Assembly (NCBI RefSeq): GCF_005771675.1
Contig: NZ_VAJM01000005.1
Coordinates: 310,001 to 374,000, forward strand
Length of the DNA stretch: 64,000 bases
Direction of reading: 5' to 3'
Source: Hymenobacter jeollabukensis
GTDB taxonomy: Bacteria > Bacteroidota > Bacteroidia > Cytophagales > Hymenobacteraceae
The position numbers were made by a program, and so were the translations under genes. The notes under the pieces are model-generated. The model had not been told where the DNA came from. It did not search any database and saw nothing but the letters and a program-made list of their open reading frames with translations. Shown here piece after piece: positions 1-64,000 of this stretch (within the stretch, counting starts at the first letter, position 1; every line of letters starts with the position of its first letter).

Positions 1-1966
1 TGCTACGCAGCTGCTGGAGCTGCGTCACCAGCGGCAGCAGGGTGGTGTCGCGGCGGGCGGCCTGGGCCAGGCCGGTGTGGTAGAGCTGGGCAAACTGTGC
101 CACCGTCAGCGCGGAGTCGACGGCGGGGCGGGTGGCGGCTACGGGCTGGAAGCGGCCCTGCAGCAGCTGCAGCAGCGCGGCGTTGTTTTGCCAGGCGGGC
201 CAGGTGGGCTGCGCGGCTTCGGCCGCCGACTCGCTGGCGGCCTTGAGCTGGCCGTTTTTCAGCAGGAAGGCCAGCCAGTTGGTGCGGGCCACGGGGTTGT
301 CGGCATCGGCGGCGAGGCTGCGGCGCAGGTAATACTGCACCGAGTCGGTGAGGGCCGAGCGGGTGTAGAGCTGGGCCATTTCGGCGTTGAGCCGGGGGCT
401 GGCCGGCAGCTCGCGCAGGGCCTGCCGCAGAATCTGCTGGTGGTCGAAGAAGTCAGAAGGCTGATCGAAGCGGGCCCCGAGGCGCAGAAACGCCTTCTCG
501 TTCGGCTCGCGCAGCAGCGTGGTGCGCAGGATGTTGATTTCGTTCTGGCGCTGGTCGCGGGCTTGGTAGAGGGCGGCGCGGCCGAAGGCGGCGCGGGCGT
601 TGCGCGGGTCGAGCTGGTCGGCTTCGGCGTAGTAGCGCTCGGCCAGGGCGGCCAGGTAGAAGTTGTCGGGCTGTTGCTCGCTCTGGTAGCGCGTCAGGTC
701 GCCGAGCTGGATGAACTCCCCGCTACGGGCGCGGGTGAGCAGGTCGAAGTCGTTGCGCATGAGCACTGCTACCACGATGCCCGTAGCCAGCAGGTACACC
801 ACGAAGAAAGGCACACGGCGCGGGTCGAAGGCCACGCGGTGCACCTGCAGCTTCTGGCGAATCAGCGGGGCGAAGTTCAGCAGCACGTAGAGGAAGAAGG
901 CCGTGCTCAAACCCAGCAAGACCAAGTTCACGGCTTCGCGGCCGGCCTGCAGCAGCGGCTCGTTGGCCGTGGCGGCGGCGTAGCCCACGGCGGCCGTGGC
1001 CAGCAGCGTCAGCACCAAATACAGCGGCGCGGCGGCCGACAGGGGCAGCCAGTTTTGGTAGGTGGCGCGGCGGCGCGGCAGGCTCCACCAGCCCACCACG
1101 GCCGCCAGTAGCAGCACGAAGTAGGGCTCCAGCTGGATGCCCGGCAGCACGGCCAGCTGCCCGCCGTTCCAGTAATACAGCCCCAGAATGCCCAGCAGCA
1201 GCCCGCTCGACAGCACGAAGGGCAGCAGGCCGAAACGGCCGCTGGGGCTGGCGCCCTGGGTGTTCAGCCAGAGCAGGCCATAAATCAGCTCGATGCCCAC
1301 CCAGATGCTCAGCAGCATCACCGCCAGGGAGCCGGCGAGGGTGCCATTGGCGGCCAGGTGCAGCACCACGTACGCGGCGGACTGCGGGGCTTGCAGCAGC
1401 AAGACCGTGGCCAGACCGGCTACCAACGCCGCAAACAGCAGCAGGCGCCAGCCCAGGCTCACGCCCTCGAAAAAGGCGTGCAGCAGGAAAGCCGGCAGCA
1501 GCAGCGCGGCCAGCGTCAGCATCAGGAAATACTGGTGCTGCTCCCCGAATACGCCCAGCGCGTCGAGGTTCAGCGACATCAGCAGGAAAATGACGGGCAC
1601 GGTGCCCGCCACGAAGGCCGGCCGCGCCTGCTGACTGACCACGGCCAGCCACACCACAAGGCTCAGGGCCAGCACCGCGCACCAGGCCGCCGCAGCGTCG
1701 GGCCACAGCAGGGGGCCGGCCACGTCGTAGGTCTGGGTGATGGCGTAGCCGTTGGCCTGCAGGGCGAGGCTGTCGGCACCGGCGGGCAGCCGGGCCACCG
1801 TCACGGGCACCGGGGCCAGCTGGGCCACCGTGCCCACAGGCAGGGTGTGGTCGTTGCCGGTGAAGTAGGCAAAGACCGTCAGGCCCAGGGCCAGCAGCAG
1901 CAGGGCACCGAGGGCCCAGAGAAGAAAGCGGCCGGCCGTGGGGCCGGCCGGGGAAGGAGCCTGCAC
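1..1966 (-). CDS. Polytopic membrane protein with TPR-like C-terminal region (3' end outside window)
   Basis: The frame is open from a GTG at 1966 to the window edge, giving at least 655 residues without a stop. The N-terminal part has about ten hydrophobic segments (first one near residues 13-33). After about residue 420 it turns into a soluble region with helix pairs such as NFYLAALAERYYAEADQLDP, which looks like tetratricopeptide repeats. It starts 3 bases after the gatC stop and in the same frame, so it is almost surely translated with gatC. No ATG exists near the beginning, which supports GTG. I do not recognise a named family; a conserved Bacteroidota membrane protein is the best description. 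Function is unknown. Confidence 0.7.
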   Translation of the reverse strand, partial: MQAPSPAGPTAGRFLLWALGALLLLALGLTVFAYFTGNDHTLPVGTVAQLAPVPVTVARLPAGADSLALQANGYAITQTYDVAGPLLWPDAAAAWCAVLALSLVVWLAVVSQQARPAFVAGTVPVIFLLMSLNLDALGVFGEQHQYFLMLTLAALLLPAFLLHAFFEGVSLGWRLLLFAALVAGLATVLLLQAPQSAAYVVLHLAANGTLAGSLAVMLLSIWVGIELIYGLLWLNTQGASPSGRFGLLPFVLSSGLLLGILGLYYWNGGQLAVLPGIQLEPYFVLLLAAVVGWWSLPRRRATYQNWLPLSAAAPLYLVLTLLATAAVGYAAATANEPLLQAGREAVNLVLLGLSTAFFLYVLLNFAPLIRQKLQVHRVAFDPRRVPFFVVYLLATGIVVAVLMRNDFDLLTRARSGEFIQLGDLTRYQSEQQPDNFYLAALAERYYAEADQLDPRNARAAFGRAALYQARDQRQNEINILRTTLLREPNEKAFLRLGARFDQPSDFFDHQQILRQALRELPASPRLNAEMAQLYTRSALTDSVQYYLRRSLAADADNPVARTNWLAFLLKNGQLKAASESAAEAAQPTWPAWQNNAALLQLLQGRFQPVAATRPAVDSALTVAQFAQLYHTGLAQAARRDTTLLPLVTQLQQLRS

Positions 1967-1969
1967 GCG

Positions 1970-2257
1970 CTATTCCAGAACTTTAGGTACGCGGAAGTAG
2001 TCGGAGTCCTTGCGGGGGGCGTTTTTCAGGCCCTCGGCGTGGCTCACGGTGTTGCGCGGCTCGTCGGGGCGCATCACGTTCAGCTCGTAGCTCAGGTGCA
2101 CCAGCGGCTCCACGTTACTGGTGTCGAGGTTGTTGAGCTGGTCGACCCAGTTGAGGATTTCGTTGAGGTCGGCCAGCATTTTCTGCTCGTTGCCCTCATT
2201 GAATTCGAGGCGGGAGAGGTGGGCCAGTTGGCGCAGGGTATTCAGATCGGTGCTCAC
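1970..2257 (-). CDS. gatC: Asp-tRNA(Asn)/Glu-tRNA(Gln) amidotransferase subunit C
   Basis: The 95-residue product has the usual GatC length and pattern: an N-terminal helix with TLRQLAHLSRLEFNE, then ILNWVDQLNNLDTSNVEPLVH and a tail with VMRPDEP. GatC stabilises the GatA-GatB complex that amidates misacylated Glu-tRNA(Gln) or Asp-tRNA(Asn). The start is GTG (MSTDLNTL), preceded by a purine-rich CCTCC-complementary stretch. It lies downstream of the acyltransferase gene (45-base gap) and directly before the membrane/TPR gene. gatA and gatB are not in the window. Confidence 0.93.
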   Translation of the reverse strand: MSTDLNTLRQLAHLSRLEFNEGNEQKMLADLNEILNWVDQLNNLDTSNVEPLVHLSYELNVMRPDEPRNTVSHAEGLKNAPRKDSDYFRVPKVLE

Positions 2258-2302
2258 GGAGGGGCAGGAGGTTAGGTTCGCAGGAGAGGAAAAACGGCCA
2301 GA

Positions 2303-3115
2303 TCAGGCCTGGGCGGCCGGTTGCGCCTCGGGCCGGGGCTGGGCGCGCAGGGTGCTGGCGGGCGGAATGCCGGCCGCGGCCGGGTCGAATTCGCTGGCAA
2401 TAATACGCGCCACGCGCTCCTTTAGTGCCGGAATGTCGGCCGCGGTGAGGCCGGTGGTCGGAATGGGCTCGTGAATCACGATGCGCAGCTTGGAAAAGCG
2501 CACGCGCAGGCCCTTCACGTCGGGCATGAAGCGGTGGTTGTAGGGCATGGTGACGGGCACCAGCGGCACGCCCGTGGCAATGGCCAGCTGAAACGGCCCG
2601 TCCTTGAAGGGCAGTAGCTCCTCGGACGGCTTGGGGGCAATGGCGCCCTCGGGGAAGATGATCAGCGAGCGGCCCGCTTCGAGCGTCTGCCGGGCCTGCA
2701 CTAGCGAGCGGCCCCGGCTCACGGCGCTGGCGCGGTCGACGGTGATGTAAACGCGCCCGAAAATCGGCCCCCAGAGCGGCGTCTTGGCCAAGGAGCTTTT
2801 GCCCATGATGTTCAGGTGGCCCGGAATGGCCTTGAACAGCAGCGGAATGTCGATGTAGGAGCTATGGTTGGGCACGTACAGCACCGGCTGCCCGGCTGGC
2901 ACGCGCCCGCGGATTTCCACCGACACGGGCACGCCCCACATGCGAATGAAGAGCAGGGACCACCAGCGGTTGAGCGCGTGCAGGTAGCGGTGCCAGCGCG
3001 GCTGGCGGGACAGCAGCACCTGCAGGGGGTACGTCACCACGAAGGGAAAGACGAACCAGAACGTTGCCCAAGTAGTGTATAGGCGGTGACCAATAAAACG
3101 CAGCAGCCGACGCAT
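2303..3115 (-). CDS. plsC: 1-acyl-sn-glycerol-3-phosphate acyltransferase (PlsC family)
   Basis: This 270-residue membrane-associated protein carries the two acyltransferase signatures: HX4D at H84-D89 (NHSSYID) and FPEGAIA, a variant of FPEGTR. Hydrophobic segments precede the catalytic region. The family transfers an acyl chain to lysophosphatidic acid to make phosphatidic acid for phospholipids. I chose the ATG at 3115 (MRRLLRFIGH); an upstream in-frame extension to 3205 would be read through intergenic repeat DNA and across the promoter. A TACCTTTG promoter box lies 5 bases upstream of the start, so the mRNA is nearly leaderless. The tail is Ala/Pro-rich. Confidence 0.9.
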   Translation of the reverse strand: MRRLLRFIGHRLYTTWATFWFVFPFVVTYPLQVLLSRQPRWHRYLHALNRWWSLLFIRMWGVPVSVEIRGRVPAGQPVLYVPNHSSYIDIPLLFKAIPGHLNIMGKSSLAKTPLWGPIFGRVYITVDRASAVSRGRSLVQARQTLEAGRSLIIFPEGAIAPKPSEELLPFKDGPFQLAIATGVPLVPVTMPYNHRFMPDVKGLRVRFSKLRIVIHEPIPTTGLTAADIPALKERVARIIASEFDPAAAGIPPASTLRAQPRPEAQPAAQA

Positions 3116-3118
3116 ACC

Positions 3119-3235
3119 TACAAAGGTAACAGGTGAGGAATGACAGGTGATAAGTAACAGGTGACAGGTAACACGTAACAAGTTGGAATGAGCATTACCT
3201 GTCATCTGTTACTTGTCACTTGATTACCGATTACC
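3119..3235. repeat. Octamer inverted repeat, GTGACAGG/TAACACGT family
   Basis: The left part is a run of words such as AACAGGTG, GACAGGTG and AGGTAACA; the right part holds their complements (TTACCTGTCATCTGTTACTT). Together they form an imperfect inverted repeat that fills the gap between the Nudix gene and plsC. The repeat-like sequence includes the last codons and TAA stop of the Nudix gene and reaches the plsC promoter. The same family occurs at 9851-9881 and 10302-10333. Confidence 0.75.
3121..3128 (-). promoter_or_regulatory. -7 promoter box of the plsC-gatC operon
   Basis: On the minus strand this reads TACCTTTG, a full match to the Bacteroidota TAnnTTTG box. It is 5 bases from the plsC ATG and sits at the edge of a degenerate octamer repeat, so transcription probably begins at or next to the start codon. 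Confidence 0.65.
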
Positions 3236-3787
3236 CAGCACCAGAGCCGCTTTCAGCAGGCCGGCCACGCTGATGGCGTCGGTGATGCGGTTGTCCATCA
3301 CCATCTGAATGGCTTCCCGGAAGGGCAGCTTCCAGAGGTGCAGCTCCTCGGTTTCTTCGTGCTCCATCTCGCCCTGCTCCAGGTCTTCGGCCAGGAACAC
3401 GAAGCCTTCCTCGTCGGTGACGGAGTTGGAGGGGTGCAGGCGGGCAATGTTGGTCCAGCGCCGGGCCGTCAGGCCGGTTTCCTCGCGCAGTTCCCGCTGG
3501 GCCGACTCCAAGATGTCCAGCTCCACCGGCCCGCCGCCCATCGGAATTTCCCAGCAGTACTCGTTGAGCGGGTAGCGGTACTGGCCCACCAGCCAGGTGT
3601 TGCCCTCCGCGTCGATGGGCACGATGCCCAGGGCCTTGTTTTTCATCGTGACCACCCCGTAGATGCCCCGGCCGCCGCGCGGGTTGATGACCTGGTCTTC
3701 GCGCACGCTGATCCAGGGGTTCTGGTACTTCAGTTCCGTGCTGAGCACCTGCCAGGGGTTGTGGGTTTCGTCGGGAGCCGGGTACAT
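3224..3787 (-). CDS. Nudix hydrolase, ADP-ribose pyrophosphatase-like
   Basis: The 187-residue protein has a Nudix box ending in RELREETGL, preceded by MGGGPVELDILESAQ. The spacer before RE is one residue longer than in the classic GX5EX7REUXEEXGU pattern. The N-terminal WQVLSTELKYQNPWISVRED and the YRYPL segment fit ADP-ribose/nucleoside-diphosphate-sugar hydrolases. The start is the ATG at 3787 (MYPAPDE); the upstream extension is GC-rich and promoter-bearing. A TAGCTTTG box lies 30 bases upstream. Its stop codon and last codons blend into the octamer repeat. The exact substrate cannot be read from sequence. Confidence 0.86.
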   Translation of the reverse strand: MYPAPDETHNPWQVLSTELKYQNPWISVREDQVINPRGGRGIYGVVTMKNKALGIVPIDAEGNTWLVGQYRYPLNEYCWEIPMGGGPVELDILESAQRELREETGLTARRWTNIARLHPSNSVTDEEGFVFLAEDLEQGEMEHEETEELHLWKLPFREAIQMVMDNRITDAISVAGLLKAALVLGNR

Positions 3788-3816
3788 ACGAGGGGCAGTT
3801 AGGTAGGTCTGGAAGG

Positions 3817-3824
3817 CAAAGCTA
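3817..3824 (-). promoter_or_regulatory. -7 promoter box of the Nudix gene
   Basis: Reads TAGCTTTG on the minus strand, matching TAnnTTTG, 30 bases before the ATG at 3787. No clear TTTG is seen 19-21 bases upstream. Confidence 0.5.
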
Positions 3825-4046
3825 GGAGCGTTTGGGCACTGCGACGCGGAATGCGGCGGTGGTTTTTCGGACTGCTGACCGTCGGGGGGCGGGCGCGAAG
3901 CCCGCTGCGGGACCTGGCGCGGCCCAGCCGCCGCGGCGCGAAAAAAAACCGGCGGCCGACTTAACATAGAGTTAACTTGATATCAGTGAAAGCCGTAACT
4001 TCCAAGTAAGCTGGCCGCTGACATTCCGGCCAGTCATCCGCACCTT

Positions 4047-4295
4047 ATGGCCAATTCGCAAAAAAACTCCGCCAACCAAACCACCAACGGCAGCAGCGGC
4101 GACCCGCTCTTCAATCTGAAGCACGCCCAGGCCGAATCGGAACTACAGCAGCAAACCGGTGGCCTCGGGCCGCTGACCAACGAATACATCAGCACCGACG
4201 AAGACGCCGAGCTGGACGAAGGCCCGCGGGACAGCCAGGGCCTGCGCCGCGGCGAATCACCCGACGTTATCGGCAGCACCGCCGGCCGACACTAA
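4047..4295 (+). CDS. Small acidic hypothetical protein
   Basis: An 82-residue, strongly hydrophilic and acidic protein (TDEDAELDEGPRD) without a signal peptide or membrane segment; it looks intrinsically disordered. It is a stand-alone transcription unit with an intrinsic terminator about 50 bases after its stop, which supports it as a real gene. I do not recognise a family. The overlapping minus-strand frame is less credible because it lacks a promoter and terminator of its own. Confidence 0.62.
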   Translation: MANSQKNSANQTTNGSSGDPLFNLKHAQAESELQQQTGGLGPLTNEYISTDEDAELDEGPRDSQGLRRGESPDVIGSTAGRH

Positions 4296-4343
4296 GCAAC
4301 CACGGAACATACTACTAGGCGCCTCCTTTCATGCCTATTTGCG

Positions 4344-4390
4344 GAACCGCCCGCCGGGACGTCAGACACCCCGGCGGGCGGTTCTTTTTT
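4344..4390 (+). terminator. Intrinsic terminator after the small acidic gene
   Basis: A 15-bp perfect stem (GAACCGCCCGCCGGG paired with CCCGGCGGGCGGTTC) with an 11-base loop is followed by TTTTTT. Confidence 0.85.
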
Positions 4391-4435
4391 GCCCGCGAGG
4401 GGAGGGGCGGCGCCCACCGAAGCCCGCCGGCGGGT

Positions 4436-4443
4436 TACTTTTG
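4436..4443 (+). promoter_or_regulatory. -7 promoter box of rnhB
   Basis: TACTTTTG matches TAnnTTTG and ends 8 bases before the rnhB ATG, which implies a leaderless or very short-leader mRNA. Confidence 0.6.
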
Positions 4444-4451
4444 CGGCCGTT

Positions 4452-5027
4452 ATGCTCCCCGTTTCCTTTACCGCCCAGCCCCACGAAGCCGGCCTCGACG
4501 AAGCCGGCCGCGGCTGCCTGGCCGGGCCCGTCTTTGCCGCCGCCGTGGTGCTGCCGCCCGATTTTCAGGCCCCCGGCCTCACCGATTCCAAGCTGCTCAG
4601 CGCCAAGCGCCGCGAGCAGCTGCGCGACGTCATCTGCCGCGAAGCCCTGGCCTGGGCCGTGGCCGAAGCTTCGCCCGACGAAATTGCCAGCATCAACATC
4701 GCCCAGGCCAGCTACCTGGCCATGCACCGCGCCGTGGCCCAGCTCGGCCTGCCGCCCACCCACCTGGCCGTCGACGGCAACCGGTTCCGGGCCTACCCGG
4801 GCATCGCGCACAGCTGCATCATCAAGGGCGACGGAAAGTACCTGAACATTGCCGCCGCCTCGGTGCTGGCCAAAACCTTCCGCGACGAGCGGATGCGCGA
4901 GCTGGCGGCCGAATTTCCGCAGTACGGCTGGCAGCAGAACGCCGGCTACCCCACGGGCCAGCACCGCGCCGCCATCCGCCAGCACGGCCCCACGCCCCAC
5001 CACCGCATGGGCTTCCGGCTCCTGTAG
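4452..5027 (+). CDS. rnhB: Ribonuclease HII
   Basis: The 191-residue protein has the RNase HII signature GLDEAGRGCLAGPV (catalytic D16, E17), TDSKLLS, LAVDGN and the C-terminal YPTGQH...HGPTPHHRMGF block. It cleaves the RNA strand of RNA-DNA hybrids and removes single ribonucleotides from DNA. ATG 4452 is chosen over an in-frame start at 4389 because the promoter box lies at 4436-4443 and the family begins near this point. It converges with the response regulator gene across a palindromic repeat region. Confidence 0.95.
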   Translation: MLPVSFTAQPHEAGLDEAGRGCLAGPVFAAAVVLPPDFQAPGLTDSKLLSAKRREQLRDVICREALAWAVAEASPDEIASINIAQASYLAMHRAVAQLGLPPTHLAVDGNRFRAYPGIAHSCIIKGDGKYLNIAAASVLAKTFRDERMRELAAEFPQYGWQQNAGYPTGQHRAAIRQHGPTPHHRMGFRLL

Positions 5028-5180
5028 GGTGGTGAAATAGTGAAATGGTGAGTTTAATGTTCAGACCGCCTCAACGCGCAGACGGCCCCGGCAACACGTG
5101 TTGCCGGGGCCGTCTGCGCATAGATACTGGGGATGGGAAGGTGCCGCGTGAACGTTAACTCACCATCTCACTAGTTCACC
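5028..5180. repeat. Octamer inverted repeat (GGTGAAAT family) around a 44-bp perfect palindrome
   Basis: The left arm (5028-5063) is built of GGTGAAAT, AGTGAAAT and GGTGAGTT words; the right arm (5149-5180) has the complements (AACTCACCATCTCACTAG). The left arm begins directly after the rnhB stop. The right arm contains the TGA stop of the convergent response regulator gene. Between them 5076-5119 is a perfect 44-bp palindrome (GCGCAGACGGCCCCGGCAAC then CACG-type centre and its complement). There is no T-tract, so a simple intrinsic terminator is not obvious. Confidence 0.85.
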
Positions 5181-5628
5181 GCTGCGCTTCCTTCAGGCGC
5201 AGCAGGTCCAGGAAGAGGCTGAAGCCGTCGACGGTGGAGCCGCCTTCGCCGAACTTGTCGAAGTTCAGGGGCTTGATGATGTAACCGCTCACGGCCAGGT
5301 CGCGGGCCTTGAGGCGGTCCGATTCCAGGTCGGAGGTGGTCATGATGAACACATTCAGGCCCACGAACTCGGGGTCGGAGCGCAGGACTTCGAGCAACTC
5401 CAGGCCGTTCATGCGCGGCATGTTGATGTCGAGCATGACCACGCTGGGCTTGGGAATCTGGTCCCGGTCGCCCTCCCCGCGCAGCAGGGCCAGGGCCTCG
5501 CGGCCGTTGCGGGCCACGTAAAGCGGTACGGTGATGCTGTGCTTGCGTAGCTCACGCTGCACATTCATGATGTCCATCTGGTCGTCTTCGACGAGCAGAA
5601 TACTGGCAGGAGCGGTGTCGGTAGACAT
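5176..5628 (-). CDS. Response regulator, single receiver domain (Rcp1-like)
   Basis: A 150-residue receiver domain with no output domain. It has the acidic pocket VEDD, phosphoacceptor D67 in VVMLDINMPRMNG, the MTTSD switch segment and the conserved K in YIIKPLNF. Stand-alone receivers of this type are found next to phytochrome-like and CHASE3 kinases. The ATG at 5628 (MSTDTAPASI) is chosen because the receiver begins immediately after it. It is 76 bases downstream of the histidine kinase gene and is its likely partner. The stop codon lies inside the octamer repeat. Confidence 0.93.
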   Translation of the reverse strand: MSTDTAPASILLVEDDQMDIMNVQRELRKHSITVPLYVARNGREALALLRGEGDRDQIPKPSVVMLDINMPRMNGLELLEVLRSDPEFVGLNVFIMTTSDLESDRLKARDLAVSGYIIKPLNFDKFGEGGSTVDGFSLFLDLLRLKEAQR

Positions 5629-5704
5629 GGGAAAGCGGCTGGAAATGCCCGGCGCGGGGTGAGGGTGGCACGCCGCCGGTCTTGGCCTATACGGCAAGGT
5701 AGCG

Positions 5705-7240
5705 TCAATGGCTGATACCGGCCGGCCGGGCGGCCACCGCGGGGGCCGTTCGGGCAGTAGCCTTGGGCCAGGTAAAGATGAACGTAGAGCCCGCTCCCTC
5801 ACTGGATTCCAGCCGGATAGTGCCGCCGTGGCGCTCCACGATTTTTTTGACAATGGCCAGGCCCACGCCGGTACTTTCCAGCGTGTCGCGCTCGGTCAGC
5901 GTCTGAAACAAGACGAACACCCGCTCGTGGTACTCGGGCGCGATGCCGGGGCCGTTGTCGGCAATGGTGAAAGTGTACTCCTCGGTGGTTTCGCGCAAGC
6001 CGACGCGTACGAGGCCGTTAGTGGGGTCGTGGTGGTACTTCAGGGCGTTGCTGATCAGGTTGCTGAACACCTGCTGCAGCTCCACCCGCGAGGCCGTGAG
6101 CACCGGCAGGTAGGGTGGTAGCACCACCCGGAAGCCCTCGGGCGGGGCCAGCGAATCGATGATTTCGGTGAGCAGTTCGCGCACGTTCACGCGCTCCTGC
6201 TGCTGCTGCACCCGCCCGATGCGCGCCAGCTCCAGGATGCCGCTGATCAGGTTCTCCATGCGGTGGGTGCGGGTGCGCATCAGCAGCAGAAACTCGCGGA
6301 TGTGCTCCGGCAGGGTCTCGTCCATGTCCTCCTCGATCCAGCGCGAGGCGCTTTCGATGCCGCGCAGCGGGGCTTTCAAATCGTGCGACACCACGTAGGC
6401 AAACTGGTCCAGCTCCTGGTTGCGGCGCTCCAGTTGCCCGATGGTCGACTCGATGGTGCCGGCCATGGAGTTCAGGGAGGTAGCCAGTTCGCTCAGCTCG
6501 TCCTGGGCGTCGTCGGTGAGGCGCACGTGAAACTCGCCGCGGGCAATGCGGGTGGCCAGCTGCACCATGCCGGTGAGGCGCCGCGAGAGCAGCCGCGCCA
6601 GCAGCCCGGCCCCGATCAGGCCGAGCACCAAAGCCAGCAGCGTGAGCACCACCGACAGCACCCGCGTTTGCCGGATGCTCTGGGCCAGCTTGTCGCGCTG
6701 CTTGTCGCGGGTGGCCAGCTCGTCGCGGTCGAAGCCGCGGAAGATGACCCGGATCTGGTCCATGAGCTGCTTGCCGGTGCCGTCCTCCACCAGGTCACGG
6801 TGCTCCATGCCGTCGAGGCCTTCCTGGCGGGCACTGCGCTTGCGGGCGGCCCGTTTTTCGGCGATGAGCAGGTGGGAGTAGGCGGCCCACCGCTCGTACA
6901 GGGCCTGGGCGCGCACCATGCGGGCGCGCTGCGGGTCGTCGAGGCTGAACTCGTCGCGCAGGGCGGCGAAGGCGCCCAGCAGCTGCCGCTCGCCCTCGTA
7001 GTAGGATTCGAGCAGGCCCTCGTTGCCGACGAGCAGGTAGCCGCGGAAGCCCGATTCCATGTCGACGATGCTGCCGAGCATGCGCGTGGCCTGGGCGGTG
7101 CGGTTCTGGGAGTGGGCAATGCGCTCGGAGTTGCGCAGCACCTGCCGCGACAACTGGTAGTTGACGATGCCCACCATCACGAACAGCATCGCAATGGCCA
7201 GAAACCCAATAAAGAGGCGAGTGGAAAGCTTCAGCTTCAT
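5705..7240 (-). CDS. CHASE3-HAMP sensor histidine kinase
   Basis: The 511-residue protein reads: transmembrane helix about 9-28, periplasmic CHASE3 sensor about 38-180 (with [17 protein letters not shown]), second helix about 194-217, HAMP about 217-270, HisKA with phospho-acceptor H286 in [12 protein letters not shown], and HATPase_c with N-box SNALKYH, DNGPGI and [16 protein letters not shown]3 is an extracytoplasmic sensory domain with varied, mostly unknown ligands. It follows the CZB gene by 21 bases and precedes the response regulator, forming one operon. A long open frame on the opposite strand is a shadow. Confidence 0.95.
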
Positions 7241-7261
7241 GCACGGGGGCCGCGCCGGGCG

Positions 7262-7630
7262 CTAGCGGGCTTCTTTACGCAACTTGCGCTCCAGGGTGTT
7301 GAGCAGGCCCAGCACTTCTTCGGTGAGCGGGTTGATGGCGCGCAGGCCGCGCATGGCCTCGTCGGCGTGGCCGGCCTGGTGCAGGTCCATGAGGCGGTTG
7401 GCTTCGTCGTGCACGCGGCGGTGGGTCTGGTCGAGCTGCTTGGTTTCGGGGTAACGGCCAAAGCGGGGAAGGGCTACCTCGCGAATCCACTCGCCCAGCG
7501 GGCATTCGTCGGCGCTGCGCACGGGCGTTTCGTTGCCGTCGTTGCCGTAAAGGAAGCTGCGCAGGCGGGCTTTGAACAGTATGTGCTTGAGCCGGGCAGC
7601 TTCAAACTCCCGTTTCAGGTCTTCGTCCAT
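7262..7630 (-). CDS. Stand-alone CZB (chemoreceptor zinc-binding) domain protein
   Basis: The 122-residue protein is almost only a CZB domain. H16, C43 (in CPLGEW), H70 and H74 (HRRVH) fit the 3His/1Cys consensus: H-x26-C-x-L-G-x-W and a C-terminal HxxxH. CZB domains bind zinc and in other bacteria control chemoreceptors or diguanylate cyclases; the Cys-Zn centre has been linked to hypochlorous acid sensing. Here it is a separate protein, first gene of an operon with a CHASE3 kinase and receiver, so it probably feeds zinc or oxidant information to that pathway (inference). The start is ATG 7630. Confidence 0.85.
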
Positions 7631-7712
7631 TGGGGTGTGGTGGCCTGCCCGGCGTGCGGCCGTCGGGACAGGGTTAGGCCTATACCGCATTGGGCGCCGC
7701 CGGGTTTTGGGC

Positions 7713-7720
7713 TACTTTTG
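7713..7720 (+). promoter_or_regulatory. -7 promoter box of gcvT
   Basis: TACTTTTG matches TAnnTTTG. A TTG at 7690-7692 is 20 bases upstream, as expected for the -33 element. The leader to the gcvT ATG would be about 55 bases. Confidence 0.65.
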
Positions 7721-7780
7721 CCGGGCCGGCCGCCCGGCCCCGTTTCTTCCCCCTTTCCCCGAACTGCAAGCCCTCCCCTC

Positions 7781-8896
7781 ATGAGCGAACTGAAGAGCGA
7801 CCTGAAGACCGTCGTGCTCAACGACGTGCACCAGCAACTCGGCGCCAAGATGGTGCCCTTCGCCGGCTACAACATGCCCGTGCGCTACTCCTCCGACCTC
7901 GACGAGCACCACACCGTGCGCCGGGCCGTGGGCATCTTCGACGTGTCGCACATGGGCGAGTTCCGGGTGCGCGGGCCGCGGGCGCTGGACCTCATCCAGC
8001 ACGTGACCAGCAACGACGCGAGCAAGCTGGCCGACGGCAAAGCCCAGTACAGCTGCCTGCCCAACGAGGACGGCGGCATCGTGGACGACCTGCTGGTCTA
8101 CAAGATGGCCGACGAGGACTACATGCTCGTCGTCAACGCTTCCAACATCGAGAAGGACTGGAACTGGATTCAGAAGTACAACGCCGAGTACGGGGCGGAG
8201 ATGGAAAACATTTCCGATCAGATGAGCCTCTTCGCCGTGCAGGGTCCCAAAGCCGCCGAGGCGCTGCAGGGCCTGACCGAGGTGGACCTGAAAAGCATTC
8301 CGTACTACAGCTTCGTGCAGGGCACTTTCGCCGGGCACGAGGGCGTCATCATCTCGGCCACCGGCTACACCGGCGCGGGCGGCTTCGAACTCTACATTCC
8401 GAACGAGGCGGCCGTGGACATCTGGAATAAGGTGCTGGAAGCGGGCAAGCCCTTCGGCCTGAAGCCCATCGGCCTCGGCGCCCGCGACACGCTGCGCCTG
8501 GAAATGGGCTTCTGCCTCTACGGCAACGACATCGACGACGCCACCTCGCCGCTGGAAGGCGGGCTGGGCTGGATTACCAAGTTCACCAAGGACTTCGTCA
8601 ACAGCCAGGAGCTGGCCAAGCAGAAGGAGCAGGGCGTCACGCGCAAGCTGGTGGGCTTCCTGATGGACGGCCCCGGCATTCCGCGCGCCCACTACGAGCT
8701 GGTGGACGAAAACGGCAACCCGGTGGGCGAGGTCACCTCGGGCACCCAGTCGCCGAGCCTGAGCAAGGGCATCGGCCTGGGCTACGTGAAAACCGAGCTG
8801 AGCAAGCCCGGCAGCAAAATCTTCGTGCAGGTGCGCGGCAAGAACCTGCCCGCCACCGTCACCAAGCTGCCCTTCGTGCCCGGCACGGAAGAGTAG
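7781..8896 (+). CDS. gcvT: Glycine cleavage system aminomethyltransferase (T protein)
   Basis: The 371-residue protein has the T-protein hallmarks: [27 protein letters not shown], the [14 protein letters not shown] tetrahydrofolate-binding region, [12 protein letters not shown] and the C-terminal [12 protein letters not shown]...IGLGYV. It releases ammonia from the H-protein-bound aminomethyl group and passes the one-carbon unit to tetrahydrofolate. The ATG at 7781 is chosen; an in-frame extension reaching 6263 runs antisense through the CZB and kinase genes and across the promoter. gcvH and gcvP are not nearby. Confidence 0.96.
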
Positions 8897-8910
8897 AACG
8901 ACCAACCTCA

Positions 8911-9101
8911 GAACGTCATTCCGAGCGAAGTCGAGGAATCTCGCGTGCTGACTCCGGATAGTATTGTCATGCTGAGCTTGTCGAAGCATCTCTACCGAAC
9001 AATGGAGCGGTAGAGATGCTTCGACAAGCTCAGCATGACGTTCTTTTTACCCATTCAACGTCAGCAGGCGAGATTCCTCGACTTCGCTCGGAATGACGTT
9101 C
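8911..9101. repeat. Two nested perfect inverted repeats
   Basis: Outer arms 8911-8944 and 9068-9101 are perfect 34-bp complements (GAACGTCATTCCGAGCGAAG...). Inner arms 8966-8996 and 9009-9039 are perfect 31-bp complements (GTCATGCTGAGCTTGTCGAA...) with a 12-base loop. The element lies between gcvT and comB. Similar GTCATTCCGAGC and GTCATGCTGAGC repeats are common between genes in Bacteroidota genomes (recollection, not searched). Confidence 0.92.
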
Positions 9102-9130
9102 TACTTTATTACTTCCACCTCGAATCAACC

Positions 9131-9862
9131 ATGCCCTCCGTCGACATCTGTTTCTCCCCGGAGCTGCTGCCGCTCTACCAGCTCGAAGGCCGCGTGGCCG
9201 TCATCGTGGATATTCTGCGGGCCACGTCGAGCATCGTTACGGCCCTGGCCAACGGCGTGACCCACGTGTTTGCCACGGCCGAGCTGGACGAATGCACCGC
9301 CCTGGGCCGGCAGCACGGCTGCCTGACGGCCGCGGAGCGCAACGGCGTGCAGGCCGAAGGCTTCGACCTCGGCAACTCGCCCTTCGGCTACCTGCCGGGC
9401 AGCGCCCTCGAAACGCGGGGCCGGGCCGTGGCCATCAGCACCACCAACGGCACCCAGGCCCTGCGCCGCTCCCTCGGGGCCGACGCCGTCGTCATCGGCG
9501 CCTTCCTGAACCTGCAGGCCGTGGCCGACTTCGCCCGCCGGCAGCAGAAGGACGTGCTGGTGGTGTGCGCCGGCTGGAAGGGGCAGTTCTGCCTCGAAGA
9601 CACCGTCTTCGGCGGGGCCCTGGCCGAGCGCCTAGCCGACACGTTCGACGTGCGCAGCTCCGACGCGACGCTGGCCGCCCTGCACCTCTGGCAACAAGCC
9701 AAGCCCGATTTGGAAGGCTACCTGCTGCAGTCGGCGCACGTGCGCCGGCTCAATCACCTCGAAGCCCACCAGGACTTCGCGTTTTGCCTGCGCCTGGATG
9801 AATACCCGGCCACACTGCCCATCTGGCGCGAGGATCGGCTGGTCAATTTGGGTGACAGGTAA
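9131..9862 (+). CDS. comB: 2-phosphosulfolactate phosphatase family protein (ComB)
   Basis: The 243-residue protein resembles ComB: VAVIVDILRATSSIVTAL near the N-terminus, AAERNGVQAEGFDLGNSP, AISTTNGTQALRR and VVCAGWKGQFCLEDTVFGG. ComB dephosphorylates 2-phosphosulfolactate in coenzyme M biosynthesis in archaea; in bacteria the family may serve sulfolactate metabolism, and the true substrate here is uncertain. ATG 9131 is chosen; the upstream in-frame extension is intergenic repeat. The last codons and TAA (LGDR-stop) come from the start of an octamer repeat, so the C-terminus seems to have been modified by the repeat. Confidence 0.87.
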   Translation: MPSVDICFSPELLPLYQLEGRVAVIVDILRATSSIVTALANGVTHVFATAELDECTALGRQHGCLTAAERNGVQAEGFDLGNSPFGYLPGSALETRGRAVAISTTNGTQALRRSLGADAVVIGAFLNLQAVADFARRQQKDVLVVCAGWKGQFCLEDTVFGGALAERLADTFDVRSSDATLAALHLWQQAKPDLEGYLLQSAHVRRLNHLEAHQDFAFCLRLDEYPATLPIWREDRLVNLGDR

Positions 9863-10333
9863 CACGTAACACGTGACAGGTCAGGCATAAGCGGGCCCGC
9901 TGTCCGCTTCCATCTGCAAGCACCAGAGGCCCCTCCTTTGTACCGGACCCCGGTCGGCTGCACGGGAGGCCCCTCCTTTGTACCGGACCCCGGTCGGCTG
10001 CAGGGTACCCCCATCCGGCTGCAGCTGAACGTCATTCCCCTGCAGCCGGATGCCATTCCGGTGCAGGGAAATGCCAAACCGCTGCAGCCGGATGACGAAT
10101 CCCTGTAGCCGAATGCCACCCGGCTGCACCGGAATGGCAAATCCGTGCAGCCGGGTGGCAAACTGGTGCAGCCGGATGGCACTCGGCTGCACCGGAATGG
10201 CAAATCCGTGCAGCCGAGTGCCATCCGGCTGTAGCCGGGCGGGGCCCGGTGCGGCCGGGAGGGGACCCGGGCTTAGCCGTTAGCCCCCTCGGTGATTCCC
10301 CGCACCTGTTACCTGTCACATGTTACGTGTCAC
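9851..10333. repeat. Repeat block: octamer inverted arms enclosing 40-bp duplicates and a 20-21 bp array
   Basis: This gap between comB and mazG has no credible gene. Its ends are inverted octamer arms (9851-9881, GTGACAGGTAACACGTAACA; 10302-10333, complement type). Inside, a unit of about 37 bases (CCCCTCCTTTGTACCGGACC...) is repeated at 9927-9962 and 9967-10002 with a 40-base period. From about 9995 to 10240 there are about 11-12 degenerate copies of a 20-21 bp unit (consensus CCGGTGCAGCCGGATGGCAA), some in inverted orientation. Because the unit is near 21 bp, several frames stay open and give heptapeptide-like translations, probably by chance. Confidence 0.85.
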
Positions 10334-10660
10334 CTACTGCAGCTTCTCGTTCTGCCGGTGGCGGTCGGCGTCGCGCTGGGTTTTCTTTTCCAGGTTGCGC
10401 TGCAGGGCCTCGGTCAGGTCGACGCCGGTCTGGTTGGCCAGGCAGATGACCACGAACAGCACGTCGGCCAACTCATCGGCCAGCACTTTGTCGCGGTCGG
10501 AGGGCTTGAAGGACTGCTCGCCGTACTGCCGGGCAATGATGCGGGCCACCTCGCCGACTTCCTCGGTGAGCATGGCCATGTTGGTCAGCTCGTTGAAATA
10601 CCGCACCCCCGTGGTCTTGATCCACTGGTCAACGGTCTGCTGGGCTTCTTCGAGGGTCAT
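10334..10660 (-). CDS. mazG: MazG-like nucleotide pyrophosphohydrolase
   Basis: This 108-residue single-domain protein has the MazG metal-binding pattern: EEVGEVARI (EExxE) in the first helix pair and ELADVLFVVICLAN (ExxD) in the second. The family hydrolyses (d)NTPs to monophosphates and may have a house-cleaning role. The short length is like the single-domain MazG-type proteins rather than the tandem E. coli enzyme. ATG 10660 is immediately preceded by the GGTGAAAT octamer repeat, and the stop abuts the GTGACACG octamer repeat on the other side. Confidence 0.9.
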   Translation of the reverse strand: MTLEEAQQTVDQWIKTTGVRYFNELTNMAMLTEEVGEVARIIARQYGEQSFKPSDRDKVLADELADVLFVVICLANQTGVDLTEALQRNLEKKTQRDADRHRQNEKLQ

Positions 10661-10758
10661 GAGTGGTGAAATGGTGAGGTGGTGAAATAGTGAGTTTGAT
10701 GTTCTGGTGTAGGCGAGTTGAACGTTAACTCACCATTTCACCATCTCACCAGTTCACC
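10661..10758. repeat. Octamer inverted repeat (GGTGAAAT family) between dtd and mazG
   Basis: The left arm 10661-10704 (GTGGTGAAATGGTGAGG words) and right arm 10719-10758 (AACTCACCATTTCACC words) are complementary. The left arm ends one triplet from the mazG ATG; the right arm contains the TGA stop of dtd. It thus fills the whole dtd-mazG gap. Confidence 0.85.
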
Positions 10759-11194
10759 GTTCCAGAATGATGGTTACCGGGCCGTCGTTGAGCAGGCGCA
10801 CTTTCATGTCGGCGCCGAAGCGGCCGGTGGCGACGGGACGGCCGAGCAGGGCCTGGAGCTGGCGCACGAACTCCTCGTAGAGCGGAATGGCGACGGGGGG
10901 CGGGGCGGCCTGCACGTAGCTGGGCCGGGTGCCCTTGCGGGCGTCGGCCAGCAGGGTAAACTGGCTTACCACGAGCACGTCGCCGCCGGTGTCCTGCACC
11001 GAGAGGTTCATCTTGTCGTCGGCGTCAGAGAAGATGCGCAGCTGCACCAGCTTGCGGGCCATCCAGTCCAGCTCGGCGGCGGTATCGGTGTGGGTAAAGC
11101 CGGCCAGCACCAGCAGGCCGGGCCCGATCTGGCCGGTAATGTCGCCGTCGACGGTAACCGAAGCTTCCGTGACGCGCTGTACGACTACGCGCAT
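10754..11194 (-). CDS. dtd: D-aminoacyl-tRNA deacylase
   Basis: A 146-residue DTD protein: MRVVVQRVTEASVTVDG start, SQFTLLAD (catalytic SQFTL), and GRFGADMKVRLLNDGPVT near the end, matching the Gly-cisPro-type GxFGAxMxVxLxNDGPVT block in spirit. It removes D-amino acids (and glycine from tRNA-Ala) to protect translation. The ATG at 11194 matches the family start; an extension to 11302 would be translated through the octamer repeat. Octamer repeats touch both its start and its stop codon. Confidence 0.95.
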   Translation of the reverse strand: MRVVVQRVTEASVTVDGDITGQIGPGLLVLAGFTHTDTAAELDWMARKLVQLRIFSDADDKMNLSVQDTGGDVLVVSQFTLLADARKGTRPSYVQAAPPPVAIPLYEEFVRQLQALLGRPVATGRFGADMKVRLLNDGPVTIILER

Positions 11195-11238
11195 GAGCGG
11201 TGAAATGGTGAGGTGGTGAAATGGTGAGTTGGTGAATC
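11195..11238. repeat. Octamer repeat arm (GGTGAAAT family) upstream of dtd
   Basis: Five to six tandem words (CGGTGAAATGGTGAGG...) start three bases from the dtd ATG. A degenerate partner (CTCATTTCCTCACGCACTCA) lies at about 11337-11367, next to the start of the membrane glycosyltransferase-like gene. Confidence 0.75.
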
Positions 11239-11365
11239 GACCTGAGGACTGCGGCGGCGGCGGCAGGGCGGCTCGGCGCAAAGAAACGGCACAAATGCCC
11301 ATCTTCGCCGCGCATCGGGGCAGACGCCCGGTCGCTCATTTCCTCACGCACTCATTCACTGCCCA

Positions 11366-12883
11366 TTGTCGTTGCTGCCTTTGCCGTCGGAGCTGCCTGC
11401 GCCCGTGGTGTCCGCCGCCGAGCGGCGCGGCTGGCTGTGGCCCGCGCTGCTGCTGGTGGCCGGGCTGCGGCTGTGGCGCCTGCCCCAGGCGGCATTGCCC
11501 GACTACGATTCGGTGCGCAACTGGCAGATCATCCAGGAAGTAGCCGCCGGCGACTTCGCCCACCTGTTTCACCACGGCAGCCCGGCGTTTTACCTGCTCT
11601 ACGCGCCCGTCACCTGGCTCAGTACCGATTACCGCGTGCTGCTGGTGCTCAACGCCCTGCTGGCCGTGGCCGCCGTGGGTTTGTTTGCCGACTGGGTGGC
11701 CCGCGCCGCCCGCCTGCGCGGCCCCGAAACGGCCCTGCTCACGCTGCTGGCCGGCTCCTCGGTGTTCCTGACCTTCTCCGGCCGCGACTTCACGATGAGC
11801 TCCATGAGCCTGCTGCTGCTGGTGCTGCTGCTGCGCACGCACTGGCAGCGGCTGCAGCAGCCCACGCGCCGCCACTTGCTGCGCACGGCCGCGGTGCTGG
11901 CCCTGGGGCTGAGCGTCAACTACAAATTCCTGCTCACCGTGCCCATTCTGGCGGTGCTGGAGCTGCTGCAGGCCGACCGGCTGGCCGGGCGCGGGGGCAA
12001 CTGGTGGCGGGTGCTGCTGGTGCTGGCCGCGCCGTTCGTGGGGCTCGGCGTGCTGGCCTGGCTGGTATCGGGCGTGCCGGTGTACCGCTGGCCGGCGGTG
12101 TTCTTCGTCATCATGTTCCCCGCGGCCGCCAATGCCGCCGGCCGGCACGGCACCGTGCAGGTCGATTTTGCCTATTACCTGCGCTACCTGCTCGACTTCG
12201 AAGCCCCGCTGCTGCCGGCCCTGGCGGCGGCGCTGGTGTGGTTCAGCGGCGGATTGCGGCGCCGGCCGCTGCCCATGGCCACCTACCTGCTGGTGTGGGC
12301 CGCCCTGATGCTGGCGGGCATGTCGCTGCTGATCAAGGCGCCGCGGGGGCTGCTGTTTGGCTACCTGCCGCTGTACGCGCTGCTGGTGCTGCTGCTCACG
12401 CGCTGGGCCCGGCCGGTGGCCCTGCTGGGGCTGCTGGCGGCGGTGGGCTACAACATGTGGCAGGTGCAGCGGCACATCTACGCCTACCTGCCCACGCGCT
12501 ACCCGCTGGTGGCCGGCTGGCTGCAGCAGCACGACCGGCCGCCGGTAGCCACCACCGTGGGCCCGGCCCTGCTGCCGGTAGTGGCCCCGCTGGGGCTGCG
12601 GGCCGAAGTAGCCAAAACGCCCGCCGAGCTGGCCGCGCTGCACCGGCAAGGCTACCGCTACGTGCTGCTCGACGACTACTACCGCGTGGCCGGCGTGCCG
12701 GGCTTCGACTCGCTGCGCCAACTGCCCGCCGTGGCCGCCTGGCCCGAGCCGGCGCTGACTTCGCCGCTGCTGTACCTGGAGCACTCCGAGTACACCGGCC
12801 TCGGCTACCAGGCCACGCTGCGGCGCCAGCGGCAGGCCGCCCAGGATACGCTGCAGCTGCGCCTGATCTGGCTGCCGCAGTAG
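11366..12883 (+). CDS. Polytopic membrane protein, GT-C (family 39-like) glycosyltransferase candidate
   Basis: About 505 residues with roughly ten or more hydrophobic helices. The first loop has the acidic motif ALPDYDSVRNWQ, reminiscent of the D-containing first loop of dolichyl-phosphate-mannose-type GT-C enzymes, followed by HHGSPAFYLLYAPVTWL. The C-terminal 130 residues are soluble. GT-C proteins move sugars from lipid carriers onto proteins, lipids or glycans outside the membrane; the acceptor is unknown. No ATG is available; TTG 11366 is the best start, and a later GTG near 11408 is possible. Confidence 0.68.
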   Translation: MSLLPLPSELPAPVVSAAERRGWLWPALLLVAGLRLWRLPQAALPDYDSVRNWQIIQEVAAGDFAHLFHHGSPAFYLLYAPVTWLSTDYRVLLVLNALLAVAAVGLFADWVARAARLRGPETALLTLLAGSSVFLTFSGRDFTMSSMSLLLLVLLLRTHWQRLQQPTRRHLLRTAAVLALGLSVNYKFLLTVPILAVLELLQADRLAGRGGNWWRVLLVLAAPFVGLGVLAWLVSGVPVYRWPAVFFVIMFPAAANAAGRHGTVQVDFAYYLRYLLDFEAPLLPALAAALVWFSGGLRRRPLPMATYLLVWAALMLAGMSLLIKAPRGLLFGYLPLYALLVLLLTRWARPVALLGLLAAVGYNMWQVQRHIYAYLPTRYPLVAGWLQQHDRPPVATTVGPALLPVVAPLGLRAEVAKTPAELAALHRQGYRYVLLDDYYRVAGVPGFDSLRQLPAVAAWPEPALTSPLLYLEHSEYTGLGYQATLRRQRQAAQDTLQLRLIWLPQ

Positions 12884-13030
12884 CGCGGGGCGGGGTAAGA
12901 AGCGCCGAAAAATCGGCGGCAGAATGATTGTTGCGCTGTTTTCGCTCGTTGGGGACCAGTAGCTTGCCGCTTTCCGGCGGTCGGCAGTTGCGGCAGGCCG
13001 GGAGTATCTGTCTGCCCGTTGCCTTTGCGA

Positions 13031-14110
13031 ATGAAGCCTCATTACCCGATTCTGGACGGCCTGCGCGGCGTCGCGGCCCTGCTGGTGGTGGTATTCCACC
13101 TCTTCGAGGCGCACCAGACCAACTACGCCCTGCACCCCATTCACCACGGCTACCTCGCCGTCGACTTCTTTTTCCTGCTCTCCGGCTTCGTGGTGGGCTA
13201 CGCCTACGACGACCGGTGGGGCCGGATGAGCGTCTGGGACTTCGCCAAAATCCGCCTGACGCGCCTGCACCCGCTCATCGTCCTGAGCGTCGTCATCGGC
13301 GCGGTGGGCTTCTGGCTCGACCCGTTCGGCGCTGGCTTCCAGCAGGCCGGCCCCTGGAAGCTGCTGGGCGTGGCCCTGCTCACCCTGACGCTGCTGCCCG
13401 CGCCCGACCTGCGCAGCTGGGGCGAAACCCATTCCCTGAACGGCCCGCTCTGGTCCCTGCTGCAGGAGTACCTGGCCAACGCCCTTTACGCCCTCGTTGG
13501 CCGGCGGCTGGGCCGGGGCGGCCTCTGGGCGCTGGTGCTGCTCAGCGCCGGGGCCCTCACCTGGGCCGCCGTGCAGAACGGGAACGTGGCCAGCGGCTGG
13601 GGCCACAGCAACTTCTGGTTTGCCATCGTGAGGATGCTCTACCCGTTCTTCGCCGGCCTGCTGCTGTTCCGCTCCCGCCGGCTGCTGCGCATCCCGCACG
13701 CCTTCCCCGTGTGCGCCGCCTTGCTGACGCTGCTGTTCTGCCTGCCGTATTTCCCCATCAACGGCCTCTACGAAGCCGCCACCATCATCCTGGCCTTCCC
13801 GCTGATTGTGGCCCTGGGCGCGGGCGGGCAGGTCGGTGGCGCCGGGGCGAAGTTCTGCAAATGGCTGGCCGACCTCTCGTACCCGCTCTACATCACGCAC
13901 TACCCACTGATTTACCTCTACATCGGCTGGGTGGCCAAAAACAAGCCCACGCCCCAGCAGGCCCTGCCCGTGGCCGCCGCGCTATTCGCCGTAGCCCTGC
14001 TGCTGGCCTGGGCTGCCCTGAAGCTCTACGACGAGCCCGTGCGCGCCTGGCTGAAACGCCGCTTCCTGACGAAACCGGCTGCCGCCCGGCCCCAGCCCGT
14101 CAACGCTTAA
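13031..14110 (+). CDS. Acyltransferase-3 family membrane protein (OafA/YrhL-like)
   Basis: The 359-residue protein opens with YPILDGLRGVAALLVVVFHL, the usual start of acyltransferase-3 proteins (conserved RG and catalytic-type H), followed by YLAVDFFFLLSGFV and about ten membrane helices. The C-terminus has LADLSYPLYITHYPLIYLY. Family members O-acylate cell-surface sugars, peptidoglycan or lipids. ATG 13031 (MKPHYPIL) is preferred to a TTG at 13019. It follows the GT-C-like gene by 147 bases, so both may serve cell-surface glycan modification (inference). Confidence 0.92.
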   Translation: MKPHYPILDGLRGVAALLVVVFHLFEAHQTNYALHPIHHGYLAVDFFFLLSGFVVGYAYDDRWGRMSVWDFAKIRLTRLHPLIVLSVVIGAVGFWLDPFGAGFQQAGPWKLLGVALLTLTLLPAPDLRSWGETHSLNGPLWSLLQEYLANALYALVGRRLGRGGLWALVLLSAGALTWAAVQNGNVASGWGHSNFWFAIVRMLYPFFAGLLLFRSRRLLRIPHAFPVCAALLTLLFCLPYFPINGLYEAATIILAFPLIVALGAGGQVGGAGAKFCKWLADLSYPLYITHYPLIYLYIGWVAKNKPTPQQALPVAAALFAVALLLAWAALKLYDEPVRAWLKRRFLTKPAAARPQPVNA

Positions 14111-14199
14111 TCAGTGACGTTCAATGATTCGAAAAGTCCTGCGTTCGTCAGCTGCGTAGCGGCGCCAAGTCAATAGAAACCGAAGACGCCAAGACGTTC

Positions 14200-14257
14200 G
14201 AGCTACGGAGGAGCGGCACCCTAACTGCGCAGTCAAGGTGCCGCTCCTCCGTAGCTC
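14200..14257. repeat. Perfect 21-bp inverted repeat between convergent genes
   Basis: GAGCTACGGAGGAGCGGCAC(C) at 14200-14220 pairs perfectly with 14237-14257, with a 16-base loop. It lies between the acyltransferase-3 gene and mltG, which converge. There is no T-tract. The rest of the 237-base gap shows only a weak echo of the acyltransferase 3' end at 14298-14318. Confidence 0.85.
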
Positions 14258-14347
14258 GGATTCATTTTGTCCAGCTATGAGCTATTGGCGCGGCGCCGTA
14301 CGTGGCTGGCTGAAACGCTCTTCCAAACCTGGTCTGAGGCCCGACCA

Positions 14348-15418
14348 CTACCGCTTGATGTTCAGGCTGTCGAGCCAGTGCTGGTAGCGGCGGGCGTTTT
14401 TCTTGTGCTCGGCGAAGGTGGCGGCGAAGTCGGAATAGCCGGTGCCGCCGGCCTGGGCGCAGAAAAACAGGTAATCGTGAGCCGCGGGCTTGAGCACCGC
14501 GTCCAGGCTCTGCCGGTTGGCCGAGGTGATGGGTCCGGGCGGCAGGCCCTTGTGCTTGTAGGTGTTGTAGGGCGAGTCGACCAGCTTGTCCTTGTTGAGC
14601 ACCCGCCGCACCCCGAAGTTGCCGATGGCCCAGAGCAGCGTCGGGTCGGCCTGCAGCTTCATGCCCCGGCGCAGGCGGTTCAGGTACACCCCGGCAATCA
14701 GCGGCTTGTCCTCTTTCTTGGCCGTTTCGCGCTGCACGATGCTGGCCAGCACGTGTACCTCAGTGGGCGTGAGCTGCAAGGAATCGGCCCGCTTGCGTCG
14801 TACTTCCGTCCAAAACCGCCGGTGCTGAGCCGCCATGCTGTCGAGGAAACCTTGGGCCGAGGTGTTCCAGAGCAGGCGGTAGTGGCCGGGGATAAACAGC
14901 GTCAGCACGGCCGTGGTATCCACGCCGTAGCGCTGCTGCAGCCACTCCGGCCGGTTCAACAGCACGCGCAGGCTGGTCGAATCAGCTTCCAGTTGCCGCT
15001 GCACCTGCCGGGCCAGCTGGGGCTTGTACTTGAACGCGTCGAGGGCGAAATCCACCGTGTCCTGCTCCCCGCGCATCAGCCGCCCGAGCAGGGCTTCGTT
15101 GCCCAGGTCGAAATCCAGTCGGTAGCGGCCGGGGCGCACCCGCTGCGGGTAGCCGCGCCGCCGGGCCAGCCAGTCGAAGGTTGCCGGCTCCCGCAGCAGC
15201 TCGAACTTCTGCAGCGTCAGCAGCACGTCCTGGTACGGCTCCCCGGTGCGGATAAACAGGTACGCCGGCCCCTCGGCCGACTCGGCCACGTTGGGCCGCC
15301 ACAGCACCCGCCAGGCCCCGTACAGCCCGATGCCGCCCAGCACGAGCAAGGTCAGGAGCACGGCAGCGAGGATGCGCGGCCAGGGGCGGCGCGGAGCAGG
15401 GGAAGGGGCGACAGACAA
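14348..15418 (-). CDS. mltG: Endolytic peptidoglycan transglycosylase MltG
   Basis: The 356-residue protein has an N-terminal cytoplasmic tail, one membrane helix (about residues 16-38) and a YceG-like periplasmic domain. The catalytic region LASIVQRETAKKEDKPLIAGVYLNRL contains the conserved Glu, followed by LQADPT and SPYNTYKHKGLPPGPI. MltG cuts nascent glycan strands and sets their length. The start is TTG 15418 (MSVAPSPAP); no ATG fits. A TATCTTCG box (one mismatch to TAnnTTTG) is at 15444-15451. Confidence 0.93.
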   Translation of the reverse strand: MSVAPSPAPRRPWPRILAAVLLTLLVLGGIGLYGAWRVLWRPNVAESAEGPAYLFIRTGEPYQDVLLTLQKFELLREPATFDWLARRRGYPQRVRPGRYRLDFDLGNEALLGRLMRGEQDTVDFALDAFKYKPQLARQVQRQLEADSTSLRVLLNRPEWLQQRYGVDTTAVLTLFIPGHYRLLWNTSAQGFLDSMAAQHRRFWTEVRRKRADSLQLTPTEVHVLASIVQRETAKKEDKPLIAGVYLNRLRRGMKLQADPTLLWAIGNFGVRRVLNKDKLVDSPYNTYKHKGLPPGPITSANRQSLDAVLKPAAHDYLFFCAQAGGTGYSDFAATFAEHKKNARRYQHWLDSLNIKR

Positions 15419-15656
15419 GTACGCTACGCGGGTGGTGGAACTGCGAAGATACAGGGCGGTAGCGCCACTAGCTGGCAGGAGGGCGTTTTCTCCGCCACAG
15501 CAAGAGCAGTAAAAAAGCTGTCGAAACGGTCAGCGCTAAACTGACTGCAAATGGAATACGACAGGTTACCGGGCTGACGGCCGCGTTATGGCGGCGACGA
15601 TACGCGCATAGTAAGGCGTATTCATTCAGCCAGTTTTGGGCGAAGATGGCCTGTTG

Positions 15657-16133
15657 CTAGCTTTGTTGCCGCTCAACAAAAAGCCGGATTTTTGTTGAGT
15701 CCATCGTGCGGCTTGATGCGGGTAATGTAACGGCTAAATGAGGCTGCATGAGGCCGCTGGACATATTACACGCATCGATTACGGGTATGTGCCCCTTCTC
15801 ATTCAACTGGGGAACGTAGAATATCCACAAGCCCGGGCTTATCAGCTTTTCGCACCCGAAGACGCCACTTTGTTCTGCAACCAGCGTGTCGGGCAGACTC
15901 CCGCCTTTAAACACATCGAGCACCGCTACTTGGAATGTGCGGTTGTCGTGAGGACGGACTTGCCCAACGAACACATGTGCACTCTGGTCAAGGCTCTTCT
16001 GTAAAAGTTCAGGGGACCAGTTCCTGAGGCGCGAGAATTGGCATTCACAGGCGTAGCAGGTGAATGTTTGAAGCAGCCACACTACCAGAAATACGCAGCC
16101 GAGGCTCTTGTGCAAATGCCGTCTGGGTTTCAT
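15657..16133 (-). CDS. Secreted hypothetical protein, NTR/TIMP-like N-terminus
   Basis: A 158-residue protein with a signal peptide (SLGCVFLVVWLLQTFTCYA) followed by CECQFSRL and DQSAHVFVGQV. Mature Cys right after the signal peptide, then an 'exposed VFVG-V' strand, resembles the netrin/TIMP-like fold found in some bacterial secreted proteins; this is a suggestion, not a firm assignment. The base composition is clearly lower in GC than the neighbours and codon use is different, hinting at transfer. The start may also be ATG 16148. It sits 19 bases downstream of the regulator gene stop-to-start region but on the same strand further 3'. Confidence 0.6.
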   Translation of the reverse strand: MKPRRHLHKSLGCVFLVVWLLQTFTCYACECQFSRLRNWSPELLQKSLDQSAHVFVGQVRPHDNRTFQVAVLDVFKGGSLPDTLVAEQSGVFGCEKLISPGLWIFYVPQLNEKGHIPVIDACNMSSGLMQPHLAVTLPASSRTMDSTKIRLFVERQQS

Positions 16134-16152
16134 AAGCAAGTGTAGCATAGCA

Positions 16153-17628
16153 CTACTGCCCCTGAATCAGCCGCTGCACCGCTTCGGCCAGCTGCTGCTG
16201 CCCGGCCCGCCGCTCAATGACGACCGGCGGGGCGGCGCGCACCTCGCAGTCGGGAATGGAGCACCGCTCGCAGGTTTCGTTGACCCAGCGCACCGGGATG
16301 CTCTCGTCGTCGAGGAACTTCACTTTCTGCCGCAGGTTGTCGTCGACGGGCAAGCCCACCGTTACGCTGCTGGCGTGGCCGTTGGCGTCGAAGCGGGCCA
16401 CGGTCAGGCAGAGGTACTCGTCGGTGGTCTGCCAGTAGCGGCTGCGCTGGGCGGCCACCCGCAGGCCCGGGCTGCCCGATTGCCGCGACTGTTCCATCAG
16501 CCACAAGCTCACCCAGCGGCGGCAGTAGTGCTCCTGCAGCTCGTTGGCGTGCGGGTTGTGCAGGCGCGAGAGGTGCAGCTCCTTGGTCAGCTGAAAGCCG
16601 CCCGCGGCGTCCTGGTCGAAGCGCAGGAAAAACAAACTGCCGATGCCGAAGTGCCGGGCCAGCAGGTTGGTCACGCGCTGCAAGAGCATTTCGGGCGTCA
16701 CCTCGTAGCGGGTGAGCAGGCCCAGCAGCAGGGCCGCGTTCCAGCGCGGGTAGGAGAAAAACGCCTGCAGATCGGCCACCAGCTGGCTTTCCTCCATCAG
16801 CAGCGCCACCGCGAAGTAGGAGGCCCGAAAGTGACTGAGCACCTGCTCGAAGGAGCCGGGCGTCACGGCCGGCACGTTGGTATAGGGCCGGTCTTTCAGG
16901 CCGAGGTAGTTGAAGGCCACCTCGCGGCCCAGGATAAACGCCTCCTGCGCCCGCGTGAGGCCCGGCCGCAGCAGCAGGCGCCGGGCCGCGGGCTGCAGCA
17001 CCGAGCGCAGCCGCGCCAGCTCCGGGTGCTGGCCCAGCTCGTGCCGGTCGATGAGGTAGTGGTACTCCTGGCCGAGCAGGTCTTCGAGCTGGTGCAGGTC
17101 GAAGGGCGCGTCGGTGCGCAGGCGGAAGCGGGCCACGCAGCTGCGCACGGCGTCTTCCAGGTCGTCGAAGTAGTTGTCGTGCATCTCCTGGTAGGAGCGC
17201 AGCGCGGCCAGGTAGAAGTGCTCCTGCCGCACCTCGTAGTTGCGGGCCAGCTCCCAGAGCGTGCTGATAAAGGCCATAACCCGCGTGGGCGCGTCCGAAA
17301 TCAGCTCGATCAGCCGGCTGGGGTCGAGGCCGAACATATCCAGCGGAAACTCCCGCAGCACCTCCGATTGCAGCAGCTCCGACACCGGGGCCAGCTTCTT
17401 GCCCAGGCTCAGGGAAATCAGCTCGTCGTAGCTCACGCCCAGCACCCGTGCAAAGGCCAGAATCTTGTCGGCCTTGGGGTACTTTTTGCCCTTCTCAATC
17501 TCATTCAGGTACGACACCGACACGTCGACGGCCTGGGCCAGGGCCGCCGGCGTGAGGCCGTGCTCCTGCCGCAGCTGCCGCAGCTTCAAGCCAAAAATTA
17601 GACGAACAACCTGGGTGTGGGTGAGCAT
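16153..17628 (-). CDS. XRE-family regulator of the RamB/ScfR type
   Basis: The 491-residue protein has an N-terminal helix-turn-helix (about residues 11-65, LRQEHGLTPAALAQAVDVSVSYLNEIEKG in two parts), a central IrrE/DUF955-like region, and a C-terminal region ending in a Cys cluster (CERCSIPDCEV) as in short-chain fatty acyl-CoA regulators (ScfR, DUF2083) such as RamB and PrpR. RamB controls glyoxylate-shunt genes in Corynebacterium. This gene is divergent from aceB-aceA, so control of those genes by an acyl-CoA signal is likely (inference). The start is ATG 17628 (MLTHTQVV). Confidence 0.88.
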   Translation of the reverse strand: MLTHTQVVRLIFGLKLRQLRQEHGLTPAALAQAVDVSVSYLNEIEKGKKYPKADKILAFARVLGVSYDELISLSLGKKLAPVSELLQSEVLREFPLDMFGLDPSRLIELISDAPTRVMAFISTLWELARNYEVRQEHFYLAALRSYQEMHDNYFDDLEDAVRSCVARFRLRTDAPFDLHQLEDLLGQEYHYLIDRHELGQHPELARLRSVLQPAARRLLLRPGLTRAQEAFILGREVAFNYLGLKDRPYTNVPAVTPGSFEQVLSHFRASYFAVALLMEESQLVADLQAFFSYPRWNAALLLGLLTRYEVTPEMLLQRVTNLLARHFGIGSLFFLRFDQDAAGGFQLTKELHLSRLHNPHANELQEHYCRRWVSLWLMEQSRQSGSPGLRVAAQRSRYWQTTDEYLCLTVARFDANGHASSVTVGLPVDDNLRQKVKFLDDESIPVRWVNETCERCSIPDCEVRAAPPVVIERRAGQQQLAEAVQRLIQGQ

Positions 17629-17751
17629 AGAAGAGAAATTTTTTGTGCCGCAGGCTGCCTGGCAAAAAGGCCGCTGGCGCGCTGTCAGCAAAGAAAAGCA
17701 TTATCCAACGAGCTAAGTGAAAAACCCGCTTTCTGCTAATTTTTATCATTT

Positions 17752-17787
17752 AGCGAAAATTCGCTTGATTAAAATTATTCGCTAGCG
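17752..17787. promoter_or_regulatory. Candidate operator of the RamB-like regulator
   Basis: AGCGAAAATTCGCT at 17752-17765 has perfect 6-bp arms around AA. TTCGCTAGCG at 17778-17787 repeats the half-site. The pair flanks and overlaps the -33 region of the aceB promoter in an AT-rich stretch that stands out from the GC-rich surroundings. The regulator binding site is inferred from position and symmetry only. Confidence 0.5.
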
Positions 17788-17795
17788 TATGTTTG
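17765..17795 (+). promoter_or_regulatory. Promoter of aceB-aceA
   Basis: TTG at 17765-17767, 20-base spacer, TATGTTTG at 17788-17795: a good Bacteroidota promoter. The ATG within this box (17789) is therefore not the translation start. Confidence 0.65.
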
Positions 17796-17836
17796 ATTCA
17801 CCGCTTCTCCAATCCACAACCACAACCCTGACTCCG

Positions 17837-19462
17837 ATGGAAACCATTGACCAGCCGCTCATTGCGGCCAAAACCGAGTACCGTTGCCCCGAGCGCGTGA
17901 AGGTACTCGGGCCTTACACCGATGCGTTTGCCGAAATCCTGACGCCCTCGGCCCTGGCCTTTCTGGCCGAGCTGCACCGGCATTTTGAAGGGCGGCGGCA
18001 GGAGCTGCTGCGGCGCCGGCAGCAGCGCCGGGCGGAGTTTGCCGCCGGCCGCCTGCCCGATTTTCTGCCCAAAACCGCCCAGCTGCGCGAGTCGGACTGG
18101 CAGGTGGCGCCGCTGCCCGCCGATTTGCAGGACCGCCGCGTGGAAATAACCGGCCCGACCGAGCGGAAAATGGTTATCAACGCCCTGAACTCCGGCGCCC
18201 GCACCTTCATGGCCGACTGCGAGGATTCTCTGGCCCCGACCTGGTCGAACGTGGTGCAGGGCCAGCTGAATCTGCGCGACGCCGTGCGCCGCAGCATCAC
18301 GCTGGAAACACCGCAGCGCACCTACCGCCTCACCGAGCGGCCCGCCGTGCTGCTGGTGCGCCCCCGCGGCTGGCACCTCAATGAGAAGCACCTGCTCATC
18401 GACGGCGAGGAAATCAGTGGGGCCTTGTTCGATTTCGGGCTGTACTTCTTCCACAATGCCCACGAGCTGCTGGCGCGGGGCACCGGGCCGTATTTCTATT
18501 TGCCCAAGCTGGAAAGCCACCTCGAAGCCCGGCTGTGGAACGAGGTGTTTGAGCTGGCGCAGTGGGCGCTGAAGATTCCCAAGGGCACCATCAAGGCCAC
18601 CGTGCTCATCGAGACGCTGCCGGCCGTGTTTGAAACCCACGAAATCCTCTGGGAGCTGCGGCAGCACTCGGCCGGGCTGAACTGCGGCCGCTGGGACTAC
18701 ATCTTCTCCTATATCAAAACCCTCGGTGCCCGGCCCGAGTTTCGGCTGCCCGACCGCGCCCAGGTGACCATGACCGTGCCCAACATGGCCGCCTACGTGC
18801 GCCTGGTCATCGATACCTGCCACCGCCGCGGGGTGCACGCCATGGGCGGTATGGCTGCGCAGATTCCCATCAAGGACAACCCCGCCGAAAACGCCATTGC
18901 CCTCGACAAGGTGCACCTGGATAAGCTGCGCGAGGCCCGCCTCGGCCACGACGGCACCTGGGTGGCCCACCCCGCGCTGGTGCCCATTGCCCGGGCGGTG
19001 TTCGACGAGCTGATGACCGCGCCGAACCAAATCGACAAGCCGCGCAGCGCCGAGCCGCTGCCCACCGCCGCCGAACTGCTGCGGGCCCCGCAGGGCACCA
19101 TCACCGAAGCCGGCCTGCGCCAGAACATCGACGTGGCGCTGCGCTACCTCGGCACCTGGCTGGGCGGCAACGGCTGCGTGCCGCTCTACCACCTGATGGA
19201 GGACGCTGCCACCGCCGAAATATCCCGGGTGCAGCTCTGGCAGTGGCTGCACACGCCCGACACATTCTTGGCCGACGGCCGGCCCGTCACGCCCGAGCTG
19301 TACCGCGCCTTGTTGGAAGAGGTGGTAACCAAGCTGCGCCGCGAGGTAGGGGAGGAGCCGTACACCGCGCTGTACCGCCCCGCCCTGCACCTGCTCGACC
19401 GCCTCGTGGTGGCCGACGACTGTGCCGATTTCCTCACGCTGCCGGCCTACGAGCGGCTGTAG
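17837..19462 (+). CDS. aceB: Malate synthase A
   Basis: The 541-residue protein is of malate synthase A length and has MADCEDSLAPTW, LVRPRGWHLNEKH, LETLPAVFETHEILWELR, and HAMGGMAAQIPI. It condenses glyoxylate with acetyl-CoA to malate, the second step of the glyoxylate shunt. I place the start at ATG 17837 (METIDQPLIA); an in-frame ATG at 17789 lies inside the promoter box. It is followed by isocitrate lyase 195 bases later, with a hairpin repeat between them. Transcription is probably controlled by the divergent RamB-like regulator. Confidence 0.95.
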   Translation: METIDQPLIAAKTEYRCPERVKVLGPYTDAFAEILTPSALAFLAELHRHFEGRRQELLRRRQQRRAEFAAGRLPDFLPKTAQLRESDWQVAPLPADLQDRRVEITGPTERKMVINALNSGARTFMADCEDSLAPTWSNVVQGQLNLRDAVRRSITLETPQRTYRLTERPAVLLVRPRGWHLNEKHLLIDGEEISGALFDFGLYFFHNAHELLARGTGPYFYLPKLESHLEARLWNEVFELAQWALKIPKGTIKATVLIETLPAVFETHEILWELRQHSAGLNCGRWDYIFSYIKTLGARPEFRLPDRAQVTMTVPNMAAYVRLVIDTCHRRGVHAMGGMAAQIPIKDNPAENAIALDKVHLDKLREARLGHDGTWVAHPALVPIARAVFDELMTAPNQIDKPRSAEPLPTAAELLRAPQGTITEAGLRQNIDVALRYLGTWLGGNGCVPLYHLMEDAATAEISRVQLWQWLHTPDTFLADGRPVTPELYRALLEEVVTKLRREVGEEPYTALYRPALHLLDRLVVADDCADFLTLPAYERL

Positions 19463-19555
19463 CGCGAACTTTTAGTTCGCGTATTCCCGAACCTCAATCG
19501 TTTCCCTGCTCGAACGGCCGTCGTTCTGAGCTACGCGAACGGAAAGTTCGCGCTA
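19460..19555. repeat. Double hairpin repeat (AGCGCGAACT family) between aceB and aceA
   Basis: TAGCGCGAACT-TTT-AGTTCGCGTA (19460-19482) and TACGCGAAC-GGA-AAGTTCGCGCTA (19532-19555) are each hairpins and are also inverted copies of each other. The first copy includes the TAG stop of aceB. The same element recurs at 56444-56468. Confidence 0.85.
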
Positions 19556-19657
19556 CTACCCCTTGCCGACTTCCTGCTCCGATGCTCCTAAAAAGCTTCG
19601 GCCGCTACGCCTTTGCCCTTTTCGTCCCCTTTTCCACAACCCAAAACCCCAAGTACC

Positions 19658-20944
<1,287 letters not shown>

Positions 20945-20948
20945 CGGG

Positions 20949-21219
20949 CGGTAGCACCGGCTGTCATTGCGAGCAAAGCGAAGCAATCCTCCCCCTCGCG
21001 GCACGACGGCCCAACCGGTACCAACCGAAAAACGGTACTAAACCATGGACCATCGACGCAACTCCCACGAACCAAAAACTCTTAACTGAAAACAGCACCG
21101 CCCGAAACCTCGCGTCTGAGGTTCCGGGCGGTGCTGTTTTCGGTTGGTGCCGGTTGGGCCGTCGTGCCGCGAGGGGAGGAATTGCTTCGCTTTGCTCGCA
21201 ATGACAGCCGGTGCTACCG
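20949..21219. repeat. Long inverted repeat (83-bp arms) with inner 23-bp hairpin
   Basis: Arms 20949-21031 and 21137-21219 are complementary with only a few differences; they include GTCATTGCGAGCAAAGCGAA and CGGCACGACGGCCCAACCGG. Inside, 21089-21111 and 21118-21140 form a second hairpin (AAAACAGCACCGCCCG...). The right arm contains the TAG stop of the convergent rnd gene. The GTCATTGCGAGC family recurs at 28091-28272. It may act as a two-way transcription stop. Confidence 0.92.
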
Positions 21220-22401
21220 CTGCGTGGCCCAGGGGAAGGGCTGGGCGATGAAGCCGTAATCGAGGCTGCGGGCCTGGGTCACGTCGCGCAGAATCTGCTG
21301 CTGCCAGGGGCGCAGGGCCGCGTCGGCGCCCAGCTCGATGATGTCGGCGATGAGGCGGTTGGAGAGGACCAGGTTGGCCACGTAGCTGTTCAGATCCTGC
21401 GACACGGCGCTTTTCAGGCCCATCAGAAACTGTTCACGGGCGTCGGCCTGGGCGGCTTTGTCCCCGTTGAGGCGGCGGCGGAAGGGGAAGCGCCGGGACT
21501 CGGCGGGCAGGGGCGGCTCGGGCACCGCGACGAAGTGGTCGGGCGAGAAAGTGAGCAGCTGGTCGAAGAAGGGCGGGCGCTTCAGCTCGGGGTGCAGGCC
21601 GCGGGCCGCTTTCCAGTCGGTGGCGCTGCGCGGCGTGTCGCGCACCAGCTCCGAGAGCCGGTCGTTGCTGAACACCATGTAGGGCGGGCGGTCCAGCTCC
21701 TGGGCCACTTTGTCGCGCAGCAGGTACAGGTCGCGGAACAGCGGCATTTCCTGGGGCAGGATGCGGTACTTGCTGGCCATGCGCAGGTAGGGCCGCTCGT
21801 CGCGGGTGTAGCGCACGTCTTCCAGGGCCAGATTTTCCTCGCTGGCCCAGTGCAGGCGGCCCAGGGCTTCCAGCTTGACGATGAGGCGGTCGGCCAGCTC
21901 CAGCAGGTAGAGCACGTCGTTGGCGGCGTAGATTTTCTGCGCCTCCGTCAGCGGCCGCTTCAGCCAGTTCGACTTCTGCTCACCCTTGTCGACCTCGATG
22001 CCCAGTTCGCTTTGGATGAGGCGGCCCAGCGAGATGTTGTTGTCCGATTCGGCCAGCAGGGTGTGCAGCACGCTGGTATCGGTGATGCGGCGCACATGCA
22101 CGTTGTACAGCTCGTCGAGCAGCAGGATGTCGGACTTGCAGCTGTGGAATACCTTTTCCACGGCCGGGTCGCTGAGCACAGCCCAGAGCGGGGCCAGCTC
22201 TTCGCCGGGGTTGGTCAGGGGCACCGGGTCGAGCAGGTACACGGTCTGCCCGTCGTAAATCTGAATCAGCGCCAGGTTGCGGCCGTAGTGGTGGCGCATG
22301 TCGTCGAACTCCAGATCGACGGCGAGGCGAGGTTGGGTATGCAGCCAGGCCGCGGCGTCCTGAATGGCCGCGGGCGTGGTGAGGTATTGAATTTCAGCCA
22401 T
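21214..22401 (-). CDS. rnd: Ribonuclease D
   Basis: The 395-residue protein has a DEDD exonuclease domain: LAVDLEFDDMRHHYG (D, E), KVFHSCKSDILLL (D) and YAANDVLYLLEL (Y...D, the DEDDy form). The C-terminal half includes an HRDC-like region (LRDKVAQELDRPPYMVFSNDRL). RNase D trims the 3' ends of tRNA and other small RNAs. ATG 22401. A weak TACCTTTA box is at 22467-22474. The stop codon is within the long inverted repeat. Confidence 0.93.
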   Translation of the reverse strand: MAEIQYLTTPAAIQDAAAWLHTQPRLAVDLEFDDMRHHYGRNLALIQIYDGQTVYLLDPVPLTNPGEELAPLWAVLSDPAVEKVFHSCKSDILLLDELYNVHVRRITDTSVLHTLLAESDNNISLGRLIQSELGIEVDKGEQKSNWLKRPLTEAQKIYAANDVLYLLELADRLIVKLEALGRLHWASEENLALEDVRYTRDERPYLRMASKYRILPQEMPLFRDLYLLRDKVAQELDRPPYMVFSNDRLSELVRDTPRSATDWKAARGLHPELKRPPFFDQLLTFSPDHFVAVPEPPLPAESRRFPFRRRLNGDKAAQADAREQFLMGLKSAVSQDLNSYVANLVLSNRLIADIIELGADAALRPWQQQILRDVTQARSLDYGFIAQPFPWATQR

Positions 22402-22591
22402 TAAAGCGAATGTTGGCCACGCGGACGCGGAGCGGCTAAATACCGAAGTGCGGCGCCCGGATTGGGTAAAGGTAGGCAGGAGCGGCGGCCAATTCCAACG
22501 CCCTCGTTATCGGGCCCGTCAAACACCTCCGCAACCCGGCAGTAGCCCCGCCATGGTGCAGCGGAAGTACGAACCGGCGTGCCCGCAAAGA

Positions 22592-23062
22592 CTACTCTTC
22601 ATCGTCCTCGTGCGGGGCGTCGAAGTCCAGCGCGTCGACCAGGTCGCTGGCTTCCTGGATGACGGCGTCCATGGCGGGCATGGTATCGGCGTCGAGGGTG
22701 CGCTCGAAGAGGTGCAGCAGCTGCTCGCCCTCGTCGTTGACGTACAGGTCGGTGTAGAGCCGCTCGAAGTGCTGCGCGTCCTTGGTGATGATGGCGTCGA
22801 TCTGCTCGATGCTGCGGGCCGTGAGGGCGCGGTGCAGCACCTGCTGCACCTGCCGGCTTTCGTCATGGTCGCCGAGGTCGGCCAGGGCTTTCATCAGGCT
22901 CATGGCCACCAGCAGGCGCACCCGCTCGAAGTGGAAGCCCTGCTCGCGGGCCGGGGCGCGCTGCAGCTCCTGGTAGGCCTGCAGATCAGTCGAGGGGAGC
23001 AGGGCGGGGGCATCTTGGCGGAAAGCGGCGTGCAGCAACTGCTGAAACAGGGTAGCGGACAT
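22592..23062 (-). CDS. Hypothetical protein, helical with acidic tail
   Basis: A 156-residue, mostly helical protein without signal or membrane segments: MSATLFQQLLHAAF at the start and an acidic end (DFDAPHEDDEE). I do not recognise a family. ATG 23062 is chosen because the longer frame to 23191 begins with GC-rich, low-quality sequence. Codon use matches the neighbours, and the next gene upstream is divergent, so it has its own promoter region at 23063-23208. Confidence 0.6.
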   Translation of the reverse strand: MSATLFQQLLHAAFRQDAPALLPSTDLQAYQELQRAPAREQGFHFERVRLLVAMSLMKALADLGDHDESRQVQQVLHRALTARSIEQIDAIITKDAQHFERLYTDLYVNDEGEQLLHLFERTLDADTMPAMDAVIQEASDLVDALDFDAPHEDDEE

Positions 23063-23208
23063 CGGCAGGAGGGGCAGATAGAAGTGCAAAAGAACGCAAA
23101 TGCCGGCAGCTTGGCGGCCGGGGCATCGGCGGGCCGGGTTTTGCCGTACGTCTGAGCCCCGCGCCGCCCGGTGCGGGGCCTGATTGTCCACGCTACAGTT
23201 GTTGCCCG

Positions 23209-23478
23209 ATGACGCACAAATCCAAATGGTTGTTGTTTGCCCCGAGCGGGCTGGTAGTAATTGGCTTCGGCACCTGCCTGGTGCAGTGGGCCTCCGATAT
23301 GAAGCGCAACGGCGAGCCGACGGCGCAGTGGGTAGCCGCTGGCACCCTGGCGCTGGGCGTGTTCAACGCTGGCCTGAGTCTGTTCGGCCGGGGCGTAGCC
23401 GAAAGCGTGCTGTACCAGATCAAGGAGAAGCCCGCGGAATCAGGGCAAACCGGCGCGTTGCCACAGCAGCAAGACTAA
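23209..23478 (+). CDS. Small two-helix membrane protein
   Basis: An 89-residue protein with two hydrophobic segments, about residues 8-27 (LLFAPSGLVVIGFGTCLV) and 41-61 (WVAAGTLALGVFNAGLSLF), and a polar tail rich in Gln. A TACAGTTG box (one mismatch to TAnnTTTG) ends 7 bases before the ATG, implying a leaderless mRNA. I do not recognise the function. Confidence 0.65.
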   Translation: MTHKSKWLLFAPSGLVVIGFGTCLVQWASDMKRNGEPTAQWVAAGTLALGVFNAGLSLFGRGVAESVLYQIKEKPAESGQTGALPQQQD

Positions 23479-23484
23479 TCGGGG

Positions 23485-23620
23485 GGCGACCTAGGAAATC
23501 GAGGGGCAGAGGACCAATTTCGAGGGTCGAACCCCCGATTTCCGGGGCCAGACCCTCGAAATCGGGCTAGCAGGGTTCGATTTCGGGGGGCGGACCCTCG
23601 ATTGCGACCTTCAACCCCTT
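23485..23620. repeat. Array of alternating GAAATCGAGGGG / CCCTCGAAATCGGGG units
   Basis: About seven copies of a roughly 20-base unit (for example CCAGACCCTCGAAATCGGGC) lie in alternating orientation in the gap between the small membrane protein and the M14 peptidase. The layout resembles the 20-21 bp array at 9995-10240 although the words differ. Confidence 0.75.
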
Positions 23621-23739
23621 GCTATAGGCAGCGGGCGGCTGCCAATGGTTGAAGCCGGGATAAGTGTAGTATGAATGGGGGCCGACGTTGTACTTTCGCT
23701 GACCCGCCCCGCGGGCATGATTCACCCTTCAGACTGTTC

Positions 23740-26364
23740 ATGTTCCGACCTCTCCTGCGTCTGCTGCCGGCCGCCGGCCTGGCGCTGGCCTTGCTGGCGG
23801 CGCCGGCCCAGGCCCAGACGGCCACCGCACCCCAGACGCCCGCGCAGTTTCTGGGCTACGCCCTCGGCAGCCGCTTCACCTACCACGCCGACGTGCTGCG
23901 CTACGCCGACTACCTCGCGCGGCTCTACCCCGAGCGCCTGCGCGTGCAGCCCTACGGCAAAACCTACGAAGGCCGCCCGCTGGAAGTGGTGCAGCTGGCT
24001 TCGACCCGCAACCTGGCCCGCCTCGACGCTATTCGGCGCAGTAACCTGCGCCGCACCGGCGTGGAAACCGGCACGCCCGACGCGGACCAGCCCGCCGTGG
24101 TGTGGCTGAGCTACAACGTGCACGGCAACGAGGCCGTGTCGTCGGAGGCGGTGCTGCAGGTGCTCTACGACTTCGCCAACCCGCAGAACGCCGACGCCCA
24201 GGCCCTGCTGGAGAAAGTGGTGCTGCTCATCGACCCCTGCGTGAATCCCGACGGGCGCGAGCGGTACGTGCAGTGGTACGGCCGGGTGGCCGCCGCGCCC
24301 ACCAACGCCGCCCCGCTGAGCTGGGAGCACCGCGAGCCGTGGCCCGGCGGGCGCTACAACCACTACCTCTTCGACCTGAACCGCGACTGGGCCTGGCAGA
24401 CGCAGCGGGAAAGCCAGCAGCGCATTGCGCTGTACAACCAATGGCTGCCCCAGGTCCACGCCGACTTCCACGAGATGAGCCCGGACGCGCCGTACTACTT
24501 CTCGCCCGCGGCCAAGCCCTTCCACGAGGACATCACGGCCTACCAGCGCCAGTTCCAGAACCGCATCGGCGACTACAACCGCCAGACCTTCGACAAGAAC
24601 GGCTGGCTGTATTTCACCCGCGAAACCTACGACCTGTTCGCTCCCAGCTACGGCGACACCTGGCCGTCCTTCAACGGGGCCATCGGCATGACCTACGAGC
24701 AGGGCGGCTCGGGCCGGGCCGGGGTGCGCTACATCAAGGCGGATGGCGACACGCTCACGCTCGGCCAGCGCATTGCCCACCACCACGCCGCCAGCTGGGC
24801 TACTATCCGCGCCGCCGCCGACCACCAGGCCGAGCTGCTGAAGGAATTCGGCCAGTACTACGCCGACGCCCGCCAGAAGCCGCGCGGGCAGTACAAAAGC
24901 TTCGTGGTGAGCGGCGCGGCCGAGCGCATGGCGCCGCTGGAAGAGTATTTGCGCCAGCAGCAGATTGAGTTCGGTTACCTGGGCCAGAAGCAGAAAACCA
25001 ACGCCTACAACTACGCCACCGGCAAGCGCGAAGCCGTGACCCTGCAGCCCCAGGACCTGGTGGTGAGCATGTACCAGCCCAAATCGACGCTGGTAAAGGT
25101 GCTGTTCGAGCCCCAATCAGCCCTGGAGGATTCGCTGACCTACGACATTACGTCCTGGTCCCTACCCTACGCCTACGGCCTGCAAGGCTACGCGCTTGTT
25201 TCTAAGTTGTCAGGAAAAGAGTTGTCAGTTGTCAGTAAAACGAAGCCCAGCCCGGCTACCCCGCCAACTGGCAACGCGCAGCTGACCCCTAAACTGAGCA
25301 TTGACAACCGGCAACTGGCAACTGACAACTCGCAACCCGCAACTCCCTACGCTTACATTGCCCGCTGGAACTCGCTACGCGACGCGCGGCTGCTGGCGGC
25401 GCTGCTGCAGCGGCAGATTCGGGTGCGGGTGGCCTACCAACCCTTCGAGGCCGGCGGGCGCAAGTTTCAGCCCGGGGCGCTTATCGTCACCCGCGGCAAC
25501 AACGAGGGCCTCTCCCGCCGCTTCGACGCGGTGGTGCGCCAGCTGGCCGACTCGGTGGGTGCCGAGCTGACGGCCGTGCAGACCGGCTTCGCCACCACCG
25601 GCTCCGACCTGGGCTCCAGCAACGTGCACAGCGTGGGCCGCCCCAGCGTGGCCGTGCTGGCCGGCGCCGGCGTCGACGCTTCGGCCTTTGGCGAAGTCTG
25701 GCACTTCTTCGAGCAGCAGCTGGGCTACCCCGTCACCGTGCTCGGCACCGATTACTTCGGCTCGGTCCCGCTGACGAAGTTCGACGTGCTCATTCTGCCC
25801 GACGGCAACTACGCCGATGCCCTGCCCGAGCGGCAGCTGGAGAACCTCAAGACCTGGGTGCGCGCCGGCGGCCGCCTCATTGCCCTGGAAGGCGCCATGA
25901 GCTACCTGGCCGGCAAAAAGGACTTCGCCCTGAAAGCCAAAGGGACCGACACCACCCGCACCCGCAAGCCCGACCCGGCCCGGCAGCTGCGCCGCTACGC
26001 CGCCGCCGAGCGGGAGTCTTTGCAGGAGCTGGTGCAGGGCAGCGTGTACCCCGTGCAGCTCGACAACTCGCACCCGCTGGCCTTCGGCTACGGCGACACC
26101 TACTACGCGCTGGTGCGCAACCCGCTGAACTACCAGTACCTCGGCGAAGGCAGCTGGAACGTGGGCATGCTGCGCAAGGGCCAGGCCGCGGCGGGCTTCA
26201 CCGGCAGTCAGGCCCGCCGCAAGCTCTCCGATACGGTGGTCATGGGCGTGCAGGAAATGGGCCGCGGCCAGGTCATCTACCTCGGCGACAACCCGCTGTT
26301 CCGCGGCTTCTGGCACGCGGGCAAGTTGCTGTTCAGCAATGCCGTATTCTTCGTGGGGCAGTAA
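23740..26364 (+). CDS. Secreted M14-family zinc carboxypeptidase-like protein
   Basis: The 874-residue protein has a signal peptide (LAAPAQAQ end), then an M14 peptidase domain with zinc ligands in YNVHGNEAVSSE (HxxE), the DPCVNPDGRERYV substrate-Arg region, LNRDWAW and VHADFHEMSP (third ligand His). The C-terminal part (about 640-874) looks like a glutamine-amidotransferase-like/flavodoxin-type domain with FDVLILPDGNYAD. It probably degrades peptides in the periplasm or outside. Residues about 489-535 are encoded by an octamer-type inverted repeat inserted in frame. A TACTTTCG box lies at 23691-23698. Confidence 0.88.
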   Translation: MFRPLLRLLPAAGLALALLAAPAQAQTATAPQTPAQFLGYALGSRFTYHADVLRYADYLARLYPERLRVQPYGKTYEGRPLEVVQLASTRNLARLDAIRRSNLRRTGVETGTPDADQPAVVWLSYNVHGNEAVSSEAVLQVLYDFANPQNADAQALLEKVVLLIDPCVNPDGRERYVQWYGRVAAAPTNAAPLSWEHREPWPGGRYNHYLFDLNRDWAWQTQRESQQRIALYNQWLPQVHADFHEMSPDAPYYFSPAAKPFHEDITAYQRQFQNRIGDYNRQTFDKNGWLYFTRETYDLFAPSYGDTWPSFNGAIGMTYEQGGSGRAGVRYIKADGDTLTLGQRIAHHHAASWATIRAAADHQAELLKEFGQYYADARQKPRGQYKSFVVSGAAERMAPLEEYLRQQQIEFGYLGQKQKTNAYNYATGKREAVTLQPQDLVVSMYQPKSTLVKVLFEPQSALEDSLTYDITSWSLPYAYGLQGYALVSKLSGKELSVVSKTKPSPATPPTGNAQLTPKLSIDNRQLATDNSQPATPYAYIARWNSLRDARLLAALLQRQIRVRVAYQPFEAGGRKFQPGALIVTRGNNEGLSRRFDAVVRQLADSVGAELTAVQTGFATTGSDLGSSNVHSVGRPSVAVLAGAGVDASAFGEVWHFFEQQLGYPVTVLGTDYFGSVPLTKFDVLILPDGNYADALPERQLENLKTWVRAGGRLIALEGAMSYLAGKKDFALKAKGTDTTRTRKPDPARQLRRYAAAERESLQELVQGSVYPVQLDNSHPLAFGYGDTYYALVRNPLNYQYLGEGSWNVGMLRKGQAAAGFTGSQARRKLSDTVVMGVQEMGRGQVIYLGDNPLFRGFWHAGKLLFSNAVFFVGQ
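25206..25345. repeat. Octamer/heptamer inverted repeat inside the M14 peptidase gene
   Basis: The left part has GTTGTCAG words (GTTGTCAGTTGTCAGT), the right part the complements (CAACTGGCAACTGACAACTC). It adds a Ser/Thr/Pro/Gln-rich linker without stop codon and keeps the frame. It looks like an intergenic repeat placed in coding DNA. Confidence 0.85.
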
Positions 26365-26380
26365 GCACCCGCCCCAGCAA

Positions 26381-26420
26381 GCAACAAGCCCCGCCGGAAT
26401 GCTCCGGCGGGGCTTGTTGC
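26381..26420. terminator. Bidirectional hairpin terminator
   Basis: GCAACAAGCCCCGCCGGA (26381-26398) pairs perfectly with 26403-26420 around a 4-base loop. It lies between the convergent M14 gene and the 11-residue-repeat gene; the T content after the stem is low. Confidence 0.75.
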
Positions 26421-26442
26421 GTTTATCAGGTGAGGCAGCGGC

Positions 26443-26712
26443 CTAGTCCACTACGTCCTCGGCTTTGTTACCGACTTTCTTGGCGCCTTTCTTCACGGCG
26501 TGGCCGGTTTTCTGGGCACCGCGCTTCACCACGTGACCGGTTTTGTGGGCGCCTTGCTTCACGGCATGGCCGGTTTTTTCAGCGCCTTTCTCCACACCTT
26601 GCGCGGTGGCATCCACGGCGCGGCCGGCTTTGGTTTGCGAGGGAACGTCCTGGGCCGAAACCGTCAGGCTGGTCAGCGCCACGGCGGCCAGCATCATCAT
26701 GAGCTTTTTCAT
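26443..26712 (-). CDS. Exported 11-residue-repeat protein, LEA-like
   Basis: An 89-residue protein with a signal peptide (MKKLMMMLAAVALTSLTVSA) and a Lys/Ala/Gly/His-rich mature part. Residues 46-78 are three tandem 11-mers: KTGHAVKQGAH, KTGHVVKRGAQ, KTGHAVKKGAK, followed by a diverged fourth. Eleven-residue amphipathic repeats resemble group 3 LEA proteins, which protect cells during drying; this link is by pattern only. The His in each repeat could bind metal. Its likely place is the periplasm. Confidence 0.75.
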   Translation of the reverse strand: MKKLMMMLAAVALTSLTVSAQDVPSQTKAGRAVDATAQGVEKGAEKTGHAVKQGAHKTGHVVKRGAQKTGHAVKKGAKKVGNKAEDVVD

Positions 26713-26825
26713 AGAAAGTAGAGGTCAGGAGTTAAGTGACCTGCCTTCTACGGGCGGCCTGACTGAAGGATGCTGAAAAGGGCCTCGCGGAGCGTGCATT
26801 CAGCAAAACTTCATCCAAGAACCGC

Positions 26826-28052
26826 CTACGGCAGCAGCAGCGAACTGTCGCCGTAGCTGAGGAAGCGGTAGTCGTGCCGCAGGGCGTGGTCGTACACGCG
26901 GCGCCAGTCGGGACCGAGCAGGGCGGCCACCAGCAACAGCAGGGTGCTTTCGGGCTGGTGGAAGTTGGTGATAAGGCCCTGCACCACCCGGAAGCGGTAG
27001 CCGGGCGCAATGAGCAGCTGGGTGCTGGCCTGCACCGCGTCGTCGCCGCGGCGCTCCAGCTCCTCGAGCAGCGCCTGCAGGGCGGTAGCGGTGGGCACGT
27101 CGGCGCCGGGCTGATACGGCTCCCACTGCTGCACCTGCCCGCTGAGGCTGCCCCCGCGCACCACCTGGCAGCCCAGCCAGTACAGGCTCTCGAGGGTGCG
27201 TAGGCTGGTGGTGCCCACGGCAATGACCGGGCGCGGTGCGTGGCTCAGCAGCTGCCGCAGCACCGCCCGCGTGGCGCTGATGGGCTCGGCGTGCATGGGG
27301 TGCTCGGCCATGCGCTCGGCCTTCACCGGCTGAAACGTACCCGCGCCCACGTGCAGGGTCAGCTGCGCCGACGCTATGCCGCGCCGGGCCAGCTCGGCCA
27401 GTACGGCATCGGTGAAGTGCAGGCCGGCGGTGGGCGCGGCCACGGCGCCGTCGTGGGCGGCGTACACGGTCTGGTACCGCTCGTCGTCGTCGCCGGTGGC
27501 CTGGCGGCCGAGGTAGGGTGGCAGCGGCAGCTGCCCCGCGCCGGCCAGCACCTGCGCAAACGGCAGCGCGGCCGGCTGCCAGCGGAAGCGAATCAGCGAG
27601 CTGCCTTCTTCGGCGGCCACGCGCTCGGCTGCCAGCGTAGCCGGTTGCCCATCAGGGGCGGTAAAGCTGACCTGCACGGGGCCGGTCTTCCACCGCTTGC
27701 CGTTGCCCACGAGGCAGCGCCAGGTGCATTCCGTCGTCTGCTGCATGGCCGGCTCGATGGCCCGGTGCGGGGCCACCGGCTCCAGGCAAAATAGCTCGAT
27801 CTGCCCGCCCGAGTGCTTGTGCAAATACAGCCGGGCCCGCACCACCTTGGTGTTGTTGAACACCAGCAGCGCGTCGGGCGGCAGCAGCGTGGGTAGCTCG
27901 CGGAAACGGTGGTCGGCCAGCTCGCCCTGCCGGTACACGAGCAGGCGCGAGGCGTCGCGGTCGGGCAGGGGCGCCGGGGCAATGCGCTCGGCGGGCAGCG
28001 CGTAGGTGTAGTCCAGAATGGAGAGCAGGCGCGGATCGGCAGGGGTACTCAT
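26826..28052 (-). CDS. queA: tRNA preQ1(34) S-adenosylmethionine ribosyltransferase-isomerase
   Basis: The 408-residue protein has QueA features: IAPAPLPDRDASRLLV, LLVFNNTKVVRARL, GAVAAPTAGLHFT, LTLHVGAGTFQPVKAE and the C-terminal LITNFHQPESTLLLLVAALLG (split here). It adds the epoxycyclopentane-diol ring to preQ1 in tRNA, giving epoxyqueuosine. ATG 28052 (MSTPADPRLL); a TACCTTTG box sits 6 bases upstream, so the message is leaderless or nearly so. It is somewhat longer than the 340-360 residues usual in the family, with an insert before the central domain. Confidence 0.94.
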   Translation of the reverse strand: MSTPADPRLLSILDYTYALPAERIAPAPLPDRDASRLLVYRQGELADHRFRELPTLLPPDALLVFNNTKVVRARLYLHKHSGGQIELFCLEPVAPHRAIEPAMQQTTECTWRCLVGNGKRWKTGPVQVSFTAPDGQPATLAAERVAAEEGSSLIRFRWQPAALPFAQVLAGAGQLPLPPYLGRQATGDDDERYQTVYAAHDGAVAAPTAGLHFTDAVLAELARRGIASAQLTLHVGAGTFQPVKAERMAEHPMHAEPISATRAVLRQLLSHAPRPVIAVGTTSLRTLESLYWLGCQVVRGGSLSGQVQQWEPYQPGADVPTATALQALLEELERRGDDAVQASTQLLIAPGYRFRVVQGLITNFHQPESTLLLLVAALLGPDWRRVYDHALRHDYRFLSYGDSSLLLP

Positions 28053-28058
28053 GGCCCG

Positions 28059-28066
28059 CAAAGGTA
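28059..28066 (-). promoter_or_regulatory. -7 promoter box of queA
   Basis: Minus strand TACCTTTG, a full TAnnTTTG match, 6 bases before the queA ATG. Confidence 0.65.
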
Positions 28067-28090
28067 ACCACGCGGCGCACGGTTTACCCC

Positions 28091-28272
28091 GCTGTCATTG
28101 CGAGCGAAGGGCGGCAATCCTTCTTCTAGGAGCACCGCCGACACAATACCTATCGTCCGCAACTGCAGTAGCAGGCGAACCTGTTTTGTGCTGCCGGGTT
28201 TTCGGGTACTGCCAGTGTTACCGTTGGGCCTCAGACCAGGACCGATTGCTTCGCTTCGCTCGCAATGACTGC
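28091..28272. repeat. GTCATTGCGAGC-family inverted repeat
   Basis: GCTGTCATTGCGAGCGAAGG at 28091-28110 and its complement type (CGAAGCGAGC, CGCAATGAC) at 28239-28272 frame about 120 bases of unique DNA between the methyltransferase gene and queA. The same family forms the long inverted repeat at 20949-21219. The rest of this 253-base gap shows nothing else. Confidence 0.82.
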
Positions 28273-28305
28273 CGGTGTAGCCGTTTCGGCTGCCTGCCGC
28301 TGCGG

Positions 28306-29079
28306 TTAGCGCTGAAAAATCAGCAGGTGCTGCTGGGGCAGGGCCTTGTTGTTCTCCACGAATTTCAGTCCGACGGCTTCCAGCTCGCGGCGGGCCTGCT
28401 CCTCGCTCATGCGGTGAATGCGCTTGATGTGCAGCTCCGGGTCTTCGGCGCGGTATTCTACCAGGGCCACGCGGCCGCCGGGCTTGAGGGAGTTGCGCAC
28501 GGCCCGCATCATCTCGCGGGGGTGGTCAAACTCGTGGTAGGCATCCACGATGAGCACCAGGTCGAGGCTGGCGGCGGGCAGGTTGGGGTTGCGCACGGTG
28601 CCGAGCACGGGCTCCACGTTGGTAATGCTGCGCTCGGCGCTGGCGGCGCGCACTTTGTCCAGCATTTCGGGCTGAATATCGACGGCCAGCACCTTGCCCT
28701 GCGGCACCAGCGGGCTGATGCGGAAGGAGAAATAGCCGGTGCCGGCGCCGAGGTCGGCCACCACGTCGGTGGGTTTCAGGCGCAGGTTGCGCAGCAGCAC
28801 GTCGGTACCTTCCTGCTGCTGCCGGTCGGAGCGCTCCAGCCAGGGCGCGGCCTCGTGGCCCATCACGTGCGCAATCTGCCGGCCCATGTAGTATTTGCCG
28901 ATGCCGTTGGGGTCCTGCGGGGCTTTGCGCTGGTAGCCGGCGGTATCGGGTGCGGCGCCGAGCCGGCGCTGGGCGGCCAGGCCCGCGTTGCTTTCCGCGA
29001 TGGGCGTTTGGGTACACGCAGCCAGTAGGGCCGGCGCCAGCAAAGCCACTGGCAGGCGAAATCGGAACGGGATGAGCAT
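28306..29079 (-). CDS. Lipoprotein-type SAM-dependent methyltransferase
   Basis: The 257-residue protein has a lipoprotein signal (ALLAPALLAAC, Cys22) followed by a class I methyltransferase domain: motif I VVADLGAGTGYFSFRI, motif II VLAVDIQPEML, and LVLIVDAYHEFDHP and LKPGGRVALVEY. The combination is unusual since S-adenosylmethionine is cytosolic. The substrate is unknown. ATG 29079 is chosen as it begins right before the positively charged signal segment; ATG 29103 is possible. Confidence 0.85.
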   Translation of the reverse strand: MLIPFRFRLPVALLAPALLAACTQTPIAESNAGLAAQRRLGAAPDTAGYQRKAPQDPNGIGKYYMGRQIAHVMGHEAAPWLERSDRQQQEGTDVLLRNLRLKPTDVVADLGAGTGYFSFRISPLVPQGKVLAVDIQPEMLDKVRAASAERSITNVEPVLGTVRNPNLPAASLDLVLIVDAYHEFDHPREMMRAVRNSLKPGGRVALVEYRAEDPELHIKRIHRMSEEQARRELEAVGLKFVENNKALPQQHLLIFQR

Positions 29080-29274
29080 AGGTAAATGCAAAGAAAGCGG
29101 CATTGGGCTAACAGCGCACATGCCGAGTACGTTCGCGGCGTTGGTTTAACCCTGGGGCCGTCCGCGTCGTATGGCTGCCAACGCCGCCAACGAGCGGTTT
29201 CGTTCGTCCGTTTATAATTTGCGGCCGTAGCACTGCTGACAGCGCCTTTCATTCACCTCCTTTCCTTTTTCCAG

Positions 29275-29850
29275 ATGAAACACTTTGCCCACCTGTTCGG
29301 TCAGCTGGCCAGCGCCGCGCTGGTTGCCCTGACCCTCACCGGCTGCGGCCGCGGCGACTACGCCATGCTGCCCAAAACCAGCCCCTACCACGAAACCCAC
29401 ACGGCCGTGCGCGTGGCCCCGGCGGCCCAGCCCGTAGCCGCTGCTGAGCACACCACAACGCAGCAATCCGCTGACGTGGCCGTCGTGGCTGCTGAGCCGG
29501 TAGCCGCCCCGGCCGCCGTTGCCGAAGCGCCCGCCGCTAAGCCCGCAGCCGTAGCCGCCGCGAAGCCGAGCGTCAAGCCGAGCTTCGCCCAGCAGGTACT
29601 GGTGAAGAAAATGCTGCATAAGGCCGAGAAGCTGGCCGCCAAGACCCAGTTGAAAAAGCATCAGAACACCGCCTCCGTCGAGCAGGCGCAGGCCCAGAGC
29701 AGCCACCTGCGCCTGGGTATCATCCTGCTGGCCATCGGCCTGATTCTGGCGCTGTTTTCGGGTATCAACGCCATCTTCGGCGTGCTCGGCACCATTGCCA
29801 TCATCATCGGCATCGTGCTGCTGGTGCTCTGGCTGCTGGAGCAGGTGTAA
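29275..29850 (+). CDS. Lipoprotein with Ala-rich linker and C-terminal membrane helices
   Basis: A 191-residue protein with a lipobox (LTLTGC, Cys24), a short motif DYAMLPKTSPYHETHTA, a long Ala/Pro/Val linker, a Lys-rich segment and two close hydrophobic helices at the C-terminus (LGIILLAIGLILALFSGI and on). The N-terminal motif resembles that of the convergent TM2-domain lipoprotein downstream (SYTFRNAAPYGATYTA). A TATAATTTG element lies at 29213-29221. Function unknown. Confidence 0.75.
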   Translation: MKHFAHLFGQLASAALVALTLTGCGRGDYAMLPKTSPYHETHTAVRVAPAAQPVAAAEHTTTQQSADVAVVAAEPVAAPAAVAEAPAAKPAAVAAAKPSVKPSFAQQVLVKKMLHKAEKLAAKTQLKKHQNTASVEQAQAQSSHLRLGIILLAIGLILALFSGINAIFGVLGTIAIIIGIVLLVLWLLEQV

Positions 29851-29868
29851 GCCCCCCGGCCTCTAATG

Positions 29869-29904
29869 AAAAAGCCCCGGCTGCCAGTGCAGCCGGGGCT
29901 TTTT
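29869..29904. terminator. Bidirectional intrinsic terminator
   Basis: AAAAAGCCCCGGCTG pairs with CAGCCGGGGCTTTTT around a short loop, giving T-tracts on both strands, between the two convergent lipoprotein genes. Confidence 0.9.
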
Positions 29905-29924
29905 GTTGGGTCAGGCGCGGGACC

Positions 29925-30548
29925 TTAGAGGGTCTTGGCGTAGCTGCCGTTCTTCGGCTGCAGGCCACCCGTCAGGATGCGCACGAAGTCGATGATAACC
30001 AGCACGAACAGGGCAATGGCCGGGATGATCAGGAAGCTGGTAACGGCCAGGGCGATGTAGAGGATGCCGCGGCCGGTGTAGCCCAGGTAGAAGCGGTGCA
30101 CGCCCAGACCTCCCAGGAAGAAGCAGAGCAGGGCAGCGGTCAGCTGGCTTTTGCCCGAAGCCATCGGCGAAGCGGCGTTGGCTTTCTTGGCGGCTTTGTG
30201 CATGGCCTTCAGCGTGGCCTTGGCTTCTTTGATTTCAGCGCGCGTCGGGACGGCTTTGGCTTCGGCTACCGACGAGGCTTTGGCGGCCTGCGTGTGGGCG
30301 GCGTAGGTGCGGGCCGTGTGGCGCTTGGCGGCTACCGGGGCGGCAACAGTCGAGGCCGTCAGGTCGGCGGCAGGGGCAGCGGCTTCGGTGGCCGGAGCAG
30401 CGGTTTCGGTTACGGGTTCAGCCTTTACTGCGGCGGTGTAGGTGGCACCGTAGGGCGCCGCGTTACGGAACGTGTAGCTTTCCTTGCTGCACGAAGCGAG
30501 GGTTACAACGGCCAGAGCGGTGGCGAAAAGGGAGGAGAACTTACGCAT
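29925..30548 (-). CDS. TM2-domain lipoprotein
   Basis: The 207-residue protein has a lipobox (TLASC, Cys20), SYTFRNAAPYGATYTAAV, an Ala/Thr-rich linker, a Lys/Ala helix (EIKEAKATLKAMHKAAKKA) and a C-terminal TM2 domain with CFFLGGLGVHRFYLGYTGRG, then a second helix. TM2 domains are two-helix membrane hairpins of unknown exact role. The architecture matches that of the convergent lipoprotein gene, with a different membrane module. ATG 30548; the upstream 30549-30757 region is AT-rich with no gene seen. Confidence 0.88.
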   Translation of the reverse strand: MRKFSSLFATALAVVTLASCSKESYTFRNAAPYGATYTAAVKAEPVTETAAPATEAAAPAADLTASTVAAPVAAKRHTARTYAAHTQAAKASSVAEAKAVPTRAEIKEAKATLKAMHKAAKKANAASPMASGKSQLTAALLCFFLGGLGVHRFYLGYTGRGILYIALAVTSFLIIPAIALFVLVIIDFVRILTGGLQPKNGSYAKTL

Positions 30549-30757
30549 TGGATGTGGTTGGAAGAGGAAAGAAAGAGGAATGAAAAGGTCGTTAAGTCAA
30601 TTTTAGCTGGTAGAGTTACCAAAACCTGGCAGCAAGATAGAATGAATTATTGCACGCCAAACTATGCTGCGAATAAAGTTTGAATCACATAAAAAGGTGA
30701 TTCTACCATTCTGACGGCAATAAATACTCTAAATGCTGTCATTTTCCGCAAAACAAA

Positions 30758-30797
30758 ACGCCCTGGTAATTAGGCTCAGGGCTAACTACCAGGGCGT
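30758..30797 (-). terminator. Intrinsic terminator of priA
   Basis: ACGCCCTGGTA and TACCAGGGCGT pair; on the minus strand the stem is followed by TTTGTTTTG. It lies 23 bases after the priA stop. Confidence 0.8.
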
Positions 30798-30819
30798 TGC
30801 TGCGTAAAAACGCGGTTTG

Positions 30820-33387
30820 CTACATCGGATCCACGTCGGCCACGAAGCGGGCCTGCCGGAAATTCTTGTCGTCACGCATCAGGTTCAAGGACTCCAGAAT
30901 CTGGGCCTTGGCGTGCTTGAGCACGGTATGCTCGCGGCTGAGCTTGATGGTAATTTCCTGCAGGTAGAAGTTGCGGATGCGGAAGATGTAGGGCGCTTCG
31001 GGGCCCAGCACGGCGTCGCGGCCGAGGCGCTCCACCAGCTCCTGCGTCAGGCGCACGGCCGCGTCGAGGGCCACGCGCTCCTCCACGTGCTTCACCGTGA
31101 GCTTGATGACGCGGGCGAAGGGCGGGTACATATGCTCGCGGCGCTGGGCAATTTCGTACTCGTAGAAGGCCACGTAGTCGTTGCGCATCACCTTCTCGAA
31201 AATCTGCTGTTGCGGGTCGCCGGTCTGGATGATGACCTTGCCCTTCTTGCCCTTGCGCCCCGCCCGGCCGCTCACCTGCACAAACATCTGGTAGGCCCGC
31301 TCGTGCGCCCGGAAATCGGGGTAGTGAATAATGGAGTCGGCGTTGATGATGCCCACCAGGCTCACGTTGCCGAAATCCAGGCCCTTGGTGACCATCTGCG
31401 TGCCCACCAGTACGTTGGTCCGCTGCTGCTCAAAGTCGCTGATAATCTGCTGGTAGGCGTTTTTGGCGCGGGTGGTGTCCAGGTCCATGCGCTGCACCAG
31501 CGCGTCGGGCAGCATCAGCTTCAGGTCGTCCTCGATGCGCTCGGTGCCGAAGCCGATGGCCTTGATGGCCCGGGAGCCGCAGGCCGGGCACTCCCGCGGC
31601 ATCTGGTCGTGGTGGCCGCAGTAGTGGCAGCGCAGCTCGTGGGCAAACTTATGGTACGAGAGGCTCACCGCGCAGCTTTTGCACTTTGGAATCCAGCCGC
31701 AGTCCAGGCAGCTGATAAAGGGAGAGTAGCCGCGGCGGTTCTGGAACAGAATCACCTGCTCACCCTGGCTGAGCTTACCCTCGATGGCCGCCGTCAGCTC
31801 GGGCGTGAAGTGGTGGGTGGGCTTTTTTTGCCCGGCCTGGGCATTGCGGCGCGTGTCAATCAGCTCGATGTCGGGCAGGCCGGCTTCGCCGAAACGCTTG
31901 GTCAGCGAAACCAGCCCCCAGCGGCCGGCGCGGCACTGGTAATAGGTCTCCACCGAGGGCGTGGCCGAACCCAGCAGCACCTTGGCGCCCTGGAAGGTGC
32001 CCATCATCAGGGCCACCTCGCGGGCGTTGTAGCGCGGGGCCGGGTCGTACTGCTTGTAGCTGGATTCGTGCTCCTCGTCGACGATGATAAGCGAGAGGTT
32101 GTCGAAGGGCAGGAACACGGCGGAGCGCACGCCCACCACTACCTGAAAGCGGCCCGACAGCACGCCGTTCCACACTTCCACCCGCTCGTTGTCGGAGAAC
32201 TTGGAGTGGTACACGCCCAGGCGCGAGCCGAACACGCGCATCAGGCGGGTTACAATCTGGGCGGTGAGGGCAATTTCGGGCAGCAGGTAGAGCACCTGCC
32301 CGCCGCCGTCCAGGGCCGAGCGGATCAGGTCGATGTAGATTTCCGTCTTGCCCGCGCCCGTCACGCCGTGCAGCAGCGTAATGTCCTTCTGCCCGAACGA
32401 GTCCATAATCTGGTCCCGGGCCGTGGTTTGCGCCTCGCTGAGCTGGAAGGGCATCTGGTTCCGGTCGTTTTCATCGAGCGGAAAGCGCGACACAATCTGG
32501 TCGAACTGCTCCAGCACGCCGTTTTTGATGAGCGTGTTGACGGCCGAGGGCGAGAGGTGCGGGCTGCTGGTCAGGGCCGCTTTTTCCAGGCCACCGTGGT
32601 TGGTGTGCTCGTTCTGGTACACTGGCACGCGCTGAATGTAGCGCATGAGCACGTCGAGCTGCTTGGGCTTGGAGGCCAAAGCCTCGAACAAGCCTTCCAG
32701 CGCCGCCTCGGCCACGAAATGGTGGGCCAGGCGCACCTTCTTCACCACCTTGGGCGCGTACTTGTCGGCAATGTGTTCGAACAGAAAGATAACATCCTTC
32801 TGAATCAGCGACTTGATGACCTTGTGGAACGAGTTGATTTCTAGAATTTCGCCGACCTCCGAAAACGTCAGCGCCTTGCCTTCCACCTTGTCTTCCCCGG
32901 CACTCAGCGCGGCCACGATTTTCTCTTCCTGCTCCGTCAGCGGGTAGGGCGTGCCTTCCGCAAGGTATTGCGGATGCAGCTGCACGCGGGACTCAGAGCT
33001 GAGCTTCAGGGCCGAGGGCAGGGCCGCGTTGATGACTTCGCCGAGCGTGCAGAGGTAGTAGTCGGCAATCCAGCGGAACAGCTTCAGCTGGGGCTGCGTC
33101 ACCACCGGCGCGTCGTCGATAAACTCCAGGATGTACTTGGCCTGGTAGTCCTTGGGCGGCGTCTCGTGCACCGCCGCCACGATGCAGCTCAGCGTCTTCT
33201 TGGCCCCAAACTGCACCAGCACCCGCCCGCCGATGACGACCTGGTCGTTCAGCTCGAAGGGCACGCGGTAGGTGTAGAGCTTGGGCAGCGGCAGGGGCAG
33301 CACCACGTCGGCAAACAACGTGACGCGGTCCGCAGGCGCGGCGCTGGGCTCGTCGGCAGGCAGGGCAAAGAGGTGAGTCTGGGACAC
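30820..33387 (-). CDS. priA: Primosomal replication protein N' (PriA helicase)
   Basis: The 855-residue protein has an N-terminal 3'BD domain (FADVVLPLPLPKLYTYRVP), Walker A LLHGVTGAGKTEIYIDLI, DEEH box (LIIVDEEHESSYKQ), the helicase motif LLGSATPS, a zinc region with paired Cys (CLDCGWIPKCKSC and CHYCG...CPACG) and QVSGRAGRKGKKG. PriA restarts stalled replication forks. The frame extends to a TTG at 33411, but that lies in the promoter box; GTG 33387 is the better start. Confidence 0.96.
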   Translation of the reverse strand: MSQTHLFALPADEPSAAPADRVTLFADVVLPLPLPKLYTYRVPFELNDQVVIGGRVLVQFGAKKTLSCIVAAVHETPPKDYQAKYILEFIDDAPVVTQPQLKLFRWIADYYLCTLGEVINAALPSALKLSSESRVQLHPQYLAEGTPYPLTEQEEKIVAALSAGEDKVEGKALTFSEVGEILEINSFHKVIKSLIQKDVIFLFEHIADKYAPKVVKKVRLAHHFVAEAALEGLFEALASKPKQLDVLMRYIQRVPVYQNEHTNHGGLEKAALTSSPHLSPSAVNTLIKNGVLEQFDQIVSRFPLDENDRNQMPFQLSEAQTTARDQIMDSFGQKDITLLHGVTGAGKTEIYIDLIRSALDGGGQVLYLLPEIALTAQIVTRLMRVFGSRLGVYHSKFSDNERVEVWNGVLSGRFQVVVGVRSAVFLPFDNLSLIIVDEEHESSYKQYDPAPRYNAREVALMMGTFQGAKVLLGSATPSVETYYQCRAGRWGLVSLTKRFGEAGLPDIELIDTRRNAQAGQKKPTHHFTPELTAAIEGKLSQGEQVILFQNRRGYSPFISCLDCGWIPKCKSCAVSLSYHKFAHELRCHYCGHHDQMPRECPACGSRAIKAIGFGTERIEDDLKLMLPDALVQRMDLDTTRAKNAYQQIISDFEQQRTNVLVGTQMVTKGLDFGNVSLVGIINADSIIHYPDFRAHERAYQMFVQVSGRAGRKGKKGKVIIQTGDPQQQIFEKVMRNDYVAFYEYEIAQRREHMYPPFARVIKLTVKHVEERVALDAAVRLTQELVERLGRDAVLGPEAPYIFRIRNFYLQEITIKLSREHTVLKHAKAQILESLNLMRDDKNFRQARFVADVDPM

Positions 33388-33408
33388 GGTAGGGCAGGCG
33401 GCGAACCA

Positions 33409-33416
33409 CAAAGATA
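33409..33416 (-). promoter_or_regulatory. -7 promoter box of priA
   Basis: Minus strand TATCTTTG, full match to TAnnTTTG, 21 bases before GTG 33387. Confidence 0.6.
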
Positions 33417-33545
33417 GACCGCAGATGGCAGTGATAGTCCGCTGATAACAGCCGGACCCGGCCGCCGGTTACCGCATGAAAGCATGGCTATTTCAGCATG
33501 TTGCGCCGGGTCAAGGAGTTGCGTAGCCTCGTTTCAATCAGCCGT

Positions 33546-35600
33546 TTACTCGGGCAGGCCCGCCGCCTGAATCTGCGCCAGCGCCTCGGCCACGCTGTGC
33601 ACCGGTCGCTGGCAGGCGTGGTTGTAGCAGACGTAAATAGTAGTCGGCCCACCTTCAGCCCCTCGGCCCCGCAGCAGCGGCAACTCGCTCTGCGCGGCGG
33701 TGCCCGTCAGCACCGCGTTGGGCAGCAGGTGGCGGCTCAACTCCCGCCGAAACGCCTCCGCCTCGGGCCCGACAATAGCCACTTCGGCCAGCGGCGCCAG
33801 CAGACTCAGATACAGCGCCGCCCAGCCGGCCAGGTGCTGCGGCTCCTTCACGGCCAGATCCTGCGCCGCAGCTAGCATGGCGGCGGCCCGCTCACGCCAG
33901 TCCGCCACGTCGAGCAAAGTGCCCAGGCGCAGCAGGTTGTGGGCCATGACGGAGTTGGAGCTGGGAATTACGTTGTCGAACAGCTCCTTTTTGCGGGCAA
34001 TCAGCGCCTCGGCGGTGGCGTCGGTGTAGAAAAAGTGCGGCTCGGCCGGGTCGTGGAAGTTCCGGAGCACGTACTCGGTCAGCTCCCGAGCGCGCTGCAG
34101 CCAGCTTTCGGCGAAAGTAGCTTCGTAGAGCGTCGTGTACGCGTCAATGAGCAGGGCGTAGTCTTCCAGGAATGCCGGAATGGTAGCGCGGCCGTTTTTG
34201 GTGGTGCGCCACAGCCCGCCGCCGGCCCGGCGCAGGTTCTGCTCGATGAATTCGGCGTTCTGCAGGGCCAGCTGCAGGTAGTCGGGCCGGTGAAAGGCGC
34301 GGTAAGCATCCACGAGGCCGCGCAGCAGCAGGGCATTCCAGCCGGTCAGGATTTTGTCGTCGAGGCCCGGGCGCACGCGCTGGCTGCGGTAGGTGAGGAG
34401 CTTCTCGCGCCAGCCCTGCACCAGCTCGGCCACCACGCCGGGCGTGAGCTGGTGGGCCTGGGCAAAGTCGTGGTCGGAGTGGCGGCGGTGCAGGATGTTG
34501 CGGCCGTGCTCCCAGTTGCCCACGGCGGTGCAGTGGTAATAGTCGGCGGCCAGCGGGGCTTCGTCGCCGAGGGCCTCGCGCAGCTCGTCGAGGGTGTAGA
34601 CGTAGAACTTGCCTTCCTCGCCCTCACTGTCGGCGTCGAGGGAGGAGTAGAAACCGCCTTCCGGACTGGTCAGCTCGCGCCGGAGCCAGGTCACCGTCTG
34701 GGCCACCACGTCGCGGTACAGCTCGTCCTGCGTCGCCTGGTAGGCCTCGGCGTACAGGCTCAGCAGCTGGCCGTTGTCGTAGGCCATTTTCTCGAAGTGC
34801 GGCACCAGCCATTCCGCGTCCACGCTGTAGCGGGCAAATCCCCCGCCAACTTGGTCGTAGATGCCGCCCCAGGCCATTTCTCGCAGGGTTAGCTCAAGCT
34901 GCCGCCGCTCGGCGTGGTTGCCGGTCAGGGCGTGGGCGCGCAGCAAAAAGCGCCAGATGACGGGCATAGCAAACTTCGGGGCCTTGCTGGTGCCGCCCAG
35001 CTTGGTATCGAAGCGCTTTGCCAGGTTACGCAGCAGCTCCTGCAGCTGCCGGCGCGACAACCCGGCGGCCGCCGTTTGCACGCCGTATTTCTCCAGGTCG
35101 TGGGCCCGCAGCACCCGCACGAAATCCTCGGCCGACTTATCCAGCGCCGGCCGGTGCTCGGAGGAGGCGTAGGCATTCGATACCTGCTGCAGCAGCTCGA
35201 ACCACTGCCGCGGCGGGAAGTAGGTGCCGCCGTAGAAGGGCTTGGCCTCGGGCGTCAGAAACACGTTCAGCGGCCAGCCCCCGCCAACGCCCATAGCCTG
35301 CACGGCGTCCATGTACACCTGGTCGACGTCGGGGCGCTCCTCCCGGTCCACCTTTATGCACACGAACCGCTCGTTCATCACCCGCGCAATCTGCTCGTGC
35401 TCAAACGACTCCCGCTCCATCACGTGGCACCAGTGGCAGGCCGCGTACCCAATGCTCACTAGTATCGGCTTCTGCTCGGTGCGGGCCCGGCTCAGTGCCT
35501 CCTCGCCCCAGGGAAACCAGTCGACGGGATTATGCGCGTGCTGCAGCAGGTAGGGGCTGGATTCGTGCGCGAGGCGGTTGGGCTGGGCGGCAGAAGTCAT
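33546..35600 (-). CDS. DUF255 thioredoxin-like protein (YyaL/SSP411 family)
   Basis: The 684-residue protein has an N-terminal thioredoxin-like DUF255 domain: [21 protein letters not shown] (split), WGEEAL, and [16 protein letters not shown] with a CxxC motif, followed by [11 protein letters not shown] and [23 protein letters not shown]. The rest is an alpha/alpha-barrel like N-acylglucosamine 2-epimerase. The role of the family is not settled. ATG 35600. It stands alone behind the GSCFA terminator. Confidence 0.94.
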
Positions 35601-35650
35601 GGGCAGCTAGATGAGGCAGGGTCAGGTACGAGCAACTCCGTAGAAACAGT

Positions 35651-35676
35651 AAACCCGGCCGCGCGGGGCCGGGTTT
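35651..35676 (-). terminator. Intrinsic terminator of the GSCFA gene
   Basis: AAACCCGGCC pairs with GGCCGGGTTT around a GC-rich 6-base loop, just after the GSCFA stop on the minus strand. Confidence 0.75.
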
Positions 35677-35682
35677 GACTGA

Positions 35683-37902
35683 TTAGCTGGCAGCGGGTTC
35701 GTCGGGCTTGCGGCGCGGCGGGCGGCTGCGTTTTTTCGGCGCGGCCGGCGCGGTTTCGGCTACTGCCGGAGTCGGGGCCGGAGTCGGTTTGGCTGGGGCC
35801 GGGGCTGGTTCGGGCGCCGGGGCAGTTGCCTTGGGGGCCTTGGCCGCCGGTTTGCGCCGCGGGGCCGCTTTCCGCCGGGGTGCCGCGGCCGGGGCCACCG
35901 GTTCCGCCGGAGCCAGCTCAGGAACCGAAGCTTCTACCGGCGTGGGCAATACTGGAGGCTCCGGCGCCGCGGGCAGCGGCAAGGCTTCCACCGCCGCATC
36001 CAGGGCCGGGGCTAGTTTGCTGGGCTTGCGCGGACTGCGGCTCGGCCGGGCGCGCTTGGTCGGTGGCGTGCTGACGACGGGTGCAGGGGCTTCCGTCGTT
36101 TCCGCGGCTGCTTCCGGAGCCGGAACTTCCTCCGTCGGGGTTACGACGGCCGGTTCCAAGGCTTGAGGAATGGTCGGCAGGGCATCAGCTGTTTCCGCAA
36201 TGGCCGGTGCTTCTGCCGGCACGGGAACCACCACCGCTTCCGGCTCCGACTCCGCCACCGGCGCGGGCGTGAGAACGGGCAGCTCCGCCGAAGGTGCGGC
36301 CGCCTGATCGGCATACAGGGCCGGCTTCTTCCGCTTCGAGCGGTTCCGGCGCTTGGCGGCCGAAGAGAGGGTAGGAGCATCGGCCGCAGGCAGTTCGACC
36401 GGCGGCAGCGGCGGCGCCAGTTCCAGCAGTTCGGCCACATCAAACTGTGGTTCGGCGGCCTCCACGGCGTCGGCGGCTGCCGTCAGGTCCGCAGCGTTTT
36501 CCGACCCGGGCAGCTGCTCAGCCGGTACGGCCTCACCGCTCGTGCTTACGGCCGCGTCAGCGCCCTCCACACCCGCGGCAGCAGCTTCTTCCGCTGCTGA
36601 ACGGTTCTTTTTCTTGTGCTTACGGCCGCCACGCTTGCGTTTGCGGCGTTTGCCGGCGCCGGCTTCGCCCGGCAAGGCGGCCTCGGCTTCGTTGGTCGAG
36701 GCGCTGTCTTCCCCGGCTTCATCCTCGTCTTCCTCGTCCTCGCCAGCTTCCTCGGCCGACAGGATTTCCGCCCAGGTCGGCTCGGCTACTTTCGGCGGCA
36801 CTTCTTCCGTGAGTTCTACCGTTTTCGGAGCCGCAGGCCGCAGCGTGGCATCCTCGTAGCCCACGTCGATGCGCTCCTCGCCGTCGTCCACGTCTTCCGG
36901 CTGCGCGGGCGGCAGCGGCGCCGGCAGCGCATCGAGCCGGTCCTGCACGTCGAGCAGCTCCAGGCGCACGTCCACGTGCTGACGAAGCAGCTCCTGCAGC
37001 CGCCGCTGGGTTTGCTCCAGAAAGCCCCGGTGCTCCGGAGCGCCTGCGTGCAGCGGCCGGTGGTTCAGGGCGCGCTTGATACCGTCCCACTCCTGCGCAA
37101 ACTGCTTGAAGCTGGGCTCGAAGTACACGTCGGTGAATTTCTCCCACACGTACTGCTCGGCCACGCTGGAAGGATGAATCATGTCGTCCCCGTAGAAACG
37201 GTAGTCGCGCAAATCATCCAGCAGCAGCTCGTAAGCCGGGAAATACGAAGCGCCGGGCAGTAGCTCCGCCAGGTAGTGACAGGCCACCCGCAGCACCGAC
37301 TTGCTCACCGCGTTCAGCGGCAGCGTATCCTTCAGGTGCCGCACGGGGCTCACCGTCAGCACCAGCTGCAGCCGCGGGTTCTGCTGCCGCAGTAGGGCGT
37401 AAGCCTCCGTCACCGCCGATACGATTTCCTCGGCCGTCAGCAGCTCCTTTTCGAAGCGGTCAGCGGGCACCTTGTGGCAGTTGTTGACCACCTCACCGGT
37501 GTCGCGCAGGCGGTAGGCGAAGGCCGTGCCCAGCGTCCACACCAGCACGTCGGCGCGGCGGGCAAAGGCGGCCGTTTCGCGCACAGTTTCCTCGATGCGC
37601 TCCAGCAGGGCAGGAGGGGAATCGGCCCCGACGGTGGCGTGCAGATCGTAGCTCTGCCAGCGGCCCCGGGCTTCCACCAGGTGCTGCTGCCAGTCGGTAT
37701 CCTCGCCGGCTACGGCGCGCAGCAGCCGGGCGGCGGCCAGCGGATTAAAAACAGTACCAAACGGGTTGACCAGCGAGCGGACCTTGTGGTCGGCCAGCCG
37801 CTCCCCGATGACGTCCGAGAAACACGACCCGATGGTGAGTACCCGCGCCCCCTGGGAGAGCAGCTGCGCGGCAGGTCGAAGAGATAATTCAGTGCGAAAC
37901 AT
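35683..37902 (-). CDS. GSCFA-domain protein with long basic low-complexity tail
   Basis: The first about 315 of 739 residues form a GSCFA domain, an SGNH-hydrolase-like fold: TIGSCFSDVIGERL, NPFGTVFNP, WTLGTAFAYR, LTVSPVRHLKD and YGDDMIHPS (Asp-His pair). The remaining about 420 residues are Ala/Pro/Glu-rich with several basic clusters (KRRKRKRGGRKHKKKN, KRRNRSKRKK, PRRKAAPRRKPAAKAPKA). Typical GSCFA proteins end near 320-340 residues, so the tail is an addition. The enzymatic substrate is unknown. ATG 37902 (MFRTELSLRP) is chosen over a longer frame to 38052. Confidence 0.88.
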   Translation of the reverse strand: MFRTELSLRPAAQLLSQGARVLTIGSCFSDVIGERLADHKVRSLVNPFGTVFNPLAAARLLRAVAGEDTDWQQHLVEARGRWQSYDLHATVGADSPPALLERIEETVRETAAFARRADVLVWTLGTAFAYRLRDTGEVVNNCHKVPADRFEKELLTAEEIVSAVTEAYALLRQQNPRLQLVLTVSPVRHLKDTLPLNAVSKSVLRVACHYLAELLPGASYFPAYELLLDDLRDYRFYGDDMIHPSSVAEQYVWEKFTDVYFEPSFKQFAQEWDGIKRALNHRPLHAGAPEHRGFLEQTQRRLQELLRQHVDVRLELLDVQDRLDALPAPLPPAQPEDVDDGEERIDVGYEDATLRPAAPKTVELTEEVPPKVAEPTWAEILSAEEAGEDEEDEDEAGEDSASTNEAEAALPGEAGAGKRRKRKRGGRKHKKKNRSAAEEAAAAGVEGADAAVSTSGEAVPAEQLPGSENAADLTAAADAVEAAEPQFDVAELLELAPPLPPVELPAADAPTLSSAAKRRNRSKRKKPALYADQAAAPSAELPVLTPAPVAESEPEAVVVPVPAEAPAIAETADALPTIPQALEPAVVTPTEEVPAPEAAAETTEAPAPVVSTPPTKRARPSRSPRKPSKLAPALDAAVEALPLPAAPEPPVLPTPVEASVPELAPAEPVAPAAAPRRKAAPRRKPAAKAPKATAPAPEPAPAPAKPTPAPTPAVAETAPAAPKKRSRPPRRKPDEPAAS

Positions 37903-38070
37903 TAGCAAAAACAGTCCTGGCGGCGGCAACCCGGCAGCCAACCTACGCAACGGCAGGCGGAAGGCCAAACGCGGCGCCGACGCGGCTTCTGGCCAGCGGC
38001 GCCCCTCGGGCGGGTTGCAGATAAAGCAGCGTACGCGCTTCCGCCTACGCAAGCTAAGGCTTATACGACA

Positions 38071-38101
38071 AAAAAAGCCCTGCCGCGAGGGCAGGGCTTT
38101 T
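38071..38101 (-). terminator. Intrinsic terminator of the rpsF-rpsR-rplI operon
   Basis: A stem of AGCCCTGCC and GGCAGGGCT flanked by A7 and T4 gives a T-rich end on the minus strand, 25 bases after rplI. Confidence 0.9.
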
Positions 38102-38125
38102 CGAAGGCGTGAAAATAGCCGCTGA

Positions 38126-38569
38126 TTACTCAGCTACCACGTTTACGCGGATTTTGTGCTTCACCTCGCGGTGCAGGTCGATGCTGGCGGTGTACTCGCC
38201 CACGCTCGAGGGGTCCGAGTCGAGGCTGATGCGCTTGCGGTCCACGTCGAAGCCTTTGGCTTTCAGCGCTTCGGCAATCTGCAGCGTGGTTACGCGGCCG
38301 AAGATCTTGCCCGAATCACCCACCTTGGCGGGGATGTCGATGCTCAGGTCACCGATGCGGTCGGCCAGGCCTTGCGCGTCACCTTTGATCTTGTCAGCTT
38401 TGTGCGACGCCTGGCGTACGTTTTCAGCTACGATTTTCTTGTTGGTCTTGTCGGCTACTACGGCCAGACCCTGGGGCAACAGGTAATTGCGGCCGTAGCC
38501 GGGCTTTACCGTTACGACGTCGTTCTTATAGCCCAGGCCTTTTACGTCGTCTTTCAGGATAACTTCCAT
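38126..38569 (-). CDS. rplI: 50S ribosomal protein L9
   Basis: The 147-residue protein begins MEVILKDDVKGLGYKNDVV and has VKPGYGRNYLLPQGLAV, the standard L9 N-terminal domain, a central helix and a C-terminal domain. L9 binds 23S rRNA and helps hold the reading frame. It is third in the rpsF-rpsR-rplI operon, 29 bases after rpsR. Confidence 0.98.
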   Translation of the reverse strand: MEVILKDDVKGLGYKNDVVTVKPGYGRNYLLPQGLAVVADKTNKKIVAENVRQASHKADKIKGDAQGLADRIGDLSIDIPAKVGDSGKIFGRVTTLQIAEALKAKGFDVDRKRISLDSDPSSVGEYTASIDLHREVKHKIRVNVVAE

Positions 38570-38598
38570 CTTGCGGAGTCGTCGTTAAGGGTAATGGA

Positions 38599-38850
38599 CT
38601 ATTTCAGCTGGTCAGCCACGTAGGGCATCAGGGCCAGGTGACGGGCTTTTGCCACGGCCTGGGCCACTTTGCGCTGGAATTTCAGGCTGGTGCCCGTGAT
38701 ACGGCGGGGCAGAATGCGGCCCTGCTCGTTCACGAACTTCAGCAGGAAGTCCGGGTTTTTGTAGTCGACGTAGCGGATGCCAGCTTTCTTGAAGCGGCAG
38801 TACTTGGTGCGCTGCTCCTGCTTGTGGATGCGTTCGTTAGCGAGGCTCAT
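38599..38850 (-). CDS. rpsR: 30S ribosomal protein S18
   Basis: The 83-residue protein has [20 protein letters not shown] and the conserved [20 protein letters not shown] (split at 20), ending in [10 protein letters not shown]18 pairs with S6 on the small subunit. It starts 4 bases after rpsF, indicating coupled translation. Confidence 0.98.
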
Positions 38851-38854
38851 CTGA

Positions 38855-39229
38855 TTACTGGGCTACGGCTTCGGTTTGCTTTGCTTTCTGCGAGTTCAGT
38901 TCGCCCTTGCGGCGACGCTCGTTGTAAGCCACGGCGTGCTTGTCGAGCACCGTGGTCAGGAAGCGGATTACCCGCTCGTCGCGACGGTAAGCCAGTTCCA
39001 GCACATCGATTGCGCCAGCGGGAGCGGTGAACTCAACCAGGTAGTAGTACCCGGTCGATTTTTTCTGAATCGGGTAGGCCAGCTTGCGCAAGCCCCAGTT
39101 TTCCGTATTCAGGAGGTCGGCGCCATTTTCCTTAAGCACCTGCGTGAACTTCTCGATCGTCTCTTGAACCTGCGCGTCGTTGAGGACGGGCGTCAGTACG
39201 AAGACGGTCTCATAGTTTCTGTTAGCCAT
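38855..39229 (-). CDS. rpsF: 30S ribosomal protein S6
   Basis: The 124-residue protein has [32 protein letters not shown] and [14 protein letters not shown], typical of S6, with a Lys/Gln-rich tail. ATG 39229 ([10 protein letters not shown]); the longer frame to 39355 crosses the promoter. A TACCTTTG box at 39272-39279 gives a 35-40 base leader. Confidence 0.97.
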
Positions 39230-39271
39230 TGCGGAACAGAGAAAAAGTAAGTGAGACGATGAATGAGCCGG

Positions 39272-39279
39272 CAAAGGTA
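39272..39279 (-). promoter_or_regulatory. -7 promoter box of the rpsF operon
   Basis: Minus strand TACCTTTG, full match to TAnnTTTG; no clear -33 TTTG. Confidence 0.55.
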
Positions 39280-39529
39280 AGGCTTTTGCTGATTCGACCG
39301 GCCTGTGACGGACAAATAATTTCCCGGAACAGTTCGGCAAGCTTCTGAGCGTCAACCCGCAAACTGCTCAGCGCGTAGGTAGACAATTGGCTAACGGCCA
39401 GAATAGCCGCAGATAGGGAGTTGGATGTTTCAGGGATGAAGCTTTTACGTCTATATATATAAGGTGTAAAAGAGGCTTTTTAGAATGGTTCTAAGTAGGC
39501 TGAATAGGCCGAAAATTAGCCCAGGCTGG

Positions 39530-39560
39530 TTTGTTCTCTGGCATTCGTGGGCTACATTTG
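39530..39560 (+). promoter_or_regulatory. Promoter of the act-cox supercluster
   Basis: TTTG at 39530-39533, exactly 19 bases, then TACATTTG at 39553-39560. This is the best consensus promoter in the window and lies 46 bases before actA. Confidence 0.75.
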
Positions 39561-39606
39561 TGGCCCTAAAGCACCCTGCTTTTACGTTTTTCCAGCACGT
39601 TTTGCA

Positions 39607-40938
39607 ATGAGTAGCTACCGACTACGCTCTTTTTCACACTGGCTTCTTGCTCTGTTCCTGACGTTTACTGCCGTCGGCCAAGTGGCCGCCCAGGATGCCG
39701 CCACGGTGAGCAAGGAAGGTGTGACGCCCGGGGCCACGGCCGCTGCTGCCCCCGCGGCAGCCGCTGGCAGCGCCGCCGGAGCCACCGATGCCGGCGCAGT
39801 TGCGGCCGGCGACGCTCTGTTTAAAGGCAACTGCGCCCAGTGCCACGCCGTCAACGACGTCGTGGTTGGTCCGGCTCTGGCCGGCATCGACAAGCGCCGC
39901 CCCTTGCCCTGGATCATCAAATGGGTGAAGAACTCCAGCAAGGTTGTCGCCAGCGGCGACGAGTACGCGGTGAAGCTCTTTAACCAGTACCAGAAGCAGC
40001 AGATGCCCAGCTTCGCCCTGAGCGACGCCGAAATCACCTCCATCGTGGCTTACGTGAAGTCGGAAGAGGGTAAAGGCGGTAAGACGCCGACGGCGCAAGG
40101 CCAACCTACTGCTGATTCGGGCCAGACGGCTGCTGCCGGCGACGACGCGGCTGGTTCGGGCAAGTACATCAACGTAGTGCTCATCGTCCTGATTGTCGTG
40201 CTGATTGTGCTGGTGGTAACGCTGGTTATCATCGCCAACATCATGAAGGACGTGCTGCGGGGCCGCAAGGACCTCGACGGCCGCGACGTAGAAATCCTCG
40301 ATCAGAAAACCGACTGGATGGGTGTCCTGAAGTCGGGCTGGTTCAAGGGTGTAGTCGGCACGCTGTTCGTGCTGGTGGTCCTCTACGAATCCATCCAGGG
40401 CATTATGGCCGTGGGCCTGAGCCAGGGCTACCAGCCCGCCCAGCCCATTGCCTTCTCGCACAAGCTGCACGCCGGGGAGCACCAGATCAACTGCGCATAC
40501 TGCCACACTTCGGTGTACAAGAGCAAGTCGGCCAACATTCCGTCGGCTAACATCTGTATGAACTGCCACTCGCAGATCAAGACGACCTCGCCGGAAATCA
40601 AGAAAATCTACCGCGCTATTCAGCGGCAGCAGCCGATCCAGTGGGTACGTATCCACAACCTGCCGGACCTGGCTTACTTCAACCACTCGCAGCACACGCA
40701 GGTAGGGGGCATCGAATGCCAGACCTGCCACGGCCCGATCCAGAACATGGACGTGGTGTACCAGTACTCGGCCCTGACCATGGGCTGGTGCATCAACTGC
40801 CACCGCGAGACGCCGCTCAACACCAAGGGCAACGGCTACTACGACAACCTGGTGAAGCTGCACAACGAGGCTAACGCCGGCGCTCCGTTCACCGTGTCGT
40901 CGAACGGCGGCACCGAATGCTCGAAGTGCCACTACTAA
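39607..40938 (+). CDS. actA: Alternative complex III multiheme cytochrome c subunit ActA
   Basis: The 443-residue protein has a signal peptide (ending VAAQ) and six CxxCH heme sites at residues about 76, 296, 317, 371, 395 and 438. The first belongs to an N-terminal mono-heme cytochrome c domain (CAQCHAVNDVVVGPALAG), then two membrane helices (about 190-215 and 255-275), then the five-heme ActA part. It passes electrons from ActB to ActE and the oxidase. ATG 39607 (MSSYRLRSF). A GC-rich hairpin at 40955-40982 follows. Confidence 0.95.
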   Translation: MSSYRLRSFSHWLLALFLTFTAVGQVAAQDAATVSKEGVTPGATAAAAPAAAAGSAAGATDAGAVAAGDALFKGNCAQCHAVNDVVVGPALAGIDKRRPLPWIIKWVKNSSKVVASGDEYAVKLFNQYQKQQMPSFALSDAEITSIVAYVKSEEGKGGKTPTAQGQPTADSGQTAAAGDDAAGSGKYINVVLIVLIVVLIVLVVTLVIIANIMKDVLRGRKDLDGRDVEILDQKTDWMGVLKSGWFKGVVGTLFVLVVLYESIQGIMAVGLSQGYQPAQPIAFSHKLHAGEHQINCAYCHTSVYKSKSANIPSANICMNCHSQIKTTSPEIKKIYRAIQRQQPIQWVRIHNLPDLAYFNHSQHTQVGGIECQTCHGPIQNMDVVYQYSALTMGWCINCHRETPLNTKGNGYYDNLVKLHNEANAGAPFTVSSNGGTECSKCHY

Positions 40939-40954
40939 TAGGTTGATGGAATCA

Positions 40955-40982
40955 GGAGGCGCTGGCCCAGCCCGGCGCCTCC
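40955..40982 (+). other. Hairpin between actA and actB
   Basis: GGAGGCGC and GCGCCTCC pair around a 12-base loop. There is no T-tract, so it is more likely an RNA-stabilising or attenuating hairpin within the operon than a full terminator. Confidence 0.5.
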
Positions 40983-41073
40983 CGTTCCGCTTTCAAGTCG
41001 AAACAGAGAAAAACTTGGGCCCTGTGACGGCCGCTTATACGTCACCGCGCAGTCCCTAAGTACCCATACACAC

Positions 41074-44000
41074 ATGCAAGAGTCGCCTAAGTACTGGAAG
41101 GGAATCGAGGAGCTCGAAAACTCGCCGGAGTTTCTGCATAACGCCCTGAGCGAGTTCGGCATCCCCATGAAGGAGAGCCGTCCCTCGTCGGACGATACGG
41201 TAGCCCCGCGCCGCGACTTCCTCAAGCTGATGGGCTTCAGCCTGGCCGCTGCTACGCTGGCTAGCTGCGAAGCGCCCGTGCGCAAAGCCATTCCGTACCT
41301 GAACAAGCCCGAAGAGGTTGATCCGGGTATTGCCAACTTCTACGCCTCGACCTACTTCACCGGTCAGGACTACAACAGCGTGCTGGTGAAGACGCGCGAA
41401 GGCCGTCCGATCAAGCTCGAAGGCAACCCCGAGTCGCCGGTAACGCGTGGGGGCCTTTCGGCCCGCGCGCAGGCCTCGGTGCTGAGCCTGTACGACGGCG
41501 CCCGTCTGCAGTCGTTTGCCATCAACGGCAAGGCGGCTGATAAGGACAAAGTCGACCAGGAAATCCGCACGCGCCTGGCTTCGGCCGGCCGCATTGCCAT
41601 CGTGTCGCACACGATTATCAGCCCCAGCACCAAGCGCGCCATTGCCGACTTCGCCGGCCGTTTCGCGGGTGTGGAGCACGTGCAGTACGACGCCAACTCG
41701 GTGTCGGCCCTGCTGCGCGCCAACGGCGGTGTGGTACCGGGTTACGACTTCAGCAAGGCTTCGGTTATCGTGAGCCTGGGCGCCGATTTCCTCGGTACCT
41801 GGATTTCGCCGGTGGAGTACGCCGCGCAGTACATCGTCAACCGCAAAGTTTCGTCGGAGAAGCGCAGCATGTCGCGCCACATCCAGTTCGAGACGAATAT
41901 GTCGCTGACGGGTTCCAACGCCGACGTCCGCGCCGCGGTGAAACCCTCGCAGATGGGCACCATCGCCCAGCAGCTGTACAACGCAGTGGTGAGCGGCACC
42001 ATGCCCGCCAAGCCGGCCGATCCGAAAAAGGATATCATGGCCAACGCGCTGTACCTGGCTGCCTCGGAGCTGAAAGCGGCCGGTAACGGCGGTCTGGTAG
42101 TTTCGGGCTCGAACGACGCCAACGTACAGGCTCTGGTAGCCGCCATCAACGCTTCGCTGGGCACGGCCGCCATCAACGCCGCCGCTCCCTCGTACGTGCG
42201 TCAGGGCGACGACCAGCGCATGGCCAACTTCGTGAACGGTATCGGCAACTACGGCGCCGTTATCTTCTACCACGCCAACCCGGTGTACGACCACCCGATG
42301 GGTGACAAAGTCGCCGCAGCGCTGACAAACAAAGGCCTGCTGTCGATTTCGTTCAACCACACGGCCGACGAAACCGGCGGGCTCTGCCAGTACCAGTGCC
42401 CCGACCACCACTGGATGGAGTCGTGGAACGACTACGAACCCAAGCGTGGCTTCCTGAGCCTCTCGCAGCCGGTGATTACGCCGCTGTTCAAGACGCGTCA
42501 GGCGCAGGAAAGCCTGCTGACCTGGGCCGGTAACCCCAACACCTACTACAACTACCTGCGCAACAACTGGCGCGGTATCCTGGGTGGTAACTTCCAGGCC
42601 GGTTGGGACAAAGCCGTGCACGACGGCGTGGCTACGGGTACGCTGCTGCCGGCCCCGGCTGCGCAGCTGGCCCCGGCTGGTCAGGCTACGGCTCCGACGG
42701 CCAAATCCGCCGGTATCGAGCTGGCCATCTACGAGAAAGTAGGCCTCGGCGACGGTTCGGAAGCCAACAACCCCTGGCTGCAGGAACTGCCCGACCCGGT
42801 ATCGAAAGCTACCTGGGGCAACTACGTGACGGTGCCGCGCGCCATGGCCAAAGAGAAAGGCTGGGAGCAGGGCGACGTGGTGAAAGTAACCGCCAACGGC
42901 AAATCGGTGGAGCTGCCGGTACTGATCCAGCCGGGTCAGGCGCAAGGTACCATCGGCATTGCCCTCGGCTACGGCCGCACCAAGGCCGGCATGGTGGCCG
43001 ACAAAGTAGGCGCCAACGCCTTCCCGCTGGTGTCGCTGGCCGACAACGCCCTGAACTACGTTGCGACGGCGACCATCGAAGCTACCGGCTCGCGTGAGCC
43101 GCTGGCCCAGACGCAGACCCACCACACCATCATGGACCGCAAGCCGGTGGTGCAGGTAGCGACGCTGGAGCAGTACATCAAGAACCCCAAGGAGGTAACC
43201 GAGTACGAGAAGATTGCTACGCCCGACGGCCTGGAGAAACCCAGCCGCGTGTCGCTGTGGCAGGACTACGAGTACAAAAACCACCACTGGGCCATGGCCA
43301 TCGACCTGAACTCGTGCATCGGCTGCGGCTCGTGCGTGGTGGGTTGCCAGGTGGAAAACAACATTCCGGTGGTCGGCAAGCAGGAGGTTATCAACCGCCG
43401 CGAGATGCACTGGATGCGTATCGACCGCTACTACAGCTCGGAAACCCACAAAGACTCCTTTGAGGACAAGGGCAAGCTGTCGACCTACGCCCTGATGGAA
43501 GACCCCTCGGACAACCCGCAGGTTATCTTCCAGCCGATGATGTGCCAGCACTGCAACCACGCGCCCTGCGAAACGGTGTGCCCGGTACTGGCTACCACCC
43601 ACAGCACCGAAGGTCTGAACCAGATGACCTACAACCGCTGCGTGGGTACCCGCTACTGCGCCAACAACTGCCCATACAAGGTGCGTCGCTTCAACTGGTT
43701 CTCGTACTACTCCAACGAGAAGTTCGAAACCGTGAACGGCCACATGTTCACCGACCTGGGCCGCATGGTGCTGAACCCCGACGTGATGGTGCGCGCCCGC
43801 GGCGTTATCGAGAAATGCTCGATGTGCGTGCAGCGCATTCAGCTCGGCAAGCTCGAAGCCAAAAAGCAGAAGCGCCGCCCGAAGGATGGCGAGGTGGTAA
43901 CCGCCTGCGCCCAGTCCTGCCCGACCCAGGCCATCGTGTTCGGCGACCTGAAAGACCCGAACTCGCGCGTAGCCCAGATCTGGCGCCGCGAAGACGGCGA

Positions 44001-44142
44001 GCGGGGCTTCAAAGTCCTCGACGCCGTGAATACGCAGCCCAATGTTACGTACCTGACCAAGATTCGTAACAGCGCCACCAGCGAGTTCTTCGCTCCCGAG
44101 GTGGAGAAAGCCGAGAAAAAGGCCGAGCCCCACAACGCCTAA
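41074..44142 (+). CDS. actB: Alternative complex III iron-sulfur subunit ActB
   Basis: The 1022-residue protein begins with a Tat motif (PRRDFLKLMG, R46-R47) leading to a lipobox-like LASC65, so it is exported folded and probably lipid-anchored. The first about 730 residues resemble a molybdopterin oxidoreductase without cofactor. The C-terminal part carries four Fe-S clusters: C748 CIGCGSCVVGC, CQHCNHAPCETVC near 824, CVGTRYCANNC near 856 and CSMC/CAQSC at 916-950. The Thr in CVGTRYC fits the 3Fe-4S cluster. Confidence 0.97.
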   Translation: MQESPKYWKGIEELENSPEFLHNALSEFGIPMKESRPSSDDTVAPRRDFLKLMGFSLAAATLASCEAPVRKAIPYLNKPEEVDPGIANFYASTYFTGQDYNSVLVKTREGRPIKLEGNPESPVTRGGLSARAQASVLSLYDGARLQSFAINGKAADKDKVDQEIRTRLASAGRIAIVSHTIISPSTKRAIADFAGRFAGVEHVQYDANSVSALLRANGGVVPGYDFSKASVIVSLGADFLGTWISPVEYAAQYIVNRKVSSEKRSMSRHIQFETNMSLTGSNADVRAAVKPSQMGTIAQQLYNAVVSGTMPAKPADPKKDIMANALYLAASELKAAGNGGLVVSGSNDANVQALVAAINASLGTAAINAAAPSYVRQGDDQRMANFVNGIGNYGAVIFYHANPVYDHPMGDKVAAALTNKGLLSISFNHTADETGGLCQYQCPDHHWMESWNDYEPKRGFLSLSQPVITPLFKTRQAQESLLTWAGNPNTYYNYLRNNWRGILGGNFQAGWDKAVHDGVATGTLLPAPAAQLAPAGQATAPTAKSAGIELAIYEKVGLGDGSEANNPWLQELPDPVSKATWGNYVTVPRAMAKEKGWEQGDVVKVTANGKSVELPVLIQPGQAQGTIGIALGYGRTKAGMVADKVGANAFPLVSLADNALNYVATATIEATGSREPLAQTQTHHTIMDRKPVVQVATLEQYIKNPKEVTEYEKIATPDGLEKPSRVSLWQDYEYKNHHWAMAIDLNSCIGCGSCVVGCQVENNIPVVGKQEVINRREMHWMRIDRYYSSETHKDSFEDKGKLSTYALMEDPSDNPQVIFQPMMCQHCNHAPCETVCPVLATTHSTEGLNQMTYNRCVGTRYCANNCPYKVRRFNWFSYYSNEKFETVNGHMFTDLGRMVLNPDVMVRARGVIEKCSMCVQRIQLGKLEAKKQKRRPKDGEVVTACAQSCPTQAIVFGDLKDPNSRVAQIWRREDGERGFKVLDAVNTQPNVTYLTKIRNSATSEFFAPEVEKAEKKAEPHNA

Positions 44143-44170
44143 GTCAACACGAACCAATTAACCAACCAAT

Positions 44171-45625
44171 ATGCAGCACGTTTCGCCTGTACGCATACCG
44201 CTCGTAACCAGCGGGAAGACGTACCACGACGTCACCGAGGACGTGTGCCGCCAGGTGGAGGCCAAGCCGAACATCCGCTGGATGGCCGCCTTGAGCGTCG
44301 CCCTGTTTTTCCTTGGTGTATTCCTCTACTCGGTATACCGCACCTTGTGGTACGGCATCGGGGAATGGGGTCTGAACAAAACCGTTGACTGGGCCTGGGA
44401 CATCACCAACTTCGTGTGGTGGGTCGGTATCGGCCACGCCGGCACCCTGATTTCGGCCGTACTGCTGCTGTTCCGCCAGAAGTGGCGGACCTCCATCAAC
44501 CGCGCGGCCGAAGCCATGACCATCTTCGCCGTAATCTGCGCGGCCATGTTCCCGGTACTGCACATGGGCCGTCCCTGGCTCGCGTTCTGGGTGCTGCCGC
44601 TGCAAAACACGTTCGGCTCGCTGTGGGTGAACTTCAATTCGCCGCTGCTCTGGGACGTCTTCGCCATTTCGACCTACTTCTCGGTGTCGCTGGTGTTCTG
44701 GTACACCGGTCTGGTGCCCGACTTCGCTACCATCCGTGACCGCGCCAAAGGCCCCATCGCCCGCCGCGCCTACGCCCTGCTGAGCTTCGGCTGGAAAGGT
44801 GGTGCCAAGCACTGGTCGCGCTACGAAACCGTGTCGCTGATTCTGGCCGGTGTTTCGACCCCGCTGGTACTCTCGGTACACACCATCGTATCGATGGACT
44901 TTGCTACCTCGGTGGTACCGGGCTGGCACACCACCATCTTCCCGCCCTACTTCGTGGCCGGTGCTATCTTCTCCGGTTTCGCCATGGTACTCACGCTGAT
45001 GCTCATCACCCGCGTGGTATTCAAGCTGGAAGACTACATCACGCTCGAGCACATCGCGCTGATGAACAAAATCATGATGATTACGGGCTCCATCGTGGGT
45101 GTAGCCTACATCACGGAGTTCTTCATCGCCTGGTACTCGCAGGTGGAGTTTGAACAATACGCCTTCATCAACCGCGCGACCGGTCCGTACTGGTGGGCTT
45201 ACTGGTCGATGATGACCTGCAACGTGATTTCGCCCCAGCTGGTGTGGATTCGCCGCGTGCGCTACAGCATCCCGATGACCTTTGTTCTCTCCATCATCGT
45301 GAACATCGGCATGTGGTTCGAGCGCTTCGTGATTATCGTAACGTCACTGCACCGCGACTACCTGCCGTCGTCCTGGGCCATGTTCTCGCCCTCGATTATC
45401 GACATCGGCATCTACGTGGGCACGCTGGGCCTGTTCTTCACCCTGTTCCTGCTCTTCGCCAAGTTTTTCCCCGTGATTAACATGGCTGAAGTGAAATCGA
45501 TCCTGAAATACGGTGTGGACAACGGTCCGACCTACGGCGGCCCCAACACGGGCGCCCAACAGTCGGCCTACCGCCCCACCGGTGCTCCTGCCTCCGCCCC
45601 CGTAAACTACAACAAGCATGACTAA
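44171..45625 (+). CDS. actC: Alternative complex III membrane subunit ActC (NrfD/PsrC-like)
   Basis: The 484-residue protein has about ten membrane helices with [35 protein letters not shown] and [20 protein letters not shown], the quinol-binding family of PsrC/NrfD. It takes electrons from menaquinol. The gene starts 28 bases after actB and its stop overlaps actD by 8 bases. Confidence 0.97.
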
Positions 45626-46142
45626 GCGTTACGCGCTCGGCATCTTCGAGGACGAAGACGTGCTAATGCACGCCATTGAAAACGTCCGTGCTGCCGGCGT
45701 AAAAATCTACGACGTTTTCTCGCCCTACCCGGTGCACGGCATCGACGACGCGCTGGGTATCGAACGCTCCCGTCTGCCGATTGCCGCCTTCTTCTATGGC
45801 ATGTGCGGCCTGTCGTTTGCGCTGTGGATGCAGATCTACATGCTGGGTTTTGACTGGCCGATGATTATCGGTGGCAAGCCCCACATCGGTCTGCCCGCGT
45901 TCATCCCGGTGTCCTTCGAATTGACGGTACTCTTCTGCTGCCACGGCATGGTGATTACCTTCTACACCATCAGCGGGCTCTACCCCCGGCTGAAAGTGCC
46001 GGTAATGGACGTGCGCTCTACCGACGACAAGTTCGTCATGGCCATCGAGCTGAAGGAAGATGCCGATTTGGGCAACCTGACCCAGCTGCTGCGTGCCAAC
46101 GGGGCTTCCGAAGTGAACGAGAAAGAAATGACCAAAGAATAA
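45618..46142 (+). CDS. actD: Alternative complex III subunit ActD (DUF3341)
   Basis: The 174-residue protein begins [20 protein letters not shown], then [17 protein letters not shown], with two membrane helices ([18 protein letters not shown] and [16 protein letters not shown]). This is the DUF3341 pattern of ActD. It overlaps actC by 8 bases and actE by 1 base, a sign of coupled translation. Confidence 0.96.
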
Positions 46143-46864
46143 TGACGCACTCCTTTAAATACGGCGTCCAGGCTTCGGCCATTCTGTTTGCTTCGGTGCT
46201 GACTACGGCCTGCAACGACGCCAACAACCCCGGTCTGGAATACGCGCCGCAGATGTACGAGTCGCTCCCGTACGACCCGCTGCGCCAGGTTGATGCCAAC
46301 ACGGTAAACCCGATGGGCATCAACGAGCGCACCCCGGCGGTGGGCACGGTGCCCCGCGGCAAGCTCAACTACTTCGACCACATCGGCAAGGACAGCGTGG
46401 GTATTGCGGAGCGCGTGCTCCGCAACCCGCTGCGCTACACCAAGGCCAACCTGGAAGAAGGAAAGGTGCTCTACACCCGCAACTGCCAGCACTGCCACGG
46501 CGAGCAGGGCGACGGTCAGGGCCCGGTAGGGGTGAAGTTCAAGGGTGTGCCCAACTACGCGACGGGCGCCTACGCTACCATGAACGACGGGCACATCTAC
46601 CACGTCATTCAGTGGGGCCGCAACCGCATGATGCCGCACGGCTCGCAGGTAAACCCCGAGGAGCGTTGGAAGATTGCCATGTACGTTCGCGTGCTGCAGA
46701 AGGGCAAAGGCCCCGACGGTATGAGCGAACTAGTACAATCGGACCTCGAACCTTCGCAGAAAACCAATCCTGAAAACACGGCTCCCCTCGGCCAAGCTGG
46801 GGCGGACAAGGCTTCAGACAACCCCGGCCAGGGCGACCAGGCTCGTAACGGCTCGGCTCAGTAA
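46142..46864 (+). CDS. actE: Alternative complex III mono-heme cytochrome c lipoprotein ActE
   Basis: The 240-residue protein has a lipobox (SVLTTAC) and a cytochrome c domain with NCQHCHGEQGDGQGP and axial Met likely in NRMMPHGSQVNPEERW. It carries electrons toward the oxidase. The tail is Gln/Ala/Asn-rich and disordered. It begins one base inside the actD stop. Confidence 0.96.
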   Translation: MTHSFKYGVQASAILFASVLTTACNDANNPGLEYAPQMYESLPYDPLRQVDANTVNPMGINERTPAVGTVPRGKLNYFDHIGKDSVGIAERVLRNPLRYTKANLEEGKVLYTRNCQHCHGEQGDGQGPVGVKFKGVPNYATGAYATMNDGHIYHVIQWGRNRMMPHGSQVNPEERWKIAMYVRVLQKGKGPDGMSELVQSDLEPSQKTNPENTAPLGQAGADKASDNPGQGDQARNGSAQ

Positions 46865-46866
46865 TT

Positions 46867-48192
46867 ATGGCAGCAACGCATCATCATCATGAGCCGATTA
46901 CGGCGGAGTTTCTGGAGCTACCCGCTTCGGCTCGTCGTCGGTTCATCCTGTTCATCGTCGCCGGGGTCGTATTGATGGCCATCGGTCTGATCATGGCCTA
47001 CCTGAACATCGGGGCAGGTCACCACGAAGCGGCCGGTGCCGCCCACGGGGCCGCCGCCGAACACGGCGCGGGTGCCCACGGCGGGGAGCATGCCCCCATC
47101 TGGCTGCGTCGTCTGTTCGCCTCGCTCTGGCAGAGCAACGTGTTCTTCCTCGGCATTTCGGCCGTAGGCACGGTGTTCGTCGCTATTCACACGGTAGCTT
47201 ACGCCGGCTGGTCCATCATGGTCCGCCGCATTGCCGAAGCCTTCAGCGCCTGGATTCTGCCCGGTGGCGTAATCATGCTGATTGTCTTCTTCGCCAGCGG
47301 CCACAACCTGTTTCACTGGCGCACCGAAGGCATCATGGATCCGGCCTCGCCGAACTATGACGCCATCATTGCTGGTAAAGCTGGCTTCCTGAACCTCGGC
47401 TTCTACGTAGCCCGAATGGTGATTTTCATCGCCATCTGGTGGTTCTTCTCCAAGCGCCTGCGCGACCTGTCGCTGCAGGAAGACCAGATCGGTGGTACCG
47501 GTTTCTGGGACAAGAGCATTAACGTGTCGGCTATGTTCCTCGTGCTCTACGCCGTATCGTCGTCGATGTCGGCTTGGGACTGGGTGATGTCGATCGACAC
47601 GCACTGGTTCTCGACCATGTTCGGCTGGTACGTCTTCGCTTCGTGGTGGGTATCGGGCATTGCCGGCATTCTGCTGACGGCCATCTACCTGAAGCAAGCC
47701 GGTTACCTGCGCTTCCTGAACGCTAACCACCTGCACGACCTGGGCAAGCTGATGTTCGGCTTCAGCATCTTCTGGACCTACGTATGGTTCTCGCAGTTCA
47801 TGCTGATTTGGTACGCCAACCTGCCGGAAGAAGCCGTGTACTTCAACCAGCGCCTCGGCGGTTTTGACGGCAAGTACACCTGGCTGTTCTTCTTCAACCT
47901 GATCATCAACTTCGCCTTCCCCTTCCTGGTGCTGATGACCCGCGACGCCAAGCGACAGATGATCATGCTCAAGATTGTGGCGACGGCAGTGCTGATCGGC
48001 CACTGGCTGGACTTCTACATGATGATCATGCCCGGAACGCTTCAGGGCGACAGCGGGTTTATCATCGAGATTGGCACGGGCCTCGTGTTCCTGGGCGGCT
48101 TCCTGCTGCTGATGACCAAGCGCCTGTCGCAAGCTTCGCTGGTACCGGTAAATCACCCCTTCGTGGAGGAAAGCGTGCATCACACCACGTAA
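46867..48192 (+). CDS. actF: Alternative complex III membrane subunit ActF
   Basis: The 441-residue protein has about ten helices with a His-rich start (ATHHHHEP) and HAPIWLRRLFASLWQSNVFF, related to ActC. Motifs such as GWYVFASWWVSGIAGILLTA fit ActF, which forms the second membrane pillar of the complex. It directly precedes coxB. Confidence 0.95.
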   Translation: MAATHHHHEPITAEFLELPASARRRFILFIVAGVVLMAIGLIMAYLNIGAGHHEAAGAAHGAAAEHGAGAHGGEHAPIWLRRLFASLWQSNVFFLGISAVGTVFVAIHTVAYAGWSIMVRRIAEAFSAWILPGGVIMLIVFFASGHNLFHWRTEGIMDPASPNYDAIIAGKAGFLNLGFYVARMVIFIAIWWFFSKRLRDLSLQEDQIGGTGFWDKSINVSAMFLVLYAVSSSMSAWDWVMSIDTHWFSTMFGWYVFASWWVSGIAGILLTAIYLKQAGYLRFLNANHLHDLGKLMFGFSIFWTYVWFSQFMLIWYANLPEEAVYFNQRLGGFDGKYTWLFFFNLIINFAFPFLVLMTRDAKRQMIMLKIVATAVLIGHWLDFYMMIMPGTLQGDSGFIIEIGTGLVFLGGFLLLMTKRLSQASLVPVNHPFVEESVHHTT

Positions 48193-48234
48193 GCCTGCGC
48201 TGTTCGGACGACTGACTTTCACAACGTACAACTA

Positions 48235-49308
48235 ATGATTGCTCTCGGTATCCTACTGGCGCTGGTGCTTCTGCTGGTCGTTTTCGGCCTCCTGTTCCGG
48301 CTCCAGATTCTCACTTCCATTTTCTCGGGTAGCTACGTGCGCCAAGTTGGCCTCAGCAACCGGGTAAATGCCATCCTGATGTTGGTATTCATGGTGGTTG
48401 GTATGGCGGCTTTCGCCTACTCCTTCATCGCCAACTTCGACAAAATGAATCCGCCGATTGCGTCGGTGCATGGTCTCCACACGGAGCGCATGTTCTGGAT
48501 TACGATGATCATCATTGGCATCGTATTCGTGCTGACGCAAGTGGCCCTGTTCGTGTACTCGTACAAGTACCAGTACCGCGAAGGCCGCCGCGCTTTCTTC
48601 TACTCGCACAACAACAAGATCGAAGTTATCTGGACGGTGATTCCGGCCATCGTAATGGCGGGTCTGGTGTTCGGCGGCTGGAAGGAGTGGACCAACATCA
48701 TGGGTCCGGCCCCGGCCAACTCGGTAGAGCTCGAAATCATGGGCAAGCAGTTCAACTTCCTCGTGCGCTACCCCGGCCGCGACGGTAAGCTGGGCCCGAT
48801 CAACTACCGCTTGATCGACGCGACCAACGAATTTGGCTTCAACCTGAATGACCAGCGCAGCCTCGACGACTTCACCGCCGGTGAGGTGCATGTACCGAAA
48901 GGCGTGCCTGTGCTGCTGCACATCCGTTCGCGCGACGTGCTGCACGCCGTGTACTCGCCCCACTTCCGGGTGCAGATGTACGCCGTGCCGGGCATGCCCA
49001 CCAAGTTCTGGTTTATCCCGACCAAGACAACCGACGAAATGCGGGCACAGACGGGTAACCCGAACTTCAATTTCGAAATTGCCTGCAACCAGATCTGCGG
49101 CCGTGGTCACTTCGCCATGAAGTCGACCATCATCGTGGACGAGCCGGACGACTACGTAGCCTGGTATGCCCAGCAGAAGCCGTTCGCTGAACAGAACCCC
49201 GACGTACTGGCTGCCTTCAAGAACAAGAAGACGCCGGTGATTGAAGAGGTGCCCGCCGCTACCACGGCTGCGCCTGCTGCGACGGAAAAGGCTCAGGCCG
49301 CCCTCTAA
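48235..49308 (+). CDS. coxB: Cytochrome c oxidase subunit II
   Basis: The 357-residue protein has two N-terminal membrane helices and a cupredoxin domain with the CuA site: the first His in VLHAVYSPHFRVQ, then CNQICGRGHFAM (C284, C288, H292, M295). It accepts electrons from cytochrome c, here probably from ActE or ActA. An extra C-terminal Ala/Pro tail (PAATTAAPAA) is present; no heme domain is fused, so it is not the classic caa3 subunit II. Confidence 0.97.
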   Translation: MIALGILLALVLLLVVFGLLFRLQILTSIFSGSYVRQVGLSNRVNAILMLVFMVVGMAAFAYSFIANFDKMNPPIASVHGLHTERMFWITMIIIGIVFVLTQVALFVYSYKYQYREGRRAFFYSHNNKIEVIWTVIPAIVMAGLVFGGWKEWTNIMGPAPANSVELEIMGKQFNFLVRYPGRDGKLGPINYRLIDATNEFGFNLNDQRSLDDFTAGEVHVPKGVPVLLHIRSRDVLHAVYSPHFRVQMYAVPGMPTKFWFIPTKTTDEMRAQTGNPNFNFEIACNQICGRGHFAMKSTIIVDEPDDYVAWYAQQKPFAEQNPDVLAAFKNKKTPVIEEVPAATTAAPAATEKAQAAL

Positions 49309-49332
49309 CGTAACTTAACGCACGCTTTTCTG

Positions 49333-51192
49333 ATGGCTGCAACTAATATTCCGACGGGCGGTGCCCACGCGCAGGAAGCGCCGCACGTGCAACACCACGC
49401 CGCGGGTGACCACCACGACGAGCACGACCACCACGACCAGCACTGGCTGTTCAAGCACGTCTTCAGCCAGGACCACAAGGTCATTGCCAAGCAATTCCTG
49501 ATTTCGGGTATTGCCTGGGCCTTCATTGGTGCCACGCTCTCGACGCTGTTCCGAATTCAGCTCGGCTGGCCCGAGGCGCAGCTGACCTGGCTGGAGCCGC
49601 TGCTGGGCCGCTGGGTGGAAGGTGGTAAGCTCAACCCCGAGTTCTACCTTGCCCTCGTGACCATGCACGGCACCATCATGGTGTTCTTCGTGCTGACGGC
49701 GGGTCTGTCGGGTACGTTCTCGAACTTCCTGATTCCGCTGCAGGTAGGGGCCCGCGACATGGCGTCGGGCTTCATGAACATGCTCTCGTTCTGGTTCTTC
49801 TTCGTGGCCGGCGTTATCATGTTCATCTCGCTGTTCCTCGAAACTGGCCCGGCTTCCGCTGGCTGGACGATTTACCCGCCGCTGTCGGCGCTGCCGCAAG
49901 CCATTCCGGGTTCGGGCGCGGGCCAGACGATGTGGCTGGTATCGATGGCGCTGTTCATCGTATCGCAGCTGCTGGGTGGGGTGAACTACATCACCACCAT
50001 CATTAACCTGCGCACGGCCGGCATGTCGATGGCCAAGCTACCGCTGACCATCTGGTCGTTCTTCCTGACGGCTATCCTGGGTCTGCTCTCGTTCCCGGTA
50101 CTGTTCTCGGCTGCCTTGCTGCTGATCTTTGACCGTTCGTTCGGTACCTCGTTCTTCCTGTCCGACATCTACATCGGCGGTGAGGCGCTGAACCACGTGG
50201 GTGGTTCGCCCATCCTGTTCCAGCACTTGTTCTGGTTCCTGGGGCACCCCGAGGTGTACATCGTAATCATGCCCGCCATGGGTATCGTGTCCGAGGTACT
50301 GGCCACGAATGCCCGCAAGCCCATTTTCGGCTACCGCGCCATGATTGGTTCGCTGATCGGCATCTCGCTGCTGTCGTTCGTCGTGTGGGCTCACCACATG
50401 TTCGTGACTGGCATGAACCCCTTCCTCGGGTCGGTGTTCATGTTCTTGACGCTGATTATTGCCGTGCCTTCGGCCGTGAAGACCTTCAACTGGCTGGCAA
50501 CGCTCTGGCGCGGTAACATCCGTTTCACGGCCGCCATGCTGTTTGCCATCGGCTTCGTGTCGCTATTTGTATCGGGCGGTCTGACAGGTATCATCCTTGG
50601 CAACGCCGCGCTGGACATTCAGATGCACAACACCTACTTCGTGGTAGCTCACTTCCACTTGGTAATGGGTTCGTCGGCCTTCTTCGGCATGTTCGCCGGG
50701 GTGTACCACTGGTTCCCCAAAATGTTCGGCCGCATGATGGACGAGAAGCTCGGCTACGTGCACTTCTGGCTGACCATCCTGGCTGCTTACTTGGTGTTCC
50801 TGCCGATGCACTACGTGGGTATTGCCGGCTTCCCCCGCCGCTACTACGCTTACACGGCTTACGAGACGTTCAACCAGTTCGGTGACCTGAACACGTTCAT
50901 CTCGATTGCCGCCATCATGGCATTCTTCGCGCAGTTCATCTTCCTCTTCAACTTCGTATACAGCATCTTCCGCGGCCGCCGCGCTACGGAAAACCCCTGG
51001 AACTCGACGACCCTGGAGTGGACGACGCCGGTGGAGCCCGGTCACGGCAACTGGCCCGGTGCTATTCCGGCCGTGTACCGCTGGCCCTACGACTACAGCA
51101 AGCCCGGCGCGCCCGAAGACTTCATTCCGCAGCATATCCCGTACTCGCAGACCGTTTCGTCGAACCTGCCGTACGAGAAGGAAATGGAATAG
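49333..51192 (+). CDS. coxA: Cytochrome c oxidase subunit I
   Basis: The 619-residue protein has about twelve or more helices with TMHGTIMVFFVLTAGL, FWFLGHPEVYIVIMPAMG (CuB His and the crosslinked Tyr region), VWAHHMFVTGMNPFLG and MHNTYFVVAHFHLVMGSS (heme ligands). It reduces oxygen to water and pumps protons. The N-terminus is His-rich (HHDEHDHHDQHW). A perfect intrinsic terminator follows. Confidence 0.98.
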   Translation: MAATNIPTGGAHAQEAPHVQHHAAGDHHDEHDHHDQHWLFKHVFSQDHKVIAKQFLISGIAWAFIGATLSTLFRIQLGWPEAQLTWLEPLLGRWVEGGKLNPEFYLALVTMHGTIMVFFVLTAGLSGTFSNFLIPLQVGARDMASGFMNMLSFWFFFVAGVIMFISLFLETGPASAGWTIYPPLSALPQAIPGSGAGQTMWLVSMALFIVSQLLGGVNYITTIINLRTAGMSMAKLPLTIWSFFLTAILGLLSFPVLFSAALLLIFDRSFGTSFFLSDIYIGGEALNHVGGSPILFQHLFWFLGHPEVYIVIMPAMGIVSEVLATNARKPIFGYRAMIGSLIGISLLSFVVWAHHMFVTGMNPFLGSVFMFLTLIIAVPSAVKTFNWLATLWRGNIRFTAAMLFAIGFVSLFVSGGLTGIILGNAALDIQMHNTYFVVAHFHLVMGSSAFFGMFAGVYHWFPKMFGRMMDEKLGYVHFWLTILAAYLVFLPMHYVGIAGFPRRYYAYTAYETFNQFGDLNTFISIAAIMAFFAQFIFLFNFVYSIFRGRRATENPWNSTTLEWTTPVEPGHGNWPGAIPAVYRWPYDYSKPGAPEDFIPQHIPYSQTVSSNLPYEKEME

Positions 51193-51215
51193 TCCTAAGC
51201 GGACAAACCTCTGGA

Positions 51216-51250
51216 GAAGGAGCCCCAAAAAAGGGGCTCCTTCTTCTTTT
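51216..51250 (+). terminator. Intrinsic terminator after coxA
   Basis: GAAGGAGCCCC pairs with GGGGCTCCTTC around A6, followed by TTCTTTTTC. Downstream ctaA therefore needs its own promoter (GACCTTTG at 51267-51274 is a weak fit). Confidence 0.88.
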
Positions 51251-51301
51251 TCAGCCGTTTCCGTCGGACCTTTGCGGCGCGAAACACTGTTGGAAACTCT
51301 G

Positions 51302-52384
51302 ATGGAAATACCTGCTTTTGTCCGCCGCTTCCGCACGACGGCGACGCTGACGGTGGTGGCCGTGTACGTGCTTATCCTGGTCGGTGGCATCGTGCGCAGC
51401 ACCGGCTCCGGCATGGGCTGTCCCGACTGGCCCAAGTGCTTCGGGCAGTGGGTGCCGCCCACCGATATCAGCCAGCTGCCGTCCAACTACAAGGAGGTGT
51501 ACACGGCCCAGCGCGTGGCCAAGAACGAACGGCTGGCCAAGACACTGAGCAAGCTGGGGTTTGCGGAGGTAGCGGCTAACATCTTCGCGCACCCTACGCA
51601 GTACATCGAAACCGACTTCAACCCCACTAAGACCTGGATTGAGTACCTGAACCGCCTCACCGGCGCGCTGATTGGCGTGTTCATCTTCGCCACGGTGCTG
51701 GCCGCCTGGCCCTACCGTCGCCGCGACCCGGCTATCTTCTGGGTGGCGGTGCTGAGCTTCATCACCGTAGGCGTGCAGGGCTGGCTGGGCTCCCTGGTAG
51801 TGTCGACCAACCTACTGCCGGTGATGGTGACCATTCATATGGCCCTGGCGCTGGTGCTGGTGGCTTTGCTGATCTGGGCCCTGGTGCGGGCCGACAACGC
51901 GCTGCCACGCGAAGCCCAAGGCGCGCCGCTGGCTCCGGGCATGACCATTGGACTAGTGGTGCTGGTACTGCTGACGTTTGTGCAAATCGTGGTAGGCACG
52001 CAGGTGCGGGAGGATATCGACATGATTGCCTTCGGGCTGAACTACCTGCACCGGGAGCAGTGGATAGCGCAGCTGGGCGGGGCATTTACCGTGCACCGCG
52101 TCTTCTCGGCGCTGCTGCTGTTAGTGAATCTCTACGTGGCCCTAAAGCTCTACCAGACGGGCGTGGCGGCGCTCGAGCGGCTGGCTACGGCCACGCTGGT
52201 GGTTATCGGCCTGGAAATCTTGGCGGGGCTGCTGCTGGCCTACTTTGCCATGCCCGCGCTGGTGCAGCCGATTCACCTCACGCTGGGCACGCTGCTGTTC
52301 GGGGTGCAGTTTCTGCTGCTGGTGCGCTACTGGCAGGCGCTAAAAGCCAGCCACACAGCCCGGTTTCCGGCTGTTGTTGCGTAA
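51302..52384 (+). CDS. ctaA: Heme A synthase (CtaA/COX15)
   Basis: The 360-residue protein has eight helices with GGIVRSTGSGMGCPDWPKCFG, which is the usual CtaA start, EYLNRLTGALIGVFIF, and the conserved His residues in TIHMALALVLV, LNYLHREQW, TVHRVFSALL and QPIHLTLGTLLFGVQF. It oxidises heme O to heme A. ATG 51302 (MEIPAFVRRF). Its stop overlaps the ctaB promoter box. Confidence 0.95.
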   Translation: MEIPAFVRRFRTTATLTVVAVYVLILVGGIVRSTGSGMGCPDWPKCFGQWVPPTDISQLPSNYKEVYTAQRVAKNERLAKTLSKLGFAEVAANIFAHPTQYIETDFNPTKTWIEYLNRLTGALIGVFIFATVLAAWPYRRRDPAIFWVAVLSFITVGVQGWLGSLVVSTNLLPVMVTIHMALALVLVALLIWALVRADNALPREAQGAPLAPGMTIGLVVLVLLTFVQIVVGTQVREDIDMIAFGLNYLHREQWIAQLGGAFTVHRVFSALLLLVNLYVALKLYQTGVAALERLATATLVVIGLEILAGLLLAYFAMPALVQPIHLTLGTLLFGVQFLLLVRYWQALKASHTARFPAVVA

Positions 52385-52389
52385 CTTTG
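52382..52389 (+). promoter_or_regulatory. -7 promoter box of ctaB
   Basis: TAACTTTG, a full TAnnTTTG match; its TAA is the ctaA stop codon. It lies 48 bases before the ctaB ATG. Confidence 0.55.
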
Positions 52390-52436
52390 CGGCCCGATTT
52401 GGAGCCGAACGGCCGGCTTGACTGTTTTTGCTGCTG

Positions 52437-53300
52437 ATGACCAAGGCCAGGGCCTATTTCCAACTTCTCAAGTTTCGCCTGTCGCTGACGGTGGCGTTTT
52501 CGGCGGCTGTCGGCTTCATGCTGGGCCAGCACGAGTTTGCCTGGCGCATCCACTGGGCCGGCGCTGTGCTGGTGATGCTAGGCGGCCTGCTCGTCACGGG
52601 CTCGGCCAACACCATCAACCAGATCTACGAGAAGGACCTCGACAAGCTGATGAAACGCACGGCCAAGCGGCCGCTGCCCACGGGTGTGTTGTCCGTGACG
52701 GAGGCCTGGGTATTCGTAGTCATCACGGGCTTGGCAGGGCTGCTGCTGCTCGGGCTGTATTTCAACCCACTGACGGCCGCCGTTTCGCTGCTCTCACTGA
52801 TTCTCTACGGCTTCATCTACACCCCGCTCAAGCGCATTTCGCCCATCTGCGTGGCCGTAGGAGCCATTCCCGGCGGGCTGCCGCCAATGATTGGCTGGGT
52901 GGCCGCCACCGGCATGATAACCCAGGAGGCCTGGATTCTTTTCGGCATTCAGTTCATGTGGCAGTTTCCGCACTTCTGGGCCATTGCCTGGGTGCTCGAC
53001 GAAGACTACCATAAGGCCGGCTTCAAAATGCTGCCCATGGCCGGTGGTAAGGACTTGGCAACGGCCTTTCAGATCATGACCTACACCCTGATTCTGATTC
53101 CGCTCAGCCTGCTGCCGTTCTACTTCGGCATGACCAACCACATCTACCCGATGGTAGCGGCCATCTGCGGCGTGCTGTTCTTGATGCAGACCTTTTACCT
53201 GATGCGCACTGTTAGCAAAAAGGCCGCTATGCGCATCATGTTCGGCTCTTTCCTCTACCTGCCCATCGTGCAGATAGCCTTAGTGCTCGACAAAATGTAA
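52437..53300 (+). CDS. ctaB: Protoheme IX farnesyltransferase
   Basis: The 287-residue UbiA-family protein has the prenyl-phosphate motif NTINQIYEKDLDKLMKRT followed by RPLPTG, and VAVGAIPGGLPPMIGW. It converts heme B to heme O for heme A synthesis. ATG 52437 (MTKARAYFQLLKF) is preferred to TTG 52428. Confidence 0.96.
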   Translation: MTKARAYFQLLKFRLSLTVAFSAAVGFMLGQHEFAWRIHWAGAVLVMLGGLLVTGSANTINQIYEKDLDKLMKRTAKRPLPTGVLSVTEAWVFVVITGLAGLLLLGLYFNPLTAAVSLLSLILYGFIYTPLKRISPICVAVGAIPGGLPPMIGWVAATGMITQEAWILFGIQFMWQFPHFWAIAWVLDEDYHKAGFKMLPMAGGKDLATAFQIMTYTLILIPLSLLPFYFGMTNHIYPMVAAICGVLFLMQTFYLMRTVSKKAAMRIMFGSFLYLPIVQIALVLDKM

Positions 53301-53384
53301 CCAAATGGTCGAATGGCTAAACGGTTAATTGTTGACCGTTCTGAAACGACAGCCATTTAGCCATTCCACAATTCAACAAGTAAC
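53301..53384. repeat. Octamer inverted repeat (ATGGCTAA family) between ctaB and the first subunit III gene
   Basis: ATGGTCGAATGGCTAAACGG and its complement type (CAGCCATTTAGCCATTCC) make an imperfect inverted repeat; GAATGGCTAAA at 53313-53323 pairs perfectly with 53355-53365. It fills the gap of 84 bases. Confidence 0.75.
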
Positions 53385-53972
53385 ATGCATCCTTCCGAGA
53401 CTTTGAATAACAAGCAGGTCGCGCTGAACGTGCACCCGCTGCGCTTCCTGCTCTGGCTGATGATTATCAGCATCACCATGATGTTTGCCGCTTTCACCAG
53501 CGCCTACATCGTGCGCCGGGGCGAGGGCAACTGGCTGGAGTTTGACATGCCCGCCGGCATGCTCATCAATACCGTCATCATTCTGCTGAGCAGTGCGACG
53601 ATTCAGTGGGCATGGTTTTCGGCCCGCAAAGACGAAATCGGCCGCGCGAAAATGCTGCTGGTCGTCACCTTCGCGCTGGGCGTGGCCTTCCTCATCGGGC
53701 AGTACCAGGTGTGGGGCGAGCTGGTGCAAAACAAGATTTTCTTCGGCGGGGCCGACAGCAATCCGGCCGGCTCATTCGTATACGTGCTCACGGGCGTACA
53801 CGGCTTCCACTTAGTTACTGGCCTGATCTTCCTGACGATACTGCTGGTAAAGGCCTTCCGCTACAAAATCCACTCCCGCCAGATGATGGCCATGACCAAC
53901 GGCACCATCTACTGGCACTTCCTCGGCGGGCTTTGGTTGTACTTGTATTTGTTCCTACTTTTGAACCACTGA
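53385..53972 (+). CDS. Heme-copper oxidase subunit III, short paralogue
   Basis: A 195-residue protein with five helices and the subunit III motifs SAYIVRRGEGNWLEF, VLTGVHGFHLVTGL and IYWHFLGGLWLYLYLFLL. It is a shorter paralogue of the next gene and together they make a tandem pair common in Bacteroidota cox clusters. ATG 53385. Confidence 0.93.
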   Translation: MHPSETLNNKQVALNVHPLRFLLWLMIISITMMFAAFTSAYIVRRGEGNWLEFDMPAGMLINTVIILLSSATIQWAWFSARKDEIGRAKMLLVVTFALGVAFLIGQYQVWGELVQNKIFFGGADSNPAGSFVYVLTGVHGFHLVTGLIFLTILLVKAFRYKIHSRQMMAMTNGTIYWHFLGGLWLYLYLFLLLNH

Positions 53973-53994
53973 TTTCGCCTTTTTTCCGCTCCTT

Positions 53995-54762
53995 ATGGCC
54001 AACCCGACCACGACGCTGACGAACTCAGCGTCCTACGAAGCTCCGCGTAGCGGCACCTGGGACGGCGGTAACGAACCCTTCAAGGTCAGCTATGGTAAGC
54101 TGATGATGTGGTTCTTCCTGCTGTCGGATGCTTTCACGTTCGCAGCGTTCCTGACCACCTACGGCATGGTGCGTCACCGCCACCTTGCCTACACGGGCAC
54201 TGCCGCTGACTTCAAATTCAGCACCACCTACTGGCCCATTCCCGAGAAGGTGTTCAACGCCTTCCCCGGCCTGCACGGCATGGACATTCCGCTGGCCTTC
54301 GTGGCCCTGATGACCATGATTCTGATCGTGTCGTCGGTGACGATGGTACTGGCCGTAGAGGCTGGCCACCGCATGGACAAGAACGACGTGCAGAAGTGGC
54401 TGCTGTGGACGCTGCTGTTCGGCGCCATGTTCCTCGGCTGCCAGGCCTGGGAGTGGACTCACTTCATCACCGGTTCGGAGCACGGCCTGAAAATGGCTGA
54501 CGGCTCGATGGTGTACGGGGCCAACCTGCAGGTGAACGAATACGGTCCGGTGCTCTTCGCCGACCTGTTCTTCTTCATCACCGGCTTCCACGGTACCCAC
54601 GTATTCTCGGGCCTCTGCCTGCTGACCTACGCCTTCATCGCCACCACCAACGGTACCTTCCACAAGCGCGGCCACTACGAGATGATCGAGAAAATCGGTC
54701 TGTACTGGCACTTTGTGGACCTGGTGTGGGTGTTCGTCTTCACCTTCTTCTACCTGATCTAA
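53995..54762 (+). CDS. coxC: Cytochrome c oxidase subunit III
   Basis: The 255-residue protein has FFLLSDAFTFAAFLTTYGMV, FLGCQAWEWTHFI, FFFITGFHGTHVFSGL and LYWHFVDLVWVFVFTFFYL, standard subunit III. It stabilises subunit I and its proton uptake. It follows the short paralogue by 22 bases. The octamer repeat begins directly after its TAA. Confidence 0.95.
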   Translation: MANPTTTLTNSASYEAPRSGTWDGGNEPFKVSYGKLMMWFFLLSDAFTFAAFLTTYGMVRHRHLAYTGTAADFKFSTTYWPIPEKVFNAFPGLHGMDIPLAFVALMTMILIVSSVTMVLAVEAGHRMDKNDVQKWLLWTLLFGAMFLGCQAWEWTHFITGSEHGLKMADGSMVYGANLQVNEYGPVLFADLFFFITGFHGTHVFSGLCLLTYAFIATTNGTFHKRGHYEMIEKIGLYWHFVDLVWVFVFTFFYLI

Positions 54763-54763
54763 T

Positions 54764-54856
54764 TGGTGAAATAGTGAAATGGTGAAATGGTGAGTTTGAT
54801 GTTCCAACATCCTCGCTATTTCACCATTTCACTACTCACCATTTCACTATTTCACC
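54764..54856. repeat. Octamer inverted repeat (GGTGAAAT family) between coxC and the subunit IV gene
   Basis: Left arm 54764-54804 (GGTGAAATAGTGAAATGGTG...) and right arm 54815-54856 (CTATTTCACCATTTCACTAC...) are complementary with a 10-base loop. The arms occupy the space from the coxC stop to four bases before the subunit IV ATG. There is no T-tract. Confidence 0.88.
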
Positions 54857-54860
54857 GCTC

Positions 54861-55211
54861 ATGGCTCACCACGCTCCCGAACACGAGTACACCGCCGACG
54901 GCCACGCCGTGCACGGCAAAGCCAACGTTAAGCCGATTCTGAAGGCCCTGGCCTGGATTGTGGGCATCACCGCCTTCGAATTCCTGCTGGCCTTCACCAT
55001 GGAGGCCAGCACCCTGCGCAACAGCATCTTCATCGTGCTGACCATCTTCAAGGCCTTCTTCATCGTGGCCGAGTTCATGCACCTGCGCCACGAAACCAAA
55101 GGCCTGATCTGGTCGATTCTGGTGCCGATGGCCCTGCTGATCTGGCTGCTGGTGGCCCTGATTACCGAAGGCAGCGCCGTTGGCGAAGCCATTTTCGGCG
55201 CCGCTCACTAA
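54861..55211 (+). CDS. coxD: Cytochrome c oxidase subunit IV
   Basis: The 116-residue protein has three helices and motifs AWIVGITAFEFLLAF and FKAFFIVAEFMHLRHE, typical of the bacterial COX4 family. The start region is His-rich (MAHHAPEHEY). The octamer repeat ends right before its ATG (CACCGCTCATG). It continues into sco with a 3-base gap. Confidence 0.93.
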   Translation: MAHHAPEHEYTADGHAVHGKANVKPILKALAWIVGITAFEFLLAFTMEASTLRNSIFIVLTIFKAFFIVAEFMHLRHETKGLIWSILVPMALLIWLLVALITEGSAVGEAIFGAAH

Positions 55212-55214
55212 GTA

Positions 55215-55889
55215 ATGCGGCCGCAACAGGTTCTCATCCTGGGCCTCCTGCTGCTTGCGCCCGTACTGGCCTTTTTCTTCCTGTACGGGTTTGGCACCAA
55301 CCATTTCGCGCTGCCCACTTACTACCCAGACCGTGTGGATTCCACGCAGGCAGGGGGAAAGTGGCAGCGCGATACGGTTTTTCACCGGGTAGGTGATTTT
55401 CGCCTGCAGACGCAGTCGGGCCAGTGGCTGACCCAGCACGACCTCGACGGGGACGTGTACGTGGCCAGCTTTTTCTTCGCCACCTGCCCGCAGGTGTGCC
55501 CCCGGCTGAATGGGCAGCTGCAGCGCGTGCAGGAGAAGTACCGCAAGGAGCCGCGCGTGAAGCTGGTGTCCTACACCGTCGACCCGCAACACGACTCGGT
55601 GGCGGTGCTGGCCGAGTACGCCAAGCAGTACGGCGCCCTGCCCGACAAGTGGTTTTTCCTGACCGGCCCCAAGGACAGCATCAACCGCCTGGCCCTGCAG
55701 GAATACAAGGTAACGGCGCCCGGCCCGGCTATGATTGCTGGCACGCCCGGGCTGGTGCACAGCCAGCGCCTGCTGCTCGTCGACCGCGACAAGCACATCC
55801 GCGGCGTGTACGACGGGATGGACCCGAAGGAAATCGACCGACTGATGACCGAAATCCGCATTTTGCTTTACACCTATGACCACGAATAA
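55215..55889 (+). CDS. SCO1/SenC copper chaperone
   Basis: The 224-residue protein has an N-terminal membrane anchor and a thioredoxin-like domain with the copper site FFFATCPQVCPRLNG (CxxxC) and the third ligand His in GTPGLVHSQRLLLVD. SCO proteins insert or reduce the CuA site of subunit II. It overlaps DUF420 by 14 bases. Confidence 0.95.
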   Translation: MRPQQVLILGLLLLAPVLAFFFLYGFGTNHFALPTYYPDRVDSTQAGGKWQRDTVFHRVGDFRLQTQSGQWLTQHDLDGDVYVASFFFATCPQVCPRLNGQLQRVQEKYRKEPRVKLVSYTVDPQHDSVAVLAEYAKQYGALPDKWFFLTGPKDSINRLALQEYKVTAPGPAMIAGTPGLVHSQRLLLVDRDKHIRGVYDGMDPKEIDRLMTEIRILLYTYDHE

Positions 55890-56439
55890 CGCGGGTCTGA
55901 ACTCGGCTCCGGCCACGCCGCGCGCCTACAAAATCGGGATGCTGGCCCTGGGCCTGATCATTCCGGTGGCGGTGGCGGTACTCTACTACTTCCCCAACGT
56001 ATTCCGTATCGAGGGGGCCGACGTGAGCTTTCTGCCGGCCGTCAATGCTGGCCTGAACTCGCTGACGGCGGTGATGCTGCTGCTGGGCTACTACTTCATC
56101 CGCAACAAGGACGTGGTGAAGCACCGGACGGCCATGGGCACGGCCTTCGTGCTGGGCGCCGTGTTCCTGGTGTCGTACGTGGTGTACCACTCGCAGGCCG
56201 AAACCACCCGCTTCGGCGGAGAAGGGCTGATCCGGGGCATCTACTACTTCCTGCTGCTGACGCACATCGTGCTGGCGGCCGTGACGGTGGGCCTGGTGCT
56301 CTTCACCCTGTACTTTGCCCTGACCAACCAGTTTGCCCGGCACCGCCGCCTGGCCCGCTGGACCTTCCCGATCTGGCTGTACGTATCGGTAACGGGCGTC
56401 ATCGTGTACTTCATGATTGCGCCGTACTACGCGCATTAG
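55876..56439 (+). CDS. DUF420 membrane protein
   Basis: The 187-residue protein has five helices with conserved His residues (VKHRTAMGTAF, YHSQAETTRFGGEG, LLTHIVLAAVT, HRRLARWTFPIWLYV). DUF420 proteins (CtaM type) often sit in cox clusters and help oxidase maturation. It overlaps sco by 14 bases. A small AGCGCGAACT hairpin follows its stop. Confidence 0.92.
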   Translation: MTTNNAGLNSAPATPRAYKIGMLALGLIIPVAVAVLYYFPNVFRIEGADVSFLPAVNAGLNSLTAVMLLLGYYFIRNKDVVKHRTAMGTAFVLGAVFLVSYVVYHSQAETTRFGGEGLIRGIYYFLLLTHIVLAAVTVGLVLFTLYFALTNQFARHRRLARWTFPIWLYVSVTGVIVYFMIAPYYAH

Positions 56440-56443
56440 GTGG

Positions 56444-56468
56444 TAGCGCGAACTGAAAGTTCGCGCTA
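56444..56468. repeat. Hairpin of the AGCGCGAACT family
   Basis: TAGCGCGAACT-GAA-AGTTCGCGCTA has perfect 11-bp arms. It is 5 bases after the DUF420 stop and is a third copy of the elements at 19460-19555. Confidence 0.88.
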
Positions 56469-56510
56469 CATTCTTCGGAACTCTGTCCCCCTGAAGCTGT
56501 TGAAAGAGGT

Positions 56511-56774
56511 ATGAAAAAGACATTGACCGCGCTGCTGCCCTTGTGCTTTTTGCTGCTGCTGGCGCTGAGCCCGCGCCTGAGCCTGGCCCAGTGCACGCTC
56601 TGCAAAACCAACGTGGAGGCCTCGCGCACCGAGAAAGACGGCTACGACATTTCGGGCCTGAACAAGGGCATCCTCTACATGATGGCCGCGCCCTACATCC
56701 TGGGCGGCACGGTGGCCTTCTTCTGGTACCGCAACGTGCGTCGCAAGCGTCAGCCGGCGCCGGATGCCCGCTAA
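56511..56774 (+). CDS. Small exported CxxC membrane protein in the cox cluster
   Basis: An 87-residue protein with a signal peptide (SLAQ end) immediately followed by CTLCKTNVEASRTEKDGYD, then one membrane helix (ILYMMAAPYILGGTVAFFWY) and a basic tail. The CxxC right after the signal cleavage, on the periplasmic side, and the location next to sco, DUF420 and DUF983 suggest a role in cytochrome oxidase assembly, perhaps copper or thiol handling (inference). Overlaps the DUF983 gene by 11 bases. Confidence 0.78.
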   Translation: MKKTLTALLPLCFLLLLALSPRLSLAQCTLCKTNVEASRTEKDGYDISGLNKGILYMMAAPYILGGTVAFFWYRNVRRKRQPAPDAR

Positions 56775-57171
56775 GCCAGCGGATTCGTCGGCGGGACTGG
56801 CGCTGCTGCGGCTGCGCTGCCCGCGCTGCCACGCGGGGCCGCTGTTTACGCATTCGGCCCTGAGCCTGACGAAGTTTGACGAGATGCCCGACAGCTGCCC
56901 GGTGTGCGGGCAGCACTACGAGCCCGAAACCGGTTTCTACTGGGGCGCCATGTACATCAGCTACGGCCTGGCCGTGGGCGTGGTGTTCGTGGCCGGCATG
57001 CTGACCTACTTCCTCGGCCACGACCCGGCGACCTGGGTATACGTGAGCGTGGTGGCGGCCTGCATGATTCTGCTCACGCCTCTGCTGTTTCGCTACGCCC
57101 GTGCCCTGATGCTCTACGGCTTCGGTGGTATCCGCTACGACCCGATGGCCGCGCCGCGCCGTTCCGCGTAA
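56764..57171 (+). CDS. DUF983 protein
   Basis: The 135-residue protein has an N-terminal zinc-ribbon-like pair of CxxC motifs (LRCPRCHAGPLF and DSCPVCGQHYEPE) and two membrane helices. DUF983 proteins are often linked to cox genes; their role is unsettled. It overlaps the previous gene by 11 bases and ends the cox operon at a hairpin terminator. Confidence 0.92.
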   Translation: MPAKPADSSAGLALLRLRCPRCHAGPLFTHSALSLTKFDEMPDSCPVCGQHYEPETGFYWGAMYISYGLAVGVVFVAGMLTYFLGHDPATWVYVSVVAACMILLTPLLFRYARALMLYGFGGIRYDPMAAPRRSA

Positions 57172-57186
57172 ACCACCCGACTGTTT

Positions 57187-57213
57187 AAATGCCGCCTGCT
57201 GGCGGCATTTTTG
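57187..57213 (+). terminator. Intrinsic terminator at the end of the cox cluster
   Basis: AAATGCCGCC pairs with GGCGGCATTT around TGCT, followed by TT. It shows that the next gene starts downstream of 57213. Confidence 0.85.
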
Positions 57214-57285
57214 CTTATTGCCGAGCCTACTCTTCGCAGCAGGCCCTTGACCTCACCACTACTCGTCCGACCCCGCTCCCCGTTC

Positions 57286-60200
57286 GTGACCAAGCGTTTC
57301 CTCCCGCTGGGGCTGTTGCTGCTGGCTTTGCTGTGTTTTCTGGGCGCTTACCTGAGCAACCACGCGGCCGCCCCCGGCGTACTGGTGCGCACCGACGTGG
57401 CCCGGCTGCAGCAGCAGCTGACGGCGGCCGAGCGGCGGGCCGAGCAGGACGTGGAAACGCTAGCTGTGCAGCTGCTGCGCGGCCAGGGCAGCTTTGCCAC
57501 GCTGCAGGCCGCCGCGTACCCCACCTTCGTGTTTCGCAATGGGCAGCTGCTGTACTGGTCGGAGCACACCATGCGGCCGGAGGTGGCCAACGTCGGGCAA
57601 CCCTTCCGCGACAAGCTGGTGGAAATGCGCTTCGGCAGCTACCTGGCCATCCGGCGGCCGGCGGGGCCCTTCGTCATCCTGAGCTACGTGCCGCTGCGGC
57701 GGAAGTACGGCATCAGCAACCGCTACCTGCGCGAAGGTGGCCGCGTGCTATTCAAGGGCCTCGACCTGAGTCTGGTGCCGAATGCGCAGCGCAACCCTGA
57801 CCTACCGCAGCTGTTTTCGCACGACGGGCACTACCTGTTCTCGCTGCGCAGCCTGCAGCCCGACCCCATCACCGGCAAATACCTGCCCTTGGCGTTGCTG
57901 TTGCTGGGCACCGGCTTCTACGTAGCCGCCTGGCTGACCTGGGCCCGGCGGCTGTTTCGGCGGCGGCAGCCCTGGGCCGGCGCGGCGGCGGTGGTGCTGC
58001 CGCTGGCGCTTTTCCGGGCCGTGCTGCTGCATTTCAACCTGCCCTTCGCCTTCATCGAGCTACCGCTGTTCGACCCCAAGCTGTACGCGGCCTCCTGGGT
58101 GTCGCCCTCGCTCGGCGACCTGCTCATCAACGCCGCGCTGCTGCTCATCATTACCTGGTACGCGCTGCTGCTGTTTCGGCGCTACGGGGTGGCGCGCTAC
58201 GTGCGTCGCGTGCCCGGCCCTACCGGGCGGCTGGTGGTGGCCAGCTTGGCCTGCCTGAGCTTTTTCGGCGGCCTGCTGATGCTTTACTCGTTCTACCTCA
58301 GCTCGGTCAGCAACTCCCAGCTGGTGCTCGACGTGACGCAGAGCATCCAGTTTTCGGGCTTCAAGCTGCTGCTGTGCCTGGCCGTTGTGCTGCATTCGGG
58401 CAGCTACTTCGTCGGCTTCTGGCTGCTCACGCAGCTGTACCTGGCCGCCGTGCCGGCCGAGCCGCAGCCGGTGCGCCTGCTCGTGCTGGGCGCGGCCACG
58501 CTGCTGGTGCTGCCGGTGGCGCTGGCCCTGGGCGAAACCACCGGGGTGCTGCTGGGGCTGACGTTGCTGTTCTTCCTGGTGTTGCGCGTGGCCTCGCTGC
58601 GGCGGCTGGCGGGCGTGCTGCCGTTTCGGGTGGTGGTGTTTTTGTTTCTGATGCTGGGGCTGAGCGCCAGCGTGGGCTCGTTGGCCCTGTACCAGCACTT
58701 CAAGGAGCAGCTGATCCAGAACAAGCAGCGCCTGGCCGGCAACCTGCTCGTGGATAACGACCTGCAGGGCGAGTTTCTGCTGGCCGAGCGCGCCCACGAC
58801 ATTGCCGCCGACGGCGTCATCCGCACGCGCCTGGCCAACCGCTTCGCCAGCCAGGACGTGGTGCGCCAGAAAATTGCCAAGTATTACCTGCGCGGCTACT
58901 TCGATAAGTACGAGGTGCGCGTGAGCCTCTTCGACGGGCAGGGCCAGCCGCTCAACGAAGCCGACGGCGTGCTGTCGTTGGCCACCACGCGGGCCCAGCT
59001 GCTGCGCCAGGCCACGCCCACCGACCTGCCCGACCTCTACCTGGTCCACGGCAGCACGTTTTTCGACTCGCGGCGCTACGTGGCCTTCGTGCCGGTGCCC
59101 ACCGTGGCGGGCAACACCGCCACCGTGCTGCTGGAGCTGACGCTCAAGAAACTCACCGCCAACAGCGTGGTGCCCGAGCTGCTGGTCGACCAGAAATACT
59201 TCCAGCCCGGCCTGGGCAACGAGTTGAGCTACGCCGGCTACGAAAAGGGCCGTCTGGTGTACAGCGAGGGCGACTTCGACTACGTGAACGAGCTGCCCGC
59301 CGCGGCCCTGCGCGACCCGCGCCTGTACGCCGACGGGCTGGTGCTGGGCGGCGCCCATCATTTCGGGGTGAAAGGGCCCCAGCAGCGCACCGTGGTAGTG
59401 AGCACGCCCACCTACGCGGCGGCCGAGTGGCTGGCCAACTTCTCGTTCTGGTTTTTGCTGCACCTGCTGGGCGGGGGCTTCGTGCTGCTGCTGCTGTTTG
59501 CCCTGCGTAACCCGCGGCGGCGCTGGTTCCGCACCACTTTCTCGGCCAAAATTCAGCTGTTTATGACGGTGGGCATCCTCGCCACGCTGCTAGTGGTGAG
59601 CCTGGCCACCGCCAGCCTGTTTACCGACAGCTACAAGCGCGACCTGCGCCGCAGCTACGAGCGGCGCGGGCAGCTGGCCCAGGCCAGTATCCTGCGCCAG
59701 CGCAGTCTGCTGGCCGACTCCACCAGCCGCGGCCGTCTCGGCCAGCTGGCCGAAAACGTGTCGACGCTCACCGAAACCGACCTCAACCTCTACGATGCCC
59801 GCGGCGAGCTGCTGGTGAGCAGCCAGCCGCTCATCTTCGAAGCCGGCCTCATCAGCACGCTGATGAACCCTGAGGCCATCATTGCCCTGGCCGAGCGCGG
59901 GCAGCCGCGCATTCTGCTCACGGAGCGGGCTGGTTCCCTGTCGTTCAACACGCTGTACCTGCCCATCCGGGCGCAGTCGGCCTCGCCGGGCGGGGGGGCG
60001 GTGCTGGGCTACGTGGGCATTCCGTTCTTCGATTCGCAGAAGGACCTGAACACCAAGCTCACGGAGCTGACGACCACCATCCTGAACATCTTCACGGTGA
60101 TGTTCATCGGCTTTCTGCTGCTGACTTTCGTGGCCACGCGGGTGCTCACGCGGCCGCTCAAGCTCATCACCGAAAAGCTGCGCCACACCACGCTGACGGG

Positions 60201-60981
60201 CAACAACGAACCGCTGGCCTACGAATCGAACGACGAGCTGGGGCTGCTGGTGCGCGAGTACAACACCATGCTCCACAAGCTGGAAGACAGCAAGCAGGAG
60301 CTGGCCATGCAGGAAAAAGAGGCCGCCTGGCGCGAAATGGCCCGGCAGGTAGCCCACGAAATCAAGAACCCGCTCACGCCGATGAAGCTCAGCCTGCAGT
60401 TCTTGCAGCGGGCCCTGACGGAAAAGCGCGGCAACCTGGAAGAAATGATTGGCCGCATCTCGCAGACGCTCATCACCCAGATCGACGTGCTGACGGACAT
60501 TGCCACCTCGTTCTCGAACTTCACCAACCTGCCCGCCATGCGCCCCGAGCGGCTGGCCATTGCCCAGGTGCTGCGCCGCTGCGTGGCCCTGCACCAGCAC
60601 GTGCAGCTGGAAGTGGGGCCGGGCGCCGAGGACGCCAACGTCTTCGCCGACGAAAACCTGCTGGTGCGCACCTTCAACAACCTGCTGCTGAACGCCCTGC
60701 AAGCCATTCCGCAGGACCGCACCGCCGACGTGCGCGCCCGCGTAGAGCTGCCCCAGCCCGGCACCGTGCGCATCAGCATCCAGGACAACGGCAGCGGCAT
60801 CGATGAGGACGTGCGCGACCAGGTGTTCCGGCCCAACTTCACCACCAAGGAAACCGGCTCCGGCATCGGGCTGGCCGTGGCCAAGCGCGGCATCGAAAGC
60901 TCGGGCGGCCAGGTGTGGTTTGAGACGGTGGTAGGGGAGGGCACCACGTTCTTTATCGAGCTGCCGCAGGCGCCGGGGTAA
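57286..60981 (+). CDS. Large NtrY-like sensor histidine kinase
   Basis: The 1231-residue protein has a first helix, an extracytoplasmic region, then about eight helices, a second extracytoplasmic region (about 510-720), another helix pair with a third sensor region, HAMP (about 930-985), HisKA with H1024 in MARQVAHEIKNPLTPMKLSL, and HATPase_c with NNLLLNALQAI, DNGSGID and GSGIGLAVAK. The H-box is NtrY-type. No response regulator is adjacent. GTG 57286 (MTKRFLPLGL) is chosen because a TTG at 57211 lies in the upstream terminator. Confidence 0.9.
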   Translation: MTKRFLPLGLLLLALLCFLGAYLSNHAAAPGVLVRTDVARLQQQLTAAERRAEQDVETLAVQLLRGQGSFATLQAAAYPTFVFRNGQLLYWSEHTMRPEVANVGQPFRDKLVEMRFGSYLAIRRPAGPFVILSYVPLRRKYGISNRYLREGGRVLFKGLDLSLVPNAQRNPDLPQLFSHDGHYLFSLRSLQPDPITGKYLPLALLLLGTGFYVAAWLTWARRLFRRRQPWAGAAAVVLPLALFRAVLLHFNLPFAFIELPLFDPKLYAASWVSPSLGDLLINAALLLIITWYALLLFRRYGVARYVRRVPGPTGRLVVASLACLSFFGGLLMLYSFYLSSVSNSQLVLDVTQSIQFSGFKLLLCLAVVLHSGSYFVGFWLLTQLYLAAVPAEPQPVRLLVLGAATLLVLPVALALGETTGVLLGLTLLFFLVLRVASLRRLAGVLPFRVVVFLFLMLGLSASVGSLALYQHFKEQLIQNKQRLAGNLLVDNDLQGEFLLAERAHDIAADGVIRTRLANRFASQDVVRQKIAKYYLRGYFDKYEVRVSLFDGQGQPLNEADGVLSLATTRAQLLRQATPTDLPDLYLVHGSTFFDSRRYVAFVPVPTVAGNTATVLLELTLKKLTANSVVPELLVDQKYFQPGLGNELSYAGYEKGRLVYSEGDFDYVNELPAAALRDPRLYADGLVLGGAHHFGVKGPQQRTVVVSTPTYAAAEWLANFSFWFLLHLLGGGFVLLLLFALRNPRRRWFRTTFSAKIQLFMTVGILATLLVVSLATASLFTDSYKRDLRRSYERRGQLAQASILRQRSLLADSTSRGRLGQLAENVSTLTETDLNLYDARGELLVSSQPLIFEAGLISTLMNPEAIIALAERGQPRILLTERAGSLSFNTLYLPIRAQSASPGGGAVLGYVGIPFFDSQKDLNTKLTELTTTILNIFTVMFIGFLLLTFVATRVLTRPLKLITEKLRHTTLTGNNEPLAYESNDELGLLVREYNTMLHKLEDSKQELAMQEKEAAWREMARQVAHEIKNPLTPMKLSLQFLQRALTEKRGNLEEMIGRISQTLITQIDVLTDIATSFSNFTNLPAMRPERLAIAQVLRRCVALHQHVQLEVGPGAEDANVFADENLLVRTFNNLLLNALQAIPQDRTADVRARVELPQPGTVRISIQDNGSGIDEDVRDQVFRPNFTTKETGSGIGLAVAKRGIESSGGQVWFETVVGEGTTFFIELPQAPG

Positions 60982-60989
60982 AGGAGGGT

Positions 60990-61092
60990 AAGAGTTTAGA
61001 AGTTTGTGAGTTTAGGAGGATAAGAGTTGGGGAGTGGAAGACGTGAAAATTAACTCTTGCCTTCACAAGCTCCTGCCCTCTTAAACTATTGC
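60990..61092. repeat. Octamer inverted repeat (GTTTAGGA/TAAGAGTT family)
   Basis: GGGTAAGAGTTTAGAAGTTT and related 8-base words (about 60990-61038) face complementary words (AACTCTTGCC, CTCTTAAACTATTGCC) at about 61052-61092. The element sits between the NtrY-like kinase and the large envelope protein. The rest of the gap up to 61184 shows only a weak TTACTTCG box at 61145-61152. Confidence 0.72.
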
Positions 61093-61184
61093 CCTTTCCC
61101 GACGGGATTTTTCCGCCTGGGCACGACGTTAGGCCAGCCGGGCGTTACTTCGTCCTGCCAAGTCGCCCGACCTTGCCGCGCTCT

Positions 61185-64000
61185 ATGCCGCATTCCTTAC
61201 GCCTGCTTGTTCGCTCCCTGCTGCTGCTGGCTTTGCTGGCGGGTGGCGCCGTGGGCGGGTGGGCGCAGCTGCGGCCGGGCGCGGTGCCTTCGTCGCGGCG
61301 CTGCGCGTGGGTGCGCGTGCCGCCGGGGCGTGATACCACCGAGTTCAGCCTGGCCGATACGCTGACGGTGGTGCCCTCCTCGGTATCGACGGACGGGCGC
61401 AGCGTGGCCTACGACGCCCGGCGCGACCGGTACCGCATCATCTGGCCCAGCAGCCGGGTGGCTTCGCCCGAGCCGGGCCAGCCCGATTTGCGCCTGCCGA
61501 CCAACCGGCCCGACTCGGTGCTGATCTGCTACCGGGTGCTGCCGGTGCGGTTGGCGGCGCCGCGCTTCCGCCGCCCGCGCAGCCTCATGGACTCGCTTAG
61601 CTTCGAGAGCCGGCCGTTTACGGGCTACGCCGACCTGGGGCGGCAGGAGCAGATTCTGGCCACGCCGGGCATCAACAAAACCGGCTCCCTGACCCGCGGC
61701 ATTTCCTTCGGCAACGCCCAGAACGTGTTCGTCAACTCCGCGCTGAACCTGCAGCTGGAGGGCAAGCTCACCGACAAAATCAACCTGACGGCCGCCATCA
61801 GCGACCAGAACGTGCCCTTTCAACCCGAGGGCAATACCCAGCAGCTGCAGGAATTCGACCGCATCTACGTCACCCTCACGCACCCGAACTGGGCCCTCAC
61901 GGCCGGCGACGTGGTGCTGCGCAACAAGCCCGACTACTTCCTGCGCTTCTACAAAAACGTGCAGGGCGCCGCCGGCGACCTGTTTCTCGGCCAGCAGCTC
62001 GGGGCCACCACGGCCGCGCCCGGCGCCCTGCTGCCCAATCCGCTCAACCCCATTCCCATCGGCCCCGGCAGCCCGGGCGTGCCGCCGTACCCGGGGGCCT
62101 TGTCGGGCATTCCGGGCGGCTCGCCGGCCAATAATCCGGTGACGACGGTTACGGCCAGCAGCACACCTACTCGCTTGGAAAAGGCCCTGGGCGGGGCGGT
62201 GCGCAGCTCCACCACCGTGGCGGCGGGCGTGGCCAAGGGCAAGTTTGCCAGCGTCACCGTCGAGCCCATCGAGAACGTGCAGGGGCCCTACCGCCTGCGC
62301 GGGCCCAACGGGGAGCAGTTCATCATCATCCTGGCCAACTCCGAGCGGGTGTACCTCGACGGCCGCCTGCTCGTGCGCGGCTTCGACAACGACTACGTCA
62401 TCGACTACAACACGGCCGAGCTGACGTTTTCGCCCCGCCACCTGATTACCCGCAACTCCCGCATCCGCGTCGATTACGAGTACTCCGACTTCAACTACGC
62501 CCGCTCGCTCTACCACCTGAACCACTACCAGGAGGCCGGCCGCCTGCAGGTGCACGCCAACTACTACCGCGAAGCCGACAACCCCGACAACTCGCCCAAC
62601 CTCTCGCTGACCGACGCCGACCGCGTCTTGCTGCGCAACATCGGCGACAACGTGGGCCTGGCCGTGACCGGCGGGGCCGACTCGGTGGCCTACGACCGGC
62701 GGCAGATTCAGTACAACCGCGTGCGCTTCACCGACGCGGGCACCGGCACCACCCGCTGGATTTACGCGCTGCTCACCGACTCCACCCGCGGCGTGTACAA
62801 CGTGCGCTTCACCGACGTGGGCCAGGGCGCCCTGGGGGCTGATTACGTGCTGAGCACCGACCCCACGCGGGTCAACGCCAACGGCCGCGTCTACGAGTTT
62901 GTGGCCCCAGTGGGCGGCATCGCGCAGGGGCGCTACCGGCCCGAGCGTCTGCTGCCCACGCCGCTGGAAAAGCAGGTCGTGTCGGCCGGCGCCAGCTTCC
63001 GCGTCGATTCCACCACCACGGTGTTTGTCGACCTGGCCTCCTCCAAGCTCGATCTGAACCGCTTTTCGCCCGAAGCCGACGAGGGCCAGGCCATGCGCAT
63101 CGGCTACGTGATGGAGGGCCGGCCCATCGGGGGCGGGCTGAGCAGCTACCGCCTGCCCGACGGCCGCCCGGCCTACGCCCGCCGCGCCGGGTTGGCCGGG
63201 CAGCTGCAGGGCTACCGCCTGCGCTCGGCCCTGGACTACGAGTACACCAGCCGCCGCTTCGCGCCCATCGACCGCTACCGCGACATCGAGTTTGACCGCA
63301 ACTGGAGCACCGCCGCCACCCAGCAGAGCAACGCCACCGGCGGGCGCATCTCGCGCGAGGACAACATCTTCAACTTTTCGCTGGGCCTGGTGCGCGACGT
63401 GAACAACAGCATCAACTACCGCGTGAGCCGCCGCTACCGGGCCGGCGAGGTCAGCGGGGTACAGCACTGGCTGGACGCGGCCCAGCGCGTGGGCGACGTG
63501 GAGCTGCGCGGCTCCCTGTTTCTGCTCGGGGCGGATGCCGGCCGCCGCCGCAGCTCCTGGACGCGCGGCGAGGCGGCCGTGCGCTACCTGCGCGGCCCGG
63601 TGCTGCCCGGCTACGCCTACCGCTTCGACAAAAACCGGGTGCGCCTGCCCTCCGGCGACTCGCTGAGCACCGCCAACTACTTCGACGAGCACGCCCTGTT
63701 CCTGACCAGCCAGGACAGCGCCAAAACCAAGTTCCGCCTCGACTACACCTTCCGCCGCGACCAGACGCCCGCCGCCGACCTGCGCACCCTGCAGCAGCGC
63801 GGCCGGGCCCAGACCTGGCAGGGGCAGATCAGCACCAAGCTGGGCAAGTACCAGGACCTGAGCCTGCTGGCCACCTACCGCGACCTGGCCGCCCGCGACT
63901 CGGCCCGGCAGCGCACCGCCCTCGGGCAGCTGGGCTGGAACGTGTCGGTGCTGCAGGGGCAGGTGCGCTCCGAGCTGACCTACAACGTGGCCACCGGCCG
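61185..64000 (+). CDS. Large exported envelope protein, probably outer-membrane beta-barrel (3' end outside window)
   Basis: From ATG 61185 the frame stays open for at least 938 residues to the window edge. It begins with a signal peptide (LLLLALLAGGAVGGWAQ) and then shows long alternating-strand sequence with SLTRGISFGNAQNVFVNSAL, LTAAISDQNVPFQPEGNTQQ and DYVIDYNTAELTFSPRH. These blocks recall large Bacteroidota outer-membrane proteins of unknown function; the Tyr/Arg/Asp-rich beta pattern fits a barrel. A Pro/Gly-rich loop lies near residues 285-315. The opposite-strand frame is a shadow. Confidence 0.75.
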   Translation, partial: MPHSLRLLVRSLLLLALLAGGAVGGWAQLRPGAVPSSRRCAWVRVPPGRDTTEFSLADTLTVVPSSVSTDGRSVAYDARRDRYRIIWPSSRVASPEPGQPDLRLPTNRPDSVLICYRVLPVRLAAPRFRRPRSLMDSLSFESRPFTGYADLGRQEQILATPGINKTGSLTRGISFGNAQNVFVNSALNLQLEGKLTDKINLTAAISDQNVPFQPEGNTQQLQEFDRIYVTLTHPNWALTAGDVVLRNKPDYFLRFYKNVQGAAGDLFLGQQLGATTAAPGALLPNPLNPIPIGPGSPGVPPYPGALSGIPGGSPANNPVTTVTASSTPTRLEKALGGAVRSSTTVAAGVAKGKFASVTVEPIENVQGPYRLRGPNGEQFIIILANSERVYLDGRLLVRGFDNDYVIDYNTAELTFSPRHLITRNSRIRVDYEYSDFNYARSLYHLNHYQEAGRLQVHANYYREADNPDNSPNLSLTDADRVLLRNIGDNVGLAVTGGADSVAYDRRQIQYNRVRFTDAGTGTTRWIYALLTDSTRGVYNVRFTDVGQGALGADYVLSTDPTRVNANGRVYEFVAPVGGIAQGRYRPERLLPTPLEKQVVSAGASFRVDSTTTVFVDLASSKLDLNRFSPEADEGQAMRIGYVMEGRPIGGGLSSYRLPDGRPAYARRAGLAGQLQGYRLRSALDYEYTSRRFAPIDRYRDIEFDRNWSTAATQQSNATGGRISREDNIFNFSLGLVRDVNNSINYRVSRRYRAGEVSGVQHWLDAAQRVGDVELRGSLFLLGADAGRRRSSWTRGEAAVRYLRGPVLPGYAYRFDKNRVRLPSGDSLSTANYFDEHALFLTSQDSAKTKFRLDYTFRRDQTPAADLRTLQQRGRAQTWQGQISTKLGKYQDLSLLATYRDLAARDSARQRTALGQLGWNVSVLQGQVRSELTYNVATG

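What the first reader, a model, noticed from the sequence alone, without database searches (positions are those of the whole stretch)
3119..61092. Several octamer-word inverted repeats end exactly at start or stop codons
In at least seven gaps (3119-3235, 5028-5180, 9851-10333, 10661-10758, 11195-11238, 54764-54856, 60990-61092) the DNA is made of degenerate words of about 8 bases, arranged as two complementary arms. The words differ between families but the layout is the same: arms touch or include the flanking stop codon (Nudix, response regulator, comB, dtd) or end just before the ATG (mazG, dtd, coxD). The 8-base period recalls the 7-base STRR repeats of cyanobacteria (known there), but the boundary precision and use as stop codons suggest an active, boundary-seeking process or a conserved role in RNA ends. 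This is the best candidate here for something undescribed.
Basis: partly seen in the sequence, partly recalled or inferred. Interest (0 to 1): 0.8.

Follow-up and report, generated by a model that had tools for sequence, protein, structure and literature searches.

The report
Swappable word-armed elements between bacterial genes
In these Hymenobacter genomes many gaps between genes are filled, almost codon to codon, by hairpin-forming elements built from 7- or 8-letter DNA words; related species can carry completely different words in the same gap, and gene-bearing versions carry one small protein gene already known from inserts in ribosomal RNA, so several puzzling repeats may be one class of mobile element.

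Summary
In 864 kb of the window's genome, arrays of period 7 and 8 are mostly intergenic (46/55, 41/49), and 46 two-armed elements nearly fill their gaps: 35 of 48 stop-codon edges lie within 10 nt, against 14 of 74 for other palindromes. Two of the seven named gaps have period 7; one has a single arm.

Two new results bear on it. First, at orthologous gaps other Hymenobacter genomes can hold arrays of different words with the same layout (11 gaps). Second, genes of one family (PF05635/TIGR02436: S23p, the four-helix bundle coded in 23S rRNA intervening sequences, IVS) are often enclosed by inverted arms: 19 of 23 in the genus (controls 6/176), 19 of 30 top loci of a Bacteroidota sample, 9 of 17 in other phyla (mispaired flanks under 2%). 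At two shared sites arms and S23p gene are both replaced.

Best reading: the gaps hold gene-less members of a class of IVS-like palindromic mobile elements, tolerated where a cut in the RNA is harmless; no boundary seeking is needed. Mobility and RNase III excision are inferred. Related word repeats were described in Xanthomonas and Geobacter.

The parts
3126..3183 (.). Left arm of a two-armed 7-base-word element (GGTAACA/GGTGACA family, 'B') between acyltransferase and Nudix genes
   Evidence: (I16)
3195..3222 (.). Right arm of the same element, one nucleotide from the Nudix stop codon (3224-3226, minus strand)
5031..5054 (.). Left arm, GGTGAAAT octamer family ('A'), 3 nt after the RNase HII stop
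   Evidence: (I21)
5071..5124 (.). GC-rich inner hairpin inside the loop of the same element, also in G002; other species have other hairpins in this convergent gap
   Evidence: (I15)
5157..5180 (.). Right arm, A family; contains the stop codon of the response regulator
9851..9881 (.). Left arm, 7-base B family; supplies the stop codon of comB
   Evidence: (I19)
10303..10335 (.). Right arm of the same element, overlapping the mazG stop
10665..10696 (.). Left arm, A family, 4 nt from the mazG start codon
10727..10758 (.). Right arm, A family; contains the stop codon of dtd; G005/G006 have AGTTTAAG words here, G001/G003/G004/G007 a bare 28-30 nt gap
11199..11236 (.). Single A-family array (no inverted partner found in the gap), 4 nt from the dtd start
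53304..53373 (.).
54765..54796 (.). Left arm, A family, 2 nt after the COX3 stop
54818..54856 (.). Right arm, A family, 4 nt before the COX4_pro start; G006 has other octamers here, G003/G004/G005 K words
60982..61028 (.). Left arm of AGAGTTTA octamers ('D') directly after a stop codon
61051..61096 (.). Right arm of the same D element (read by eye), roughly 90-100 nt short of the next coding sequence
   Evidence: fold

Best explanation
Each gap holds one member of a class of small palindromic mobile elements whose two arms are tandem degenerate words of 7-9 bases in inverted order. The class includes coding members that carry a gene of the S23p/TIGR02436 four-helix-bundle family between the arms, the protein encoded by intervening sequences (IVS) in some 23S rRNA genes; the window's copies are gene-less members. 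Shown here: the anatomy; enclosure of many S23p genes by such arms in several phyla; replacement of one element by another (different words and, at two sites, a different S23p) at the same orthologous site; change of arms by whole words. Inferred: that the elements move, that S23p (or an enzyme it recruits) acts on the arms in trans, that the long RNA hairpin is cut out of transcripts by RNase III as IVS are, and that this is why they are tolerated where RNA continuity is not needed, i.e. between a stop and the next start (or at some rRNA helices). Codon-close edges then follow from purifying selection, not from a boundary-seeking machine.
For: S23p link: 23 PF05635 loci in 7 of 8 Hymenobacter genomes; inverted arms scoring >=14 in 19 of 23, against 6 of 176 genes of 90-200 aa (Fisher p 9e-18); asking also for a word array on a flank, 19 of 23 against 2 of 176. 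Arms belong to many word families, including A with its core (L321 in G005) and A words in the window's own genome (L322, G000:C12:419342), and C (L310). Top-scoring loci of a 118-genome phylum sample: 19 of 30 (14 with array); best loci of 20 genomes found by an octamer pattern: 21 of 30 (18 with array), of which 9 of 17 (8 with array) outside Bacteroidota (Moorena, Gemmatimonadetes, Acidobacteria, Lentisphaeria); mispaired flanks 1.7% of 1177 and 17 of 1232. PF05635 is in 90 of 118 Bacteroidota genomes and 16 of 20 octamer-pattern genomes, 0 of 14 control genomes. Unit swap: between the same two genes (flanks 87% and 94% identical) G000 has A words + S23p, G002 GTAAGAGGG words + an S23p 45% identical; between another gene pair G001 and G007 have S23p 20% identical and other words, in both cases right after the stop and just before the ATG; at a third site S23p (79-94%) and words are both conserved. 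G005 has S23p-coding elements in gaps (131, 172) where other species hold gene-less word elements or other palindromes. Word swap without S23p: 43 of 83 co-occupied comparisons, 11 gaps. Family A loops share a core (25 of 32 vs 0 shuffled), as dispersed copies would. Arm indels between G000 and G002: 10 of 22 are multiples of 7 or 8. Coxiella's IVS has three tandem heptamers before its S23p gene, variable in number between strains, terminal inverted repeats and RNase III excision (PMC4990558).
Against: No movement was observed and no target-site duplication was established; species, not strains, were compared. Loops of families C, E2 and B show no shared core (9, 6 and 3 loops), so for them a copied unit is not shown. 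No S23p remnant was found in gene-less elements of the sampled stretches. G004 has no PF05635 match though it has K words in the cox gap. Four of 23 genus loci and 8 of 17 loci outside Bacteroidota do not reach the arm score. Protein similarity and word similarity correlate only weakly over 63 loci (Mantel r 0.09, p 0.0145), so S23p-word recognition is not shown. Word sites tend to stay palindromic after a swap, which also fits selection for a hairpin. The Coxiella authors think S23p is probably not expressed there.
Confidence: 0.6

Rival explanations
1. Neutral growth in situ: replication slippage in 7-8-base steps and hairpin-templated strand switching create and rewrite word palindromes in any non-functional gap; codons and promoters set the edges by purifying selection. 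S23p genes are only frequent passengers.
For: Whole-word indels (10 of 22 arm indels); loops unrelated in families C, E2, B (few loops); in the gap at 3116 the arm ends at an AAAGGTA box; arms enclose another hairpin in the loop in 4 elements and at window 5031; gap lengths of differently worded orthologous elements are more alike than chance (p 0.0075, 11 gaps). A polymerase-slippage hypothesis for heptamers is quoted in PMC4692102.
Against: The same words recur at dozens of sites of one genome (88 exact 14-mer matches) and in other phyla; family A shares a core; S23p genes are enclosed far above controls and at two sites differ together with their arms.
Confidence: 0.2
2. Selected gene-end hairpins: certain gaps need an RNA hairpin (stability, partial termination or binding of a repeat-recognising regulator), and any word family or terminator that supplies one is kept.
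For: Sites tend to stay palindromic when words are lost: of 6 distinct gaps whose words are lost between G000 and G002 (8, 53, 131, 133, 169, 171) 5 hold another palindrome and none is bare, while 63 of 509 rows of never-worded tandem gaps are palindromic; non-word occupants of word sites fold better (z<-3 in 46% of 61 rows against 26% of 307, p 0.0016; per gap only p 0.051); A arms match their own partner better than others (p 0.0012); divergent gaps are poorer (4 of 65 against 48 of 343, not significant, p 0.10).
Against: Bare 20-30 nt orthologous gaps exist in farther relatives (gaps 10, 170, 235); convergent and tandem gaps are used alike (9 of 76, 39 of 267); does not explain S23p enclosure or word arrays as such.
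Confidence: 0.15
3. REPIN/MITE elements moved by a RAYT (Y1 HUH transposase) or by reverse transcription.
For: Small palindromic dispersed elements; REPIN-like GTCATTCC palindromes occupy the same site in some species (gap 8).
Against: Y1_Tnp (PF01797) has no match in G005 and G006, which carry word elements; no strong word array lies within about 1.5 kb of any of 13 Y1 matches; RVT_1 has no match in 6 of 8 genomes.
Confidence: 0.04

Closest known systems
23S rRNA intervening sequences (IVS) with an S23p ORF, e.g. of Coxiella (PMC4990558; passages and sections 16, 19 read)
   Same: Terminal inverted repeats forming a long stem around an S23p gene; tandem heptamers before the gene, number varying between strains; sporadic distribution; sites where a break in the RNA is tolerated.
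   Different: Ours lie between protein genes; most found in the sample are gene-less; arms are 7-9-base words; many word families per genome and swaps at one site; RNase III excision untested.
Xanthomonas GGGAATC and Nostoc GGGGA(C/T)T heptamer repeats (PMC4692102; abstract start, passages, sections 13 and 16 read)
   Same: Intergenic heptamer arrays, 70 and 75 inverted pairs in two Xanthomonas, most within 50 nt of a stop on the coding strand or of a start on the other strand, including overlaps with stops, under-represented in divergent gaps; most repeats between the same genes in two relatives with length and sequence variation.
   Different: One G-rich word family per genome, read as quadruplexes; in what I read no change of word family at a gap and no S23p. 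The only PDB hit of our S23p at E<=0.01, 2GSC (XCC0516), is from Xanthomonas campestris.
Geobacter metallireducens paired octamer/heptamer 'global regulator binding sites' (PMC2700814; passages read)
   Same: Four tandem degenerate octamers (GTTGCTYN) or five heptamers (MTYCTGA) per site, mostly in pairs on opposite strands at variable distance, several classes in one genome.
   Different: Interpreted there as regulator sites; no relation to gene edges, swaps or S23p in the passages read.
TAACTGA heptamer repeats of Beggiatoaceae, cyanobacteria and Bacteroidetes (PMC4679880; abstract, section 10 and passages read) and cyanobacterial STRR (recalled)
   Same: Intergenic heptamers close to start codons, 7-nt indels between strains, patchy spread over phyla.
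   Different: Direct repeats, one inverted case reported for the main genome; no palindromic layout and no S23p in what I read.
REPIN/RAYT and GTAG/CGTC REP families (PMC3116915, PMC3733652; passages read)
   Same: Small extragenic palindromic doublets, possibly mobile.
   Different: Defined 20-40 bp sequence, often with a Y1 transposase; not words, and no Y1 needed here.
Avd of diversity-generating retroelements (PMC10053308; passages read)
   Same: Same protein superfamily as PF05635; one of three tested S23p also matches the NCBIfam Avd model weakly (E 6e-5, below cut-off).
   Different: No reverse transcriptase match in 6 of 8 Hymenobacter genomes; no variable-region system was looked for.

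Membership tests
23S rRNA IVS / S23p elements | Long terminal inverted repeats forming one stem | tested here: met
   46 two-armed elements; median fold z -5.1 for 67 worded tandem gap rows; folds of six window gaps
23S rRNA IVS / S23p elements | S23p (PF05635) gene between the arms | tested here: not met
   Not in the window (one search finds none there); met by coding members elsewhere in the genus, 19 of 23 loci
23S rRNA IVS / S23p elements | Location inside a 23S rRNA gene | tested here: not met
   The window elements lie between protein genes
23S rRNA IVS / S23p elements | Excision from the transcript by RNase III | not testable with these tools
   No RNA data
Heptamer repeats (STRR, GGGAATC, TAACTGA) | Tandem 7-base units, intergenic | tested here: met
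   46 of 55 lag-7 arrays non-coding; but about as many arrays are octamers
Heptamer repeats (STRR, GGGAATC, TAACTGA) | Known word of those families | tested here: inconclusive
   By eye the words listed are others; GTTGTCA (TGACAAC) resembles TAACTGA; no systematic search for the known words was made
REPIN/RAYT | Y1 transposase in the genome, REP sequence beside it | tested here: not met
   No Y1_Tnp match in G005, G006; no word arrays beside 13 Y1 matches
MITE | Terminal inverted repeats of fixed sequence | tested here: inconclusive
   Family A has a conserved core and words; loops of families C, E2, B do not match each other (few loops)
MITE | Target-site duplication | tested here: inconclusive
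   No close empty/filled pair: between G000 and G002 no worded gap of 60-250 nt is bare in the other
Intrinsic terminator | GC-rich hairpin plus T run | tested here: inconclusive
   By eye the arms are words without a T run; the terminator scan tool was not run; some loops hold their own hairpin

The most novel reading that the evidence does not exclude
Heptamer and octamer word repeats of many bacteria, two-armed intergenic palindromes and 23S rRNA intervening sequences are one superfamily of mobile palindromic elements, mobilised in trans by S23p/Avd-type four-helix-bundle proteins. They invade sites where a break of the RNA is harmless (gene borders, existing hairpins, rRNA helices), displace one another there, and grow and diversify word by word; most copies are gene-less riders.
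Probability: 0.4. Interest if true: 0.93.

Novelty: new variant of a known kind. Interest (0 to 1): 0.84.

Why it matters
If true, it joins three unexplained things: intergenic 7-8-base repeats known since the cyanobacterial STRR (recalled), paired word repeats read as regulator sites in Geobacter or quadruplexes in Xanthomonas, and the S23p proteins of rRNA intervening sequences, for which the Coxiella authors could name no function. It gives S23p, matched in 90 of 118 sampled Bacteroidota genomes, a testable substrate (word arms), offers a reason why such repeats hug codons, and shows that DNA between genes can be replaced wholesale between species whose flanking genes stay about 94% identical, which matters for operon evolution and for annotation of gene ends.

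Tried and rejected
RAYT/Y1 and reverse transcriptase as general movers: rejected. 'Stop-codon cassettes' as a general rule: rejected, only family A is enriched. Translational coupling across the hairpin (stop and start brought together): not supported, convergent gaps carry elements about as often as tandem ones. Universal strand polarity: G-rich words read inward in 43 of 46 elements of the own genome; other palindromes are mixed overall (23 against 25) but not within classes (tandem 17 against 3, convergent 4 against 22), and the Moorena S23p arm L361 is C-rich inward, so it is no universal rule. S23p-word specificity: only a weak Mantel signal. A footprint of an older element in G002 beside L324 was considered and dropped: the shared letters look like the neighbour gene's last codons (by eye). 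Heptamer C pattern over the phylum: 2 of 148 genomes, too strict to be informative.

Rows set aside: the artefact pair W 10727/11230 (48 rows there; the 46 come from a new script). In one search the gene was not well found for some loci (for example L348, L351, L364, L367, L384, L387 have odd lengths); they stay in the denominators. Of 83 PF05635 loci, 74 were given to and 63 had arms to compare. Of 28 named Hymenobacter loci, 7 matched the own 864 kb.

Literature: 10 searches; no listing and no passage that I opened ties S23p genes to word arms outside rRNA; the library lacks most subscription journals. Papers were seen only as listings, abstracts, passages or the named sections; STRR and the TAnnTTTG promoter consensus are recalled.
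Full report
WHAT WAS CHECKED. Seven of 28 named Hymenobacter loci match the sampled part of it at 77-94% (best: H. edaphi), so the genus is taken as Hymenobacter. I called genes with a codon-usage script in 864 kb: the window and the first 400 kb of contigs C1 and C12.

THE ARRAYS ARE REAL AND INTERGENIC. Scanning for self-similarity at fixed lags (24-base windows, at least 17 matches) gives 46 non-coding of 55 arrays at lag 7 and 41 of 49 at lag 8; other lags are few or mostly coding (non-coding/all: 5: 0/7, 6: 2/121, 9: 15/110, 10: 2/6, 11: 7/10, 13: 2/4). At least ten word families occur, among them GGTGAAAT (A), GGTAACA/GGTGACA (B), GTTGTCA/GTTGCGA (C), AGTTTAGG (D), AATTCTG/AATTATG (E), CAATGAA/CAATTAT (E2), CGTTTTT (H), AGGAGCT (I), AATGGCTA (K), GAATGAGT (F). 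Within family A the words follow [AG]GTGA[AG]NT; positions 1-5 are constrained by my search pattern, 6-8 are not (37 elements).

EDGES. Forty-six two-armed word elements in gaps of 60-300 nt were compared with 51 other palindromes of at least score 18 in the same genome. Stop-codon edges lie within 10 nt in 35 of 48 (controls 14 of 74), start edges in 48% of 44 (7% of 28); both edges in 35% (6%); random insertion would give 0.2-5%. The arm holds the stop codon at 38% of stop edges (controls 4%). In mazG-dtd the coding end differs between relatives; by my reading the stop of dtd is supplied by A words in G000/G002 and by D words in G005/G006. Edges are not always codons: in the gap 3116-3223 the box AAAGGTA, present in all eight genomes (one base nearer to the start codon in G001), lies between the start codon and the arm.

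SAME GAP, DIFFERENT WORDS. Using 200-nt flanks I paired 239 own gaps with G002 (198), G006 (195), G005 (148), G007 (118), G003 (113), G001 (23), G004 (20). Worded gaps coincide between species more than expected in all 15 pairs of six species, p<0.05 uncorrected in 13 (permutation within orientation, gaps 60-250 nt). In 43 of 83 co-occupied comparisons, from 11 gaps, the words differ. Examples: gap 171 (C12:309620, TAA...ATG): G000 AATTCTG/AATTATG, G002 AATGTG words (palindromic, below the array threshold), G006 GATGTGCT, G005 purine words, G007 AATTCTG, G003 CAATGAA; gap 131: G000 GTTGTCA, G002 GGTGAGAT, G006/G007/G003 AGTTTAGG-like, G005 an S23p-coding element; gap 119: G000/G002 GGTGA, G006 related GTGAA words, G007/G003 CAATGAA, G005 no called element; window cox gap 54763: G000/G002 A, G006 other octamers, G005/G004/G003 K (six of eight loci shown, G001 and G007 not displayed). 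The pattern does not follow relatedness: G000 and G007 share AATTCTG in gap 171 while G002, about 94% identical to G000, does not. Of 18 own worded gaps, G002 has 12 with the same words, 4 similar, 2 another palindrome (one with other words), none bare; in the reverse direction 12, 2, 4 and 1 neither, of 19 (gap 111 counts as similar there although its words changed). Never-worded tandem gaps are palindromic in 63 of 509 rows. Against a strict rule: farther relatives also show gaps with neither words nor palindrome (3 or 4 of 15-18 per species) and bare gaps of 20-30 nt (gaps 10, 235; gap 170).

CHANGE INSIDE A FAMILY. Between G000 and G002, 12 gaps with the same words have arms 90% identical, loops 85%, flanks 94%; 10 of 22 arm indels are multiples of 7 or 8. 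A arms match their own partner better than those of other elements (p 0.0012, 37 elements). In all nine families searched, inverted pairs stand in one order (64 of 64, relatives included), and G-rich words read inward in 43 of 46 elements.

WHAT THE CODING MEMBERS CARRY. In two G005 gaps the arms enclose a small gene. Its family is PF05635/TIGR02436, 'four helix bundle protein'; one of three tested proteins also matches the Avd model weakly, as PMC10053308 would suggest (passages); the only PDB hit is 2GSC/XCC0516. Of 23 PF05635 loci in 7 of 8 Hymenobacter genomes, 19 have inverted arms of score 14 or more, against 6 of 176 genes of similar size; with a word array on a flank as well, 19 against 2. 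The other four (L307, L309, L314, L327) have a periodic array on at least one flank, but so have 44 of 176 control genes, and for L327 that hit is not a convincing word array. The words differ: A (L321 with core, L322), B (L323), C (L309, L310, L314), D (L327, weak), E-like (L316, L325, L326), E2 (L317), H (L306), I (L318), K (L311) and others. So most word families of the window's genome have a coding counterpart in the genus. Outside it: 19 of 30 top loci of a phylum sample and 21 of 30 loci from genomes found by the octamer pattern, 9 of 17 of them outside Bacteroidota (with array 14, 18 and 8); mispaired flanks reach the score in 1.7% of 1177. PF05635 matches 90 of 118 Bacteroidota and 16 of 20 octamer-pattern genomes, 0 of 14 controls. 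The four without it (records titled Atribacteria, Piscirickettsiaceae, Paracoccaceae, Streptomyces) show the octamer array without a partner, but so do many of the genomes that have it.

UNIT SWAP. Three sites share their neighbours between species. At C12:419342, G000, G005 and G006 carry one S23p type (78-86% identical; the G006 gene has an in-frame stop) with GTGAA-type words; G002 carries between the same genes an S23p only 45% identical with GTAAGAGGG words. At the G001/G007 site the S23p proteins are 20% identical, the words differ (K; GATGAGCAG), and both elements begin right after the stop of one neighbour and end just before the ATG of the other. At the G000/G002/G003 site S23p (79-94%) and GTTGTCA words are both conserved. 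Words and protein thus changed together or not at all in this small sample. In G002 and G003 the tail of S23p at the last site is translated from the right arm (TDNSQLTTDN, PDNGQLKTDN).

MECHANISM. Coxiella's 23S rRNA IVS has terminal inverted repeats, an S23p gene behind three tandem heptamers whose number varies between strains, and is cut by RNase III; the paper calls it selfish and discusses transposition as one hypothesis (PMC4990558). The parallel is close. I therefore read the window's gaps as gene-less members of an IVS-like class. They sit where a cut in the RNA is harmless, which between protein genes means from stop to start; the edges need no targeting. How they move is unknown. 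Y1 transposase and reverse transcriptase are not required. S23p is the one protein family that I found with many word families and is the prime suspect; no other family was screened in this way, and neither mobility nor protein action was tested.

AGAINST. Unrelated loops in families C, E2, B (few loops), absence of S23p remnants in gene-less elements, the weak word-protein correlation, the missing PF05635 match in G004, and the palindromic character kept at word sites leave room for in-situ growth or for selection on hairpins. Xanthomonas and Geobacter papers show that paired word arrays, near gene ends in Xanthomonas, were seen before; what I did not find in print is the change of word family at orthologous gaps and the link of word arms to S23p genes outside rRNA (searches named in Tried and rejected).

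Noticed in passing
window 25216-25345: A GTTGTCA two-armed element lies in frame inside an 897-aa ORF with a Peptidase_M14 domain; the stretch between conserved flanks is 154 nt here, 130 in G002, 106 in G006, 82 in G005, 88 in G003/G004/G007, 100 in G001.
   Followed up: partly
window 8910-9102: Nested REPIN-like palindromes (GTCATTCCGAGCGAAG outside, GTCATGCTGAGCTTGTC inside); G002 has a GTTGTCA element and G003 a CAATGAA element in the same gap.
   Followed up: partly
window 9926-10238: Between the B arms: a perfect 40-bp tandem pair and GC-rich CTGCAGCCGGATG units of 21/42/63 bp with inverted copies; related-looking cargo in G002 and G001.
   Followed up: no
window 19452-19563 and G000:C12:345141-345242: Palindromes TAGCGCGAAC...GTTCGCGCTA whose outer TAG/CTA coincide with the called stop codons of the neighbours.
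   Followed up: no
window 20948-21220: 84-nt arms, 95% complementary, around a second inner hairpin in a convergent gap; different in G002.
   Followed up: no
G000:C12:199205, 216759, 313512 (L060, L061, L066): Period-9 words (AAATCCGTC) look like a further word family.
   Followed up: no
G000:C23:275263-275577 (L310): S23p gene with an in-frame TAA about 35 kb before the window; versions without it exist in G002 and G003.
   Followed up: no
window 3122-3128: An AAAGGTA box upstream of the acyltransferase start is present in all eight genomes and spared by the word arm; it resembles a Bacteroidota -7 box (consensus recalled).
   Followed up: no
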